This document shows positions 1 through 64,000 of a stretch of 64,000 bases of DNA, one piece after another. Both the position numbers and the translations under genes were made by a program. Each line of letters begins with the position of its first letter. Within the stretch, counting starts at the first letter, position 1. This DNA is from Rhizophagus irregularis (taxonomy: Eukaryota > Glomeromycota > Glomeromycetes > Glomerales > Glomeraceae), in assembly GCF_026210795.1 (NCBI RefSeq), contig NC_089433.1, forward strand, positions 2,505,001 through 2,569,000. The letters run 5' to 3'. The notes beneath the pieces are model-generated. The model had not been told where the DNA came from. It worked only from the letters and a program-made list of their open reading frames with translations, and did no database searches.

Positions 1-3000
1 AAAAGATGACGTGATTATGAGTACACCGCAGTATTATTATACGGTAAGGACCGAAATTTACCCATGATTGATTCTTTTAATTTTACCACATGGATTTGAT
101 CTACAATTTATTTATTAATAGAAACAAGCGCAGCAATTAAAAGAAAAACACATGCACAATATTATTAATCGGAAAAATAATATATTCAGAGGTACATAGT
201 GTATAAAATAAGAAGGGATCTGATGAATTCAACTTTCGGAGATTCATACATATAAATTTATTATCGGAAATACTAAAACTTTGCTAAAGAAAAATTGCTT
301 AACTAAAAATATAAAATACATTTTTTTTTTACAGATGACTCATTTATTAAAAAAAAAACCTTTTCCCCTGACTAGGAAATAATTCACCGTAACATGAGGT
401 TACAATTAAATAATTTTCCGAAAACCAAAAAAAAGAAAAAATTTAACAAATTTTCATTGTTAATAAAAAATTTTCTATATATAAAAAATTGTTTATATTA
501 TATTTACATATTTTAAAACGTAAATAGAGTAATAATTTGTACAAAATAGATATATATACTGTATATATATATATATGTATGTATGTATGTGTGCATGTAA
601 TGTATGCATATATATAATATATATACTGTAATATATTATATATATATATTTTTTATACAGTATATAAAAGAGTACATCAAATTTATTAATTATTATTATT
701 ATTTACTTACATGGAATTGGATGACGCAACATTACAAAGATGAATTTCATACACATAATTTTAACACGGAGTTAATCCATCAAATTCCTTTCATTAGTGA
801 TTCTCATTGCATATAACTCAAAATAACACGCATTATCTTTCTATATAAGGAAGAAAGTTAAGAAAATTTTAACCCAAATAGATCATCACAATGTGTTTTC
901 GGTTGGTCATCTCTTTTAAAAATCCTCAGACACTTAGGGTTATGTGTTGTTTAATTATGCGTTGGAAATACCAAACCCAAACAATGTGTCTTAAAAATGT
1001 ACCAATCAAATTTAATTATCGGACTATTTATTGTCCAATAATGGAATTTTAGTTATTGATCACATGGCTTTATTATATGTGTATGATCGGTATATATAAA
1101 AACATATAACAAACATTTGAAACAATATTTATTATTACTGCGCCGATTTGATTTGATTTCGTATGGAAATGTTTCCTTTTCATTGATTGGTTCTCAATTT
1201 TGAAACAATTATTTCTGTAGAAGAAGTCCGCCGGAGAAATTTTTTCTATTTAACGAATATTCTTTATTACCGTATTTGGTTTGAATTTTGATAATTAAAT
1301 GGTCTTTTTTAAGATACCAATCGATTTGTTTGAAACTTTTTTTAAATAATAAATTTTTTTTTTTTCTTTTTTTATTTTTAAGAAGCGAATGATCGAATGC
1401 ATATAATGATTTAAGCAATTATTACATTCATTGTTTACTTTGAAAGAATAATGTTAACTGCGGGAAGGTAAAACTGTTTCATTTTTTCTTTTTCGAAATT
1501 TCTTATTGTGTGTTTATAATTTGTTTGTGTTTAATTTTGTGCGAAACTTACGAAACTTGCGAAACTCTACGTGTATTGTATTGTTTTGTTACTTTAAAAA
1601 AGTCTTTCTTTTTAATCACCTGTTTAATCACCAAGCGGATTTGGATCCGCGTAAAAATAAGAAAGAAAAAATAAAACGCGTTACGCTTTTTCTAAAATCA
1701 AATGTAAATTCCGAAGATAATCTCCAAAGAATGACGGATGCATGATTATGATTGTATGATTGTATTATAAGTATTTTTATTTATTCTTCCATTTATGGTT
1801 AAAAAAGTAAGTTACTCAAAAAAATTTACCGAATATCTTTTCATAATCATCATACGTTGTTGTTTCAATTTTATTAACCAATACTCCCAACTTGAAATTC
1901 TTTGTAATTGGTTATTTTTAGTTTATTTGAGAAATCAAAAGATTTTCACTAAACCCGTATTTGGTACGGTACGTAATTCAATTTTCTTTTTTTGATTCCG
2001 ATATTTGGTTTCTATTTATATTTCAATATTTGAATTTTTCTTCATAATTTCCTTATTCTCTCAAAATCTTTTTTTTCTCCAGTTTACCTTATTTCTCAAT
2101 TTCCTTCCAAAAATGGAATTTTTTTTTTCTTCTCTGTTTCAAAAAAATAATAAAAATTTATTTATATATTTTAAAATATATATTAATATATATATTTATA
2201 TATATAATATATAATATATATTTATTTATTTTTTTTCTTTATATATATATTTTTTTTTTTTTTTTTGTAACAATATAATAATAAACAAAATGATACCCTT
2301 TGTTAGATTCATTTACCATATCCAAAAATGGTTTCCGACGTCAATATTTTTTCTTTCATCTGGGATTATCGTTTCGGGACAAAATTCTATGTTGGGTAAA
2401 CTAAAAAACCTAGTGATCAACTAAATACAACGAGAAATTTCTCTCATTGGTTGAAGCTGAACGTTTTTCGTTTGATATACAAATGTACCATGCTTGTTTT
2501 GTGTAGCAACTATTTCGGTTGTGTTTCCTCACCCTGAGTCGTGTTCACCAAACAATTCTGCCTTTTGAGCCTGCTTTTAACCAACGTTCCTGAACAGCAA
2601 TCTTCTTACTTTGGTTGACGTCTAGAGTTTTTTCTCCTTCAATAATTGCCCTTGCTGGCCCCTACACTTTCCTTTAATCTCTCTATTTCTTATCCTTTCT
2701 TTTCCTCTTTTTTTTTAATAGGTCTTTAACCCTTATTAGCATCTTTAATAATAGTTGCTCGACTTTCTTTAGACTTTGCAAGTCTTGGTTTTTTGCAAAA
2801 AATAATAAAATAAAAAATAAACCCGGGATTATTTCTTTTCACCATCTATATTCATTTTACCTCCTAATAACCTTCTAATATCTCTTTTACCTTTTACCTT
2901 TTCCTCTTTTTATCCCCATCTTCTCCCGAAGTTCTTTAAAAAAAAAAACTAAAGGTGTTGACCTTTTGTAAAGGTATGAAACAAAATTTTCTTTTTATCT

Positions 3001-3986
3001 TTGACTAGTACATAAATATATACAAAAAATTCGTACATATTTTGTATATATTTATTCGTATATGAGTGTGCGTGTGTGTGTTTGTTTAATGAAAAAAACA
3101 ATAGTTTCACCTTTTAGTCTAGCGTTCAAAACTTCACATTTGAAACTTGACAAAACTATAAGGCTGGCCAAAATAAGATCTCTGATTTTTTTATCGACTT
3201 CTTTGGTCGTTTATATTTGGCGTGAATGCTATAGTTTCTGCAATATAAAGGACAGCTCCGAGTGGTGCGCTGGTTGCATATTGGGTTGGTTAAGTTGTAA
3301 CAGTAACACTTATATAACCTTAAAACTCGCTATCCTTTATATATATCAGTTAGTCATTTATCCGTCGCACTTTAAAAAAAAAAAATTTTTTTTTTAACCA
3401 TCGTAATATTGACTGTAGTACATTAACACATCATTTTTGAATCTATAAATACCTCGTCAAACTTTTTTGACTCAAAACATTTTCACAAAAAAAAAAAAAA
3501 AGTGTTGTTGTGTTGACATCTACTTCACCTATAAGTAAAACCCTTCTTTCCCTTTTCCATATACATCATCACTTCAGTGGCTTCTATAATTATAAAAGCT
3601 TCAATTTATATTGTATAGACAATAGAATTAGATAATAGATTTATTCATTCATTAATTTACAACAAACAAAATTCACACACACACACGTATATATATTTAT
3701 TATTTATTTTTTTTTTAAAAAAAAAAATATATATCATATATAGTGTATCTAATTTAATACTTGATTTATTTATTTATTTCATTAATAACAGGAATACCAA
3801 AAATATCCTTCCTTCATTCTCCATTAGGAAGAACATAAAAAGTCGAGCCTTGCTATTTTGCAACAGGGTTTTCTTTAAAAAAAATTCCTTTTTTTTTTAA
3901 AAAAAAAAAAACATTTTTTCAATCCTTCTTTTTAATTAGTAGTATTCTATTTTAAATAACCCCATCATCACACATAAATCGAAATC
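1..3986. other. Long non-coding upstream region of the homeodomain gene
   Basis: I see no convincing gene here. The stretch is AT-rich with many homopolymer runs of A and T, TA microsatellites near 545-660 and 2160-2260, and pyrimidine-rich runs from about 2640 to 2960 and 3540 to 3960. A TATAAAAG motif lies at 3591-3598, roughly 390 bases before the homeodomain start codon, and could be a core promoter element. Short ORFs in this stretch have low-complexity translations and no recognisable motif. A long upstream region is common for fungal developmental regulators, but that is general knowledge, not something the sequence proves. Confidence 0.6.
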
Positions 3987-6516
3987 ATGACTGAATATTT
4001 ATTAAACGAAAGACCCGCCAAAAGAGCCTTCTTAGGTTCCAACAATTCTTCCAACTATTTTGACGAAGATGAAGAACAATATTTTGCTTTCAGTAAAGCA
4101 TCCGCTGATTTTCCAATGGTTGTGACAAATACTTCATCTATCATGCCAAATCATCAAAATGTCTCCCAACATACTATTGGTGATAATAAAGATGGCAATG
4201 TCATGGATTCCTCGAGTTCAGCGAACTCGATTTCAAATAACGTTTCTCATAATATGGCTACTCTTGATGATGTTAAAATGAATACTTCTAATAATAATAA
4301 TAACAAGGGCACTGGTGCAAATACAACAGACGTCGTCCCCAATGTTAACTGCAAGGCTGAGCCAAGCAGCAAGGAGACCACTGAACTTAACGTTAATAAA
4401 ATTGGCAAGTCCAACTCTGTCAAATCACCTTCAACCACATCTTCCTCTCAACCAACAACCAACAACTCTCAACCTCCACCATCAACGAATAACAAGAAGC
4501 GAACTCGTGCTACCCCCGAACAACTAGCGATCTTAGAAGATACATTTAAAACTAATACCTCCCCAAATAGTAAAGTTCGTGAAGCCTTAGCCGAAAAAGT
4601 AAACATGTCCGAACGTTCAATTCAAATTTGGTTCCAAAATCGTCGTGCTAAAATGAAGGCAATGCAAAAACGTGCTCATTTAATGATTAATCAGGATACG
4701 ATCGGTCATCATTTTATGGCTTGTATACCTGGTTATGGTCCTCATAATTTGTATCCTTTCCGTATGCCTATTCATCAACGTATAGCTTTACCTAGATCTT
4801 ATAGTGCTAATGATCTTAATCTTAATAATGTCGCACTTGGAATGCGTCCTAATCCAAATACTACTGGACTTGGCATTACCGTACCTCAAGTTCCTCAAGG
4901 ATTTTGGCCTTCTGGTCCTTTAACAGCTCCAATTACTTCTTTAAATACAAATGAACATTTAATGAATGGTTTTCCTTTTTCGGCTAATCCACTTGTAGCT
5001 GCTCAACAACAAACCCAGACTCAACGTTTCCCAATTTCTCCTAGTGCTAGTCCTAATTCTAATTCCATGAATACTGCACAAGCTTTACGTCTTGTAGTAA
5101 ATCCTAATAATGGTATACCAATTAAAATGAATGGTAAGTGAAATTTTTACACATGAGAGAGATATATATATATATATATATATAATATATATTTATATTA
5201 ATTATATTATTATTATTCTAGATCAAACATCCGTATCTCAACCTCAACCTCAACCTCAACAGTTCACACCGCCTCAGGAATTCATCACACCAGCTTTTAA
5301 TAACAATAACAACACATTAGTTTCAGTTATTTCATGCGAGACTCTTACAATAGGAACATGGCGTCGCATTTTAACAATGTCATCTCCCACAGATCTTTTA
5401 TGTTATTATACCTTACCTCAGAATATATTCACTTATCATATTACTAATGAGAATACTCAATTCAAGATGGAGTTTTCACTTTCTGATATCTTTTCAGTTG
5501 AATATCGACCTATTGATGATGTTCATTCACAAATTGCAATTGAAGTCAAAGAATCACCTTCCTTCTATATGGAGTCACCTCATGGTGGATGGAATATGTG
5601 TAAAGATTTTACTGAAGATAGACAAGCATCTCGACATACAAGACATGTATTGAAAGGTCGTTCCGCTGTAATGAAACCACAACTTATTAAACTTATGCAA
5701 GACGATCCAAACCTTGCTAAAGTTGTAACAATATTTGATACTCCAGCTCCGGCTGATCCATTAAGTCCAGATATGACTGAAGATAATAACAATGTCATAA
5801 TTAACAATGGTCAAGAGGATAATCACCCTCGTCGTTCATCCTTCCCAGTTAGTGGTTCAATTGCTAATAATTTGCAATATTCAAATTCTCAAAAAGGGGA
5901 TAACAAACCCGACATGAATCTCTTAAGACAAGCTTGTACACGTCGATCCGCATCAGCTCCATTATCACCGTCGGAAGATAATAAGAATTCTTTGTTAACA
6001 GCTCAACAAGATGATGCATTACAAATCAATACTTCAGCCAATTTCCTTAATATGTTTAACAAAGGCGAAATGAATCAAAGTTCTCCGGAATTCTGCTCTT
6101 CACCAATGGAATTAAATTCTTCATCTCCATCTACTCCTCTTGATGTATTTGACAATTCTCCAACCTTAATGGATTCATCACCACTTTTAAATCAAGATCC
6201 TTTTGTATCTTTACCTTCACATAATTTAAGTAATCTTACCATGGATTCTACTTCAACTTTATTATCCGATGAGCAAGTAGCCGCTGCCATGGTTACATTT
6301 GCACCATCAATGACAGGAAATGTATCCGGCGAAGATTTCGCAAATATGTTCAACACAATGAGTAATAATAGTTCAGATACCGCGTCTGACGTGAGTGAAT
6401 TCTTGACCTTTAATGATACATATGAAAATATTGCCGGTAATGACAATTTTTCTTCCAATAATATGATGAATCTTGATACTTCCGCTTGGGTCGGAGATGT
6501 TGCTTATTGCAATTGA
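3987..6516 (+). CDS. Homeodomain transcription factor, two exons
   Basis: The gene has exons at 3987-5133 and 5222-6516, with a GTAAGT donor and a CTAG acceptor. The intron removes a TA microsatellite and the spliced frame gives about 813 residues. The homeodomain spans about residues 170-229; it starts KKRTRATPEQ and has the recognition-helix signature WFQNRR at about 215-220. Low-complexity Asn/Ser/Gln/Pro segments flank it. A second well-structured block, about residues 415-545, contains IGTWRRI (426-432). From memory, a conserved block follows the homeodomain in other fungal regulators such as S. pombe Phx1 and Yarrowia Hoy1. The tail is Ser/Asn/Asp-rich, as in activation regions. It should act in the nucleus as a sequence-specific regulator; the targets cannot be inferred. 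It is a single gene, not the divergent HD pair expected at a mating-type locus. Confidence 0.9.
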
Positions 6517-8465
6517 GGCAATGATAACGAAACTAATGACGTTTGTAACGTACATTTAATGAACATTAATGATAGTAATTTAATACCTAATATTTTTATT
6601 TTTCTTCAAAAATATTAATTAATTCTAAATTCCAATATTACATCTAATTAATTATGTACCACATGTGAACTGATATGCTTTTTTTTTTCCTTTTTTTTCT
6701 ATGAGGTTGAAACAAATAAAGTTTTCTAAGAAAAACTTAAGAGATATGGATTATTTTAAAATATATTATAACTTTTATACTAAAAAACAAAAAAAAAAAT
6801 ATCGGTCACGGGGATCATTCATTTTTTTTTTAAAAAAAACATCAAAAAAAAAAAAATTTTTTTTCATAAATTCACAACTTTCATTCTTTTTTGGGTTTTA
6901 AGGTATTATAAGATGTAATAAGTTACATCTATGATAAATTTTATCTTTTTAGATTTCGATTAGTTTTTTGTGTCTTCTATTGGTGGTGGAATTTGTAGAG
7001 CCGCCGGCTTGGCGACATTTTTTTTTTTTTTTTTTTAAAAAAAATATATATATAATTTTTTAGCGAAAAATAGTTTTAGTTATATATTAGACTGCCGATA
7101 GACAATTATCACAAAAATTTTCCTTTTTGTTATTACCCGTCATTTCCACCCTTTCCCTTATGTATATTATGATAAATAATTTTTTTTACGCCTCTTTCTT
7201 TTTTATTGTATTGATTTACATCCCACTCACTTTTTTTTCATTCTTTATTTTCCAACTAGCTTGGAAAACAAACAAAAAACATTGAAGATAAACGTTTCTT
7301 TTTCTTTTTACTTACCAATCAAAAAATTTTTTTTTTATTTAGTAAATTATTATTATTACTTTTAATTATTTTTCATTAAACAAAAAATATAACTTTTTTT
7401 ATTAAAAAAATCCATAAAAAAAATGTAATAAATATTTTTTTTTTGTGTAATGTTTTTTTCTTTTTTTTTTGGAAAAAAAGTGAGTTGGGGGAATCTTCCT
7501 TTTCTTCTCTTTATACATTACTTATATTAAAAAAACAACTAACTTTTTATTTATACTAAAATGCAGAAATGTTTTTTTTTTTAAAAAAAAGGGAAAAAGA
7601 GGAATTAATTTTTCTGTTTTTTTTTGAATCCAATTATCAACAAATCCAAATCTTTTTCAATAATTAATCGATTTCCTCCTTTCCTCTTTTCTTTTTTCTT
7701 TGAAGGAAAAGCAAAATGAATTGCATCATTTTTATCACCTTTAACAGGTTTTATTTAGTTGAGAGTGTATGTGTGAGAAGAGAAAGTGACAAATGATCGA
7801 TATATCCTTTTTCCCCCCTTTTTTTTCAAAAGAAAAAACATTTCTGCGCTCTTAAAAAAATATAAAAAAAAAATATTTTAATTTTCATTATAATAATAAT
7901 TATCATTATTTTTCATTTTCTCTTTTTTTTAAAAAAAAAAAAGTTAGTTCATGCCATGCTTCGGATTTTTCTTTCAATTTTATAATTTTTTCCTTCTCTT
8001 ATTATAATTTAATATTATTATTATTTATTTATATTATTTATAACATATTATTATTTTATTATTATAGTGTACGAAACAAATAATCTAAAAAAAAAATTAA
8101 CACGTTTTCTTTATTAGCCCACACATTACGATACAACAAAGTTCGCTATATATCTCTTCCCTCTAGATCATTATTGCCATTTATCCTGGACTTTAATTTA
8201 CTACTATGATTTTTTTTTCTTTATATATTGTACTTCTTTATAATCTTTGTTTGTAAATATCGTACTATTTTTTTTTCCCTTTTATATTTTCATACATTTA
8301 TTTCATATCTTTTTATTTTAATAAAGTTGAGCAAATTTCTAAAAAAACTGTGCTGTCTAGATATATTAATTTATTTACCATTGGCATAATCTTAGCAAAC
8401 GCATATAAAAAATAATACACTAATTTTGGAAGAAATTACTAATTCGGTTTACTCTCATTATGCTT
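6517..8465. other. Non-coding 3' flank of the homeodomain gene
   Basis: No supported gene. The stretch is made of long T and A homopolymers with pyrimidine-rich blocks, and would include the 3' UTR of the homeodomain gene. The few ORFs read as Lys/Phe/Asn low complexity. Confidence 0.6.
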
Positions 8466-8591
8466 TCATGCTTTTAATTTTTGACATAATTGAATCACAT
8501 GTAAATTTAAATCTTCAGGGGGTGCAATACACAAACGAGTTGCATTATCGATTGCTTTCTCTAAAAAATTTTGTCTACGCTCGAATATCAT
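8466..8591 (-). pseudogene. Small ORF, possible exon or gene fragment
   Basis: A 41-residue minus-strand ORF with an ATG at 8591-8589 has a non-random composition in the middle of AT-rich non-coding DNA. Its middle reads LEKAIDNATR followed by an acidic APPEDLNLHV segment. This vaguely resembles the start of a VHS-type helical domain, but the match is too short to call. It has no clear continuation on either side. It may be a fragment, an exon of a gene I cannot assemble, or chance. Confidence 0.25.
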
Positions 8592-11500
8592 GGTTATTTT
8601 GGTAATCTATATTAAAACTGTGAACCTATTTTAATAATTATAACCATACCAGCATTAGACGAGATTTCAGGCAGAATTTTACATTTTCAATTTTGCCTGA
8701 AATTTTACTCTATAATATTTAATTTTAAATAAAACTATTAAATTCTTATAAAAAAAAATTCTTTAAACTGGCTATATAACTTCCATTTAAATTTTTTAAC
8801 ATTTTCAGTATTAATGATCTTTTTATATAGTTTAAGACTTTAAGATTGAAAATATCCTATATCTTAGCAAAAATTTTTTGATATTATTCTATATTATTAA
8901 AAAAAGGAGTGATCAATAAATGTATATTGTTTTAAGAAACTTTGCTTTGTTGAAAATTGTGGATGATATTTTTTATTTTTTTAGTTACATTGAATTTTTA
9001 TTATTTATCCTATTTTTACAAATTAAATAAAATAAATTTATTTAATTGTATTAATCATCATTTTTTTTAATTAAATAATAAATACATTCAGTCTTCTTTA
9101 TAGTCATCTTATATATAATTACACCCTTCCAGCTTTTTTACAATTATGCATATGATAAAAATATAATTATATCATATAATTTAACATCATTTTATATAAC
9201 TTGATTATTTATAAAATATATATGTATTAATGCAGTATATATAATATGTATGTGCAATTTATACAGTTTATTATTTATTACATAAAATTTTGGTATTGAT
9301 AGTATAGAATAATTATTAATAAAATATGGAAAGAATGTAAAAAAATAGCTAACTGTTTTATCTATTTTGTTAACTAATATAATATTACAGAAAAAGAAAA
9401 AAAATTTGCTAAAATATTAAATATAAAAAATCAGTTAAATTATACTAATGGCTAAATTTATAAGTTTAGTTTTCAAAAAATCAAAAAATAATAGTGCATT
9501 ACTTGAAATTCTTTTAGAAAAATATCTACATTTATATGTTTTTTTTGGCTAAATATAATAAAGAAGATATTTACAATATAGATAAAATAGGACTATTTAT
9601 TTGAATAGAACTAAATTATACTTTTAGTTTAAGATTTATTTTTACACTTTATTTATTTTTATATTAAATTTAATATATTTTATAATTATAATTTAAGATA
9701 AAAGTTATCTTTTAAATTTTTTATATAGTAATTTTACAGATTTTTACAAATTTTTATCACTTGTAATTTAATCTTTGCTACTTTAAAAATATTAATAAGA
9801 CATCTCTTTCTGTAACTTATTATGCTAATTCTAAATTATAAATGAGATCAGATATTTAACTGGTTTTATATAATAGATTGAAAATTTTTACTTTCATTGA
9901 TAATGTGAAATCTTATTTTAATCAAAAATATTTGATCAAAACATAAGTAAGATTGATGAAAAAAATATTGCAAAGTTTTTTCATTCAGTTCAAAGTAAAA
10001 CAAAATCTAAAAAAAAAAATGATAAAAAAAACTTAATATTAAATTTACTAATATCAAACTTATTATTTTCCTTTAAATACAATTACTTATCTTTAATAAA
10101 ATTCCAAAAATCTTTAAAACAGGTCATAAATTATACTTTTGGCAAATTGATCCATTTTTTTAAAGGCTCAAAAAATAAATTTTTGTAAATATTTCAGCAT
10201 TTAGTAGTCCAATTTTAATTAAATTGTAAAGCTAAATGAGAACTACAAAAATAAAAAAAAAGTTTATTAAAATTAAATTATTAGATATTGAGATATTTAT
10301 AAAAGACAATTTTTTGAATTTTAACAAAAAATGGTATTTTTGGCCAAAAGTCTATTATAACCTTTATATTAGATTTCCAGAATTCTCCTTTAATAGCTAA
10401 TGAATATTAGAATTATCCATAGCTTTAAATCTAAGTTTATCTTAACAGTATTGTTTTGATATTATTTTGATATCATTTTAATATCGATTTAATATTGATG
10501 CAATATCAAAATAAAGTATTATCATTTTGATATTATATTGATATTAAATTAATATTGAAATAATATTTGAAATGATAATTAAAATGACATTGAAATGACA
10601 TCTTTAAGTTAAACTTAAATATGTTATTTTGATGTCATTTCTATTATCATTTTGATATCATTTTAATACTATTTCAATATCATTTTAATATTAAAGTGAT
10701 AATATTTTATTTTGATATTGCATCAATATTAAATCAATATTAAATCAATATCAAAATGATATTAAAATGATATCACTTGAAAACTTAAAGTTTCTGTAAA
10801 GAATATTAATTTTTATTTAAAAATAAATTAAATATTAAGAAAGCCATTAACTATATAATTAAAACATTAGAAAATATCACTCTAACAACCATCTAAAATT
10901 GTTAAAAAAAAATAAATATACTTTTAGCTTCTAATTTTCTTGTAAATAATAGTAATATATAAGATTTTAAAATAAATAAATCAGATAAATTAAACTTAAA
11001 TATTTACTAGAAGTAAATAAATTATAAGAATATCTCCAGATATTTAATTAAAATATTCAATTAAAGAACAACTTAATGATAAACAAATTATTAATTTAGT
11101 GTAAAATGAAAATAATAAAGGTAAAAATAATGATTCTGATAAAGAAATACTATTAGTAATGCTCTCTATCAGTTATTTTAAGCCAATTAAACCTTGCTTA
11201 AAAAAGTTTAAACTTTGCAAATGTTATCAAGCCTTATTAATTAATTGATTAATTATAATTTTAGCTAATAGAATTGGTAAAGATTTGTCTTTTTAAGTAA
11301 AACTTGTTTAATTTGAAATAGTTCATAGAAAGCACTAACTATTGATATCAAAAAAACAAGGAATTAATGCATTAAAAATTTTTATTAATTATTTTGAGCA
11401 GTAAAATAATCCAGAATTTAACATTAATGATTTGCATATTTTTCAAAAATATTAATAAATTCAAAAAAATAATGTTTTTGTTGTAATATAATATTATAAT

Positions 11501-12187
11501 TTAGAAATGACAATATATAATATAATAATAAAAATGCAAATGTATTTTTTTATTAAATATTTATATATAGTTACATGGCTCAAAATTTTCATAACTGTAT
11601 TTATACTAGTTATTAATTATTTTATAAATAGACCATAAATGATTAATTCCATTAGAATACTATTAAATATTACCTAATATCACTTTTAATATAAAAGCTT
11701 ACCCTCCTTTTTAAATAAAATATATTATATATATAATTCCTTATATAGTATTATATGTAACCTAAGATTTTTAATTATTTCTCTCCCTTTAAAATATTAG
11801 ATCTGATAGTATCTTTACCTATTAATCTATTATGTTTAAGTTTTATATTACATTTCATATCATTTTCTTTTTTTACTTAATAGATAATAGCTGGTTTATC
11901 ATTATTAGTATGTCTTTCAATAAAATATTCTTATATTTAACTAGGTTTTTTTCTTAAAGCTTTTATTTTTTTTTTACTGATTAGATGGAATTTTCATTAA
12001 ATGGTATATTTGAAAAAAAAGAAATCAAAAAATTATATTATATTGTCAAAATATAAAAATAGTAAATTACAAAAATACTAGTTATATAATACTAAAATAA
12101 AAATAATAAACATGTTATATTTTAATATTTTATAATTCATATAGTGAAACACTAAAGATTTATTATATTAGTTTAAATTAAAATATA
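8592..12187. other. Very AT-rich region without recognisable genes
   Basis: This stretch has very few G or C runs and no ORF with a believable protein. It contains the palindromic repeat at about 10455-10788, described separately. No tRNA or rRNA signal was noticed. Confidence 0.6.
10455..10788. repeat. Long imperfect palindrome (fold-back element)
   Basis: Two arms built from variations on TTTTGATATCATTTTAATAT face each other around a centre near 10615-10625, where TTTAAGTT meets AAACTTAAA. The left arm runs from about 10455 and the right arm to about 10788. Each arm is itself made of degenerate TGATAT/ATATCA words, so the DNA could fold into a long hairpin. It resembles a fold-back MITE, but I could not fix a target-site duplication, so its origin is open. 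Confidence 0.6.
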
Positions 12188-12356
12188 CATGCTGCCCAAA
12201 TTATTTTGGGATGCCATAATTATAATTTGGAATGTCGTAATTCATTCAATTTATATATAATTTACTATGTAAAGTGCCAAAATAATTTGGGATGTCATAA
12301 TTGAATTTGGGATTTTACTTATAATTACGGCAGCCCAAAATAATTTGGGTGGCATG
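12188..12356. mobile_element. 169-bp MITE with TA target duplication (mariner-like)
   Basis: The left end reads CATGCTGCCCAAATTATTTT and the right end is its near-perfect inverse, with TA on both outer sides (12186-12187 and 12357-12358). The inverted repeats extend about 35 bases, with internal copies of the AATTTGGGAT word. There is no coding capacity. Size, TA duplication and inverted repeats fit a Tc1/mariner-derived MITE. Confidence 0.7.
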
Positions 12357-12895
12357 TATAAATTAAAATTTAATATTACTTAAAATAAATAATCTAAAAT
12401 AAAATTGGATATCTACCAGTATATAAAAAGTTTTTAGAAAAATTCTGGAAATCTTTTAAAAAATAAGTAAAATGTCTGAAATTATTCATGATTTAAAAAA
12501 TTTTACCAGATTTTTTAAAAACCTTTTAGAAATCTGGCAAATTTTGAATAGATTTTGTACACCGATATCCATTAGCTAATATAAATAGACACAGATCGAA
12601 AATTTCGTTATAGTGAACCCTGCCTCCAGTCATTTTTGTTTACTATAACGAATATTTACAAAATCAAAAGTTCTCTTTATAGTAAACTTTATATTAACAC
12701 AAAAAAAAGTTTCTTTTAACGAAAGTTTTTTGAATTTTATTATCAACAATTATGTATTTATATATTTCAAGTATTTAACATAAGTTCATATAACTATCTA
12801 ATGTAAACTGCTTTACATTATCTTGAATTTTTTTGTTAATTTTTGATTTTAAAATATTAAGAAATTTCAATTCTGTGTAATTAATTGTAATATCA

Positions 12896-14877
12896 TTGGA
12901 TGGATTTTTAAAACTATTCAAAGCCTCTTTATTAGTAATAATATTTATTTCAGATTCTTCATCCTCTTCTATATTATTATTTTTAGGATTTGAAATTATC
13001 GCATCTATAATTTCTTTATCTGATAATGATTCTATTGGAATCTCGTCATCAATACAAATAAACTTCTTAGCTGTAATAGGATCTTGTAAATTTAATTCAT
13101 TAATAATGTCTTGTAAAGATGTAGTATGTAATTGATAATTACTACCTTATGTTGTAATAGTAAGGGTTGCAATCTATTACTACTTTTAAATTTAAAGTGT
13201 TGTAATATTACAACACTTATGATTATTCAAAAATTTTCTTTTTGAAAAATAAAAATTATAAAAATAAGTTTTTATAGAATAAATATCATCATAAAAAGAA
13301 ATAATTAATATATTATAATACATATTTGTATAATTAAAAATAATTACAACACTATATAATAATTACAATACTAATAGTATTATAATACTATATAATAATT
13401 ATAATATTGTGTTGCAATTACAACAAAAGTGTTGTATGTATGTTGTAATAGTTGCAACCTTACAACCTTTTAAAAATAATTACATATCACATCTTTAATG
13501 TCTTGTAATTCTAAAGTAATTTCATTGATATCGCTATCAATAGTATTTTGGTCAAAATCGTCTTCTAAATTTGGTAAAATACCCGTTTTTCTCCAGCAAT
13601 TTTTAATTGTACTTGATTTTACTATTTTTTATGCCTCACTTGCAAATGTTGTAAGATTAAGAATATCAATTGGTGTTATATTTGAACTATTTTCTTGAGC
13701 CATATCATATGTCTCCACCCTATTTGCGACTAAAATTTTCTATACTGAGTCTAAAAAATATTTAGATAATAAGATATTAAATTATAACAAATAATATTAA
13801 TAATTGGTATATTTTATTCTTACTTTAAAACTGTTAATAATATCAGCATCTAAAGGTTGTAAGTGAGAAGTTGTATTTGAAGGAAAAAAATGTACTTTAA
13901 TATTCGATAATTGTATAGTTTCATCAATTAAATGTATAGGTGCATTATCTGTTAATAATAAAATATTGCGATTTTATCATCTCATTAATTGATTAAGTTT
14001 ATTAAGATAATCACGCCATACTGATACTTGCATCCAAGCTGTATGGTTCCAATAATACCAAATGGGTAAATCATCCTTTTTAATTCCCTTTAAAATATGC
14101 GGAATCTACCACTTATGTATTATTAATGCAGGTAACTTATGACTACTCTCAGCATTACAGGTTAAAACAATTGTAATCTGATTTTTTGATTTTTAGTGCC
14201 AGAAATATCATGATCTGAAAGTATCTTGGATGGTTCTAAATTTCAAAATAAAGCTAAAAAATACAAAATTATTACAATTAATAATATGATATTTTGTGTA
14301 ACTCCAATTGTTATTTACCTGTTTCATCAACATTATAGACATCATGAAGATCATATTGTTCAATAATTTTTTGCAAAGCCACATGTTCTTCTTCTAATGT
14401 TTCTAATGGTGCACTGTTTGCTTCACCAGCTTTAATAAATTGTCTTATATTATAATGCTTTTTAAACTTTGATAACTACCTATCTGAAGTAGTGAAAGTT
14501 GTTGTTTGTAATTAAGTTGCAAAATTTAAAGCTTTAGCCTTTAATATGTCACCTGTAATTGTTAAATTTGAAGCTAATACTTGCTGCATCCATAAATATA
14601 ATGCAGATTCAATTTCTGGAAATTTTGCACCTCTATCCTTTTTTTGATTACTTAATTTTTTATTTGCAATATCAATATACAGCCATTTTTCCTTTTCTTT
14701 TAGTATTCTAGAAACTTGTGGGTTTGATATATCATATTTTTTAGCAAGATCATTTTGATTATATGATGGATTATCCCTTTTTCACTCACATAATTCTTTT
14801 TTTTGCACAAACGACAAACTTTTTCTTTTATTAGCTTTTTTTACTTCTTTTCTTTTGTCTTTTCCAACGGGTGGCAT
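12896..14877 (-). pseudogene. Decayed pogo/Tigger transposase (CENP-B-like plus DDE)
   Basis: The minus-strand reading begins MPPVGKDKRKEVKKANKRK and continues into a helix-turn-helix region (YDISNPQVSRILKEK), a CENP-B-like second DNA-binding part and the first catalytic segment VYNVDETG. Further on are WYYWNHTAWMQVSVW and TDNAPIHL, the second catalytic Asp region, then an acidic tail. This order is typical of pogo/Tigger transposases that bind element ends and cut and paste through an RNase H fold. Several stop codons interrupt it, for example after KKELCE, after LNFAT and after SDR. At those three places Trp or Gln codons are expected, so transitions explain them. The frame is also split by a 380-bp insertion. 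It is dead. Confidence 0.8.
13117..13496. mobile_element. Fold-back insertion inside the old Tigger element
   Basis: The segment begins AGATGTAGTATGTAATT and ends in the inverse form AATTACATATCACATCT. It is flanked on both sides by AATGTCTTGTAA (13105-13116 and 13497-13508), which looks like a 12-bp target duplication. The interior is made of GTTGTAAT and ATTACAAC words that can fold. It has no ORF. The family is unknown. Confidence 0.55.
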
Positions 14878-15208
14878 TTTCAAGAACAACGAAAAAAAGT
14901 TGTATCACAATAATAGGCGTTTATCATTAAAAAAAAAGGAAATTAAACTAACTACATGCATATGTTTAAAAATGATTTGTAAATGCAAATCTAATGATTT
15001 CACGTAATATTTACTATAACAAGAATATATTTATAATATACGTTCTATAGTAAAATTCTAAAAAAGTTTACTATATCTAATATCGAGATTTTATTAGTAA
15101 GTTTACTATAACGAACAAGATTTATTAGTAAGTGAACTGGGAAATTAAAAAAGTTTATTATAAGCCAAATTTACTATAACGAGCTTTACTATAATGAGCG
15201 TTGACTAT

Positions 15209-16344
15209 AGCTAGTTAAATTATATAAAGTAATGGTTAATTAAAAAAATTTTAACCAGATACTTATTTTTTATTAATACAATTAGATTTACTATTATCAG
15301 ATATAAACATTATTTTTAATAAAACTTTTATCTAATTTAGTAAATATATATAGCCAAATTTTTAATTTATAATAATAGGATTCTGCCAATTACTAATAAA
15401 TATCACTTAAAAAATTTTAATTTTTATATAAAACTTTACAACTTTACTTTAAGATTTACTTAAATTCTATTAGTTAATTAGCTAAAAAAGAAAAAAATAT
15501 AATAATCTTAGTTCTATAATAATTTAACTAATATTAGTATTAGAAATACAATAAGATTTTTCTTATTAAAATGAATCTAATGATATAAAATTTATTAAAA
15601 TCTAATCAGTAAGTTATTTAAAAATAGAAGTATATAAAATAAGAAAATTTGAAAAATACTTTTAAAATAAGCAATTTTTTGTAAATTTTATATAATCAAT
15701 AAGCAACTTTTATATAGAATTTTTTATATATCTGTACAGATTATGGATTGTGAATATTCATTTTGTTATTTTAGTATTTATGGATAAATAATTTAATATG
15801 AATAATTTTTGAATAATCTGCAGATAATTTTTATATTCACAGATATACAGATAACCCTTATATTTACAGATAATCCTATAAAATAACTTTAAAATTATAT
15901 ATAAAATTCATTATGCCAATGGTTTATTTTATTTTATTAATTATTAACATTGTAATATTATTTAAAATACAAATTAAAAAAGTTGAACATATGAAAAAAC
16001 AACTTTTCTTTAGAAATTGAGATTATTGTAATACCTTGATTTAGTTTAGAAGTTTGGATTTTGGAAACAAATTTGAGTATTAAAATATCAAATAAGGTGA
16101 GAAAATGAAAAACTAAACTTTATTTAAAATAAAAACAAAGACAATGAAAAAATTTAAAAAAATATAATATTCTCTTACTTTAGTAATATGTAAATTAGCA
16201 AAAAAAAATATACAAAATAATAAATAGTTAGGTTTATTAGAAAAAGAATTAATACTATTTTTAACTGCTAAGTTATTTGAAAAAATATAATTTTAAAATA
16301 AACATATATAAAAACAAACTTTTTGTTTATAATATATATAAAAA
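15209..16344. other. AT-rich intergenic stretch
   Basis: No gene, repeat boundary or RNA is recognisable. It contains the 3' flank of the acyltransferase-like gene. Confidence 0.6.
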
Positions 16345-17871
16345 TTATTCTTCAACTAAATTAATATTTTTATTTGAAATTAATTTTAAACATTTAATAA
16401 TACCATTACTAAATTCTTTTACTTTCTCATTAGAAATAGCACCTTTTTGATAAGTAATACTAATATTTAACTTGTTACTATAACTAATACTATTAACATT
16501 TATAGCGGCACCAACAACTTGAGCAGATTGAGAAATAAACATATCTATAATTTTCCAATTGCAAGTATTGGTATTTTCATTGTAATATTTTCCCCAATTG
16601 CTTAATTCAAAAGAATAACCTCTACCCATGGGTAATCCAATCATTTTTTGTTTAAAAAAATCTTCCCAGGATTTATTATCTTTTGAAAGATAATCTAACA
16701 TACCAACATGTTGTATTGACGATGGTATATCATTTTCTAACTGAGATTTATATTGACGGCATAACTCCCAAAAGTAAATGTTATCAAAATTTGATCTATT
16801 AACGGGAACTTTGTAATCAAATAAAAATTCTGTTACATAATTTCCCATATCATCACTTGAAATTGGAGGTGTGGCATAAGGTCTAAGCGTGAATGGAGAA
16901 GTTATTCTAATAGATTTATTACTATTATTAAGATAGTGAGATGAGGAAAATAAAATTGCGGTATGTAAAACAGCTTGAATAGTTGTTTGATTTTGTCTTG
17001 TAATTAAAATCAAATTTTCAAATTCATCTTTTTCAAGTGAATACAACAGAACTTTTGTGTGGTAATCTAAAAGATCTTTTGAGTGCGTATCACCAGCCCA
17101 ATAATTTGGTAACAAGGATTTTTTGAGAATTGATGGTAATAAAAGCTCAATGAATGCTTCTTTTAATAAATGAGGAATAGTTGGTTTAACATTGATTCTT
17201 TTTTCGAGTGGTTCACAAATCTGATGTGTATCAGGAATGGAAATGATATATTTCGAAAAAGGATTTATCGGTTCTATGAAAGAATTGTTTTTTTCTTGCA
17301 ATGTAGAATTTACAGATTCTATAAATGTGTTGTGAATAGCATAAGCACTTTTTCCATCTCCAATACAATGATGCCAACAAAACATTACGCATAAATCGTA
17401 ATCAGGTCGCGTTTGCGTATTTCCATCCGAATTCGTTGCTATCCCGATAGTCATTCGCCAAAGTGGTTTTGTTTCATCATCTTGATCAAGAGCAATATCA
17501 TGTTCTTGTTCAAAAGCATTTACTAAATCTTTTTCATCATTAGAAATTACAACAAATTTAATTAAATTAGACAAATCAATTTGAGAGAGAAGAATAAATA
17601 ATGGCTGTGGAGATCTAGTATCTTTAAGGGAAATCGAAAGGGAAGGTTGTTTTAGTATTAATTTTTTCAGTGACGGGTAGAGAATTTGTAAAATGAATTC
17701 CTTAGCTTCGTTAATTATATTATTTGTAATTGGGTCAATTATGGGATTTAATTTGTATAATTCATCCCATTGATATCTTATAGAAAATAAAATATTATTA
17801 TAAAAGTTTACATTTTGTCTTGTAATATAATATCGTTCAAGATTACCGACTGGACGAAGTATTTTTGTCAT
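16345..17871 (-). CDS. Alcohol acetyltransferase-like enzyme (AATase/condensation fold)
   Basis: A single-exon gene of 508 residues beginning MTKILRPVGN. The signature HHCIGDG at residues 167-173 matches the HHxxxDG catalytic motif of the BAHD/condensation/AATase superfamily, in which the second His acts as general base for acyl transfer from CoA. WAGD at 258-261 and the segment TTIQAVLHTA fit the fungal alcohol O-acetyltransferase family (Atf-like). There is no obvious signal peptide or membrane anchor. It would transfer an acyl group, possibly acetyl from acetyl-CoA, to an alcohol or amine; the substrate is not predictable. The ATG lies about 210 bases from the SEC61 gamma start, so the two genes share a divergent promoter region. 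The length fits the family and the ORF is intact. Confidence 0.8.
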   Translation of the reverse strand: MTKILRPVGNLERYYITRQNVNFYNNILFSIRYQWDELYKLNPIIDPITNNIINEAKEFILQILYPSLKKLILKQPSLSISLKDTRSPQPLFILLSQIDLSNLIKFVVISNDEKDLVNAFEQEHDIALDQDDETKPLWRMTIGIATNSDGNTQTRPDYDLCVMFCWHHCIGDGKSAYAIHNTFIESVNSTLQEKNNSFIEPINPFSKYIISIPDTHQICEPLEKRINVKPTIPHLLKEAFIELLLPSILKKSLLPNYWAGDTHSKDLLDYHTKVLLYSLEKDEFENLILITRQNQTTIQAVLHTAILFSSSHYLNNSNKSIRITSPFTLRPYATPPISSDDMGNYVTEFLFDYKVPVNRSNFDNIYFWELCRQYKSQLENDIPSSIQHVGMLDYLSKDNKSWEDFFKQKMIGLPMGRGYSFELSNWGKYYNENTNTCNWKIIDMFISQSAQVVGAAINVNSISYSNKLNISITYQKGAISNEKVKEFSNGIIKCLKLISNKNINLVEE

Positions 17872-18081
17872 TAATAAAAAGGACGAATATCTTTTGTTTT
17901 CGCAGTGTTATGTCATCAAATTATGTTGTCCTACATTTCAATTATTGCAAGGCGTGGCAAAGATTCATTGGTTCTTATTTGTTATTAGTTATGTCCAAAG
18001 TATATAAAGGTCTTTTTATTTTATTTCGAATATAACTTTTTTTTTTTATTTTTTAAACTTTTTCTTTCAGAATAAATAAAA
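17872..18081. promoter_or_regulatory. Shared divergent promoter, acyltransferase and SEC61 gamma
   Basis: This 210-base gap separates two divergent start codons. It holds an ATTGG (inverted CCAAT) at 17967-17971 and a TATATAAAGG box at 18001-18010, placed to serve the SEC61 gamma side. The pyrimidine-rich tract just before the ATG at 18082 may be the transcription start area. Confidence 0.5.
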
Positions 18082-18443
18082 ATGTCTGACCAGATTAAAG
18101 AATTCATTGAAATGCCGAAACAGTTTATGAAAGAAGGCTCGCAGTTTGTAAATCGGTGTACGAAGCCTGACAGAAAAGGTAAGAGTCTGGTTTTCTTTAG
18201 TTGGAAGAGCTATTCAAAATTTAATGTATTTAAATTGTTAATTTTGGTTTGTAGAATTTATTAAAATCTCACAGGCTGTTGCTATGGGATTTTTCGTCAT
18301 GGGATTCATTGGTTTCTTTGTTAAGTTAATTCATATTCCAATTAACAACATCCTTGTGTATGTATAAAATATCTAAAATTCTTAATAATAATAATCAACA
18401 TAATTAACCCTTACTTTTTAATTTTCTTAGCGGTGGTGCTTAA
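18082..18443 (+). CDS. SSS1: Protein translocase Sec61 gamma subunit
   Basis: Three exons, at 18082-18178, 18255-18357 and 18431-18443, join cleanly at GT-AG sites to give 70 residues. The last exon encodes only the terminal GGA plus stop and completes one Val codon. The protein starts [19 protein letters not shown], carries the basic [10 protein letters not shown] segment, then one hydrophobic helix ([19 protein letters not shown]) and ends INNILVGGA, as in Sec61 gamma/SecE proteins generally. It is a tail-anchored subunit that clamps the Sec61 channel in the ER membrane during protein import. Length and every conserved block match the family. It is transcribed divergently from the acyltransferase-like gene and converges on ISD11. 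Confidence 0.95.
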
Positions 18444-19121
18444 GCATCTAGGCGTATTTTTATATCAGAGATTAATAGAAAACAATAGATTATTCAGTTT
18501 TTTTGCATATTTAAATTTATAATTTTTTTTTTGTTTTTTTTTGGGTGAAGAATCAGATAGCCAGTTCTTTATATACATTAACTACTATATATTTTAATAC
18601 AAATTAATTTTATTACAACATTATTTTTAAAAAACGGACTTTTTTTTAAAAAAAAATGACATTCTTAAAGAATGCAATAAAAAAATCCTTTCGATGACTA
18701 TCTCTTACAAAACTATTATTATTATTATTAAAATCTTTTATGATTCAATTAGAATTTTTTTGTTTGATGAAAAAAAATTAACAGTGATAATATGCTTTTT
18801 TCTCTATGAAAATTACAGTGCAAAATAAAAGTTTCAATTATAGAATACTTGAAATTACCCTTTCCAATATTTTAATCAATTCTTATTTCTTTCTTTATAC
18901 CACTATAAAATTATAAATCAACAAATTATGCTTTACTCAATATTAACATGAAATTCAAATATTTTCCAATTTATATAAAATGAAGGTTGAACGTTTCCAT
19001 CATATTGAAATGAGCTTATGTTTAAAAGCATATTAATATACAAGTAAAAAAAGACATTTCAATAAAGAGAAAAACCCCTTATCCTCTACCCTACTTAATT
19101 ATATCCTGAAATTCCTCCATT
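18444..19121. other. 3' flanks between convergent SEC61 gamma and ISD11
   Basis: No gene is visible. The gap should contain both 3' UTRs; several AATAAA-like words are present (for example near 18676 and 18823). Confidence 0.6.
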
Positions 19122-19397
19122 TTAATTTTTCTCTTCTACTACTAAACGGTCAACAGAATAGAGACTATTCAAATAACCTTGGCGTTTTAATACACCTAAT
19201 TCACGTTCAGCTTTTCCTACAAGTTGTATAATTTTATCGGAATCTGTTTCATTCTTATTAACATGATAAGAATCTCTTATTCTACGATATGCATAATCTC
19301 TAAAATTATAACTAGAAAATTTTTGACTCGCTCTAAGAAGTGAACGATAAAGATGAAGAATGTATGTCCGATTTGGTAATGCTTGTTTTGTTGCCAT
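19122..19397 (-). CDS. ISD11: Isd11/LYRM4, iron-sulfur cluster assembly LYR protein
   Basis: A single-exon 91-residue protein. The LYR tripeptide at residues 16-18 is followed by LLRASQKFSSYNFRDYAYRR, the classic Isd11 block, and later by ELGVLKRQG and SLYSVDRLVVE. Isd11 binds acyl carrier protein through its LYR helix and stabilises the cysteine desulfurase Nfs1 in the mitochondrial matrix, supplying sulfur for Fe-S clusters. The size is that of the family and no cleavable presequence is needed. It is transcribed divergently from the eS17 gene. Confidence 0.93.
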   Translation of the reverse strand: MATKQALPNRTYILHLYRSLLRASQKFSSYNFRDYAYRRIRDSYHVNKNETDSDKIIQLVGKAERELGVLKRQGYLNSLYSVDRLVVEEKN

Positions 19398-19617
19398 AAT
19401 ATTCTTTTTAAAAATTATTTAGGTTTAGATAATTTTTCTTATCTGGAAAGTAAAAGTAAAAGTAATTACGAGATTTTATCTGTTACTCGCGATCGAATCA
19501 GATCTTATTTTATTGGCTAGAAATTTATATCACGTGAAACAATTTTTTTTTAAAAATTTAATTTACAAAAACTATTCGTTCTTCCTTTTAGTTTTTGGAC
19601 TCAAAAAGCAGTAAACA
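19398..19617. promoter_or_regulatory. Shared divergent promoter, ISD11 and RPS17
   Basis: A 220-base gap between two start codons. It contains an inverted CCAAT box (ATTGG, 19512-19516) and a palindromic CACGTG E-box at 19531-19536. A pyrimidine-rich CTTCCTTTTAG lies just before the eS17 start, reminiscent of ribosomal protein gene initiation sites. Confidence 0.5.
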
Positions 19618-20712
19618 ATGGTAAGTGAATTTATACTTTGCGAGAAATTTATCAAAGGAATTAGGCTTCTAGGGTGCTTGTGCATTTTATATATCATGGA
19701 GGGTTAGTTTTTTCTTATTGTTTGGGGCAATAAATTTTAAAGAGGTTAAGAAAGAAACTAGAGAATCTCAATATCCATCTGTTATATCTATCAGTCGAAA
19801 GTGATTACATAATGGATTGGGTAGTGATATTTATTGAATGATCCATGCATACATCGATTCAATTAATTTATCGGATTCAATTAATTTATCGTAATTGATG
19901 ATTATTATTTTTTTTTAATTTTGAATATTTCTTTTATGCATTTGTTAAATAGGGTCGTGTCCGAACAAAGACAGTAAAAAAGGTGAGCTCTAGGTTAATA
20001 TTCCGTGTTTCTGTTTGTATAAGTAAGCTCAAAGTAATGATTTTATTATTTAGGCGTCCAAGCTCATCATTGAGAAATATTATTCACGCCTAACTCTCGA
20101 CTTCCAAACCAACAAAAAGGTATACTTTTTTTATGATTTTGGGTACTTAATGCGGTTATATTAATTAATATTTATTAAATTGAATTACGGTAGATTTGTG
20201 ATGAAGTCGCGATTATTGCGTAAGCACATACTTTAAATTATGATACTTTTGAGAATCTCTCAGTGTTAAAATCTTTCTTATTGTTATAGATCCAAGAGAC
20301 TTCGTAATAAAATAGCAGGTTTCACTACGCATTTAATGAAACGTATTCAACGTGGACCTGTGCGTGGTATTTCTTTCAAATTACAAGAGGAGGAACGCGA
20401 GAGAAAAGATAATTATGTTCCTGAAGTATCTGCTTTATCTGTCGAAACTATTGAAATTGATCCTGATACCAAGGTACATAACTTTTTCGAAAAAAAAATG
20501 CATATTCATTATATTTTGAAAAGCAATAGCTAATTAATTTAAACTTATAGGATCTTCTTAAAGCTATGAATTTTGATAACTTGAGCGGCGTTACTGTTAC
20601 AGCTCCAGTTGCTTTGAATGCACTTGCTGAACGTCCAGGGCGTGGTCAAAGAGGTGGCCGAGGTGGTGGCGGCGGCGGCGATCGCCCACCTCGTCAACAA
20701 GCTGAATCTTAA
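19618..20712 (+). CDS. RPS17: 40S ribosomal protein eS17, six exons
   Basis: Exons at 19618-19620 (ATG only), 19953-19982, 20054-20119, 20194-20219, 20290-20473 and 20551-20712 join in frame to 156 residues. The protein starts [20 protein letters not shown], continues [21 protein letters not shown] and [11 protein letters not shown], and then [20 protein letters not shown], all diagnostic of eS17. It is part of the small ribosomal subunit head/beak region. The isolated initiator codon with a 332-base first intron is a common ribosomal protein gene layout in fungi. The C-terminus is unusual: after [13 protein letters not shown] comes an Arg/Gly-rich tail containing [16 protein letters not shown], longer than in most eS17 proteins I recall. 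Confidence 0.95.
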
Positions 20713-21294
20713 TTAATAAAATTTTATATTTATAATTTTTTAATGAATAGGATGACTCTTTTTTTGTTATGACTTTTACTTAGTAAAGTTATTTGAAATC
20801 ATAAGTTTATAATTTTAATATTAAAAAATTTTGAGCATGTATTATAATTTTATAAACAAACTAAAATCAATTTATTGTATGTAAATAAATGCTCATATGA
20901 ACTTCGCTTAGATTTATAAGATTTATAGTTCGTTTAATTGAAGTCGTTAAAATACACCAGTCAATAACCCTGAAAGTGAATATTTTGGAGAGATTAAAAT
21001 GCTAGATTCCCCAAGATTTTTATTGTACAATGTTATCATTATCCAATGACAATAATAGAATTAAAGAATTTTTTATTTATTCAATAATATTAGCGCTAAA
21101 CTACGGAAAGGCAACTTATGAAGTAACTAGACCATGGTTATTTATTGTAATCTTTTTTTAGTTTTTACATGAATAATCTGCTATTAAAAAGATATATCTC
21201 TCTAGCAAAGCAGACAATCAAGCTAATGTAACCAAATATTTTTATATACAAAACAAATATATGAAAGGATTTTTTCATTTGTAAAAAGGTTCGT
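20713..21294. other. Intergenic stretch between convergent RPS17 and polyubiquitin
   Basis: No gene is recognised. It should hold the two 3' UTRs. The ORF overlapping its right end is antisense noise over the last polyubiquitin exon. Confidence 0.6.
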
Positions 21295-22148
<854 letters not shown>

Positions 22149-23190
22149 GTTTGAAATTAAATTTTTGAGAAGGTAGGAAAGGTTTGTGGTAGAAAAAAAG
22201 AAAAAAATAGCAAAAATAAATCATTTATAATCAAAATTTGTGCGCGTGATCATGAGAATGACGTCACAAACAAAAACGAAATATAAGAATTTCGCGCAGC
22301 ATTTATCTTAGGAAGCACTTTTAAATGTATGTATTTTAAAATATAACAGTACTTAAAAAAATACGAACATTTATTGGGCACAACAGATAAGTTTATTTAA
22401 ACCTATGTCACTAGAACTCAGAATTACAATATAAACGGAACACTTGGAAATTTTGTTGCCAATAAACATAACACGTGATAAAACCATTTTCCTTCGCATA
22501 ATGCCTAAATCCGACATTTTCGTTGGTTAATATTCTCTAACTATTTTATAATTATACGTGTAACATGTCACTCACATCCAGTCGGTCGGTTGCGATGGTT
22601 GTTTTGCATATGACCGAAAATGCAACCTTGAATAATTTATTTAAGCTCTGAAATTTGTATCATACCTGGGTAGTCTGATCTTGCTGACGGGAATGTAACC
22701 TGTTCAGCGATCCGATTTTGCGTTCTATAAAAAAGTAGGGTTTTTAGACACATGCTTGGATTTGCCCATAAATTAAAAAATAATACCTGCTGGCAACTTA
22801 AGCTTCCTTCACTTGTCCCTTTAATCAAAGTATTCGAATTGCGCCTTGAAAATAAAACAGAACGCGTTAATAATATACAAATATTTTTATACTCTGAAAA
22901 ACTTTAAAACTTTATTTAACAGTTAAGCTTCTTTGGTTGTTTTCTTTAACCAAAGTATTCAAAGTATGCCTACGCGTCAAAAACATGAAATTATTTAATA
23001 TCCACAATTTTGATTGGTTTATCATCATTAGTCCGCACAATCTCCTAGGTTAACATTCCAGAAGATATTGTGTCACGGTTAATTCACGTGAACTTCTCCT
23101 TTTTTTTCCATTTTGTTAAACTTGTTTGAAAGCAAGATACAAGACATTCAAAAGTCAGAACCAAAAGTTTTTGTAATTTGTTCCTTCGAA
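22149..23190. promoter_or_regulatory. Divergent upstream region, polyubiquitin and TFIIF alpha
   Basis: A gap of about 1 kb with several palindromic sites: TGACGTCA (CRE/ATF type) at 22259-22266, about 110 bases upstream of the polyubiquitin ATG; CACGTG at 22472-22477 and 23085-23090; and TTCCAGAA, a heat-shock-element-like dyad, at 23056-23063. A stress-type promoter would suit polyubiquitin, but this is inference. Between 22630 and 22980 there are splice-like signals and a duplicated exon-like block, described under findings. The TTG-initiated extension of the TFIIF frame upstream of 23191 is not needed. Confidence 0.45.
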
Positions 23191-26143
23191 ATGTCTCAAA
23201 ATCCGATTCAAAATAATTTACCTCCAACACAACCTCCAAATATAGCCAGACAAAATTTTAATAATGCAAGCCAAAACTTGATGGGAAGGACTCCCATTAA
23301 TAACTTAGACGGTAGATCTGTGTACAGACAAAACCCATACACAAATATGAATATAAATCATTCTCAAGCTGGAGGCTTAGATCCTACAATCCCACAAATA
23401 CCAGATACAAATACTGGGCTTCAAGGCATGCTTACTCCAAATTATACAGCCATGCAACAAATGCAACAAGAAAGGTTAGCCGTACAAAGACCTGCTTCAT
23501 TGATCCACTTAGAAAAATCTGCAGAAAATATAAATTCACAGGCTGAAGTACCCACAAATAATACAACTTTACAAGTCCGTCCTGCTATAAATAACTTGAA
23601 TATTCAAAGTAACAATCAGCCTGCAAATAATCTAATTGCTCAAGCAGGTCAGTCTGTAAACTTAAATATTAAAACAGAAGCCGATACCGTTCCAAATAAT
23701 ATGACAAGTATGGAAAATCAAAGTGTAACGTTAAATAATCCACAAAGTAGTCAACCATCGATGATAAATTCAATTTACTCGAGCGGGTCTGCGTGGGCAT
23801 CTCGGTCAATAAACCCAAATCAGTTCACTTCTGATTTTCCCAAGTATTTTAAGTCTCCTGCAGATGAAGCGAGAAATAAGTCAATTCAAGACAAAGAGTA
23901 TGAAGCCAAGCATCCAGTGCCAAGAGGTATACCTCGCAAACCACTTGACTCTTCTAAAAGACCTGCTTATAGACCTCTGCCTAAAAGGCCAGTTAAACCT
24001 CAAATAGAGAAAAAACTTGTCAAAGAATTTATCATAACCGGTTCGATGATAAATGCAGCTAAGAAAGTAAATCTTATGAGGTTACATCGAGGAAATAATG
24101 TCTTAGACAAATTTCAAGCTCCAGTAAAACTTCATCGGCGTGATCCCGAAGCGCCTTCCTCAGGAACTGGAAATACTCGTCAAAATGAGATAGTTATTGC
24201 GCCAACATTAAAAACGACACAACAGCATACAGGTCCTACTACTGGTGCAGATACCTCTAAGATTGCACCATTTGCTGGTGCTAGACATAATAAAAAAAAT
24301 TTATTCAAGAAAAGAACCACGCAAATCTATTTGGCTGATGATAGACAAAGACAGTTAAAAGCTGAAGAACGACTGCCGTGGGTTTTAGAAGATTATGATG
24401 GTACAAATACTTGGGTTGGCCACTTTGAAGAAACTGATGCCAAATACGGATTCTTGATAAAGGATAAACAAGATGTAATTATTTTAACTTTTATTAATTT
24501 TATTTGTTATCAAGATTAATATAAATTTTATGTTAGGAGAATAAACTTAGATTCCTTCCATCACATCGGTGGTACGCATTCCGCCCACAAATTAAGTATA
24601 AGACTCTTACGATTGAGGAAGCAGAAGAAGAGGTTATATATTATTCATTTATAAAATCTATTTATATAAAATTTTTTGCTAAAAATTAAACATGAAAATT
24701 TCATAGATGGCAAGAGCTAAAAAGAGAGATAATGATCGCTGGATGATGCGCAGATGGGGTAAACAAAATGACAATGAGAAAAAAATAGCAGATGAAGAAG
24801 GTGGTATTGTTGAACTAAAATCAGTCATGAAGACTGTTGAAAACGAAGAAGATTTATTTGGTTCTGATGATGAAGGTTTAAGAAGACCGAGAAGAGGAAT
24901 TGAAAGCGATGAAGAGATGGAATTTGAGCAAGTATTTGAAGATGACGAAGAGGAATTGCCTGATGATGCTAATCCTATTGATGAAGAAAACGCTGAAGTT
25001 GTTAAATTAAAGAAAAAAGCCATTCACAAACCCACATCTCTTGAAGGAGAAGATGAGAATGAAGATTCTTTTAAATTAACTCAGGAGGGAATGCAATTAA
25101 AGAAGTTAGTAAGAAAATTTGATGACAATGAAGCTTATGACGACAGTGATCAAGAATCGAATCCTTACGCGAGTGAAATTGAGGAATCTGAAGAAGAATT
25201 AAGTTCAGAATCCCCTGCAATAACACCAATTATTGGAGCTGCTGGTACTAAACCTTCTCCTGCAGGTAAAGCACCTACTAAGCCAAAAACGTCCACAAAA
25301 GGTAAAACACCCGCGAAATCTACTGCTGAAAAACCAAAAGGAAAGATTGCTACAGCGTCCAAAACAAAATCAACAGCTGCTAAACCAATCAAAAGTCTCT
25401 CTAATTTGTCGGCTAGTGAAGAAGTACCTGTGAAACAAAAATTGAAAGGTAGTGATATACCTGCTGCGAAAGTCCCATCAAAATCACATGTTAAAAATAT
25501 GACTGCAATTCCAATGTCATCTACTCCCGAAGACTCAACGAAAAAGCCATCCTCAAAACCTAAAAGTGTGAAAAGTGTTTCACCTACATCATCAAAAACT
25601 TCCGCGTCTCAATCACAAATTGCTCTCAAAAAGCAAAAACCTGCTACTACTGTTCGACAGCCTGTCTCAGAGATGGCAACCTCTTTTGGAAAGAAATCGT
25701 CCGCACACGATTCTTTTGTATCTGATGATGATAAATCCATTAAACGGACTAAGCAAAGTGAAACTTCAACAGCTACTGCAAGTATTAATCGCTCAGCAAA
25801 TGCAAATATTTCATCTACTGTTCGCACATCTAATGGCGGGGTTGTTAAGCGTGTTCGTGAAGGAGAAGATTCTACGTCTTTCACAGGCAAGAAAGTTCGA
25901 ACTGATAAAGTTTCTGGTCCTCAGACATCAACAGCTACTCAAGGTACCGACTCCTCAAACTCCCGATTAATCTTGGAGAGAGAAGTTCGGCAAATAATCA
26001 ACAAGAATAGTGAGCTTACAGTGACTACAATTATTAAAGCATTTCGTAAGCGAATCCACGAGGATGCGCGCAATAAAGAGCGCCTTCTTGAGATAACTAA
26101 GAACATTGCTGTCCTTAAGAATGGCTATCTAGTTTTGAAATAA
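23191..26143 (+). CDS. TFG1: TFIIF alpha subunit (RAP74/Tfg1), three exons
   Basis: Exons at 23191-24474, 24537-24632 and 24707-26143 join in phase 0 to about 938 residues. I chose the ATG at 23191 (MSQNPIQNNL) because the frame upstream has only a TTG. Residues 1-230 are Asn/Gln-rich. The dimerisation region includes LPWVLEDYDGTNTWVG, starting at about 395, and exon 2 (FLPSHRWYAFRPQIKYKTL, then the EEAEEE motif) that pairs with TFIIF beta. The centre is acidic, then Lys/Ser/Pro/Ala-rich. The last 60 residues (ILEREVRQIINKN through KNGYLVLK) are the winged helix that in other species contacts the Pol II CTD phosphatase Fcp1. The protein acts with RNA polymerase II in initiation and elongation. 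It is longer than human RAP74 (517) and yeast Tfg1 (735). The second donor (GTTATA) is weak but frame and homology support it. Confidence 0.92.
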
Positions 26144-27060
26144 ACAATTAACTATTTTTGTCTTAAATGAGTAGTAATAACAGCTAGTAAGGGTTACGTG
26201 GTTGAACACCCAACAAAGTTGTGGTTACATGAGAGTTATTAAAGGGATGTGTGATGATAAATTGACACAATTTTTGAGAAGAGAGTGTTTAGAAATTTTC
26301 TTTTTTTTAAAAAAAAAAAAATTTTTTTATTATTAATAATATATTTAAAATATATAGACAATAATTAATAAAGAATATTTGTAAATTAGTATAAAAGCTT
26401 GCAAAGTCATTATTGTATGAACTTAAATTTATTTTCTATTCGGTTTATATAAAGTTACGTTGTAATATTTAGTTATTATAACATAATTACACAAGCGAAA
26501 TTCTTTGTAATGGATCTTTTCTTCTGTATATCCTTCAATAATTCCTAACTCAAAAATATCAAATTGTTTTCCTTAAAATTTTTTGTTCTCTTCCATTCCT
26601 CCCATTCCTTTCACTAATCCTTATGATTTCATTCCTTCTATCAACTGTTCTTACGGTTATAAAACCAATATCCAAAATATATGTATACTAGCACGATAGA
26701 AACTATGTATCACTTAAATATTGGAAATTCTCTGTTACGACAGAAAACTGTGAAAAAATCTGTTCTAATTTATTGCTTAAAAAATTGACCCAAATTCTGG
26801 CGCAACAGATAAGTGGGTAAAAACCTGACTCATTCTCAAAAATATCATCTAAATATTAATACATATTCTCTATCCCGATGGAAAACTGTGTAAAAACCTG
26901 CTCAGATCTATCGCTTAACAAAAAAAAGTAGATATGAACATAATAATTTCCAGTGGAATTTCCAAAATCCTCATTCTTTTTCTAATTTTTTAGAACTAAT
27001 TCTTTTTTTTTTGCTACATCTTTTAGAGTTAACAATATTTGTAACAATATCCACCAGATC
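26144..27060. other. Intergenic stretch with weak imperfect direct repeats
   Basis: After the TFIIF alpha 3' flank there is an AT-rich stretch. Between about 26695 and 26930 a GGAAATTCTC or ATATTCTC word followed by GAAAACTGTG, AAAAACCTG and TCGCTTAA-like words recurs two to three times in diverged form. No gene is supported. Confidence 0.4.
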
Positions 27061-27965
27061 GAACAGTAAATTCTTCCCAACCATCCGCCAATCTTCTTCA
27101 TAAAAAAAATGGAATTATAATTATACTTGCTCCAGTGTCGATTACCATTAATTCAGTGTTTGCCATTGTTACTACGTCACTAGGATTATCAACATTTCGA
27201 AGAATAATATGCGACTAAAATTTTGTAACACCATTCCCATTATTAGGCATTGACAGATATAAAGTTTCAAATTATACCCGTCAATAACCTTATTATCATA
27301 AATTAAATAAATCATACAAACCTGCCACTCTTTCCTTTCATTATCATTAACAGCTGAGAATCTGCATAACTCAACAATACGTTCAACAGTAGGTGCGTAG
27401 AAGCATCCTGGAAATTTTTTCTGTAATTCTTTGTGTTCTTCTGAAGATATCTTGTCTCCGTACCTAATTACTTTCCCATGAACGAGTAATACGTGTGTTC
27501 TTTTCGATTCATCAAGATCTCCGGATTCAAGTAGACGATACTCGATCGTATTTGTTGCAAGTTCCTTTCCGTTTGGCTTCCAAATGGGATCAACAATGTA
27601 ATCAAAGACTTCGCGATGCTCATAGGTGTTGAAGCCTAAACAAAAGGATATATTAGTAAAAATACAACCAAGCTAAATTAGACTTATTACGTACCGTAAC
27701 CCACTCGTCTTTATTTTCCGTAAATTCTTTGATTCCTAGTCTCTTTGCAAACTCTTCGTTCATTATTATCAAGGATTTAGTTTCAGAAGCTGTGTTTTGT
27801 TTCTCATCCTTGAGATCAGATGAGTCCTTCAACTCGCAAACTCTTTTTCGAGAGCGGGCTCTTTAGACGTATACAAGACATTAGAATACAGTAAAGAGTA
27901 CAAATAGCCAATATACGAAATTACGAACCAGAATCAGCATTAGTTTCAGATGGGCTGTTCGACAT
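27060..27965 (-). CDS. Intron-containing gene with a retropepsin-like DTGAS motif, partial
   Basis: Minus-strand exons with good splice signals are 27965-27929, 27858-27691, 27635-27322 and one beginning at 27214. The N-terminal part (MSNSPSETNADS) is polar, the middle contains FNTYEHREVFDYIVDPIW and RLLESGDLDESKRTHVLLVH, and the last exon reads NTELMVIDTGASIIIIP. IDTGAS followed by a hydrophobic stretch is the active-site signature of retropepsin-like aspartic proteases. No reverse transcriptase, integrase or long terminal repeat is visible nearby, and the short-intron layout resembles host genes. It may therefore be a host gene that captured such a domain, or a fossil of one. Coding evidence fades after the motif, so I treat the 3' end as unknown and the gene as possibly broken. 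Confidence 0.5.
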
Positions 27966-28139
27966 TTTGACACCTTTAACACCTATAATGGGTTGGCCTG
28001 TGAAATGCAATACAATAAAGCCTACCTGAAGTTTTTCTCCTGGGAACTGGTATTTTAAGTGATAATCTGAAATGATTATCATCACGTGTCAAAAATAGGG
28101 GATGATATTAGCAGCTACCTTCGGAAAGGTGAATTTATT

Positions 28140-29066
28140 ATTTTATTGTATTTGACCTAGATAAACCTGAGGATGGTCCTCTTGCAATTCGGCTAAGTTT
28201 TGACCCACCTGAAGGAGATAGAGGCAAAAATAAAGAAAAGATGGAAAAGAAAGAATTCGAAAAAGAATTAGCTATAGTAGATTGGGACGCAATAGGAGCA
28301 AAAGAAGCACAAGAAATAAGTAGACAAAAAAGATATAGAGAAAAAATATTTTAACTTTTAATATATCATCAAGATGGTCAGATCATATGGAAAATGGTAT
28401 AATGGTTCCATTTGTATGGAAAAAAGCAGGAGCAACTTTAAGTAAAGAAGCCGTAAAAGATGAGTTTAATCGAATAATGTTTAAAAAATATCCGTCATAT
28501 AAGGATTTTATGGAAGACTTTGATAAAAAAGTAAATGACTATTTTTCAGGATGGAAATTTAAGTCAGTAGAAAAAATGATAGAATTCAGAGATCTGAAAT
28601 ATGAAGAATTTGAAAAGGCTTTAATAAGGTATAGTAAGGGCCAAAGGGTAGATTTAGAAAAAGTATTAAATAAATTAAGGAAAGAAGCAGAAAAATATGT
28701 GGAAGAAGATCAGCAATTTTTTGATGAATGCGAAAATGATATAAATAATAATATATTAAAATTGATAGGTTATTAAAAGATCTTAGAAAGGGAAATGTAA
28801 AAATGATTGAAGGAAGAGTATATAAAAATATAGGAAAAAAGAACATTTTAAAAAGATTAGGAAAGGAAATAAAAATAAACTTTGATAAAAAAGAAGGAAA
28901 TTTTGAAATTTTGGAAATAGAGGATGAGGATGATATAAATAAAGAATTTGGAAATGAATGTAAAGAAGATTTTAATAATAACAAATATAATTTTGAAAAA
29001 TTTCTAGAAAAAAGGTATGGAGCAAAAATAAAGTTTATGGATAGAGAATATAAAAAAAAGGATTAG
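28140..29066 (+). pseudogene. Unrecognised Lys/Glu-rich coding remnants
   Basis: Three coding-like pieces follow one another: about 28140-28353 (contains LSFDPPEGDRGKNKEKMEKK), 28387-28776 (129 residues, starting MENGIMVPFVWKKAGATLSK) and 28803-29066 (87 residues, starting MIEGRVYKNIGKKN). Codons are strikingly A-rich (AAA, GAA, AAT, ATA), unlike the gene island just upstream. The second piece has an amphipathic Lys/Glu pattern with aromatic anchors (FSGWKFKSVEKM, YEEFEKAL). Gaps between the pieces suggest introns or decay; I cannot tell which. I do not recognise the family. Confidence 0.4.
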
Positions 29067-29187
29067 AAGACAATGTAGTAATAAAAGAAGAAAAAGAAAT
29101 ATCATTTGTATATGATAATAAAAATGATAAGTATGAAATAGTAGATATACAAGATAAGGAATTAGTAATAGATGAAATGAGCGAAAA

Positions 29188-29895
29188 AACGAGCAGGGCG
29201 CTTCAGCTTGTGAAGACTTGATTAAAGAAATATCTACTAGTATCAGCTGTAACGCATCTATCCAGAATCAGCTGAGAGGTACTTCACATGACATCATATC
29301 TCAAGTGACTGAAATTTCGCTGATCTCAGATCAGGGAAAATCAGATATTCTACAAAATATAGCTAACTTATATGAAAAAGCTTGTGATGCAAAAGATGTA
29401 TTGATAAAAGTTAATCAGACAGAAATTTTATGCTGGAGTAATTTTATTATAGCATTTGATAAAAACATTGATGAAATTATGGCTAGAGATAGAATAGGCA
29501 TGAAAAAAGCCAAAGGACTAATTTATGATTTCATACTTGCGCAGAATCCTGACACTAAGCATTCCACTCTATATAAGAAAATTGAAAGAGCTAGAAAGAT
29601 TTACAGGTTAACTGAAAGAATAGGATTAGATAAGATCAAACATATCAAATCATACAGTGTGAACAGTATTTCAAAATTTACCAATGAAGAAATTCAAAGA
29701 ATCATAGATCACTTTACCAAAAATTCCAATATGAAATTCACTGATAATTCCAAGGATGTAAAACAAGATAATGAGGTCTTAGAGGAACCTGATCAGATTA
29801 ATGTATTAGAGGTCTTGTCTCCAAAGGAATCAATTGCACCTATCCCATTAGTCCATGTCTTTAACACTTCTAATAATTCCAAAGAAGAGGCGTGA
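29188..29895 (+). CDS. Unrecognised protein, 5' end missing
   Basis: An open frame without an ATG near its start gives about 230 residues. It contains SDILQNIANLYEKACDAKDV, LCWSNFIIAFDKNIDEIMAR, KHSTLYKKIERARKIYRL, SYSVNSISKFTNEEIQRIID and an acidic tail. The helical, mixed-charge pattern with an RxxKIYRL segment looks like a folded domain and not chance; I recall similar sequences repeated in Rhizophagus genomes but cannot name a function. No splice acceptor is convincing at the left edge. It could be the last exon of a larger gene or a truncated copy of a dispersed family. Confidence 0.45.
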   Translation, partial: NEQGASACEDLIKEISTSISCNASIQNQLRGTSHDIISQVTEISLISDQGKSDILQNIANLYEKACDAKDVLIKVNQTEILCWSNFIIAFDKNIDEIMARDRIGMKKAKGLIYDFILAQNPDTKHSTLYKKIERARKIYRLTERIGLDKIKHIKSYSVNSISKFTNEEIQRIIDHFTKNSNMKFTDNSKDVKQDNEVLEEPDQINVLEVLSPKESIAPIPLVHVFNTSNNSKEEA

Positions 29896-30929
29896 TTTGA
29901 TGAAGATATGTTTTTCAATGAAATGAATCCCACTAAAGTGAACACTGTCACTTCAAATGATGATGTGTATTTTGATGAGACGAATGAAGTTAATACCACA
30001 TGATAGTGATTCCAATTCATGTAATGATGACTCCGATTCTGATGATTCTGAAGAAGAGATGCCAGACGATTTAGGATATAATAGATACAGTGAATACAGT
30101 AGATATAATGAAGAAAATTCTCTCCAATGATGAATCCTATTATATCCCTGGTAACCGCCTAGGAGAATTTTGCATATTTGGTACTCGATTGTCCTATAAG
30201 TTATTACTACGTTTCTTTTTTTTGAATCACATGGGTGACTTAGATATTATACGCTGACAGGCTTTCTAAAATATATCATGTGCAGTAAGTACGTCATATC
30301 TACTTCATAGCAGTATATATTTTGCGTAGTAAGACATCATTAAATAAAGAATCTTCACAATTATTATATGACACAGCATGTATTGGCAAACTTTAGAAAA
30401 AAAACTAGAATAGATGAATATCGTTCAAAAAAATAATTGTGTATAATAAATAGTCTAAAGTCATGGAATGGCATTATATATTTAGGGCTAGTCCTGCATT
30501 ATATAATTTTTTTAACTTAATGTATTGCAAATAAAAGACGTTTAGGCCACAAAGTGACCTGAGCAATGTAGTCAAATATTTTTCTTGTAGCAATTCAATG
30601 TACATACAGTACTAATTTTTATTACTCGCATATTAATACAGGTAATTTAGGAAATCTGAATCGGCAAATTATTGGGCAATAAGATTGCCAGCGAAGATTT
30701 AGGGACTTTTATTCTCAAACTTTCTCACATATTCTCAAAATTATTATGTATATTATTGTAAAAGAACTCCTTGATGATCTTTACATATGGATAGCATTAA
30801 ATTCTTTTATTGTTATATTAAGAAGAGTCCGTTAATCAGATTTTCGTAATGCAATCATATTAACGTAATTTCTCTAAAAGCGTATAACAAAATCAATCCT
30901 GTGAATTATATAAAAAGGTGATGACCTGG
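29896..30929. other. Intergenic stretch, nothing recognised
   Basis: A short acidic Ser/Asp-rich reading at 30001-30130 may be the tail of the preceding gene in another exon. Otherwise no gene, RNA or repeat boundary is visible up to the element starting at 30938. Confidence 0.5.
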
Positions 30930-30937
30930 TTATACAT

Positions 30938-31770
30938 TAAACATGGGGCCTGAAACCTCTGAGAGGATTTCTGAAAGTTTCGGGTTTTGGAATATACGAA
31001 TCGAAACCTCACCCAAAACCTCACTCAAAACCCTAAACAAGTTCCAAAACCCTAAATAAATCCCGAAACCTGAAACTAATTTCAGTTATCTCGAAACTAA
31101 TCCCAATATCCAGAAACTCGTTGATTGAATAATCACGTGGCAATTTAAATAATTAATAGATTGATATTCAATATATCGTGTTTGATAACTATCTTTACTT
31201 TTTACATTCAAGCCTTTGGCTGTCTCACATTAATTCACCTGATATAGTTTTTTTTTTAATTTTATTAATTTTCATTCTTCTTTTAATATAGATATCACTT
31301 CCCTAGTATGGTTTCTACCCCTTACTATGTTATGGACTAGCAGGCCATGCCTTCTCGTCTTGGGAATAACTGAAAAGGTGGGCGGCTTCTCAAGTGGGAG
31401 TTTCATACAATTATATATTTTAATTAGTATTCATATTTTATTATGTAATGTCTTAAATCTCTTGTATGACAGTCTATTTATAACATAAAAATAAAAAATA
31501 AAAATAAAAATGGTTGGACTTAATTGAGAAGTCTTTTTAATAAAATGTCAGATAGTAATTCAATATTGTTATAATTTTAGTTATTTTAATAAAAATTAAT
31601 TAAGTAAATTAATAGGTTTCGGTTATATTTCGGTATATAAAAGTTTCAGAAATTTCGGGTCAGTTTCAGGTTTCGAGTTTTGGGAAAAAAACATCCATCC
31701 TGAAACTAAGTTTCGGTATATACCGAAACCTAAAGGGTTTCAAAAGGTTTTGGTTTCAGGCCCATGTTTA
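30938..31770. mobile_element. Non-autonomous hAT-like element, 833 bp
   Basis: Ends are TAAACATGGG...CCTGAAACC and its inverse, flanked by a perfect 8-bp duplication TTATACAT (30930-30937 and 31771-31778). An 8-bp duplication is typical of hAT transposons. Left and right arms are rich in GAAACC and GGTTTC words, forming a foldable structure. The middle (about 31290-31425) is a less AT-rich block that could be a further insertion or captured sequence. No transposase. Confidence 0.8.
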
Positions 31771-31902
31771 TTATACATGAAGTTGAAATTAAAGCCCAAA
31801 AGTAGAAATATTTCGACTTGGGAAGGTCAAAAGTCAAAATTAAAGTCGAAATGGTCAAAATTACATCATAGTCATGTGATTTTTATAATTATAATTTAAT
31901 AT

Positions 31903-32263
31903 AAAATTTTAAACGTGAATAACTCTGTCAATATTGATGCTACAGATATGAAATACATATCATTGGAATCCTCTCAATGAGCTGAATCCAACCGCGTAAA
32001 GATCATAAAATCGAATCACTGGATGCGGAGATCGTTAACTTTGAATTTTAAAATTATTGTTTACTATAAAAATTATAAGACTATTTAATACCAAATTTTA
32101 AACGTGAATAACTCCGTCAATATTAATGCTACAGATATGAAATACATATCATTGGAATCCTCTCGATGAGCTGAATCCAACCGCGTAAAGATCATAAAAA
32201 TCGAATCACCGGATGCGGAGATCGTTAACTTTGAATTTTAAAATTATTGTTTACTATAAAACT
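31903..32263. repeat. Tandem duplication, about 189-bp period
   Basis: Two nearly identical copies, starting near 31903 and 32092, share AAACGTGAATAACTC, CTACAGATATGAAATACATA, GAATCCTCTCRATGAGCTGA, CCGCGTAAAGATCATAAA and GGATGCGGAGATCGTTAAC. Their few differences suggest a recent duplication. The GAATCxTCTCAATGAG core resembles modules at 38.9-39.4 and 57.6-58.0 kb. Confidence 0.85.
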
Positions 32264-32638
32264 CTAAAAAAACATAAAGAAAAATGGGCAGTATGTTTTA
32301 ATCAAAATATATTTATGGCAGAAATGTCAATTATATAACGTGCTAAAAGTATGAACTATCTCATGAAAGGATACATTAATGCTACTACTTCCATGTCAAC
32401 ATTTCTCAATGCATTTGAATCTGCATTAGACAACAGACAACAAACAAATGAATTTTCTCAATATAAAGAATGTACCTTAAATCTTATATATAAAATACCC
32501 AGCCTATTTGAAAACAAGCTGCTACTATTCTTACTATTTATGCTTTAAAAAAATTTCAAGAGCAATTATTACAATCTTCTTGCTATAAATGTAAAGAAAT
32601 TCCTCCTGATAGGTAAATAATTCTTTTTTTTTATTATA

Positions 32639-34244
32639 CAGTGGCCATCAAAAATAACGCACCACCCTAATTGCCAATCAAAAATCACGTGCATTATTTT
32701 TTATACTTGATAAAATAAATATAAATTTAACTAAATTAAGAAATATACTCGATAATCTTTTACATCATATCAAATTTGGCTTAATTTTATTGGTAAATTG
32801 TCACGAAGCTACATATTTTATCACTTTTTAGTGGTGCGTTACTTATGACGGTTTATGTCAAAACAAAATAATTATGTTTTTTCAAAGACTTACATAAATA
32901 CTCAAAGAAAGTTTTCATAATGTAAAGTGTTTATTAGTTATTTTAATACTTCTTTTTAATTTTTTTTTACTTCAAATATGTCAAACCGACTAACAATTGA
33001 ACAAAGGGCTCGAGCACTTCAATTATTAGACTTGAGGTTTAGTTTAAGAGAAGTAGCCGCAAAAATTGGTAAAAATGTTCACCATACAAGTATTTTACGA
33101 CTAAAAAAGAAGTATGAAGAGACTAAGAGTATCGAAAACAAACCAAAATCTGGATGTTCACGCAAGTTAACTGACTGTGATGAAAGAATTATAGTTCGAT
33201 GTATAATGACAGATGAGTGTTCCACAGCAGTAAACGTCCAAAAATCCCTAAAAGTTGTTGATAATATTGAAGTAAGTAAAAGCACAGTGCGCAGAGCATT
33301 AAATAGAAATGGATTATTTGCTCGGGTAAAACGTAAGAAGCCTCTATTGTCAAAAACTCACTGTGAAAAATGATTGAAATTTGCGCAAAAGTATAAGTCA
33401 TGGACGGTGAGTGACTGGAATAAAGTTGTGTGGTCTGACGAGTCCAAATTTCAGATTTTTGGATCAGACGGCCATGCTTATTGCTGGAAAAAACCTGAAG
33501 AAGCTCTTACAACTCGACATGTGAAGCCTACAGTTAAGTTTGGTGGGGAAAGTGTCTTTGTATGGAGATGCTTTACCTTTCTTGGAGTGGGATACTTATG
33601 TAAGATTGATGGTGGCCTTGATGCCGAATTATATCGAAGAATTCTTGATGAAGACTTCTTAGAAACATTAAAATATTGTGATTTAAACTGCTCAAATATA
33701 ATTTTTCAACAGAATAATGATCTAAAGCACACAGCAAAACGTACTTTGGAGTGGTTTGAGGTAAATAATATTCAGTTACTCAGTTGGCCATCTGAACACC
33801 TTTGGAATGATGTAGACCGTCGTCTCAGACAGTTAAATGTGGAAATTAGGGGTAACGATGCGCTATGGGAACATATTTCAAAAATATGGAATGAAACATC
33901 ATTAGAGGCATGTACAAAGTTAATAAATACAATGCCAGAGAGAATTAATGATGTTTTAAAAGCTGGAAGAGGGTATACAAGGTGGTAGTTTTGTTTTTAA
34001 AAAGGAATTTTATAATTTATTTTAACATATTTTTTGTTAAATATAAAAAAATAAATAAAATTCAATTTCCGTCAAAAGTAACGCACTGGCAATTTTTTAC
34101 AAATTGTTGTGTAATTTAAAATTCGTCCAATTAAAACACACTAAAATTTATTTGTTTATTGCATCACATGATGAACTAAATATAGAAACTTATTATGATT
34201 TTTGATTGGCAATTAAGGTGGTGCGTTATTTTTGATGGCCACTG
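32639..34244 (+). mobile_element. Tc1/mariner element, 1606 bp
   Basis: It is flanked by TA at 32637-32638 and 34245-34246. The terminal inverted repeats are about 48 bp and almost identical (32639-32686 and 34197-34244), beginning CAGTGGCCATCAAAAATAAC. A second inner pair carrying the GTGCGTTAC word lies at about 32831-32851 and 34069-34091. That is an IR/DR-like double-repeat layout in which the transposase can bind twice per end. The element sits in an intron of the MULE gene. The near-identical ends imply a young insertion. Confidence 0.92.
32978..33988 (+). pseudogene. Tc1-type transposase, one stop and a catalytic deletion
   Basis: The frame starts MSNRLTIEQRARALQLLDLR and encodes a paired helix-turn-helix region (LREVAAKIGKN; VSKSTVRRALNRNGLFARV). 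The DDE/D core follows: VVWSDESKFQIFG (first Asp), FQQNNDLKHTAKRT (second Asp) and EHLWNDVDRRLR (Glu). A TGA at 33371-33373 interrupts the same frame after KTHCEK; CGA or TGG is the likely ancestor. Between LLSWPS and EHLW about eight residues usual in Tc1 transposases (the SPDLNPI block) are missing. The protein is therefore unlikely to be active even with readthrough. The ends could still be mobilised by a relative elsewhere. Confidence 0.9.
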
Positions 34245-34321
34245 TATAAAAATTGGATCTTTTTTTATTTAACAATTATTTTATTATTATAGTGAATTTT
34301 TCATTCAATCTAATATGTAAG

Positions 34322-34942
34322 TAGAGTTCTGAATGGATCAGGTCAGGTCATGTTAATTGATAAACCTGACCTGAAATTTTTTTCAGGTCAGATTAGGTCA
34401 GGTCAGGTTATATCAGATTATTTGTTTGACCTGACCTGAACTGAAACCTGAAAATTTTTGGATTTTTATTAAAATATCAAAAAAAAATGGTGCAAAACAT
34501 TTTTTTTTTTGAAATATTGTGATTCACTTTTTTATATTAAAATCATATAAAAAGATGAATCGCAATATCGCAACTAACTTTTTTTTATATAAAATCAATA
34601 TAAAAAGTGAATTCTGATACCGCAATTCACTTTTTATATATATAATCAATATAAAAAAGTGAATTCTGATACTGTAATTCACTTTTTAAATATAAAATCA
34701 ATATAAAAAAGTGAATACTTATATCGCAACTCACTTTTATTATATAAATCAATATGAAAAGTGAATTATAATACCATAACTCACTTATATAAAATTATAG
34801 TTTCAGGTCAACAGGTCATTCAAGTTATATTTATATTACAACCTGAACTGATACTGAATTGCAATTGCTAAACCTGACCTGATAATAAATTCAGGTCAAC
34901 CTGTCAGGTTACCTGAATTTGGTCAACCTGTTTGGAACTCTA
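34322..34942. mobile_element. Non-autonomous hAT-like element with CTGACCTGA arms and hairpin array
   Basis: Ends are TAGAGTTCTGAATGG and TAGAGTTCCAAACAGG (inverse). The 8-bp duplication TATGTAAG is at 34314-34321; its right copy starts at 34943 and is interrupted by the next element, with its final G at 36758. The arms are CAGGTCAGGTC-type satellite and the centre holds about four or five units of AAAAAGTGAATT...AATTCACTTTTT hairpins (34520-34790). It belongs to the same family as 37352-38277, in opposite orientation. It is inserted at the splice donor side of a MULE intron. Confidence 0.85.
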
Positions 34943-34949
34943 TATGTAA

Positions 34950-36749
34950 TAAGGATGGGTCCGCAAATGATTTTCAAATTCCGCAATATTGCGGATTTTG
35001 AAGTTGAATTGCGGTTAGTAGCCCGTAATTCTGCAATTCAGTTTTGGTGTTTTCTTACATACAAAAAACACCAGAACTAATAGGTTTTTTATACAAAAAT
35101 GCTGGACTTTTTTTAATGGCTACAATTATTTTATAATAAAAACCAGCTATTGGTAAAAGGAACTATTTTGTTTTTTTTCAAAAAGAATATTTTTTAATTT
35201 TTTTTAATAAAAACGCTGGAACTATGGGTTCTGGCGTTTTCTTTTAATTATTTTATATAAAAATGCCGGAACTATAGGTTCCGGCATTTTCTTTTAATTT
35301 ATTTATATAAAACGCTGGAACTATGGGTTCCGGCGTTTTCTTTTGATTTTTTTTATGTAAAAATGCCGGAACTATATAAAACGCCAGAATCTATAGTTCC
35401 GGCGTTTTCTTTTGATTTTTTTTATGTAAAAACGTTGGAACTATAGGTTCCGGCGTTTTCTTTTGATTTTTTTATAAAAACGCTGGAACTAAGGTTCCGG
35501 CGTTTTCTTAAATTTTTTTTAATAAAAACGCCGGAACTAAGCGTTCGGCATTTTCTTTTAATTATTTTATATAAAAACGCAGGAACCTATGAGTTCCGGC
35601 GTTTTCTTTGATTTTTTTATATGAAAAAACGCCGTAGAACAAGGTTCTTTGGCGCTTTTTAATTTATTTATATAAAAACGCCAGAACTATGGGTTCGCAT
35701 TTTCTTTTAATTTTTTATGTAAAAACGCCGGAACTATAGGTTCCGGCGCTTTTTGAATTTTTTTATGTAAAAACGCCGGAACTATAAGTTCCAGCGTTTC
35801 TTTGAATTTTTTTATAAAAACGCCGGAACTATAGGTTCCGGCATTTTCTTTTGAATTTTTTTTATGTAAAAACGCCGGAACTATAGGTTCCGGCGTTTTC
35901 TTTTGAATTTTTTTTATGTAAAAACGCCGGAACTATAGGTTCTGGCGTTTTCTTTTAATTTTTTTATGAAAAACGCCGGAACTAAGGTTCCGGCGTTTTC
36001 TTTTAGTTTTTTTTAATAAAAACGCCGGAACTAAGCGTTCCAGCATTTTCTTTTAATTTTTTTTTAATAAAAACGCCAAAACTAAGCGTTCCAGCGTTTT
36101 CTTTTGATTTTTTTTTAATAAAAATGCCGGAACATGGCGTTCCGGCGTTTTCTTTTAATTTTTTTAATAAAAAACGCCGGAACTAAGTTAAGTTCCGGCG
36201 TTTTCTTTTTTTAATTTTTTTTAATAAAAACGCCGGAACAGGCGTTCCGGCGTTTTCTTTTAATTTTATTATGTAAAAACGCCAGAACTATGAGTTCCAG
36301 CGTTTTCTTTAAATTTTTTTAATAAAAACGCCAGAACTATAGGTTCCGGCGTTTTCTTTAAATTTTTTTTAATTAAAACGCTGGAACTATAAGTTCTGGC
36401 GGTTTCTTTTAATTTTTTTTTATGTAAAAACGCCGGAACTATAGGTTCCGGCGGTTTCTTTTAAATTTTTTTTAATTAAAACGCCAGAACTATAGGTTCC
36501 AGCGTTTTTTTTAATTTTTTTTTATGTAAAATAATTTCTTTTATTATTAATAATAAATAGAAATATTTTTTTTTAGTAGTAATTATATTTTATTAAAAAA
36601 AAGAAAGTTTTTTTTGCGGAATATTTGCGGGATTGCGGATAATTGCGGATTTGCGGATTTGCGGATTTTTAGATTTAAAAATCCGCAATGTTCCGCAATA
36701 CCGTAAATCACAATTATTCCGCAATTACATATTTGCGGCACCATCCTTA
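34950..36749. mobile_element. Non-autonomous hAT-like element carrying a hairpin array, 1800 bp
   Basis: Ends are TAAGGATGGGTCCGCAAAT and, at the right inverted, TAAGGATGGTGCCGCAAAT. A perfect 8-bp duplication ATATGTAA flanks it (34942-34949 and 36750-36757). Inside the ends are TTGCGGAT/ATCCGCAA satellite arms, and between them an array of roughly 26 short palindromic units (35205-36510). It has no ORF. It landed on the target duplication of the preceding element, so it is the later of the two. Confidence 0.88.
35205..36510. repeat. Array of about 26 hairpin units, around 50 bp each
   Basis: Each unit reads AAAACGCCGGAACTATAG followed by its inverse GTTCCGGCGTTTTC, then a T-rich spacer (TTTTAATTTTTTTTATGT-like) of about 15-20 bases. 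The stems are GC-richer than everything around them. Units differ by scattered substitutions, with paired changes in some stems, for example CTGG/CCAG variants. One unit near 35356-35410 is a compound of two. Confidence 0.9.
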
Positions 36750-37351
36750 ATATGTAAGTATAAATTTTCATTAGAATTATTTATAATAAATGTTATTAAT
36801 TTTACTTTCTATTTAATAGATTTAATAGCATAAATCAAAGTCTTTAAATATTTCTTGTTACAAGATTTGGATCTTCAAGTAATAAAAGAGTAGTAGAATA
36901 CAGTTTGAATGATGAAATTTTTACTTGTACATGTGGATATATGGCTTTTTCTGAAATAATTTGCCGTCACATTCTTCGTGTTGCTACACAATTAAACATT
37001 GATTCATTTTCTAAAAAGATGTATCCTTCACGCTGGTATAAGAATCCTAATAAATCTGAAATGATACAAATTTACCAATCATTTTACAAACATAAACCTT
37101 TGCATGATTTGCAAGATCAATTAATAATAGAACAGCCCACAGCTAGAACAGGATTATAAATATAAACTTAATCGTACAATTTGGAAATTACAATGATTTG
37201 TTAATAATGACATAATAAAGATACCACAAAATATAAAGCCAAAAGGTGGCGTACATTCAAATAAAAGGAAAAAATCTGGTATAGAAATTAATTCTCAAAG
37301 AAAAAAATCAAAAAAACTAAAGGTAAAGATTTTAATACATATATTCTTTAT

Positions 37352-38277
37352 TAGAGCTCCGAACAGGTCAGCCAAATTCAGGTAACCTGACCTGACCTGA
37401 CCTGAAATTCAGGCCAGGTATGAAGATTGACCTGACCTGATATACTGTTGACCTGAAACTATTGATTCTACTATATAATAAAAGTGAGTTGCAGTATTGC
37501 GATTCACTTTTTTATAAAGATTCTATATAAAAAAAGTGAGTTGCGGTATTGCGATTCACTTTTTTATATAGATTCTATATAAAAAAAGTGAGTTGCGGTA
37601 TTGCGATTCACTTTTTTATATTGATTTTATATAATAAAAGTGAGTTGCGATATTGCGATTCACTTTTTATATAGATTCTATATAAAAAAAGTGAGTTGTG
37701 GTATTGTGATTCACTTTTTTATATTGATTTTATATAATAAAAGTGAGTTGCGATATTGCGATTCACTTTTTTATATAGATTCTATATAAAAAAAGTGAGT
37801 TGCGGTATTGCGATTCACTTTTTTATATTGATTTTATATAATAAAAGTGAGTTGCGGTATTGCGATTCACTTTTTTATATTAATTCTATATAAAAAAAGT
37901 GAATTGCAGTATTGGGATTCGCTTTTTTATATGATTTTAATATAAAAATGTTGAATCGCAATATTTCGAGAAAAAATGTTGCGAAAACGTTTTTTTCATA
38001 ATATTATATTAAAAAAATGTTTCGTAACGTTTTTTTTTGATATTTCAATAATAACGTTGCAAAAACGTTTTTTTTCATAATATTTTATTAAAAAAAAAAA
38101 GTTTTGTACCGTTTTTTTTCAATACTTTAATAAAAATAGTCCTGAAATTTTTCAGGTTTCAGGTCAGGTCAGGTCAAACAGACAACCTGATATAACCTGA
38201 CCTGACCTGACCTAAAAAAAAATTTCAGGTCAGGTTTATCAATTAACCTGACCTGACCTGATCCATTCAGAACTCTA
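37352..38277. mobile_element. Non-autonomous hAT-like element with hairpin array, 926 bp
   Basis: A perfect 8-bp duplication TTCTTTAT flanks it (37344-37351 and 38278-38285). Ends are TAGAGCTCCGAACAGGTC and TAGAGTTCTGAATGGATC (inverse). CAGGTCAGGTC satellite arms enclose eight or nine units of AAAAGTGAGTTGCGGTATTG with the inverse CGATTCACTTTT (37480-37930). It sits in an intron of the MULE-RTC4 gene and is the sister of 34322-34942. Confidence 0.9.
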
Positions 38278-38731
38278 TTCTTTATTTTCAAAACTATAAA
38301 AAAATAATTTCTTGTTAATAATACATAGGAGAAAGATTCTAATAAAAACAAAAAAAATATTATAGTAAGAAATTCATTATGATAATTTTTTTATCTATTT
38401 CAGATTGTTAATAAAGGAAACTCAAGTAGCAATGATGAAAATATTAACTCTATTACAGTAAATAATTATAATTCCACTTTCTTTTGATTATTTATAAAAA
38501 TCAGTTGGTGTTATAATTTATTTAACAAAACTCAAAATTTTATTATAAAGATACCTGAAATATGTCCTTATTGTGATGAAAGTTACCATCTCCTTTGCCT
38601 AATAAGTTAAAGGATTTGTTTATGAATTTTCAAGGAAAAAGTTTAAAAGCCGTAGAGCAATTTGAATTTTGTCATGCTCATATAGGAGAAATGCAAATCA
38701 TTTCAGATGGTATTAAAAAAGGTTATCCAAC

Positions 38732-39562
38732 TAGAAATGCGATCCAGATGAAATTTTACAATCTGTGATCTTCCTGGATCAATCCGGATTATCATAGGAT
38801 TAAATCTGGATAATCTAAATTAACTATTTTTGGGTAGCTCAGTACTTAACGATCGTATAAAGATGCACTATAACTCATTCAAATCGTTACAATGAGACGA
38901 TTTGAATAAGCTATAATACATCTCTGTACGATCACTGGATGTCGAGATAATTGGCAAAATGTGAAACATCAGCATTTTTATTTTATAATTATGCAAAATT
39001 TTACGTTTTGCCAAATATCTCGGCATCTAGTGATCGTACTGAGATGCACAATAGCTCATTCGAATCGTCTCAATGCAATGATTTGAATGAGCTACTGTGC
39101 ATCCTGTACGATCGTTGGATGCCAAGATATTCAGAAAACTGTCAAAAATCGGTAGTATTATAAATAAAAAATGCCGATTTTTGTATAGGGATGTACTGTA
39201 GTTCATTCGAATCGTTGCATTAAGACGATTTGAATGAGCTATTGTGCATCTCTGTACGATCACTGGATGCTGAGATATTTGGCAAACCGTGAAATTTTGC
39301 ATAATCGTAAAATGAAAATGCTAATGTTTGACATTTTGCCGAATATCTTGGCATCCAGTGATTGTACAGAGATGCACAATAGCTCATTCAAATCGTCTCA
39401 TTATGACGATTCGAATGAGCTATTGTGCATCTCTGTACGATTATTAGATGCTGTTTCAGATTAAAATAGATATCTTTAATCCATCTGAATGCATCCATTA
39501 TTTGTTCGGATCAGATGGATTGGTGGATGATTTGAATTTTCAAATTTTAGATCACATCTCCA
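38732..39562. mobile_element. Non-autonomous hAT-like element with inverted modules, 831 bp
   Basis: A perfect 8-bp duplication TATCCAAC lies at 38724-38731 and 39563-39570, and removing the element restores the RTC4-like reading KKGYPT-VIDF. Ends are imperfect: TAGAAATGCGATCC against TGGAGATGTGATC. The interior has at least four inverted modules of GATGCACAATAGCTCATTCG and its inverse around a GTCTCAATGAGAC-like core, each next to GATCACTGGATGC. No ORF. Confidence 0.82.
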
Positions 39563-39570
39563 TATCCAAC

Positions 39571-39995
39571 AGTGATAGATTTCAAAAGAATTGAAAATTT
39601 CAGTACTGATCTATTGGATATTTGTAAAAAGAAAGCCAAAAGCTTTTATCGTGATAATTTTATGAGAGAATATTATGATAAAGTAAAAAACAAAATTAAT
39701 TCACCTATGAGTCTTATGAGCCAAATTGAAAGTTTTCAGGTAATTTTGAATTTTTTTTATTATATTAATACTAGCCGTTAACCTGTTGCTTTGCAATGGT
39801 ATATATATATATAAAAAAACGTGATCTGCATGTAACAATTAATTCTGGCCAGAATTATGTGATCAGTGCAGAAATTTCCTTTTTTGGAGTATTTGTGAAA
39901 CCAAATTCCCCCATTTCTGTGGGAAGTAAAATTTCTTTTTTTAAAAGTTCATATAATGTCATGTGACAAAGTGCCCAATGGAATTGATGTTATGC
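39571..39995. other. Last RTC4-like exon and following non-coding stretch
   Basis: 39571-39737 encodes VIDFKRIENFSTDLLDICKK, then KSFYRDNFMREYYDKVKNK and ends at CAG/GTAATT, a splice donor. The remainder up to the P-like element has no recognisable gene. It includes AATTCTGGCCAGAATTA at about 39841-39857, a word that recurs elsewhere in the window. Confidence 0.5.
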
Positions 39996-42900
39996 CTAGG
40001 GGTTAGATAAATAAACGGGGGGCCAACTCATAGGTTACACAGACTGATCAATAATAACCAGAACTGTCACCATATGTAATTTTATAAGTAACCTTATTAA
40101 AGTATGATCGTATTCATGTTTAAGATGAAAAATCAATTGATAATCATTATAATCCATGAAAAAAAAATAATTGATCGGTAATAAAGAAACGCGAAACTAT
40201 CTGAAAATATAATTTTTTGTCAAAGTTTCGTGTTTATTTACTTTAAAAAATTTGATCGGCGGTTTAATACATCTAAAATACATAGAAAATTTAGCTACAA
40301 CTTGAAAATGTTAGGCATTAAAGGTTAGAAAAGCACAACTTTTATATTTTTTAAATAATATTAACATTTTTTATTAAAAAGTTTCAAAAAAAACGCGCAA
40401 TTAATATAAACGAGAATAGTATTGATTTGCCAATACCAAAGCAGCAAAAAAAAGCAGAAGCATTACAAGATCTTGTACGTACTAAGCCTAACCTTAAAGG
40501 AAAAATGGTATATTTTTTTCCAACATTAGATAAATATTTTGAAGGTGTGCTTATGTATGAAGTAAAGGATAAGAAAGCATATGTATATAGCGTCAAAGAT
40601 AATCGCAAATTTGACACATTTTCCAAATGGATAGATTATTTGGAAAACCGAGGATATTTTAAAGGACGTAAGTCTGCTACAGCAACCATTTTTTTGGAAG
40701 CAAATCCTACAAGTCCGTCAATTGCATCTATTTTATCTACATCAAATTCATTATATTGGAAAACATCATTGTTAATAAACATCACAGATATTCTTTCATC
40801 AATTCAAGAAAAAGTTAAACCGGGAGGAGAGTTTTCTGGAACTGCAATACGAAAAATTAGTGAAGGTCTTGAACTTCATTTTTTCAAAGAAGAAAAATCA
40901 GAAAAAAAGCTATTGATTCTAACTAAGAGTGATTTATATAGATATGAAGTTTATATATTTGATCAAATAGTAAAAGAAAAATATCTTCCTTTTCCAACCA
41001 AAGAAATGAAAAGAACTCTTGATGAAATAATTAATTTTATTAGATATGTTTTTTCTGTTAGTATTTGTTATGGACAAAGTACTGCTGGTAATTAATTATT
41101 ATTTTTTATTTTTTATTTATTTATATACGTAAATTTTATTTGATAATTTTTATTCAAAGGTTTTGAACAAGTAACACATATTCGGGGTACTCAACTAGTT
41201 AACAATAATAAAGATCATACTCCTTTTGCTTTAATGGAACGGATTGGTCAACCTGATAAGGTATATAGAAGAATAGATTGTATACTTGTAATAACAGAAA
41301 AAAATATATGCAAAAATTGTGCAAAATTACGAAAAACTTTACAAAAAATTCAACAAAGAATTTTGTCTGGAACAAACTCAATAAAAGTAACACATGCATC
41401 AAAAGAAACTCTTATAAAAAAGGTTAGCCAACAGAGAAAGATTATTAAAGAACAAAATAATATAATTATTGATTTAAAAGATCATTTAAAAGAAAAAATT
41501 GAAAGGGAAGAAGAAGAAGCATCAGGTGAAATTGCAAATATTGTTCATACTGTTACTAAAGGTATTATTAACAAAGATATAAATATTTCTGCTTTTCATC
41601 CTATTTTTCAAGAACTTATTCGTATTCAAACTGAAAAACCAAATGGAACAAGATATCATCCAATGTAAGGTTAATTAAAATGATATTAAATATGAAAAAT
41701 ATCTTATATTTTTAATTTTTTAGGTTTTTACGTCAGGCTATATCTGTATATAGTAGATCAGGTCATGCAGCTTATAATGCAATGAAAACAATTATGCGTT
41801 TACCATCAATTTCAACACTTAAAAGTTATATTAACGAAAGTGAATAAAAATCAGGCTGGCAAGATAAAATTGCTAATCAAATATTAGCTAATTTGACAAT
41901 AAATAAAATTTGGGGATATGGAAGAGTGGGATTTTTTTCTCATGATTCTTTTAAAATTCAAAAAGGTAAAAATTATTATTATTTTTAAATTTTTTCAATA
42001 ATTTATATTTAATTATTTAATTTGATAAAAATAGGTCTTCTTTGGAGTCAACGTAAAAATTGTTATGTTGGTTATTTGGATTTTGAAAATGAAATGCAAG
42101 AGTATGAGATGTTTGCTATGCAATGTAAACAAGAAATAGAATCAATATCAATAGAAGATAATTTTACATCAAGTAATAAACAAAAATTTGGACTTGCAAC
42201 CCAAGTTCATCAAATTGTTTGGCATTCAATAACACATAATTTTGCATTTCCCATATCTTATTATGGTATTAATAATATATTAGTACATAATTTAAATACA
42301 TTACTTTTTAATCTTGCAGCAAAATTAGAGTGTATAGGTATATATACATGTGGATCAATTTGTGATGGAGCAGGAGAAAATAGAATTCATATTAAAAGTT
42401 TTGATTGGTATGCATCAAAATGGACTTGTGGTGATATTGTAGAAGTTAATTTTAATAAAGATAAAACATCTTTTTATGCAGCAAAAATTATAAATAGTAA
42501 TTTTAAAAAAACAAAATTTACTGTATGTCAACTTGATTGTAATAATCCTAAAAATATTGAAATTGAACGAAATTTTATTCGTCCACCAATGCCTTCAAAA
42601 TTGAAATGGAATGTCAATGAAATATGCGAATTTAGAAATCCAGATGATAATAAATGGTACTTAGGAAAAATTATTGAGTTTGATCCAGTTGAAACAACAT
42701 TATCTGTAGAAATTATAGAAGGAATATATGCAAAAAAGGGATGGAAAGTTTTTAGTTATCATATTAGTAAGTTTCTTAGACCTGTTTATAATAATCAAGA
42801 AATTTTAGTAAATTATAAAACAATCAATCCTATTACAGGAGAAGAGTGGTTTTTTATTAGTGATCCAACACATGTTTTTAAAAAACTTAGAAACAACATA

Positions 42901-43319
42901 TCAAAAAGTCATACAGGTGAAAAAAATGCAAGAGAAATAATGTTTAATAAAAAGGAAATTAGTTGGAAACATATAAAAGGTGTATATGAATATACAAATA
43001 AACATGCAACTGCTAAAGCTACCAAACTTACAAAATGACATATATGGCTTACTTCATGGAGTAAGACACAGGTCGAAGGGGCACCATTGTCCAAAATTCA
43101 AAAAATGCAAATTCCCCATTTTTCTGGAAAATGGTGGGAAATTGTGGAAAATGCTACATTACGCTGAGCAATTTTTTGGAATAGCATTGTTACAACATTG
43201 TCCGATTTAGCAAATCTTATGAAATTTTGGGAAAATGCTACATTACACCTCAAATGTAACATTTCGTAACATTGTTATAACATTGTCAATTAAATCAAAT
43301 TTTGCTTTTTTTTTGTCAA

Positions 43320-44040
43320 ATGGTGCATTTTTATGAAAATTCCGCATTTTGCCACCAATGTAATATCATTGTAACAACATTTCATAACATTGTTATAGCA
43401 TTGTCAATTAAAATCTAATTTTGCTTTTTTTTTGTCAAATATTCCGATTTTCTGCCAAATGGTACATTTTTTATGAAAATTCCACATTTTGCCACCAATG
43501 TAATATCATTGTAACAACATTTCATAACATTGTTATAACATTGTCAATTAAAATCTAATTTTGCTTTTTTTTGTCAAATATTCCGATTTTCTGCCAAATG
43601 GTACATTTTTATGAAAATTCCACATTTTGCCACCAATGTAATATCATTGTAACAACATTTCATAACATTGTTATAACATTGTCAATTAAAATCTAATTTT
43701 GCTTTTTTTTTGTCAAATATTCTGATTTTCTGCCAAATGGTACATTTTTTATGAAAATTCCACATTTTGCCACCAATGTAATATCATTGTAACAACATTT
43801 CATAACATTGTTATAACATTGTCAATTAAAATCTAATTTTGCTTTTTTTTTGTCAAATATTCCGATTTTCTGCCAAATAGTACATTTTTATGAAAATTCC
43901 ACATTTTGCCACCAATGTAATATCATTGTAACAACATTTCATAACATTGTTATAACATTGTCAATTAAAATCTAATTTTGCTTTTTTTTTGTCAAATATT
44001 CCGATTTTCTGCCAAATGGTACATTTTTTATGAAAATTCC
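43320..44040. repeat. Left subterminal tandem repeat, five units of about 139 bp
   Basis: GCCACCAATGTAATATC recurs at 43351, 43491, 43629, 43769 and 43908, each followed by CATTGTAACAACATTTCATA and AACATTGTTATARCATTGTC. Units differ by very few bases, so the array expanded recently. Multiple subterminal motifs are expected for binding by a CACTA accessory protein. Confidence 0.9.
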
Positions 44041-44294
44041 GCATTTTTTAGCAAATTTCATGCAAATTTCATGTTTTTTTGGTCAAATGTTACATTTTTC
44101 GTTAGAATGTTATTTTTTTTCGACACTTTTTTTGCAAAATGTACATTTGTTGACATTTTCTAGAAAGATGTAACATTTTATCGAAAAATTAGATCATTTA
44201 CTAAAAAAATGCGACATTATTTACTGAATATTGAATAATTTGATATAATAATCGGATAATTTCGCAAAAAAAAAAATTATTTATTATGGTAAAT

Positions 44295-47200
44295 TTAAAT
44301 GTGAAATCTTCTATTTAACGGTAAAATGGCCAAGTATTCAGTACGTTTGTATTTAAATTTTGCTGGAACAAATCTACCTAATATGTGATGAACCGGAATT
44401 ATACTATCAACTGAAGAATTAAAAAACTCCTTTTTCCAAAGTTCCGGATCATTCGTAAAATCATCAGAATCTTCGCTGGAAAAAAAAAATCTGTCGCAGC
44501 GGGTTTATACCAATTCACAAAAGCCAAATAATGTTCCGTCGGACCATTCGGAAGATGAACTGTATGTTTGAAATAGAATTGTACCTGGCCGGGATATGTG
44601 TCTATATCATTTCTACGTTATTCTATAAAACGTGCTAAAATATAAGAGCTTCTAATATACCTTTTGGATAATATTGACCCAAAATATTCTGCACCGATGC
44701 GCAATCTGCCACATTGTGTGATATTTCCAGTTACAGCAATGTAATTTTCGGTTGATGAAGAAGGATCTAACTGTGGTCGGCTAAAATTATATTCTTCATA
44801 AGCGCGATTGTAGTAATCAACTAGTAAATCCAAAATATCATCCGGTAATATGACATTCAATTTTATCGGACTTAAAAGTTCTCCAGGATATTCCTCCGTT
44901 CCTGTTACCCTGCCAGAAACCAGCTTTTCGGATATGTCTAAAAATGCCTGTAATTCCTCACTTTCGAGAGATTCATTTTCGTTATCATCAGTTGTATTAT
45001 CATTTAAATCAAGTATTTGAAAAATGGCCTGATGATTTAGAGCCAATGTATTGAATCTTCGTTCAATTTGAGAACTCTGCATCATAAATCGCATAATTTC
45101 CAGTTCAATTTTTCGTCTACTATTAGGTAAACTCCCTGTATAATTGTAAAATCGTAAGTAATAATTCTGAATAATTTGAATAATATTATTGTAAATACCA
45201 ACCAAGAATTCCATTCATCCTTTCAAAGAAGAAACACCAAAATGAGTAAAGAGGACCGTAATCTTTACAACATTTGTTTAAGTGTAATGAAAGATGTAAA
45301 TTTGGTGTTATTGAAACTTCTCCGTAATTCGTTTCGATAAGTTTCAAAATTTCAATTAAATGTTCATGTGCGTCATCTAAATTTTTGATTGTAACAATCC
45401 TTCGGACTAATATAGAACAAGCTTGGCTGAAATGTACTAAGATTTTCCGATCTTCTTGGTCCAAAAAATCCCAAAGAACGACTCTGGCATAAATCATGAA
45501 AAAATTTTTCCATTCGTTAGCTGTTAAATTGGAAAATCCTTCCCCAATATCTATTTTATGAGGAATTCGACCGATTTCTGATGGTGGATGAATATTGTTC
45601 ATGTTTTTTTGAATTTTCGTCAAATCATCCATATTTATTTTACCATGTCCTAACCAAAGCCATTTTACGATAAATGATGCAATTCCTATAAATAAATTAT
45701 GCATCGGGTCTACAGGTAAAAATCGTATCGGATCGAAATAAGACAAACGGAGCATTTCTGACCATCTCGCATGATATTGCTTCGCATGTCTTTTTCTAGC
45801 TTCGTTGCTTTTACATTTTCTCCATTCCAAAGCCATTTCTCGATGACTATTCACGTTTTTAGCAACAAACCATTCGTCAATATCATCCATGCCACTAAAA
45901 TTTCTATTTCTTGCAACCTTTAAGCATCTGTGACAGCTTACATTGGCTGAATAATGGCCACATAATTTTCTAGCAGCTGGTATATCGCAGCAACAAGCAA
46001 TTACTGCGCATTTTATCAATCTTCCGGATAAATGTTCAGAAGTTCTGTCTAATCCCACTCCTTCCCAAAAAGTTTGAAATTGATCAACAATTGGCGCCAA
46101 GTAATGATTTATCTGATGTAGGCTTGGTTCATTAGGGCCTGCATTAATCCTAAAATGAGCATATTTTCGGGTTTAAAGCGCAATTCTCTTGGGAGATTGC
46201 AAATAGCTCCATATATAGCACCAGAACTATGAATTGTCCTTTCAAATGGCTGAAACCAATCGACGTTAATCATAATACCCAAATGATCATCCGCATGTTC
46301 TTTATTAAAAAATCTTTGTTCGTCAGATTCATCATCCACTATTATTCCACTATTTGAGAAATTCTTCCAAATTTCACCATCATATACATCACATAAGACT
46401 CGGTCGTTGACGCTTCTATCGGCCCATAATTTAAGATTTTTTTCAAAGTTTGGCCTTTGATACATTTGTAAAAGTTGCTCTTTTATACTGGGCATCGGAT
46501 AAATTAATAATGGCGCATTAACGACTTTACCATCGTCTAGTTCTTTTTGTTCTGATAATGGAGCATTGCATTGTCGAAGTGAATGATGATTTGGAAATTG
46601 TACATGACCACATTTTTTTATTGCTTTGTGTTGTTGGATTGTGTGTTGTTTAACATCATCTATATTATGTAATTTGTGACATGAAGGACATACGGAAAAT
46701 TTGATAAATTGATGCTTCAATCCTAATTTCTTTCTTGCAGTATACAACGAAGTAGGAAAATCTTTAAAACGATCGTAATTAAAATTTGTTAAAATATGTT
46801 TGATGAATTTAATTAATGTATCGATTGCGGTATCTGCTAGTCGAAACCTAGTTTGATACCTCAAAACAAACACAATTATCCAATCTTCAATATTTTGCAG
46901 ATTTTCATTAATATTGTTTGGAAAATCATAATTCGGTGGAGAGTAATCTTCAAAAATGTTGGTTTCTTCGCCATTATCATCCCCATCATCCCCATCATCC
47001 CCATCATCGTTATCATCCCCATCATCCCATCATCGTTATCATCTCCATCATCCCCATCATCGTTATCATCGCTATCATCCCCATCATCGTTATCATCGCT
47101 ATCATCCCCATCATCGCTATCGCCATAATTATCAGTTTCTTCGTTACTGTCATTGTTATCATCACTGTTATTTATATTTTGCATTTGAGTGTCACGTTCC

Positions 47201-47583
47201 AAATAAGTATTATACCTGCTTCGTTTTCTCCTTTTCGAAGAAAATGTTGACAAATTTTCTGATGATGATGTGCTTTCTTGAGGGTCGATAGAGATTTCTT
47301 CATTAACGAATGACGATCCAATACTCATTAGGTCATTTGAAGTAGTTGCATCATCAAGACTTAGACTCATTGAATGTTTTTGTTTGGTTCTTGGATCAAC
47401 ATACTTTCCGTTGCATTTATTACAATAACATTTTTCTTTAGTTCTTGTTTTAACGCATCTTTCATTAACATTCATCATTTTTTCAAATTTTGATTTAATT
47501 TTACAAAATGTGAATTTAACCAAAATACCAGCATTTTGCTGTAATAAATAATCAGACGATACATTTTTATTTTTTTCGAACAT
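44295..47583 (-). pseudogene. CACTA TNP2-type transposase
   Basis: It reads from the ATG at 47583-47581 to TAA at 44297-44295. In order: an N-terminal zinc-ribbon-like CYCNKCNGKYVDPRTKQKH; an Asp-rich tract coded by a (GAT)n microsatellite (about 46960-47150); CPSCHKLH with a C2H2-like follow-up; and the TNP2 core with INVDWFQPFER, NLPRELRFK, PIVDQFQTFWEG and DPMHNLFIG. One intron, 45136-45202, is supported. It would recognise and cut the element ends as an RNase H-fold transposase. As it stands it carries about three frameshifts (the GAT tract, near 46110, and a poly-A run at 44480-44489) and one TAA at 44618-44620 that would be CAA by one transition. It is broken but young. Confidence 0.85.
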
Positions 47584-48271
47584 CAATACATCAATTGTAT
47601 ATACATTTTTATTTTTTTTCGAGCTTCAATACATCAATTGTATATTTTTTTCGAACATCAATACATCAATTGTAGATCAATACATAATCGAAAGTGAATA
47701 TGTTACATTTTAACAGATCTACAATAAAATTTAACTTTCAGTATACTCCTTGTTTAACTTTTTATAGCCAAATTATTCTTAATTATATACTTAAATATAT
47801 CAGCGATAACAATAAATTTAACTTTCAGTATACTCCTCGTAACCTTGTTTGACTAAATTTATATATTAAATTCCAAATTATTCTTAATTATACCAAAATT
47901 AGCGATGACCAAAATAGAACAATTCAAATCATTTAACTATTTAACTATTTTCCAAAATCAGCGATGACCAAAATAGAACAATTCAAAAATTATTTAATTA
48001 TTTCAAACAATTACGCGAAGAAAACATTTAATTGGAATAAATATATAAAGAGTGATTTTTTTTTTTACAATACAAACGTCGATTTTGCAATTTTTGTTCC
48101 TTTACATTAAAATCGTCTTTACAATTTTCAAATTATTTTATTTTTGTTCCTTTCTAATTTTTTTTTACTCAACTCTTTTTTTACTTTACGTTTCTTCAAT
48201 TTTACGTTCGTTCCTTCCACATTTCTAGCTTTTACTTCATTTCTTTTCTGATAATAACCAAAAAAAGAAGT

Positions 48272-50286
48272 TTGTTAACGCGTCGTACTCGTACACTACA
48301 TTCTCCTTTATCCATCAACGCTTCTCATGATGGACAGGGCATTCAGACAGTTCACTCTTTATCACACTTAAATTCAGCCGAATCTATCGACCAAATACAC
48401 AATCGTAATCGATTAAATAGGTCATCAAGTCTGGATACTGAAGGTATAATTTACGTTTTGGCGGATAATTTGGCAGATCATTCGAAATTTTGATTAAATA
48501 GCAAACTTAATTTAAAAATTACTATTTTTTTTGTACATTAAGAACGTATTTCACGACTTGAACGGGGAATGTCGTCAATTCAAGAACAAATGTCCACTGG
48601 GTTCGGGCAAATAACGAGAATGCTGGAGCGTTCTCTGAACCCACAAGAACGTTCACGACAAAATCGACAAATAGAATATATTCAGGTTGATGATGACGAT
48701 GATGAAGATGAACTTGATAAACAAGACAATGAGGAATATATCACTGAAAAAGATCTACATTCGTTGCAAGAGACAGCACAAAAACAATATAATAAGAAGC
48801 ATCGAAAAGAAATAAAAGTTTGTTTTGGTATATTTTTATTATTTATGTGACGTTTAAACTCATTAATTTTATCAATTTTCATTTTATAGAACGAAATTAA
48901 AATTCTAATTCGTAGCGCAAAAATCGATGAAATTCCCATCGATTATACAAAGAAGTTTGGCGAGATTGCACCACAATTGGAAAAGGATCTGATCCCCCGT
49001 ATCCAATCACTTCTTGAACAACATGGTATTCATGCAACATTAAGTATAGTTCGGGATGTGTTCTCGGATTTGCATAAAAATGGCCGACATAAATGGAAAG
49101 AAAGCCAGCTTAACGAGGCAGAAATAAAACAAAAAAAAATAATGAGCCATATAATCAACCGTTTATCAGAAGTAAGTTAATCAAGTTCCAAATTTTTAGG
49201 TAATATTGAAAATTAATAATAGTTATTTTAATTTCAGAAACGGGAACGAAGGATGAAGGGCGCATTAACCATGAAGAATCACCCCGATTATCGAAAATCT
49301 TTTAAAAAACGCGGGATCAAGGATATTAATGAAATATTAAACAAGAACGAATACCACTCTCCTGAAGAGAGTGATCCGGAGAATGATCCAAACGCATCCA
49401 CAGACCGCAAAAACCTTTTTGTTTACAAATTATCATGGAGATCTGATGAAGTAAGTCAGACAATTCATTTTGTTTATGCGCAGTGACACTAAAATGTCTT
49501 TATCAATACGTGATTGGTGCTTCTGGTTTCGCCAAATCTCGACATATCAATTTCCTTGCATGCTTTCGAATTTTGGAAAAATGCCAAACCTCAAAAACAA
49601 CAGAAGTTTATCTATTTCTAATACACGTTTATTTTTAGTTAACGAACCTTCTACATTCAATTGACGAGTACGTGGAAAAATATTTTCCAGAAAATAAGAG
49701 AGTACGTCCTCGTATCCTTAAAGATGAATTTTGGAAAAATAAGAAAGCACCACCAAATTTAATTTGGTGGACACTTAAAGACGGAAAGCGAGAATCTCCC
49801 TCAGTCCATAAATCTATTGACGAAGAATCAGATGATGAGTCGGAATCGGAGAGCGAAGAGGAGGAACAAAGTCAACAAAGTCAACAAAGTCAACAAAGTT
49901 ATGGTAATTGAGTATTACCGTTCTCTTTTTTTTTTTTATGGAACGGAATTTTTAGAAAATTTTTTAAATTTTTCTTTTAAGGTCTCAACGTCGATAAATT
50001 AGATATAAATGCTGAATCTGATGAAGAAGAAGAGGGTGAAGATGAGGCAAACGAGCTGGAGCAAGAGGAAACATCATTATCACAGACATCGGGATGACGA
50101 TCAAACAAACGATCTAAACAATCCTCCAAAACCCCACCATTACCACTGCAAAAACCCCCATCATCACGGAAAACTTCTCAACAAACACGATCATCAAAAA
50201 GAATTTCAAAAAATAAAAAATCCACAAACAAAAACAACGAAGCACTTGATGAATTGCAGGAAGTTATTGACAATATGCGTGATTAA
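48272..50286 (+). pseudogene. CACTA accessory (TNPA-like) protein, six exons
   Basis: Exons are about 48272-48443, 48543-48817, 48890-49171, 49238-49450, 49639-49903 and 49982-50286, all with clean GT-AG sites and consistent phase. The product has a Ser-rich N-terminus and a coiled-coil start (ERISRLERGMSSIQEQMSTG). An acidic patch and a central folded part follow (LIPRIQSLLEQHGIHATLSI; DVFSDLHKNGRHKWKESQ; HPDYRKSFKKRGI). After [20 protein letters not shown] come SxxEEE and QSQ repeats and a basic tail. By analogy with plant CACTA elements, a second protein binds the subterminal repeats; that role is inferred here only from position. A TGA at 50095-50097 (CGA expected) interrupts the last exon. 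I could not identify an ATG for the first exon. Confidence 0.65.
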
Positions 50287-50504
50287 TCGAAAAAAACAAA
50301 TAAAAAATCATCATCCAAACTATCGTCCCAAGAACAGGAACATATTCATGATAATGTTCCTAAGAGAACCTCAAAAGAAAAAGAAAAAGAACAGTAAGGG
50401 TGTAGGAAGAATATGTAGGGATATTAATGGATTATATAATAAATATCAAAATATATGTAATATTTTTGACAATTTTTATTTCAAATTTGGTAAATTTGGC
50501 GTCA

Positions 50505-50830
50505 TTACTAAAAATTTACCTAAATTCACCACAATTTGCATTACGTTTGCATAAAATTACTAAAAATTTGCCTAAAATTCACCACAATTTGCACTTCGTT
50601 TGCATAGCATTACCTAAATTCACCACAATTTGCATTACGTTTGCATAAAATTACTAAAAATTTGCCTAAAATTCACCACAATTTGCACTTCGTTTGCATA
50701 GCATTACCTAAATTCACCACAATTTGCATTACGTTTGCATAAAATTACTAAAAATTTGCCTAAAATTCACCACAATTTGCACTTCGTTTGCATATCATTA
50801 CTAAAGATTTGCCTAAAATTTTCCACAATT
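50505..50830. repeat. Right subterminal tandem repeat, 93-bp period
   Basis: ATTCACCACAATTTGCATTACG and CACAATTTGCACTTCGTTTG alternate at a 93-base spacing (GCATTACCTA at 50608 and 50701), for about three and a half units. The words differ from those of the left array. Short ORFs across it are by-products of the repetition. Confidence 0.85.
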
Positions 50831-51037
50831 TAATGATAATTTACTGAAAAATTTCTCAACATTTGAATTAGGAATTCTGTAGGAATTCCGCCATTTTGAC
50901 AAAATTTGCCAAATTGTAAGACCTCCATTATCCCAAAATTGTAACACAATTTACTCCAATTTACCGGGATAATTCTCAATTTGCCAGAAAAATTCCAGGC
51001 AAATTTTGCGACAATGACATCTGTTCGACCTGTGAAA

Positions 51038-51132
51038 TGCGTGTTGATCTTGCTGAGCATACATTATCAAAAGAAGTTGAAGATGCACTAGCAACTATTA
51101 AAGAACTTAAAAATATATCAGAAGGAACAAGA
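51038..51132 (+). other. Continuation of the interrupted P-like transposase exon
   Basis: Immediately right of the CACTA element the frame reads MRVDLAEHTLSKEVEDALAT and ends at AGA/GTAAGT. MRVDLAEHTLS continues the left part ending LTSWSK and matches the alpha-helical segment that follows the DP-H-KxxRNN block in P-type transposases. It is part of the gene entry 40381-53136. Confidence 0.8.
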
Positions 51133-53147
51133 GTAAGTAATTATTAATTTATAATAATTAATTTCTTTAAAAAAAACTAATAATAATAATTTATTTTAAG
51201 GATTATATCAAATATTTACGAAAGTATCGTGAAATAATGCATAGTAAAATTAATTTTCAATCTTTAGAAGATCTACGTATCAATACTTTAAAACAAATTC
51301 GTGATTGGTTTATATGTGGTGATAAACAAAAGACAGAATCTAAAGAGTGGATTTCATCACAATGCCAATTTGATTTGGTTTTATCTATCAATGGTTTTAT
51401 TGGAATGCTTACATATATTTTAAATAAATATCCAAGTGCAATGATTCAAGCAAAAAGGATTTCACAAGATATGCTTGAGGGACTTTTTGGTACAATCCGA
51501 GAACTTGGTGGAGACTCTTTCACCCAAACACTTAAATCTTATGGACATGCCTTAAACAAATATCAAATTACAATGTTAGTTTCGTCAGAAATAAAGAGTG
51601 TTAATTATGGCAAAACAGATGGTACTGGAACTGGTATTACTACTTTAGTAAGAAGGTATGCATATGTTATAAATTATATTATTATTACATCTTTATAAAT
51701 TAAAATATTTTATTTACAATTAGAGATTATCGAAAAGATAAACAAAAAACAACAAATAATGAAGAAAATAATTACATTTATCAAAAACATTTGGTTCGTT
51801 TGGCACAAATATCATCTCTTTCTCACAATGTGTTTAAAAATCTTCTTACAGATGATTTAATTATGGGGAAAATCAAGTTTCCATTAGGACCATACTATAA
51901 AAATGTTGATCAGGAAAATATTAGAATTTTTCGCCTACAGAGTGAACGCCACCAACTTATAGAAACCATCCTTTATCAGGATTCTATTGATAAATTACTA
52001 CAAAAGTGGCAAGATATTATTAAAAATATCGCTTGTAAAGCAATTCTTAAAAAAACAGGAATTCAATGGTTAGCTACTTGGAGCTCTTACCTTGAAAATT
52101 GTCTAAATAATTTTAAATGCTCAGGAGTCTGGTATCAAGATTTTCTTATTGCATCCAATTTAAATGATTCTTCAACTAAAAGGCTCGTTGCATACTTGCT
52201 TTTACAAGAGGTTATTAAAATTACCTTTAGTGAAAAAAAGTATCAAATATCTCACAAACTCATTTAGCAGCAGACAATAATTTAAAACCAGAAAAAATTA
52301 TTGTCTTGGAATCATCTGAGGCGTCAAAATTTTCCTACATCATTGGGTGGATTGTTTATAAGTTAACAAAGAATGACAATATAACAAAATCGCGTCCTGA
52401 ATTTGAAGCAATTAAAACTCACCTTATGACTCTAAATTCAGAACAAGTTGTTTATGAACAGGATGTTCGATCTCAAACAACGAATGTGATTCCCGGTCTG
52501 AAGTTTTTAGAATTTATGTATAAAATAGAATCATTAGTGTTATTATTATTTGAAAAGCATACAGAATTTAGACCCAATATTCTTCAATATATACACAATA
52601 GCTTATTATGTAACTTACCATTGTTAGAAAATTTTAACACACTCATCAATATCTCTACTCAGATGCTTTCCACGTGTGACTCTATAAATATAACAAAATA
52701 CGAGTTAAAAGATGATGCTAGAGAATTTCTTTATGAAAGAATTATTATTATTTATATGAAAAGTAGACAAAAATCCTGGCAAAAATTCAATGATCTCATC
52801 CCCGAAAAAGGAACCTCAAGCCTTAGGGAAAATCTTAAAGCTATGCGTAATGATACTGAAAATAACATACCTACTTTAATAAAAAAGTCCAACTTACCAA
52901 AAGATCCTATGCTTGGTTTGGTGCAACTTCAAATCTGGGCACAGTTGGATGGTGCTGAAGGATTATTCTCAAAATTGTTTCTAGTGAGTGAGTTACAATG
53001 GTTACTTTGGGCATTTGGAGATAATATAAATAACAAAAGAAAAAAGAGTTTAATACCTTTAATTTTAGAACACCTGAAAAAGGGTACTTCTTTTTCCAAA
53101 GAAGCTATATCAAAGGGTCAAATATTTACAGTTTGAATTATAGAATA

Positions 53148-55348
53148 CAGTCGCCACTGGTTATAACGAACCTGTTTGTACCGAAAACTGTTTGTACTGA
53201 ACCAAGTCCCACAGAACCGATTTTTCTATAATTAATCACACTGGATGTAACAAAATCACATAATAAATTACCATATATCGCATCTGAACTTATTGTAACC
53301 AGTCCAAGTATATCAATTACATATTTAGTATAACAAACTGTCACGTGACTTTAATTAATAATATAAAAGTATGAACGCGTTATCGTTAGTCGCGTTGTAC
53401 GGTTTTACCGGAAAAAAATTTTTCCGTTTAGTTTTGGATAAATTTTCAAAAATACCGATAATGTCAACAAAAAGAAAGAGAGTTAACCTTTCCGCTGGTC
53501 AAAAGCGCAAGATTTGTGAAATGAAGGAAAGAGATCCGCACATTCAAAATGTTGAACTTGTGCAAAAATATAACGTTGGAAAGTCAACAATTACTGACAT
53601 TTTGAAAGAGAGTGAACGTTGGCTTACAATTACAGAAAGTCAAGAGAATGTTAAAAAATTTCGTGAACCAAAGTGGCCTCAACTTGAAGACGCGCTTGGC
53701 CTTTGGGTTGATAATGCACTTAATACTAAACAAGATATTGATGGCAATATCTTAAAAATGAAGGCAAGTTATTTTGCTGAACAGTTTTCTATAGAAGATT
53801 TTCATCATTCAGAGGGTTGGTTAGGTGGCTTTAAAAAACGGCATAGTTTGTGTCAGTTTAAAAAGCAGGGTGAGGCTGAAAGTGCACCTTCTGCTGAATC
53901 AATAGAAAGAGATCGTCTTGCTCTTCAGCAGTTCCTTACAACTTATAATCCTGAAGACATTTGGAATGGCGATGAAACTGGCCTATTCTGGAAGATAGAA
54001 CCTTCTAGAGTTTTGGCACGCAATTCTTTATCAGGCCATAAAAAAGAAAAATCCCGAGTTACAATATTTTGTGCAACAAATGCAACTGGTAGTGAAAAAA
54101 TGACATTAACCTTTATTCATAAATACAAAACACCTCGTGTCATGAAAAATATTAATCATAAAAATCTTCCAGTTCATTATTTTTGGAATAAAAAAGCATG
54201 GATGCAAGTTAGTATTTTCAATGATATTCTCCTTAAACTCAATGAAATAATGAGAAGAAAAAATTGAAAAATTGTTTTTTTAGTTGATAACGCTCCAGTA
54301 CATATTATTTTAGATGAAACTCAAGAAAAGTTGGATAGTATAGATGTAAAATTCCTTCCATCAAACATTACTACTAAACTTCAACCTTGTGATGCAGGAA
54401 TAATTCATTCATTCAAGTGCTATTACAAACGTCTCTTTCTTCAAAATCGGATTAATGCATATGATGATGTGCAGGATGGTATTGTGGAAGAACTTGCAGA
54501 TTATACTATTTATGATGCTCTCCAGAATGCGGCTGAAGCATGGTCAATGGTAACTTCTCAAACTATCTCAAACTGTTGGAAAAAAACAGGTATCCTCCCA
54601 CAAAGTGATGAATTTGAAGAATTTTCTGATGATAATGATTCGGTACTTTCTGATAGGTATAAATTTTTTTAATATATTTGAATTTTAAATATTTTTAATT
54701 AACTCTTAAAATCAATTCTTTTTTTAGTTTTGATATAGAAATCAATGAACTTGAGGTGTTGATTTCTCAGTTTTCAAAAAGTGATCTTAATGCATATGAA
54801 TATCTTCATATTGAGGACGAGATACCAGAGGGTGGGCTTACTGATCATGAAATAGTTGATACTATTCGAAATGCAAATAGGGAAGAGGAAAATGTGGTGG
54901 ATGAGATTGAATTAACGCATATAATGGAGAAAATAAATCTGACAGAGGTAGAAAAGGCTATAGATAAAACCATAAGATTTTTATATAAACAAGGACCAGA
55001 ATTCGAGGAAGTAAATGAAGAGTTGAAAATTTTAAGGAGATTGCATAAAAAAGTGAAGGTATTGATTGTAAAAAATTTAAAACAGGTTGATCTTCATTAC
55101 TTTCGATACGATAATGTTATTTGAATAAACGTTAAAGTTAATATTGTCGCACAAAATTAAATAAAATTGTATTACTGTAGTACATTATAAAATTAAAATA
55201 ATTATAAAATATCATGATCTATAATTTTATTGGATAAAATTTATATACCGAACAGTTCGGTATATAACATAAATATTACATATCAAATTCATTATATACT
55301 GAACCAAATCTCTTGGAACGGAAGGTTCGTTATAGCCAGTGGCGACTG
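53148..55348 (+). mobile_element. Tigger/pogo DNA transposon, 2201 bp
   Basis: Ends are CAGTCGCCACTGGTTATAAC and its inverse, about 25 bp with a single internal difference, flanked by TA (53146-53147 and 55349-55350). It lies 12 bases downstream of the P-like transposase stop codon, inside the P-like element. A nearly intact two-exon transposase fills it. Confidence 0.92.
53461..55124 (+). pseudogene. Tigger transposase, intact except one stop
   Basis: Exons are 53461-54656 and 54728-55124; I prefer the ATG at 53461 (MSTKRKRVNLSAGQKRKICE) because it begins at the family's basic start, although the frame is open back to 53371. Domains in order: a psq-type helix-turn-helix (VELVQKYNVGKSTITDILKE), a CENP-B-like region (HHSEGWLGGFKKRHSLCQFK) and a DDE core. 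The core has IWNGDETGLFWK (first Asp), VFLVDNAPVHI (second) and TTKLQPCDAGIIHSFK leading to the third. Exon 2 is an acidic, coiled-coil-like tail. A single TGA at 54265-54267 replaces what should be CGA (RRKN-R-KIVFLVDN). Apart from this the gene looks complete, so this copy has moved recently. Confidence 0.9.
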
Positions 55349-55368
55349 TAGTTGTTAATGAAGTCTAT

Positions 55369-55592
55369 TAGTGCTTCGATCCGGATGAAAACTTGAATAT
55401 TTTCATGTGACGATTATGGCTGAGAAAGATTATGAATTTCAGATTTAAACAGACTATAATTTAAACCAACATTAAAGTATTATTATCCCAAAAATTTATA
55501 CTAATTCTGGCCAAACTCATAGTGCCAGCGAAATTTAATGAAATTCAATCTGGATGAAAATCCGGATAAAACCGCTACGGATCGAAGCACTA
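55369..55592. mobile_element. Small hAT-like MITE, 224 bp
   Basis: A perfect 8-bp duplication AAGTCTAT flanks it (55361-55368 and 55593-55600). Both ends read TAGTGCTTCGATCCG inward. ATCCGGAT words recur inside. It lies in the 3' part of the P-like element. Confidence 0.88.
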
Positions 55593-55965
55593 AAGTCTAT
55601 TATCCAAATATTTGGTATATAAATAAAAAATAACATTAAAACGGTGCTTAAAGTAAATTGCTACAATAAATTAGCTTATTCCAAGGAAAAAAATAACAAT
55701 TTACAAAAGCTATAGTGACTCAATTGAAATAAAACAACTTTTCCTATATAGACCTAACTTGAGTAATCTTAGTTTTTAAGATCGGCTGCTTTTCTATGAA
55801 TGCGCGTCGAAAAAAAATTAAAAAAAAGTAAAAATTTGCGCAATTTTATAGTAGATTTCGATTGTGTAACCAATTTATGGTGGCGACAGTTCTGGTTATT
55901 ATTGATCAGTCTGTGTAACCTATGAGTTGGCCTCCCCGTTTATTTATCTAACCCCTAGGTTATGC

Positions 55966-56037
55966 AATATAAATTTATTTATACAGGGTAGTCTAAACAT
56001 TACAGTTATACATAAAAACAATTATTATATAATATAG
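55966..56037. other. Short spacer outside the P-like element
   Basis: The stretch between the right target duplication of the P-like element and the next repeat has no recognised content. Confidence 0.4.
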
Positions 56038-56873
56038 AGCATAGCGGACATCTTTACTTTATCACAATTTTATCAATCATTTGTCAATTATTTATTCAAT
56101 TTTATCACTTCGTTATAATTACTTTGGTTGAAAATCCTACATAATAATAATTTTACAGACAATTTAACATTCATTTAAATTTACTGCATATTAAATTTAT
56201 CAAAAAAAATTCTTTAAACAGTTAATAAAGTTTTACAAATTTTGTCTATATATGTATTTTAATAATATTCATAAACATTTGCTCAATGATAACTTTTTGA
56301 TTACCTAAAATTCTACATGATTATTTTGGCTATTGATTCTTGAATACCTAAATAATATATTTTAAAAATTTCAAGTTTCGCTCATAAATCTGTGGCTTCG
56401 CCCGAAGCTCTAAAGTCAAATTAGCAGATAATCAGCAAATATAGGCAAACATCAAATTATTGAAAATTTCAGTTTAAGGTTAATTTTAACAATATAATTT
56501 TTTTTATTTTTCATAAATTATACTACTAAAAAGACATTAGATGACACAAAGTGGTAAAAATGGTTTTCATGGTCTGGCCGGGTCAGTTTTGTTAAGTCTT
56601 AAAAAAAAATTTTTTATATTATTACTATGCCGGGTAAGAATTTTTTAAAAATTGAAAAAAAATTTCGCATATAAAATTTTTGAAAAAAAAATTAAAAGCC
56701 AGGTTGCCAGATTATTGATGAAATTTTTATATTATGAAAACCATAAAATCAAGTTTGTATGGCCTTAGTATAGTTTGGCTAAGAATTTTATGGCTTTAAC
56801 CATAGCTTCAAAATTAATGTGACATGATATCGATGAATGATCGGCAAAGTGATAAAAGCATGTTCGCTATGTT
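56038..56873. mobile_element. Candidate non-autonomous element with 9-bp duplication, 836 bp
   Basis: Left end AGCATAGCGGACAT and right end (inverse) AACATAGCGAACATG continue as imperfect inverted repeats through TTTATCAC. They are flanked by ATAATATAG (56029-56037) and ATAGTATAG (56874-56882), one mismatch apart. A 9-bp duplication would suit a Mutator-like element, but the ends are too short to assign. No transposase. The interior holds a GGTCTGGCCGGGTCAG-type block near 56570. Confidence 0.5.
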
Positions 56874-56882
56874 ATAGTATAG

Positions 56883-57480
56883 ATGATATATATATATAAA
56901 TAATAAATAATCAAGTTTCTTTTATAATTAATTTAAAATTAATCTGGTTATTATGGTAACTATGGTGCTATTGTAATTGCAAAAACTTTAAGAAAGCTAT
57001 TTATTGATACTAAAATTTTAATAAAATCTCTAACAATACCACAAATACCAATGAAATTATATCTGCCGATTTGTGAAATTTGCTGATCATTAGTTATATG
57101 GCGCAGTACCAATTAAAATCAATCAAAACCCATTTTTATGTAAGAAAAAATGTCAAAAATATATAAAAAAACTTTTAAAACTCTTCCAAAATATTTATCT
57201 CTTTAACTCGAAACTAGTAGAAGGAGTTTCTAGAAAAAAAAGGAAAAAAATATTATAAAGTTAGTTTATTAAAAAAAAACAAAAGAAAAACTTTACAAAA
57301 TTCAGAATATTTAATATGTAAAGTCAAAAACAATATTCAAAATCCACTTTTTTTCCTTAAGTAAACTTGCAAAGCAAATAAAAATACACTTATATTATGA
57401 TTTTAAAGTTTCTATTAATCTTCTTTATAAAAAATTATTCTAATTAAAATTACACCGAATCACGTGATTTATATAGTTGT
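56883..57480. other. AT-rich stretch, nothing recognised
   Basis: No ORF or repeat structure of note is visible beyond A- and T-runs. Confidence 0.5.
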
Positions 57481-57489
57481 TTCTAAAAT

Positions 57490-58170
57490 TCAATTGGCAA
57501 ATCCAAAATCCGAAATTACGAAATCATAATTAATTACATAATTACGAAATTAATTACGTATTCCAAAATTCCAAAATTTGCATAATAGTGCGAAATTGCA
57601 AATATCTCGGGATCTAGTTATCAGATTTCAATGATCTTACTACCATTCGATTCGTCTCATCAAGACGAATCTAATAATATGTGTTTTATTTCTATAGCAC
57701 TGATATTGATGGAGTAAAATTACTATAAACATTTAATGAATTTTGGTGTCAGAGCATGATCTAGTGATTAGGTTTGAATGAATTTACTACCATTCGATTC
57801 GTCATGATGAGACGATTCTAATGGCGGTAAGATCATCTTTCTAGCATTGAAATTGACAGAGCTATTATGCTATAAATATTTAAAAGTTATTGGTATTGAA
57901 GCGCGATTTAGTGATTGGATTTATATGATCTTACTACTGTTAGAATCGCCTTATCGAGACGAATCAAATGGTAGTAAGATCATCCAAAACGGATTACTGG
58001 GTGCCAAGTTATTATTTATTAAAGTTTATATATATAAATCGGCCAAAATTAAGGCTAATTCTGGCCAAATATTTTCGTAATACAAAATTAATTATGGAAT
58101 TACGGAATATGGAGTTTTTCTAATGAATTACTTAATAATTACAGAATTACGTAATTACGTATTTCAGGAC
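57490..58170. repeat. Palindromic repeat cluster with ACGTAATTACGT-like ends
   Basis: Both outer parts are rich in AATTACGTAATT words in inverted arrangement. Between them are three modules of ACTACCATTCGATTCGTCTC followed by its inverse GAGACGAATC and ATGGTAGTAAGATC. It looks like a non-autonomous element, but its exact ends and a target duplication were not found. Confidence 0.55.
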
Positions 58171-59508
58171 CCCGGAAAATACTTATCAGTTAGGGGAAAT
58201 CCGACACGCAAATCAATTTTATAATTGATTAAATTTTGTGTAACCATAATCAAAAATTCACTCCTAAGCCAATCATCAAAAATTTCAACACATCGTACTA
58301 TATAAATATATAAACCTTGATAGACCATCATGTGTTCTATCGATTTTTATCGTCATTTTCTTATTTCAACAACATACTTCTCTTTTTATATTTTACAGAA
58401 CTTTTGTTTTAAAAACAAGCTTTTTCAAGATCCAAGTTGAAATAACAAGAAGTAAGTGATTTTGACGGTAGAGTTATATGTAATTTTATGAGAAGAAAAG
58501 GTTTTTCTAAGCTTGTTATGGTGGTTGTCCAGGCAGTTATTGAGTAAAAAGCAAATAATAAAAAAAAAATAGTAATTTTCGTTATAAAAAAGACTATTTA
58601 GCAACTTATTTCGGTTCTTTTTCAAGTGCAACAAGTTCTATATTCTAATATCGTTCCTTTTCATACATATTTTATGTTTTGATGTCTTCTTTCCAGACGG
58701 GATAATAAGGATAGTAAGTTCTTTTTTTACACTTTTCTTTCTTTTTTTGCTTTATTTTTTAAAAAATTTCTCACTATTTTTTTTTACCTTTTTTTTTATT
58801 TTTATTTTATTTTTTTTCTAAAAAAACTTTCTAATTCTTTTTTTTTTAGATTTCTCCTGATTATGATGGCTTTAGTATAAAATATTTAAAAAAGTAAGTT
58901 GTATGACGCGTTATAGACAAGATAGATCCCTTTTTTTGCTTTTTTATTTAACTTTCATTCTTTAAAAATTTTCTTTCTTTTTTTTCTTTTTAGTTTTTTT
59001 TATTTTGATGACTTTAATCAAGAAAATTGTCTTGTAGTGCTTGGCTTTTTCTAGGCAGGTATGTCTTTTTTTTTTAATTACTTTTTCTCCAATTTTTTTT
59101 TCGTTAGCGTTGATTTTTTATTTTAATTTTTTTTTCCATTAACATTAATTTTTTTTTGTTTTTATCTTCTTAGATGTCTTATAATTTTAAGTTTCTTTAA
59201 GTATGGTTAGGAGTTATTTTCAGACGAGCAGTAATCTTCAACTCTTTCTTTTGTGATTGTGGCGAATTTTACTTAATTATATTTTTATGGTTTAGTAGTA
59301 GCAAGGTGTTCTTACTAGCCGTTAGTTTTTTCATTTAAGATATGTATATTTTAAAAAAATTAATAAATAATATAAATAATTTTTTAATATTACGTTCAAG
59401 TTTTTTTTTTGTGCAAATGAAAAAATAATTTTATTAAATATTAAGCATACATAATACTCAGCATGATGCTGAATCAGATGTAATCTATGTACCTATATTC
59501 AAGTATTA
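58171..59508. other. Pyrimidine-rich non-coding stretch, possibly an intron-rich transcript
   Basis: There is no protein-coding signal. From about 58700 to 59060, T-rich tracts ending in TAG or CAG alternate with short GC-richer islands ending in GTAAGT (for example 58708-58715 and 58892-58897). Two islands contain TGATG-like words (near 58865 and 59007). This resembles a host transcript of intron-encoded small RNAs, but the evidence is thin. Confidence 0.3.
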
Positions 59509-62500
59509 TTATTTTATATTTTCGCTTTTATTAATTATCCTATTCCTTTTCACTTCCACTTCCTCTATCTTTACCTCTTCCTCTTCTTTTGCCTCTACCT
59601 CTTCCTCTATCTCTTCCTCGTCCTCTTCCTCTACCTTTACCTCTTTTATTTTCTTTTTCTTTTCTTTTTCTTCTCTTTCTTCTTCCTTTTTTTCCTTTTT
59701 CATTCTAGCAATTTCAGCAACTGTAATTCGGTAGAGCTCCGAACGAGTCAAGTCGAGTCGAGTTATATGTAAACTCGATTCGACTTGAGTTAAATCGAGT
59801 CAAGTCGAGTCGAGTTAAAATTATAAAAATATAAACTCGACTCAATTCGAGTCGAGTTGGCCCGTCAAACCGAATCGAGTCAAGTCGAATTAAATCACGT
59901 GATTTTATTCGGCTATGCCGATCATTTTTTTTTGGCGATAGCCGTTCCACAAATTTCCATTTTTGTGATTTTCAAAAAAATTTCGTCTCAGATTTTGTGT
60001 AACATAATTTTCAAAAAAGGAAATTCCATAAATTTGGCCAGAATTATGTTTAATTCGGCTTAACTCGACTCGACTCGATTTTATTAAATTATTAACTCTA
60101 TTCAAATCGATTCGATTTGATTATAATTTTCAACTCGACTCGACTCGACTCGACTAACTCGCGAGTCAACTCGACTCATTTCGGAGCACTATAATTCGGT
60201 TTATATTTCTTGCTCTTCTTCCAACAGTTGTATAATCTTCTGTTAAAAGAATTTCTTGGTCAATTATTGATTGTAATCTTTTGATACCAATATCATATAC
60301 AGTAACTAATTGATTGATTTCTTCTTGATTTAAATTTTTACAGAACTCAAATATTGGATGATTAAAAGGATCTAATGATTCAAAAACATCAATTAATAAA
60401 TGTGCAAGTTCCCAAACTTTATTTTTTCGAGATTGAACATTACGTTGTTGAGAACTTTTAACATTATCACCAATATAATCACAAAGCAGCATGTCAGTTC
60501 GATCCTTTTCTAATTGTGTAGCTCTAATTCTTAACTTTAATTCTTCTTTATCTGTTGAAATTCGTGTTATATTTTGTTTTACAAATTTGACACCAAATGT
60601 TTCTAAAGCCTCATCATAGGCAAAAAAATGCCCAGGATTTGTTAAATTTACAGGCGGTGCTGTGCGAAGCATTGCACGAAGTTGAGGATTATTTTCTACA
60701 CAGTAAAGGTGATAGGTTACAGATCTGGCATAATTTGACTTGCCAGCAATAGGAAACAATGGTGAAAAAGCTTTTAAACTTTCATGCTGTAAGTCAAATA
60801 CACCCTAACGAATTCCAAACCAATGTGCTCGCCAATAACTAGCCCATTGAAAATATAAGTACCAAACTTTAATAATGTTATTTTCTTTTAAAATATTATT
60901 TAATGTTTCTTTTTTTCTTTTTACATATAAATTAATTGCAATACCAACTGAAACCCAAATCAGTTCTAATACTCTTGAAGTTGCTCTAAAATCTACACAT
61001 TTTTCTAATTTATCCAAAAATTGCACACCCAATATTCCTGCCATATTAAATATTTCATACCCCGAAAAAATTGTGATTAATGTAGACATCATATCCTTAT
61101 TTGTATGCCATTGTCCAAGAATCATTTTTGTTTTTTCATTTTTTTTACAATAACTAATACTTCTTCTAAAAATTGCTTCATCTGCAACAACATTAATATA
61201 TTCTGAATCAATTTCATTTTGATACATTTTTAAACATTCATGTACAGCAAGATCATTTGATGGTGGATCACCGGCATCAAGAATAATAATATTAGGAGAG
61301 GGAAAATCACAACCAATTTTATAATATATCATAATCTGATTACGTATATCATATCCATCAAAATTTGTCTGATATGTAAAAGTATTTTCATCGAATGCAA
61401 GTAATTTTTCAAAAACTGAATTAAAAATATTTAATATTTGTTCAGAATAAGAATTTTGTCCAAAAAGTAATGGTTGTTGATTTTGTGCTCTTTCTTGTAA
61501 TTCAAGAGTATTAAGTGATTCAGGCATTTGAAATTGAAATAACATACGCAGAATAGCATGTGAATGTCCTCTAGTTGCATCAAATATATTTTCATAACCA
61601 AATGTAGATTTCTTAAAATCCACATTATCTATTATACCAAGATTCCAAATATTTTCATTATAATGAATCCGGTCTGTTGGATTTGCTAATAATGCACGAA
61701 TTTTCTCCAAATTACGCTCATGTCTTAAAGTATGACTAGTAATATTAACTATATTTAAAATTTCTTGTAAAGATGATAGAAGTTTTGGTTTACGACAAAG
61801 ACTTGCCATTGTTCAAGGTAACCAGATTTTCCATCCTTTAAATGCAATATTTAAAATTATTGAAACAAAAAAGGTTATCTGTTTAGTAATTTTTTCATAA
61901 TTTAATGGTTTAGGTTGTTGTTTATAATATTTTTTTTGTCGATCTAATTTTCTTTTTTTTGTCTCATATAAAGTTGTTAAAAGACCATCATAAAATTGCA
62001 CTAAACATAGAGGAAATGTTGCACGATATTCTTCTAAAGAAGCAGGTGCTTCAAGTGACTTTTTGTGTGCTTTTAATTTATGCTTTGCAAGTATTGTTGA
62101 ATTTGCCAATACCTTTCCAAATTCAAAGAAATGTTTTGGTGTAAGATTTTTAGGATTAAGTTTTTTATGTGTATTATAATCAAATTTTACTAAAGCAAAA
62201 ATAACAAGTATTATAAATAAAGAAGGTACTGATATTGATGAAAAAGACTCGGAAGATGATAGTTCAAATGTAATGATAGATTTTTCTTGATTAATAGTAC
62301 ATAAAATAGGAACTAATTGTACTAAAACTTTTTTTTGCCAAACTAATTTAACTGAAAAAGCTACATTAAGAATTCAGTATCCAATTGCTTCTAATGCTTT
62401 TATTGTATCATTATTGTGATGTGACATATTGTCACAATTTGGATCATTCTTTACACCTTTTCCAATATGTTGATAAGTATGCCCGCCCTTATTTTCATAA

Positions 62501-63430
62501 CAATTAATACATACATAACGTGCATTTTTACTCTGTTGTGTTGAAAATACAAGAGGATGATATACTTGTAAGGCACCACATTTTTTTTGTCCTATACAAG
62601 GAACTTGAATATTTCTACCTACAATTGTATATGAATGTTCTTCACAATTAGCACCACGACTAAAAAAAATTTTATTTTTACTACAAAATAAACAACGACG
62701 ACGATGAATAATACTTTGGGTATACTTTTTAGTTTGCTTCAAATTAGCTGAATGTAGTTTATTTTGATCATACATAAAATGTGTATAACAAACTCCTAAT
62801 TGTTCAATTGTGAAATTTTTTGCTCTAACTTCTTCTTCATCAATTTGCTACATACCAATCATTTGCCAAAGGCGCCTCAAATTTGTTTTGGAATTACATC
62901 TTTGAATTTTACCCTCAAATATATCAATTATAACACATGGACTCAATGTTTCATTGTCCTGTAATTCAGAAATAACTTCATCATGTTCATCATACTCTTC
63001 TCCATGCTCTTCACCAGATTCTGTTTCAGAAAATTCATCTTCATCTTCGTTTGAGACATTTTGTTGAGCAAATTTTTTCGCATTTGCAAGTGCATCACGA
63101 TCTATTTCAAATAAAGGTTCACCATTATTCAATTCACTTTGTATAGATGATTCTTCAATTACACTTTCCTTTATTTAAAAGAATTTTAATAAAATAAAAT
63201 TTATTAAAATATAAATTAAAATTATTCTTATTTACGTTAAAAAATAAATAAAATGAAGACATTCCCATTAATACTCACCAAATCTTCTTCTAGATTTTTG
63301 TATTTACTAAAAATTTCTTCAAAATCCACTAAGTTTTTTTATAAATCCTCATATTCATCATCATTACTTATTAGGTTTTCCTCTAAATCTTCGTATTCAT
63401 TATCATCTCCACTGGAAAAGTCTTTTTTAA
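59509..63430 (-). pseudogene. Transposase-like gene of an expanded fungal family, split by a MITE
   Basis: One minus-strand frame runs from about 63176 down to 59509, preceded by an acidic exon (about 63430-63283, ending at a GTGAGT donor). In order: an acidic N-terminus; a Cys/His-rich region (RRRCLFCSKNKIFF, CIGQKKCGALQVYHP, YVCINCYENKGG); and a long helical core with LRHERNLEKIRALLANPTDR and ILDAGDPPSNDLAVHECLK. GQWHTNKDMMSTLITIFSGY and YWRAHWFGIR come next. The final part holds NPGHFFAYDEALETFGVKFV and a Lys/Glu tail. The layout recalls DUF6589- or KDZ-type fungal transposase-like proteins, but I cannot assign it firmly. Four stops lie in the same frame without frameshifts: TAG 62850-62848, TGA 62376-62374, TGA 61815-61813 and TAG 60807-60805. 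A 460-bp MITE interrupts the C-terminal part. Confidence 0.6.
59732..60191. mobile_element. hAT-like MITE with CGAGTC satellite, 460 bp
   Basis: A perfect 8-bp duplication TAATTCGG flanks it (59724-59731 and 60192-60199). Ends are TAGAGCTCCGAACGAGTC and TAGTGCTCCGAAATGAGTC (inverse). Both arms are runs of CGAGTCRAGT, with a non-repetitive centre. Insertion plus duplication is 468 bases, a multiple of three, so the frame of the host gene is kept on both sides (RARNINRI and ITVAEIARMKK). Confidence 0.9.
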
Positions 63431-64000
63431 ACTTACATATTTATTACATAAGATTTTCTCCAAATTTCATATTCATTATGAGTTTTATCCCTACCTTTTT
63501 CCATTTCCATTATGATAAATAAATCCAAAATCTATAAAAAAAAATGCTTTTTTAAAGATTTATTTAAAAAAAAATTAAAAATATAGTACTTCGTCAGTTT
63601 TGTAGGTTTAAATGCTTTAAAAACCCAGTTTTATTATATTTTAACGAAAAAAATAAACTAACTTTTGGTAAAGATCCAGGTTAAACGGCAAAAGTTATAT
63701 TAAAATTTTTTTAACGAGGTCGGAAGAACGGTCAATAAGTTCCTATTTTGCTTTTGGTTTAAAGCGTTTCATTATATAAATGTGGTGTTACCTTTACCCG
63801 CATTTTTTCAATTTTTGCCGAAATTTAGCCGGCATTATCAATTTGGCCAGAATTAACGATAATTTCGGCCAAAATCACATTTTGAAGATCGGCAATTTTA
63901 ATCCAATAAAATTAATTTTGCCGATTTTGAAAACTATACATGCGATATTTACCCAAAGACGATGCTGCACCATAATTTTTATTAGGGCAAGTATATTGAA
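63431..64000. other. Right edge, nothing firmly recognised
   Basis: Some acidic minus-strand codons near 63440-63510 may be an earlier exon of the preceding gene. From about 63790 to 63900 there are several copies of TTTGGCCAGAATTA- or TTTCGGCCAAAAT-like words. The right end of the host element is not visible in the window. Confidence 0.4.

Follow-up and report, generated by a model that had tools for sequence, protein, structure and literature searches.

Seven elements in the window

The window, a 64,000-nucleotide stretch of the Rhizophagus irregularis genome, contains seven elements at the positions given in an earlier note, each with an 8-bp target site duplication (TSD), and both ends and TSDs can be read directly. 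The elements represent six families, and none is assigned a strand. The '30938' MITE (30938-31770, 833 bp; 30930..31778 with TSDs) has TAAACATGGGGCCTGAAACC as its left tip and TAAACATGGGCCTGAAACC as its right tip, and is flanked on both sides by TTATACAT (8/8). Family B is present twice. The first copy (34322-34942, 621 bp; span 34314..34949) has the tips TAGAGTTCTGAA on the left and TAGAGTTCCAAA on the right, subterminal ACCTG arrays and an internal 52-bp hairpin array, while the second (37352-38277, 926 bp; span 37344..38285) has TAGAGCTCCGAA and TAGAGTTCTGAA as its left and right tips and the TSD TTCTTTAT (8/8). The '34950' MITE (34950-36749, 1800 bp; span 34942..36757) starts with TAAGGATGGGTCCGCAA and ends with TAAGGATGGTGCCGCAA, carries subterminal TTGCGGA repeats and roughly 23-26 hairpin units, each 50-51 bp long, and lies between two copies of ATATGTAA (8/8). 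It is nested in the right TSD of the first B copy, whose left TSD is TATGTAAG and whose right TSD reads TATGTAA, with the final G beyond the nested element. This sole imperfect pair was split by the later insertion, as the earlier note had recognized.

The '38732' MITE (38732-39562, 831 bp; span 38724..39570) has degraded tips, which read TAGAGATGCRATCCG in other copies, and the TSD TATCCAAC (8/8). The family A MITE (55369-55592, 224 bp; span 55361..55600) has TAGTGCTTCGATCCG tips and the TSD AAGTCTAT (8/8), and the family C MITE (59732-60191, 460 bp; span 59724..60199) has TAGAGCTCCGAA on the left, TAGTGCTCCGAA on the right, subterminal ACTCG arrays and the TSD TAATTCGG (8/8).

The short TIRs of hAT transposons have the tip consensus TAGNG/YARNG. 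Tips of the TAGNG type are present in families A, B and C and in the four 38732 copies looked at; the tip of 34950 is TAAGG, and that of 30938, TAAAC, departs from TAGNG and does not fully match the consensus. Among seven fetched A elements, the longest stop-free stretch is 127 amino acids. All seven elements in the window are short, repeated and without a transposase, as MITEs are described.

Copies and target duplications across the genome

All six families recur elsewhere in the genome, which answers the search for other copies with matching ends that had been proposed earlier. The family A end pattern TAGTGCTTCGATCC (TIR-A) has 196 genome-wide matches, TAGAGYTCCGAANRGGTYR has 251, TAGAGCTCCGAACGAGTC has 20 and TAAGGATGGTGCCGCAA, at no more than one mismatch, has 72, vs 0 in each case for the reversed pattern. 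Eighty-eight loci (L001-L088) were fetched, a set that includes the A, B and C copies of the window, and TAG...CTA was found at the matched ends in 75. In these two-tipped loci the TSD was perfect (8/8) in 57/75 and matched at 7/8 or better in 65/75, leaving 10/75 below 7/8. When ends were instead placed at random in L001-L068, 14 of 80,201 trials reached 8/8 (1.75e-4; about 2 in 10,000). Because the reversed patterns are absent and TSDs at random ends are rare, the ends and TSDs are not chance. A reading as assembly artefact, with AT-rich repeats mimicking TSDs, might draw on the AT-rich and repetitive genome and on one of nine control stretches that also folds strongly; it is refuted by these same counts (0 reversed matches; 57/75 vs 1.75e-4), and its probability is negligible.

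The remaining families behave similarly. The 30938 family has seven further copies whose 90-95% identity extends across most of the element or its full length, and in four with inspected flanks the TSD was 8/8 in three and 7/8 in one. Four further 38732 copies with inspected flanks all had 8/8. Three 34950-type end pairs gave 8/8, 7/8 and 3/8; the last, a 4.7-kb pair on C6 (2942273-2946973), was rejected as a single element on account of its TSD. The base preference of hAT TSDs is nTnnnnAn. Here it is weak, with nTnnnnAn in 15 of 64 distinct TSDs and T at position 2 in 31/64 vs about 23 expected from flank composition.

Paralogous empty sites, two of them inside the window, show that the 8-bp repeats are true duplications. 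Window positions 57680..57920 (no strand assigned) match the flanks of a family C copy elsewhere (L026, C27:121783-122247) once these are joined; the match is gapless where the element inserted, and the target is present once. The second, at 37405-37431 on the minus strand and inside the second B copy, is an empty site of a 6.3-kb element on C2 with one mismatch in 27; another empty site of the same element is at L095. Outside the window, comparison of L017 with L034 gave a clean empty site within an open hAT-like frame. L011, L063 and L065 were discounted as clean empty sites on account of small junction gaps.

Transposase-bearing relatives

The earlier note had placed the driver outside the window and had suggested a search for an autonomous hAT with matching ends. 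Such a partner was found for the 30938 family, with its transposase frames in pieces. It is a 3,003-bp element (C6:2457578-2460580) with the tips TAAACATGGGGC[C/A]CGAAACC and its own perfect TSD (GTACACAC, 8/8), and its end stretches are 81% and 79% identical to those of 30938-31770. Its frames, fragmented by introns or decay, match DUF659 (E 4.2e-18) and the hAT dimer domain (5.4e-05), both over the cut-off, and zf-BED (0.0043), below the curated cut-off. Matching ends and transposase frames occur together in the 30938 family. An A-like case is the C2 element already mentioned (6,296 bp), which has related TAGTG tips and encloses two PF05699 (hAT dimer) hits by coordinates. Its right end was read first, and from its TSD TTCATACC a left end TTCATACCTAGTG was then predicted. 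The predicted end has a single genome match, C2:4893622, which is less than 6.3 kb away from the right end, and the bases there run on as a matching tip. As the reversed 13-mer also matches three times genome-wide, it is the location near the right end that counts. A further hAT (L091:1019-5551) has TAGGG tips, zf-BED (2.1e-09) and dimer (8e-26) matches, and a dimer region for which solved structures include a Hermes transposase match (E about 5e-12); its ends were chosen partly by their TSD.

Within the window itself, none of the 150 scored PF05699 matches (of 835 candidates) is found, and phmmer searches with eight pieces of two hATs gave no core or dimer match, in agreement with the claim that no hAT transposase is present. 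A weak BED match at 61994-62176 (E 0.0032; phmmer) lies outside the elements. The 30938-ended copy with hAT frames and the A-like tips enclosing dimer hits support a driver located elsewhere. Duplications of 8 bp are also made by superfamilies besides hAT (P elements, KDZ/Zisupton-type), and the elements could be MITEs of one of these, in line with P-like and other transposase fragments in the window, seen as two matches below the cut-off, a TNP-like RNase H C-terminal match at 51237-51695 (E 0.0019) and DUF4218 at 45189-46100 (E 0.0023). However, hAT domains are carried or enclosed by elements elsewhere whose ends are identical or closely related, and L091 has a like end design around a hAT gene; an origin from another superfamily is considered very unlikely.

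The 3′ flanks of 20 of the 150 hAT dimer hits, mostly picked for distinct scores and longer frames, contained no exact A, B or C tip at the 3′ end. With up to two mismatches, L106 carries TAGAGGTCTGCAT at 579 bases and L103 TAGAGATTCTAAA at 536, and a separate B copy is present in the L095 flank. Candidate array-bearing ends were recognized by eye in three flanks, L105 (TAGGGATGCCAAC), L108 (TAGAGGTTGGAACC) and L109 (TAGTACTCGACCCG), and the candidate 3′ end of L109 is A-like. Copies of B or C type near hAT genes (C27:822.6k, C3:5799.7k, C31:110k) were rejected as parts of those hATs: the B copies of L089 and L090 stand apart as elements of their own, neither of whose tips falls within the reading frames, and the L091 hAT has different tips and stops short of the C-type pieces. 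No top dimer hit adjoined a listed TIR-A place in the part compared (C1-C9; 44 of the 150 hits and 100 listed of 196 places), the closest pair being 15.2 kb apart.

Subterminal repeats

For the GACCTGACCTGA and CGAGTC arms, a reading as subterminal repeats fits better than one as interior filler. Counted on both strands in 200 bp per end, the subterminal hexamers occur 10+7 and 8+13 times in the two B copies and 10+8 times in C; the 34950 motif counts are 4+10, and the motifs are sparse in 30938 and 38732. Two A elements, B, C and the L091 hAT have repeated motifs near both tips; in L091 the 200-bp end stretches contain 20 and 14 copies of ATTTGA. Such arrays are also carried by full-length hATs in the genome. 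Tandem runs with a 5-bp period are common in B (ACCTG), C (ACTCG) and L091 (ATTTG), and spacings are wider in A. Dense 6-mers (at least 7 in 160 bp) were found in 8 of 20 hAT 3′ flanks, one of them through an inserted B copy. Of 53 ordinary 1.2-kb window stretches, 11 contain them as well, six of these 11 inside the elements, so a dense array is by itself a modest indication. The subterminal arrays are probably binding sites of BED fingers.

Interiors and folding

The earlier note described the interiors as unrelated hairpin arrays or satellites. The two B copies do not fit the first part of this description, as they share a family and a 52-bp array unit. Regarding the second, all seven elements fold strongly, while long tandem arrays (TRF) are confined to 34322, 34950 and 37352. 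Folding z-scores (RNA parameters, 25 shuffles each, the first 901 bp for 34950) range from -5.0 to -40.0, vs -3.2 to +2.6 in eight of nine control window stretches and -10.5 in the ninth. The 38732 interior consists of nested inverted repeats with 265-nt arms (86%); 30938 and 59732 have just short repeats of about two copies, weak in 59732, and 55369 has no tandem repeat. The pair lengths of TIR-B elements might step by the 52-bp unit, but this was unsupported by 24 lengths read off, whose resultant at 50 bp (0.39) did not reach the 95% null (0.49).

The claim that one end type mobilizes many fillers holds for TAGTGCTTCGATCC, as 21 TIR-A elements, 20 of them hand-picked among the first 100 places in the list of 196 and mostly longer pairs, fall into seven interior classes (joined by single linkage where, with ends trimmed, matches at 70% identity covered half or more of one interior); L079 still matches L069 over 25%. 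Strong folding (z -5.0 to -40.0), arrays or palindromes in 34322, 34950, 37352 and 38732, and constant ends with variable interiors might also suggest that palindrome arrays are the active principle, i.e., that the elements are foldback-type or satellite units which spread through the structures they fold into and bear hAT-like tips only incidentally. Precise ends with 8-bp TSDs at many sites argue against this, as do A (224 bp) and C, which have such ends and TSDs without a long tandem array, and the 30938 ends, which are common to a hAT-encoding element; we regard it as highly improbable. Galileo and foldback elements have long repeat-bearing ends and non-autonomous copies. The elements described here resemble them as DNA transposons of diverse structure but have short tips, and the transposases identified belong to hAT, in contrast to Galileo of the P superfamily (PMC4168063).

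Classification and proposed mechanism

The seven elements are very probably non-autonomous hAT MITEs of six families, moved by the transposase of relatives and carrying their interiors as filler. They are new families of a known kind. The interpretation in the earlier note is mostly right: its reading of mobile, non-autonomous hAT-like elements with a driver located elsewhere is supported, and its view that all seven interiors are unrelated and that the design has no described parallel is not. A hAT transposase from a full-length relative elsewhere in the genome would bind, through its N-terminal BED zinc finger, the short subterminal repeat arrays specific to a family, pair the two tips (TAGNG in most families), cut the element out and insert it with an 8-bp staggered cut. 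Array binding by the BED finger and mobilization in trans are inferred. Only tips and subterminal repeats would be needed, so the elements could take any filler between their tips. In 34322, 34950 and 37352 this filler would be the tandem hairpin arrays, in 38732 the nested palindromes and in the rest other sequence.

The earlier note knew of no described parallel for this design. However, maize Ds2 and Ds-like elements do the same, combining common tips and subterminal hexamers with unrelated filler, and non-autonomous copies are far commoner than the 3 Ac-like elements among 903 (PMC3260210). The maize hexamers are bound by the transposase, and the filler of Ds2 and Ds-l4 is unrelated. The elements reported here thus share with Ac/Ds short common tips, 8-bp TSDs, repeated subterminal motifs and unrelated filler, and differ in their tips and hexamers, in having a tandem hairpin array or nested palindromes as filler in 4/7, and in the co-occurrence within 64 kb of several end families that each have their own subterminal repeats. 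BED fingers binding hAT subterminal repeats are established, and the zf-BED and hAT dimer architecture and the subterminal repeats, here putative BED sites, resemble the Hermes transpososome; the short Hermes BED sites (AAGT/AAGC) are interspersed in the ends, while 5-bp-period runs are common in B, C and L091 here (PMC10368747).

About two thirds of the transposable elements of arbuscular mycorrhizal fungi were unclassified when curation began (PMC11075540), and the end patterns of these families can be searched directly in such genomes. The hairpin-array fillers are a clear case of satellite-like DNA apparently spread by a cut-and-paste transposase. If each array matches its own BED finger, many finger-site pairs would be available to learn how BED domains choose DNA, a question for domesticated BED proteins too. 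Tentatively, and with less than even likelihood, the families may represent a hAT radiation in which the outer tip TAGNGNTCYG was kept while the short-period array diverged between families, serving as an address for the BED finger of each, and in which hairpin arrays have spread as cargo because any filler is tolerated by the ends; diverging fingers and arrays would then form a natural set of finger/DNA-site pairs. The subterminal arrays by family are ACCTGA, ACTCGA, ATTTGA and ACCGA, and the first three share a loose A-YYY-GA form.

Elements, ends and target sites

The seven short elements that the earlier note had proposed to be hAT-like and non-autonomous are well supported as new hAT MITE families of a known kind, with a transposase-bearing relative for one of them. 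The window corresponds to C5:2505001-2569000 in a genome of 146.7 Mb and 32 contigs; the species is probably Rhizophagus irregularis, since part of a hAT protein from this genome is matched at 99% across 69% of its length by a protein with that label, although the top hit bears no species label. By direct reading, all seven are present where the note had placed them, and six carry a perfect 8-bp target site duplication (TSD). They are named here by window position and fall into family A (55369; 224 bp), family B (34322 and 37352), family C (59732) and three families of their own (30938, 34950 and 38732). The exception, 34322-34942, has the left TSD TATGTAAG and, on its right side, TATGTAA followed by the start of 34950-36749; downstream of the latter come ATATGTAA, which is its own TSD, and then the G absent from the right TSD of 34322-34942. 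The imperfect TSD was indeed split by a later insertion, as had been suggested: the 34950 element sits within it, and the split together with its own TSD makes the order of the two insertions readable.

The ends recur across the genome, with 196, 251, 20 and 72 matches to four tip patterns and none to the same patterns reversed. In a set of 88 fetched loci, which includes the window's own A, B and C copies (8 best B, 30 best C, 30 best 224-bp A and 20 A-tip pairs), TAG and CTA were present at the matched ends in 75. The TSD was perfect in 57 of these 75 and matched at no fewer than seven of eight bases in 65. Perfect TSDs were found in 3/7 two-tipped loci of family B, 13/19 of family C, 24/29 of the 224-bp A copies and 17/20 of the other A pairs, hand-picked from the first 100 listed places and mostly longer ones. 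Random ends in L001-L068 gave an 8/8 match in 14 of 80,201 trials. Flanks of four copies each showed perfect TSDs in three for the 30938 family (7/8 in the remaining one) and in all four for the 38732 family, while three pairs of 34950-type ends matched at 8/8, 7/8 and 3/8 bases. The tips and TSDs of these elements are more than chance.

Empty sites, proposed earlier as a sign of mobility, were sought as paralogous target copies within one genome and found for two family C insertions, with a single 8-bp copy and no gap at the junction: the joined flanks of L026 against window 57680-57920, and those of L017 against L034, within an open hAT-like frame. Three further candidates, whose junctions showed small gaps, were left uncounted. 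The host of the L026 insertion is related to short palindromic repeats around GATTCGTCTCATCAAGACGAATC at window 57600-57990, outside the seven elements; it also matches L025, L012 and L102, and by eye the palindromes look like those in 38732-39562.

A transposase-bearing relative and further candidates

The 30938-31770 element, used as a query, retrieved full copies and also places matching at the two ends only, about 3 kb apart. One of these, at C6:2457578-2460580, has tips TAAACATGGGGCCCGAAACC and TAAACATGGGGCACGAAACC and a perfect TSD, GTACACAC. Its inside holds, in pieces on one strand, DUF659 (4.2e-18), a hAT dimer region (5.4e-05, above cut-off) and a BED-like finger (E 0.0043, below the Pfam cut-off). 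At their ends the two elements are alike over some 180 bp (81%) and some 220 bp (79%), and no match was reported in between, the same relation as that of maize Ds2 to Ac. The C6 copy is a candidate for the driver that the note had placed elsewhere, with frames broken up by introns or decay. In L066, a family A copy of 224 bp lies at 1501-1724, inside a stretch (630-2964) related to the C6 transposase.

For the A group, the link to hAT was obtained indirectly, from ends and the coordinates of dimer hits. On C2, a B-type tip lies directly downstream of two hAT dimer hits, and the 672 bases read there contain a second right end inside the B end, TAGTGTTTGGATCCG in reverse and then TTCATACC. With TTCATACC as TSD, the left end was predicted to read TTCATACCTAGTG, a 13-mer with one genomic match, at C2:4893622; since the reversed 13-mer matches three times, that single match alone carries little weight. 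The end was accepted because of its place 6.3 kb from the right end, its correct direction and its continuation as TAGTGTTTGGATCC. The resulting element, with A-like ends, is 6,296 bp long and has both dimer hits between its ends; its flanks are unbroken in L095 (27/27 bases) and in window element 37352 (26/27). It is itself nested in a larger element with B tips, C2:4888360-4900029, whose TSD ATTATAAA is perfect. At C9:3897422 stands another element bounded by B tips, 4,143 bp long and with ACAATGGC as its TSD.

In the window itself no hAT transposase was found, as the note had stated, although a distant one could escape these searches: none of the 150 PF05699 hits, which come from the 150 candidates scored out of 835, lies in it, and its six frames, compared with eight pieces taken from the C6 and L091 transposases, gave only a weak plus-strand match of BED-finger type at 61994-62176 (E 0.0032, 13.8 bits).

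Subterminal arrays and interiors

L091:1019-5551 is a hAT (zf-BED 2.1e-09; dimer 8e-26) with tips TAGGGATCTGCAA/TAGGGTTCCGCAA and TSD TTCTTTGA, which helped to choose the ends; its dimer region matches the Hermes transposase among solved structures. Its ends carry 20 and 14 copies of ATTTGA in 200 bp. Comparable arrays occur in the two B elements (ACCTGA, 10+7 and 8+13) and in family C (ACTCGA, 10+8); of these eight ends, seven have 5 bp as the commonest spacing and one has it tied for first. In two A elements the motif is ATCCGG (13+15 and 11+12), more widely spaced, and such motifs are few in 30938 and 38732. Three further hAT 3' ends, out of 20 inspected, have a TAGNG- or TAGTA-type tip with an array next to it, as recognized by eye. 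A 6-mer repeated seven or more times in 160 bp was found in 8/20 hAT 3' flanks, one owing to an inserted B copy, and in 11/53 window stretches, six of them within the elements, so that array density alone is a modest sign. Because binding of subterminal repeats by the transposase N-terminal domain is described as established for hATs in PMC10368747, PMC3260210 and PMC8097297, the arms are most likely transposase docking arrays. The interest lies in families side by side, each with a different array.

The interiors are not all unrelated, contrary to what the note had held: 34322 and 37352 belong to one family with a common 52-bp hairpin unit and are 76-83% alike in the longer matching stretches. 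The 34950 element has a different hairpin unit of 50-51 bp, 38732 has nested inverted repeats whose arms reach 265 nt, 59732 has one weak 2-copy repeat and 55369 has none. Each of the seven folds more strongly than its shuffled versions (z -5.0 to -40.0), to which the inverted ends by themselves contribute, and one of nine control stretches also folds strongly. The idea that one end type carries many fillers is borne out by 21 A-tip elements, which form seven interior classes by single linkage, although a quarter of the interior of one class still matches another class. Ds likewise combines one end type with many fillers; hairpin arrays as cargo are the unusual feature here.

No description of these families was found in the open-access literature, as judged by titles and abstract starts, and the terms MITE, TIR and non-autonomous are absent from the text of PMC8647823. 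Some families may already be in the library of PMC11075540, since that work counted as MITEs those TIR-bearing R. irregularis sequences that are 50 bp to 1 kb long and lack transposase domains.

Other elements in the window

A Tc1/mariner-type element at 32639-34244 lies between TA dinucleotides, with inverted ends CAGTGGCCATCAAAAATAACGCACCACC by eye and a transposase frame with one stop (33371-33373; HTH_Tnp_Tc3_2, E 7.4e-13). Pogo/Tigger-type transposase pieces occupy 53371-55124, with DDE_1 (3.6e-14), HTH_Tnp_Tc5 (1.8e-10) and CENP-B_N in frame 53371-54264 and the remainder in other frames. Adjoining the first element, a sequence some 180 bp long (TTTAAACGTGAATAACTC...) occurs twice at 31890-32260, near-identical by eye, and related sequence flanks L065 and lies within L104. 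Within 59732-60759, a minus-strand frame (60166-60759) is weakly similar to DUF6589 (E 0.0032, below cut-off); the family C element 59732-60191 stands at its end and perhaps interrupts a gene.
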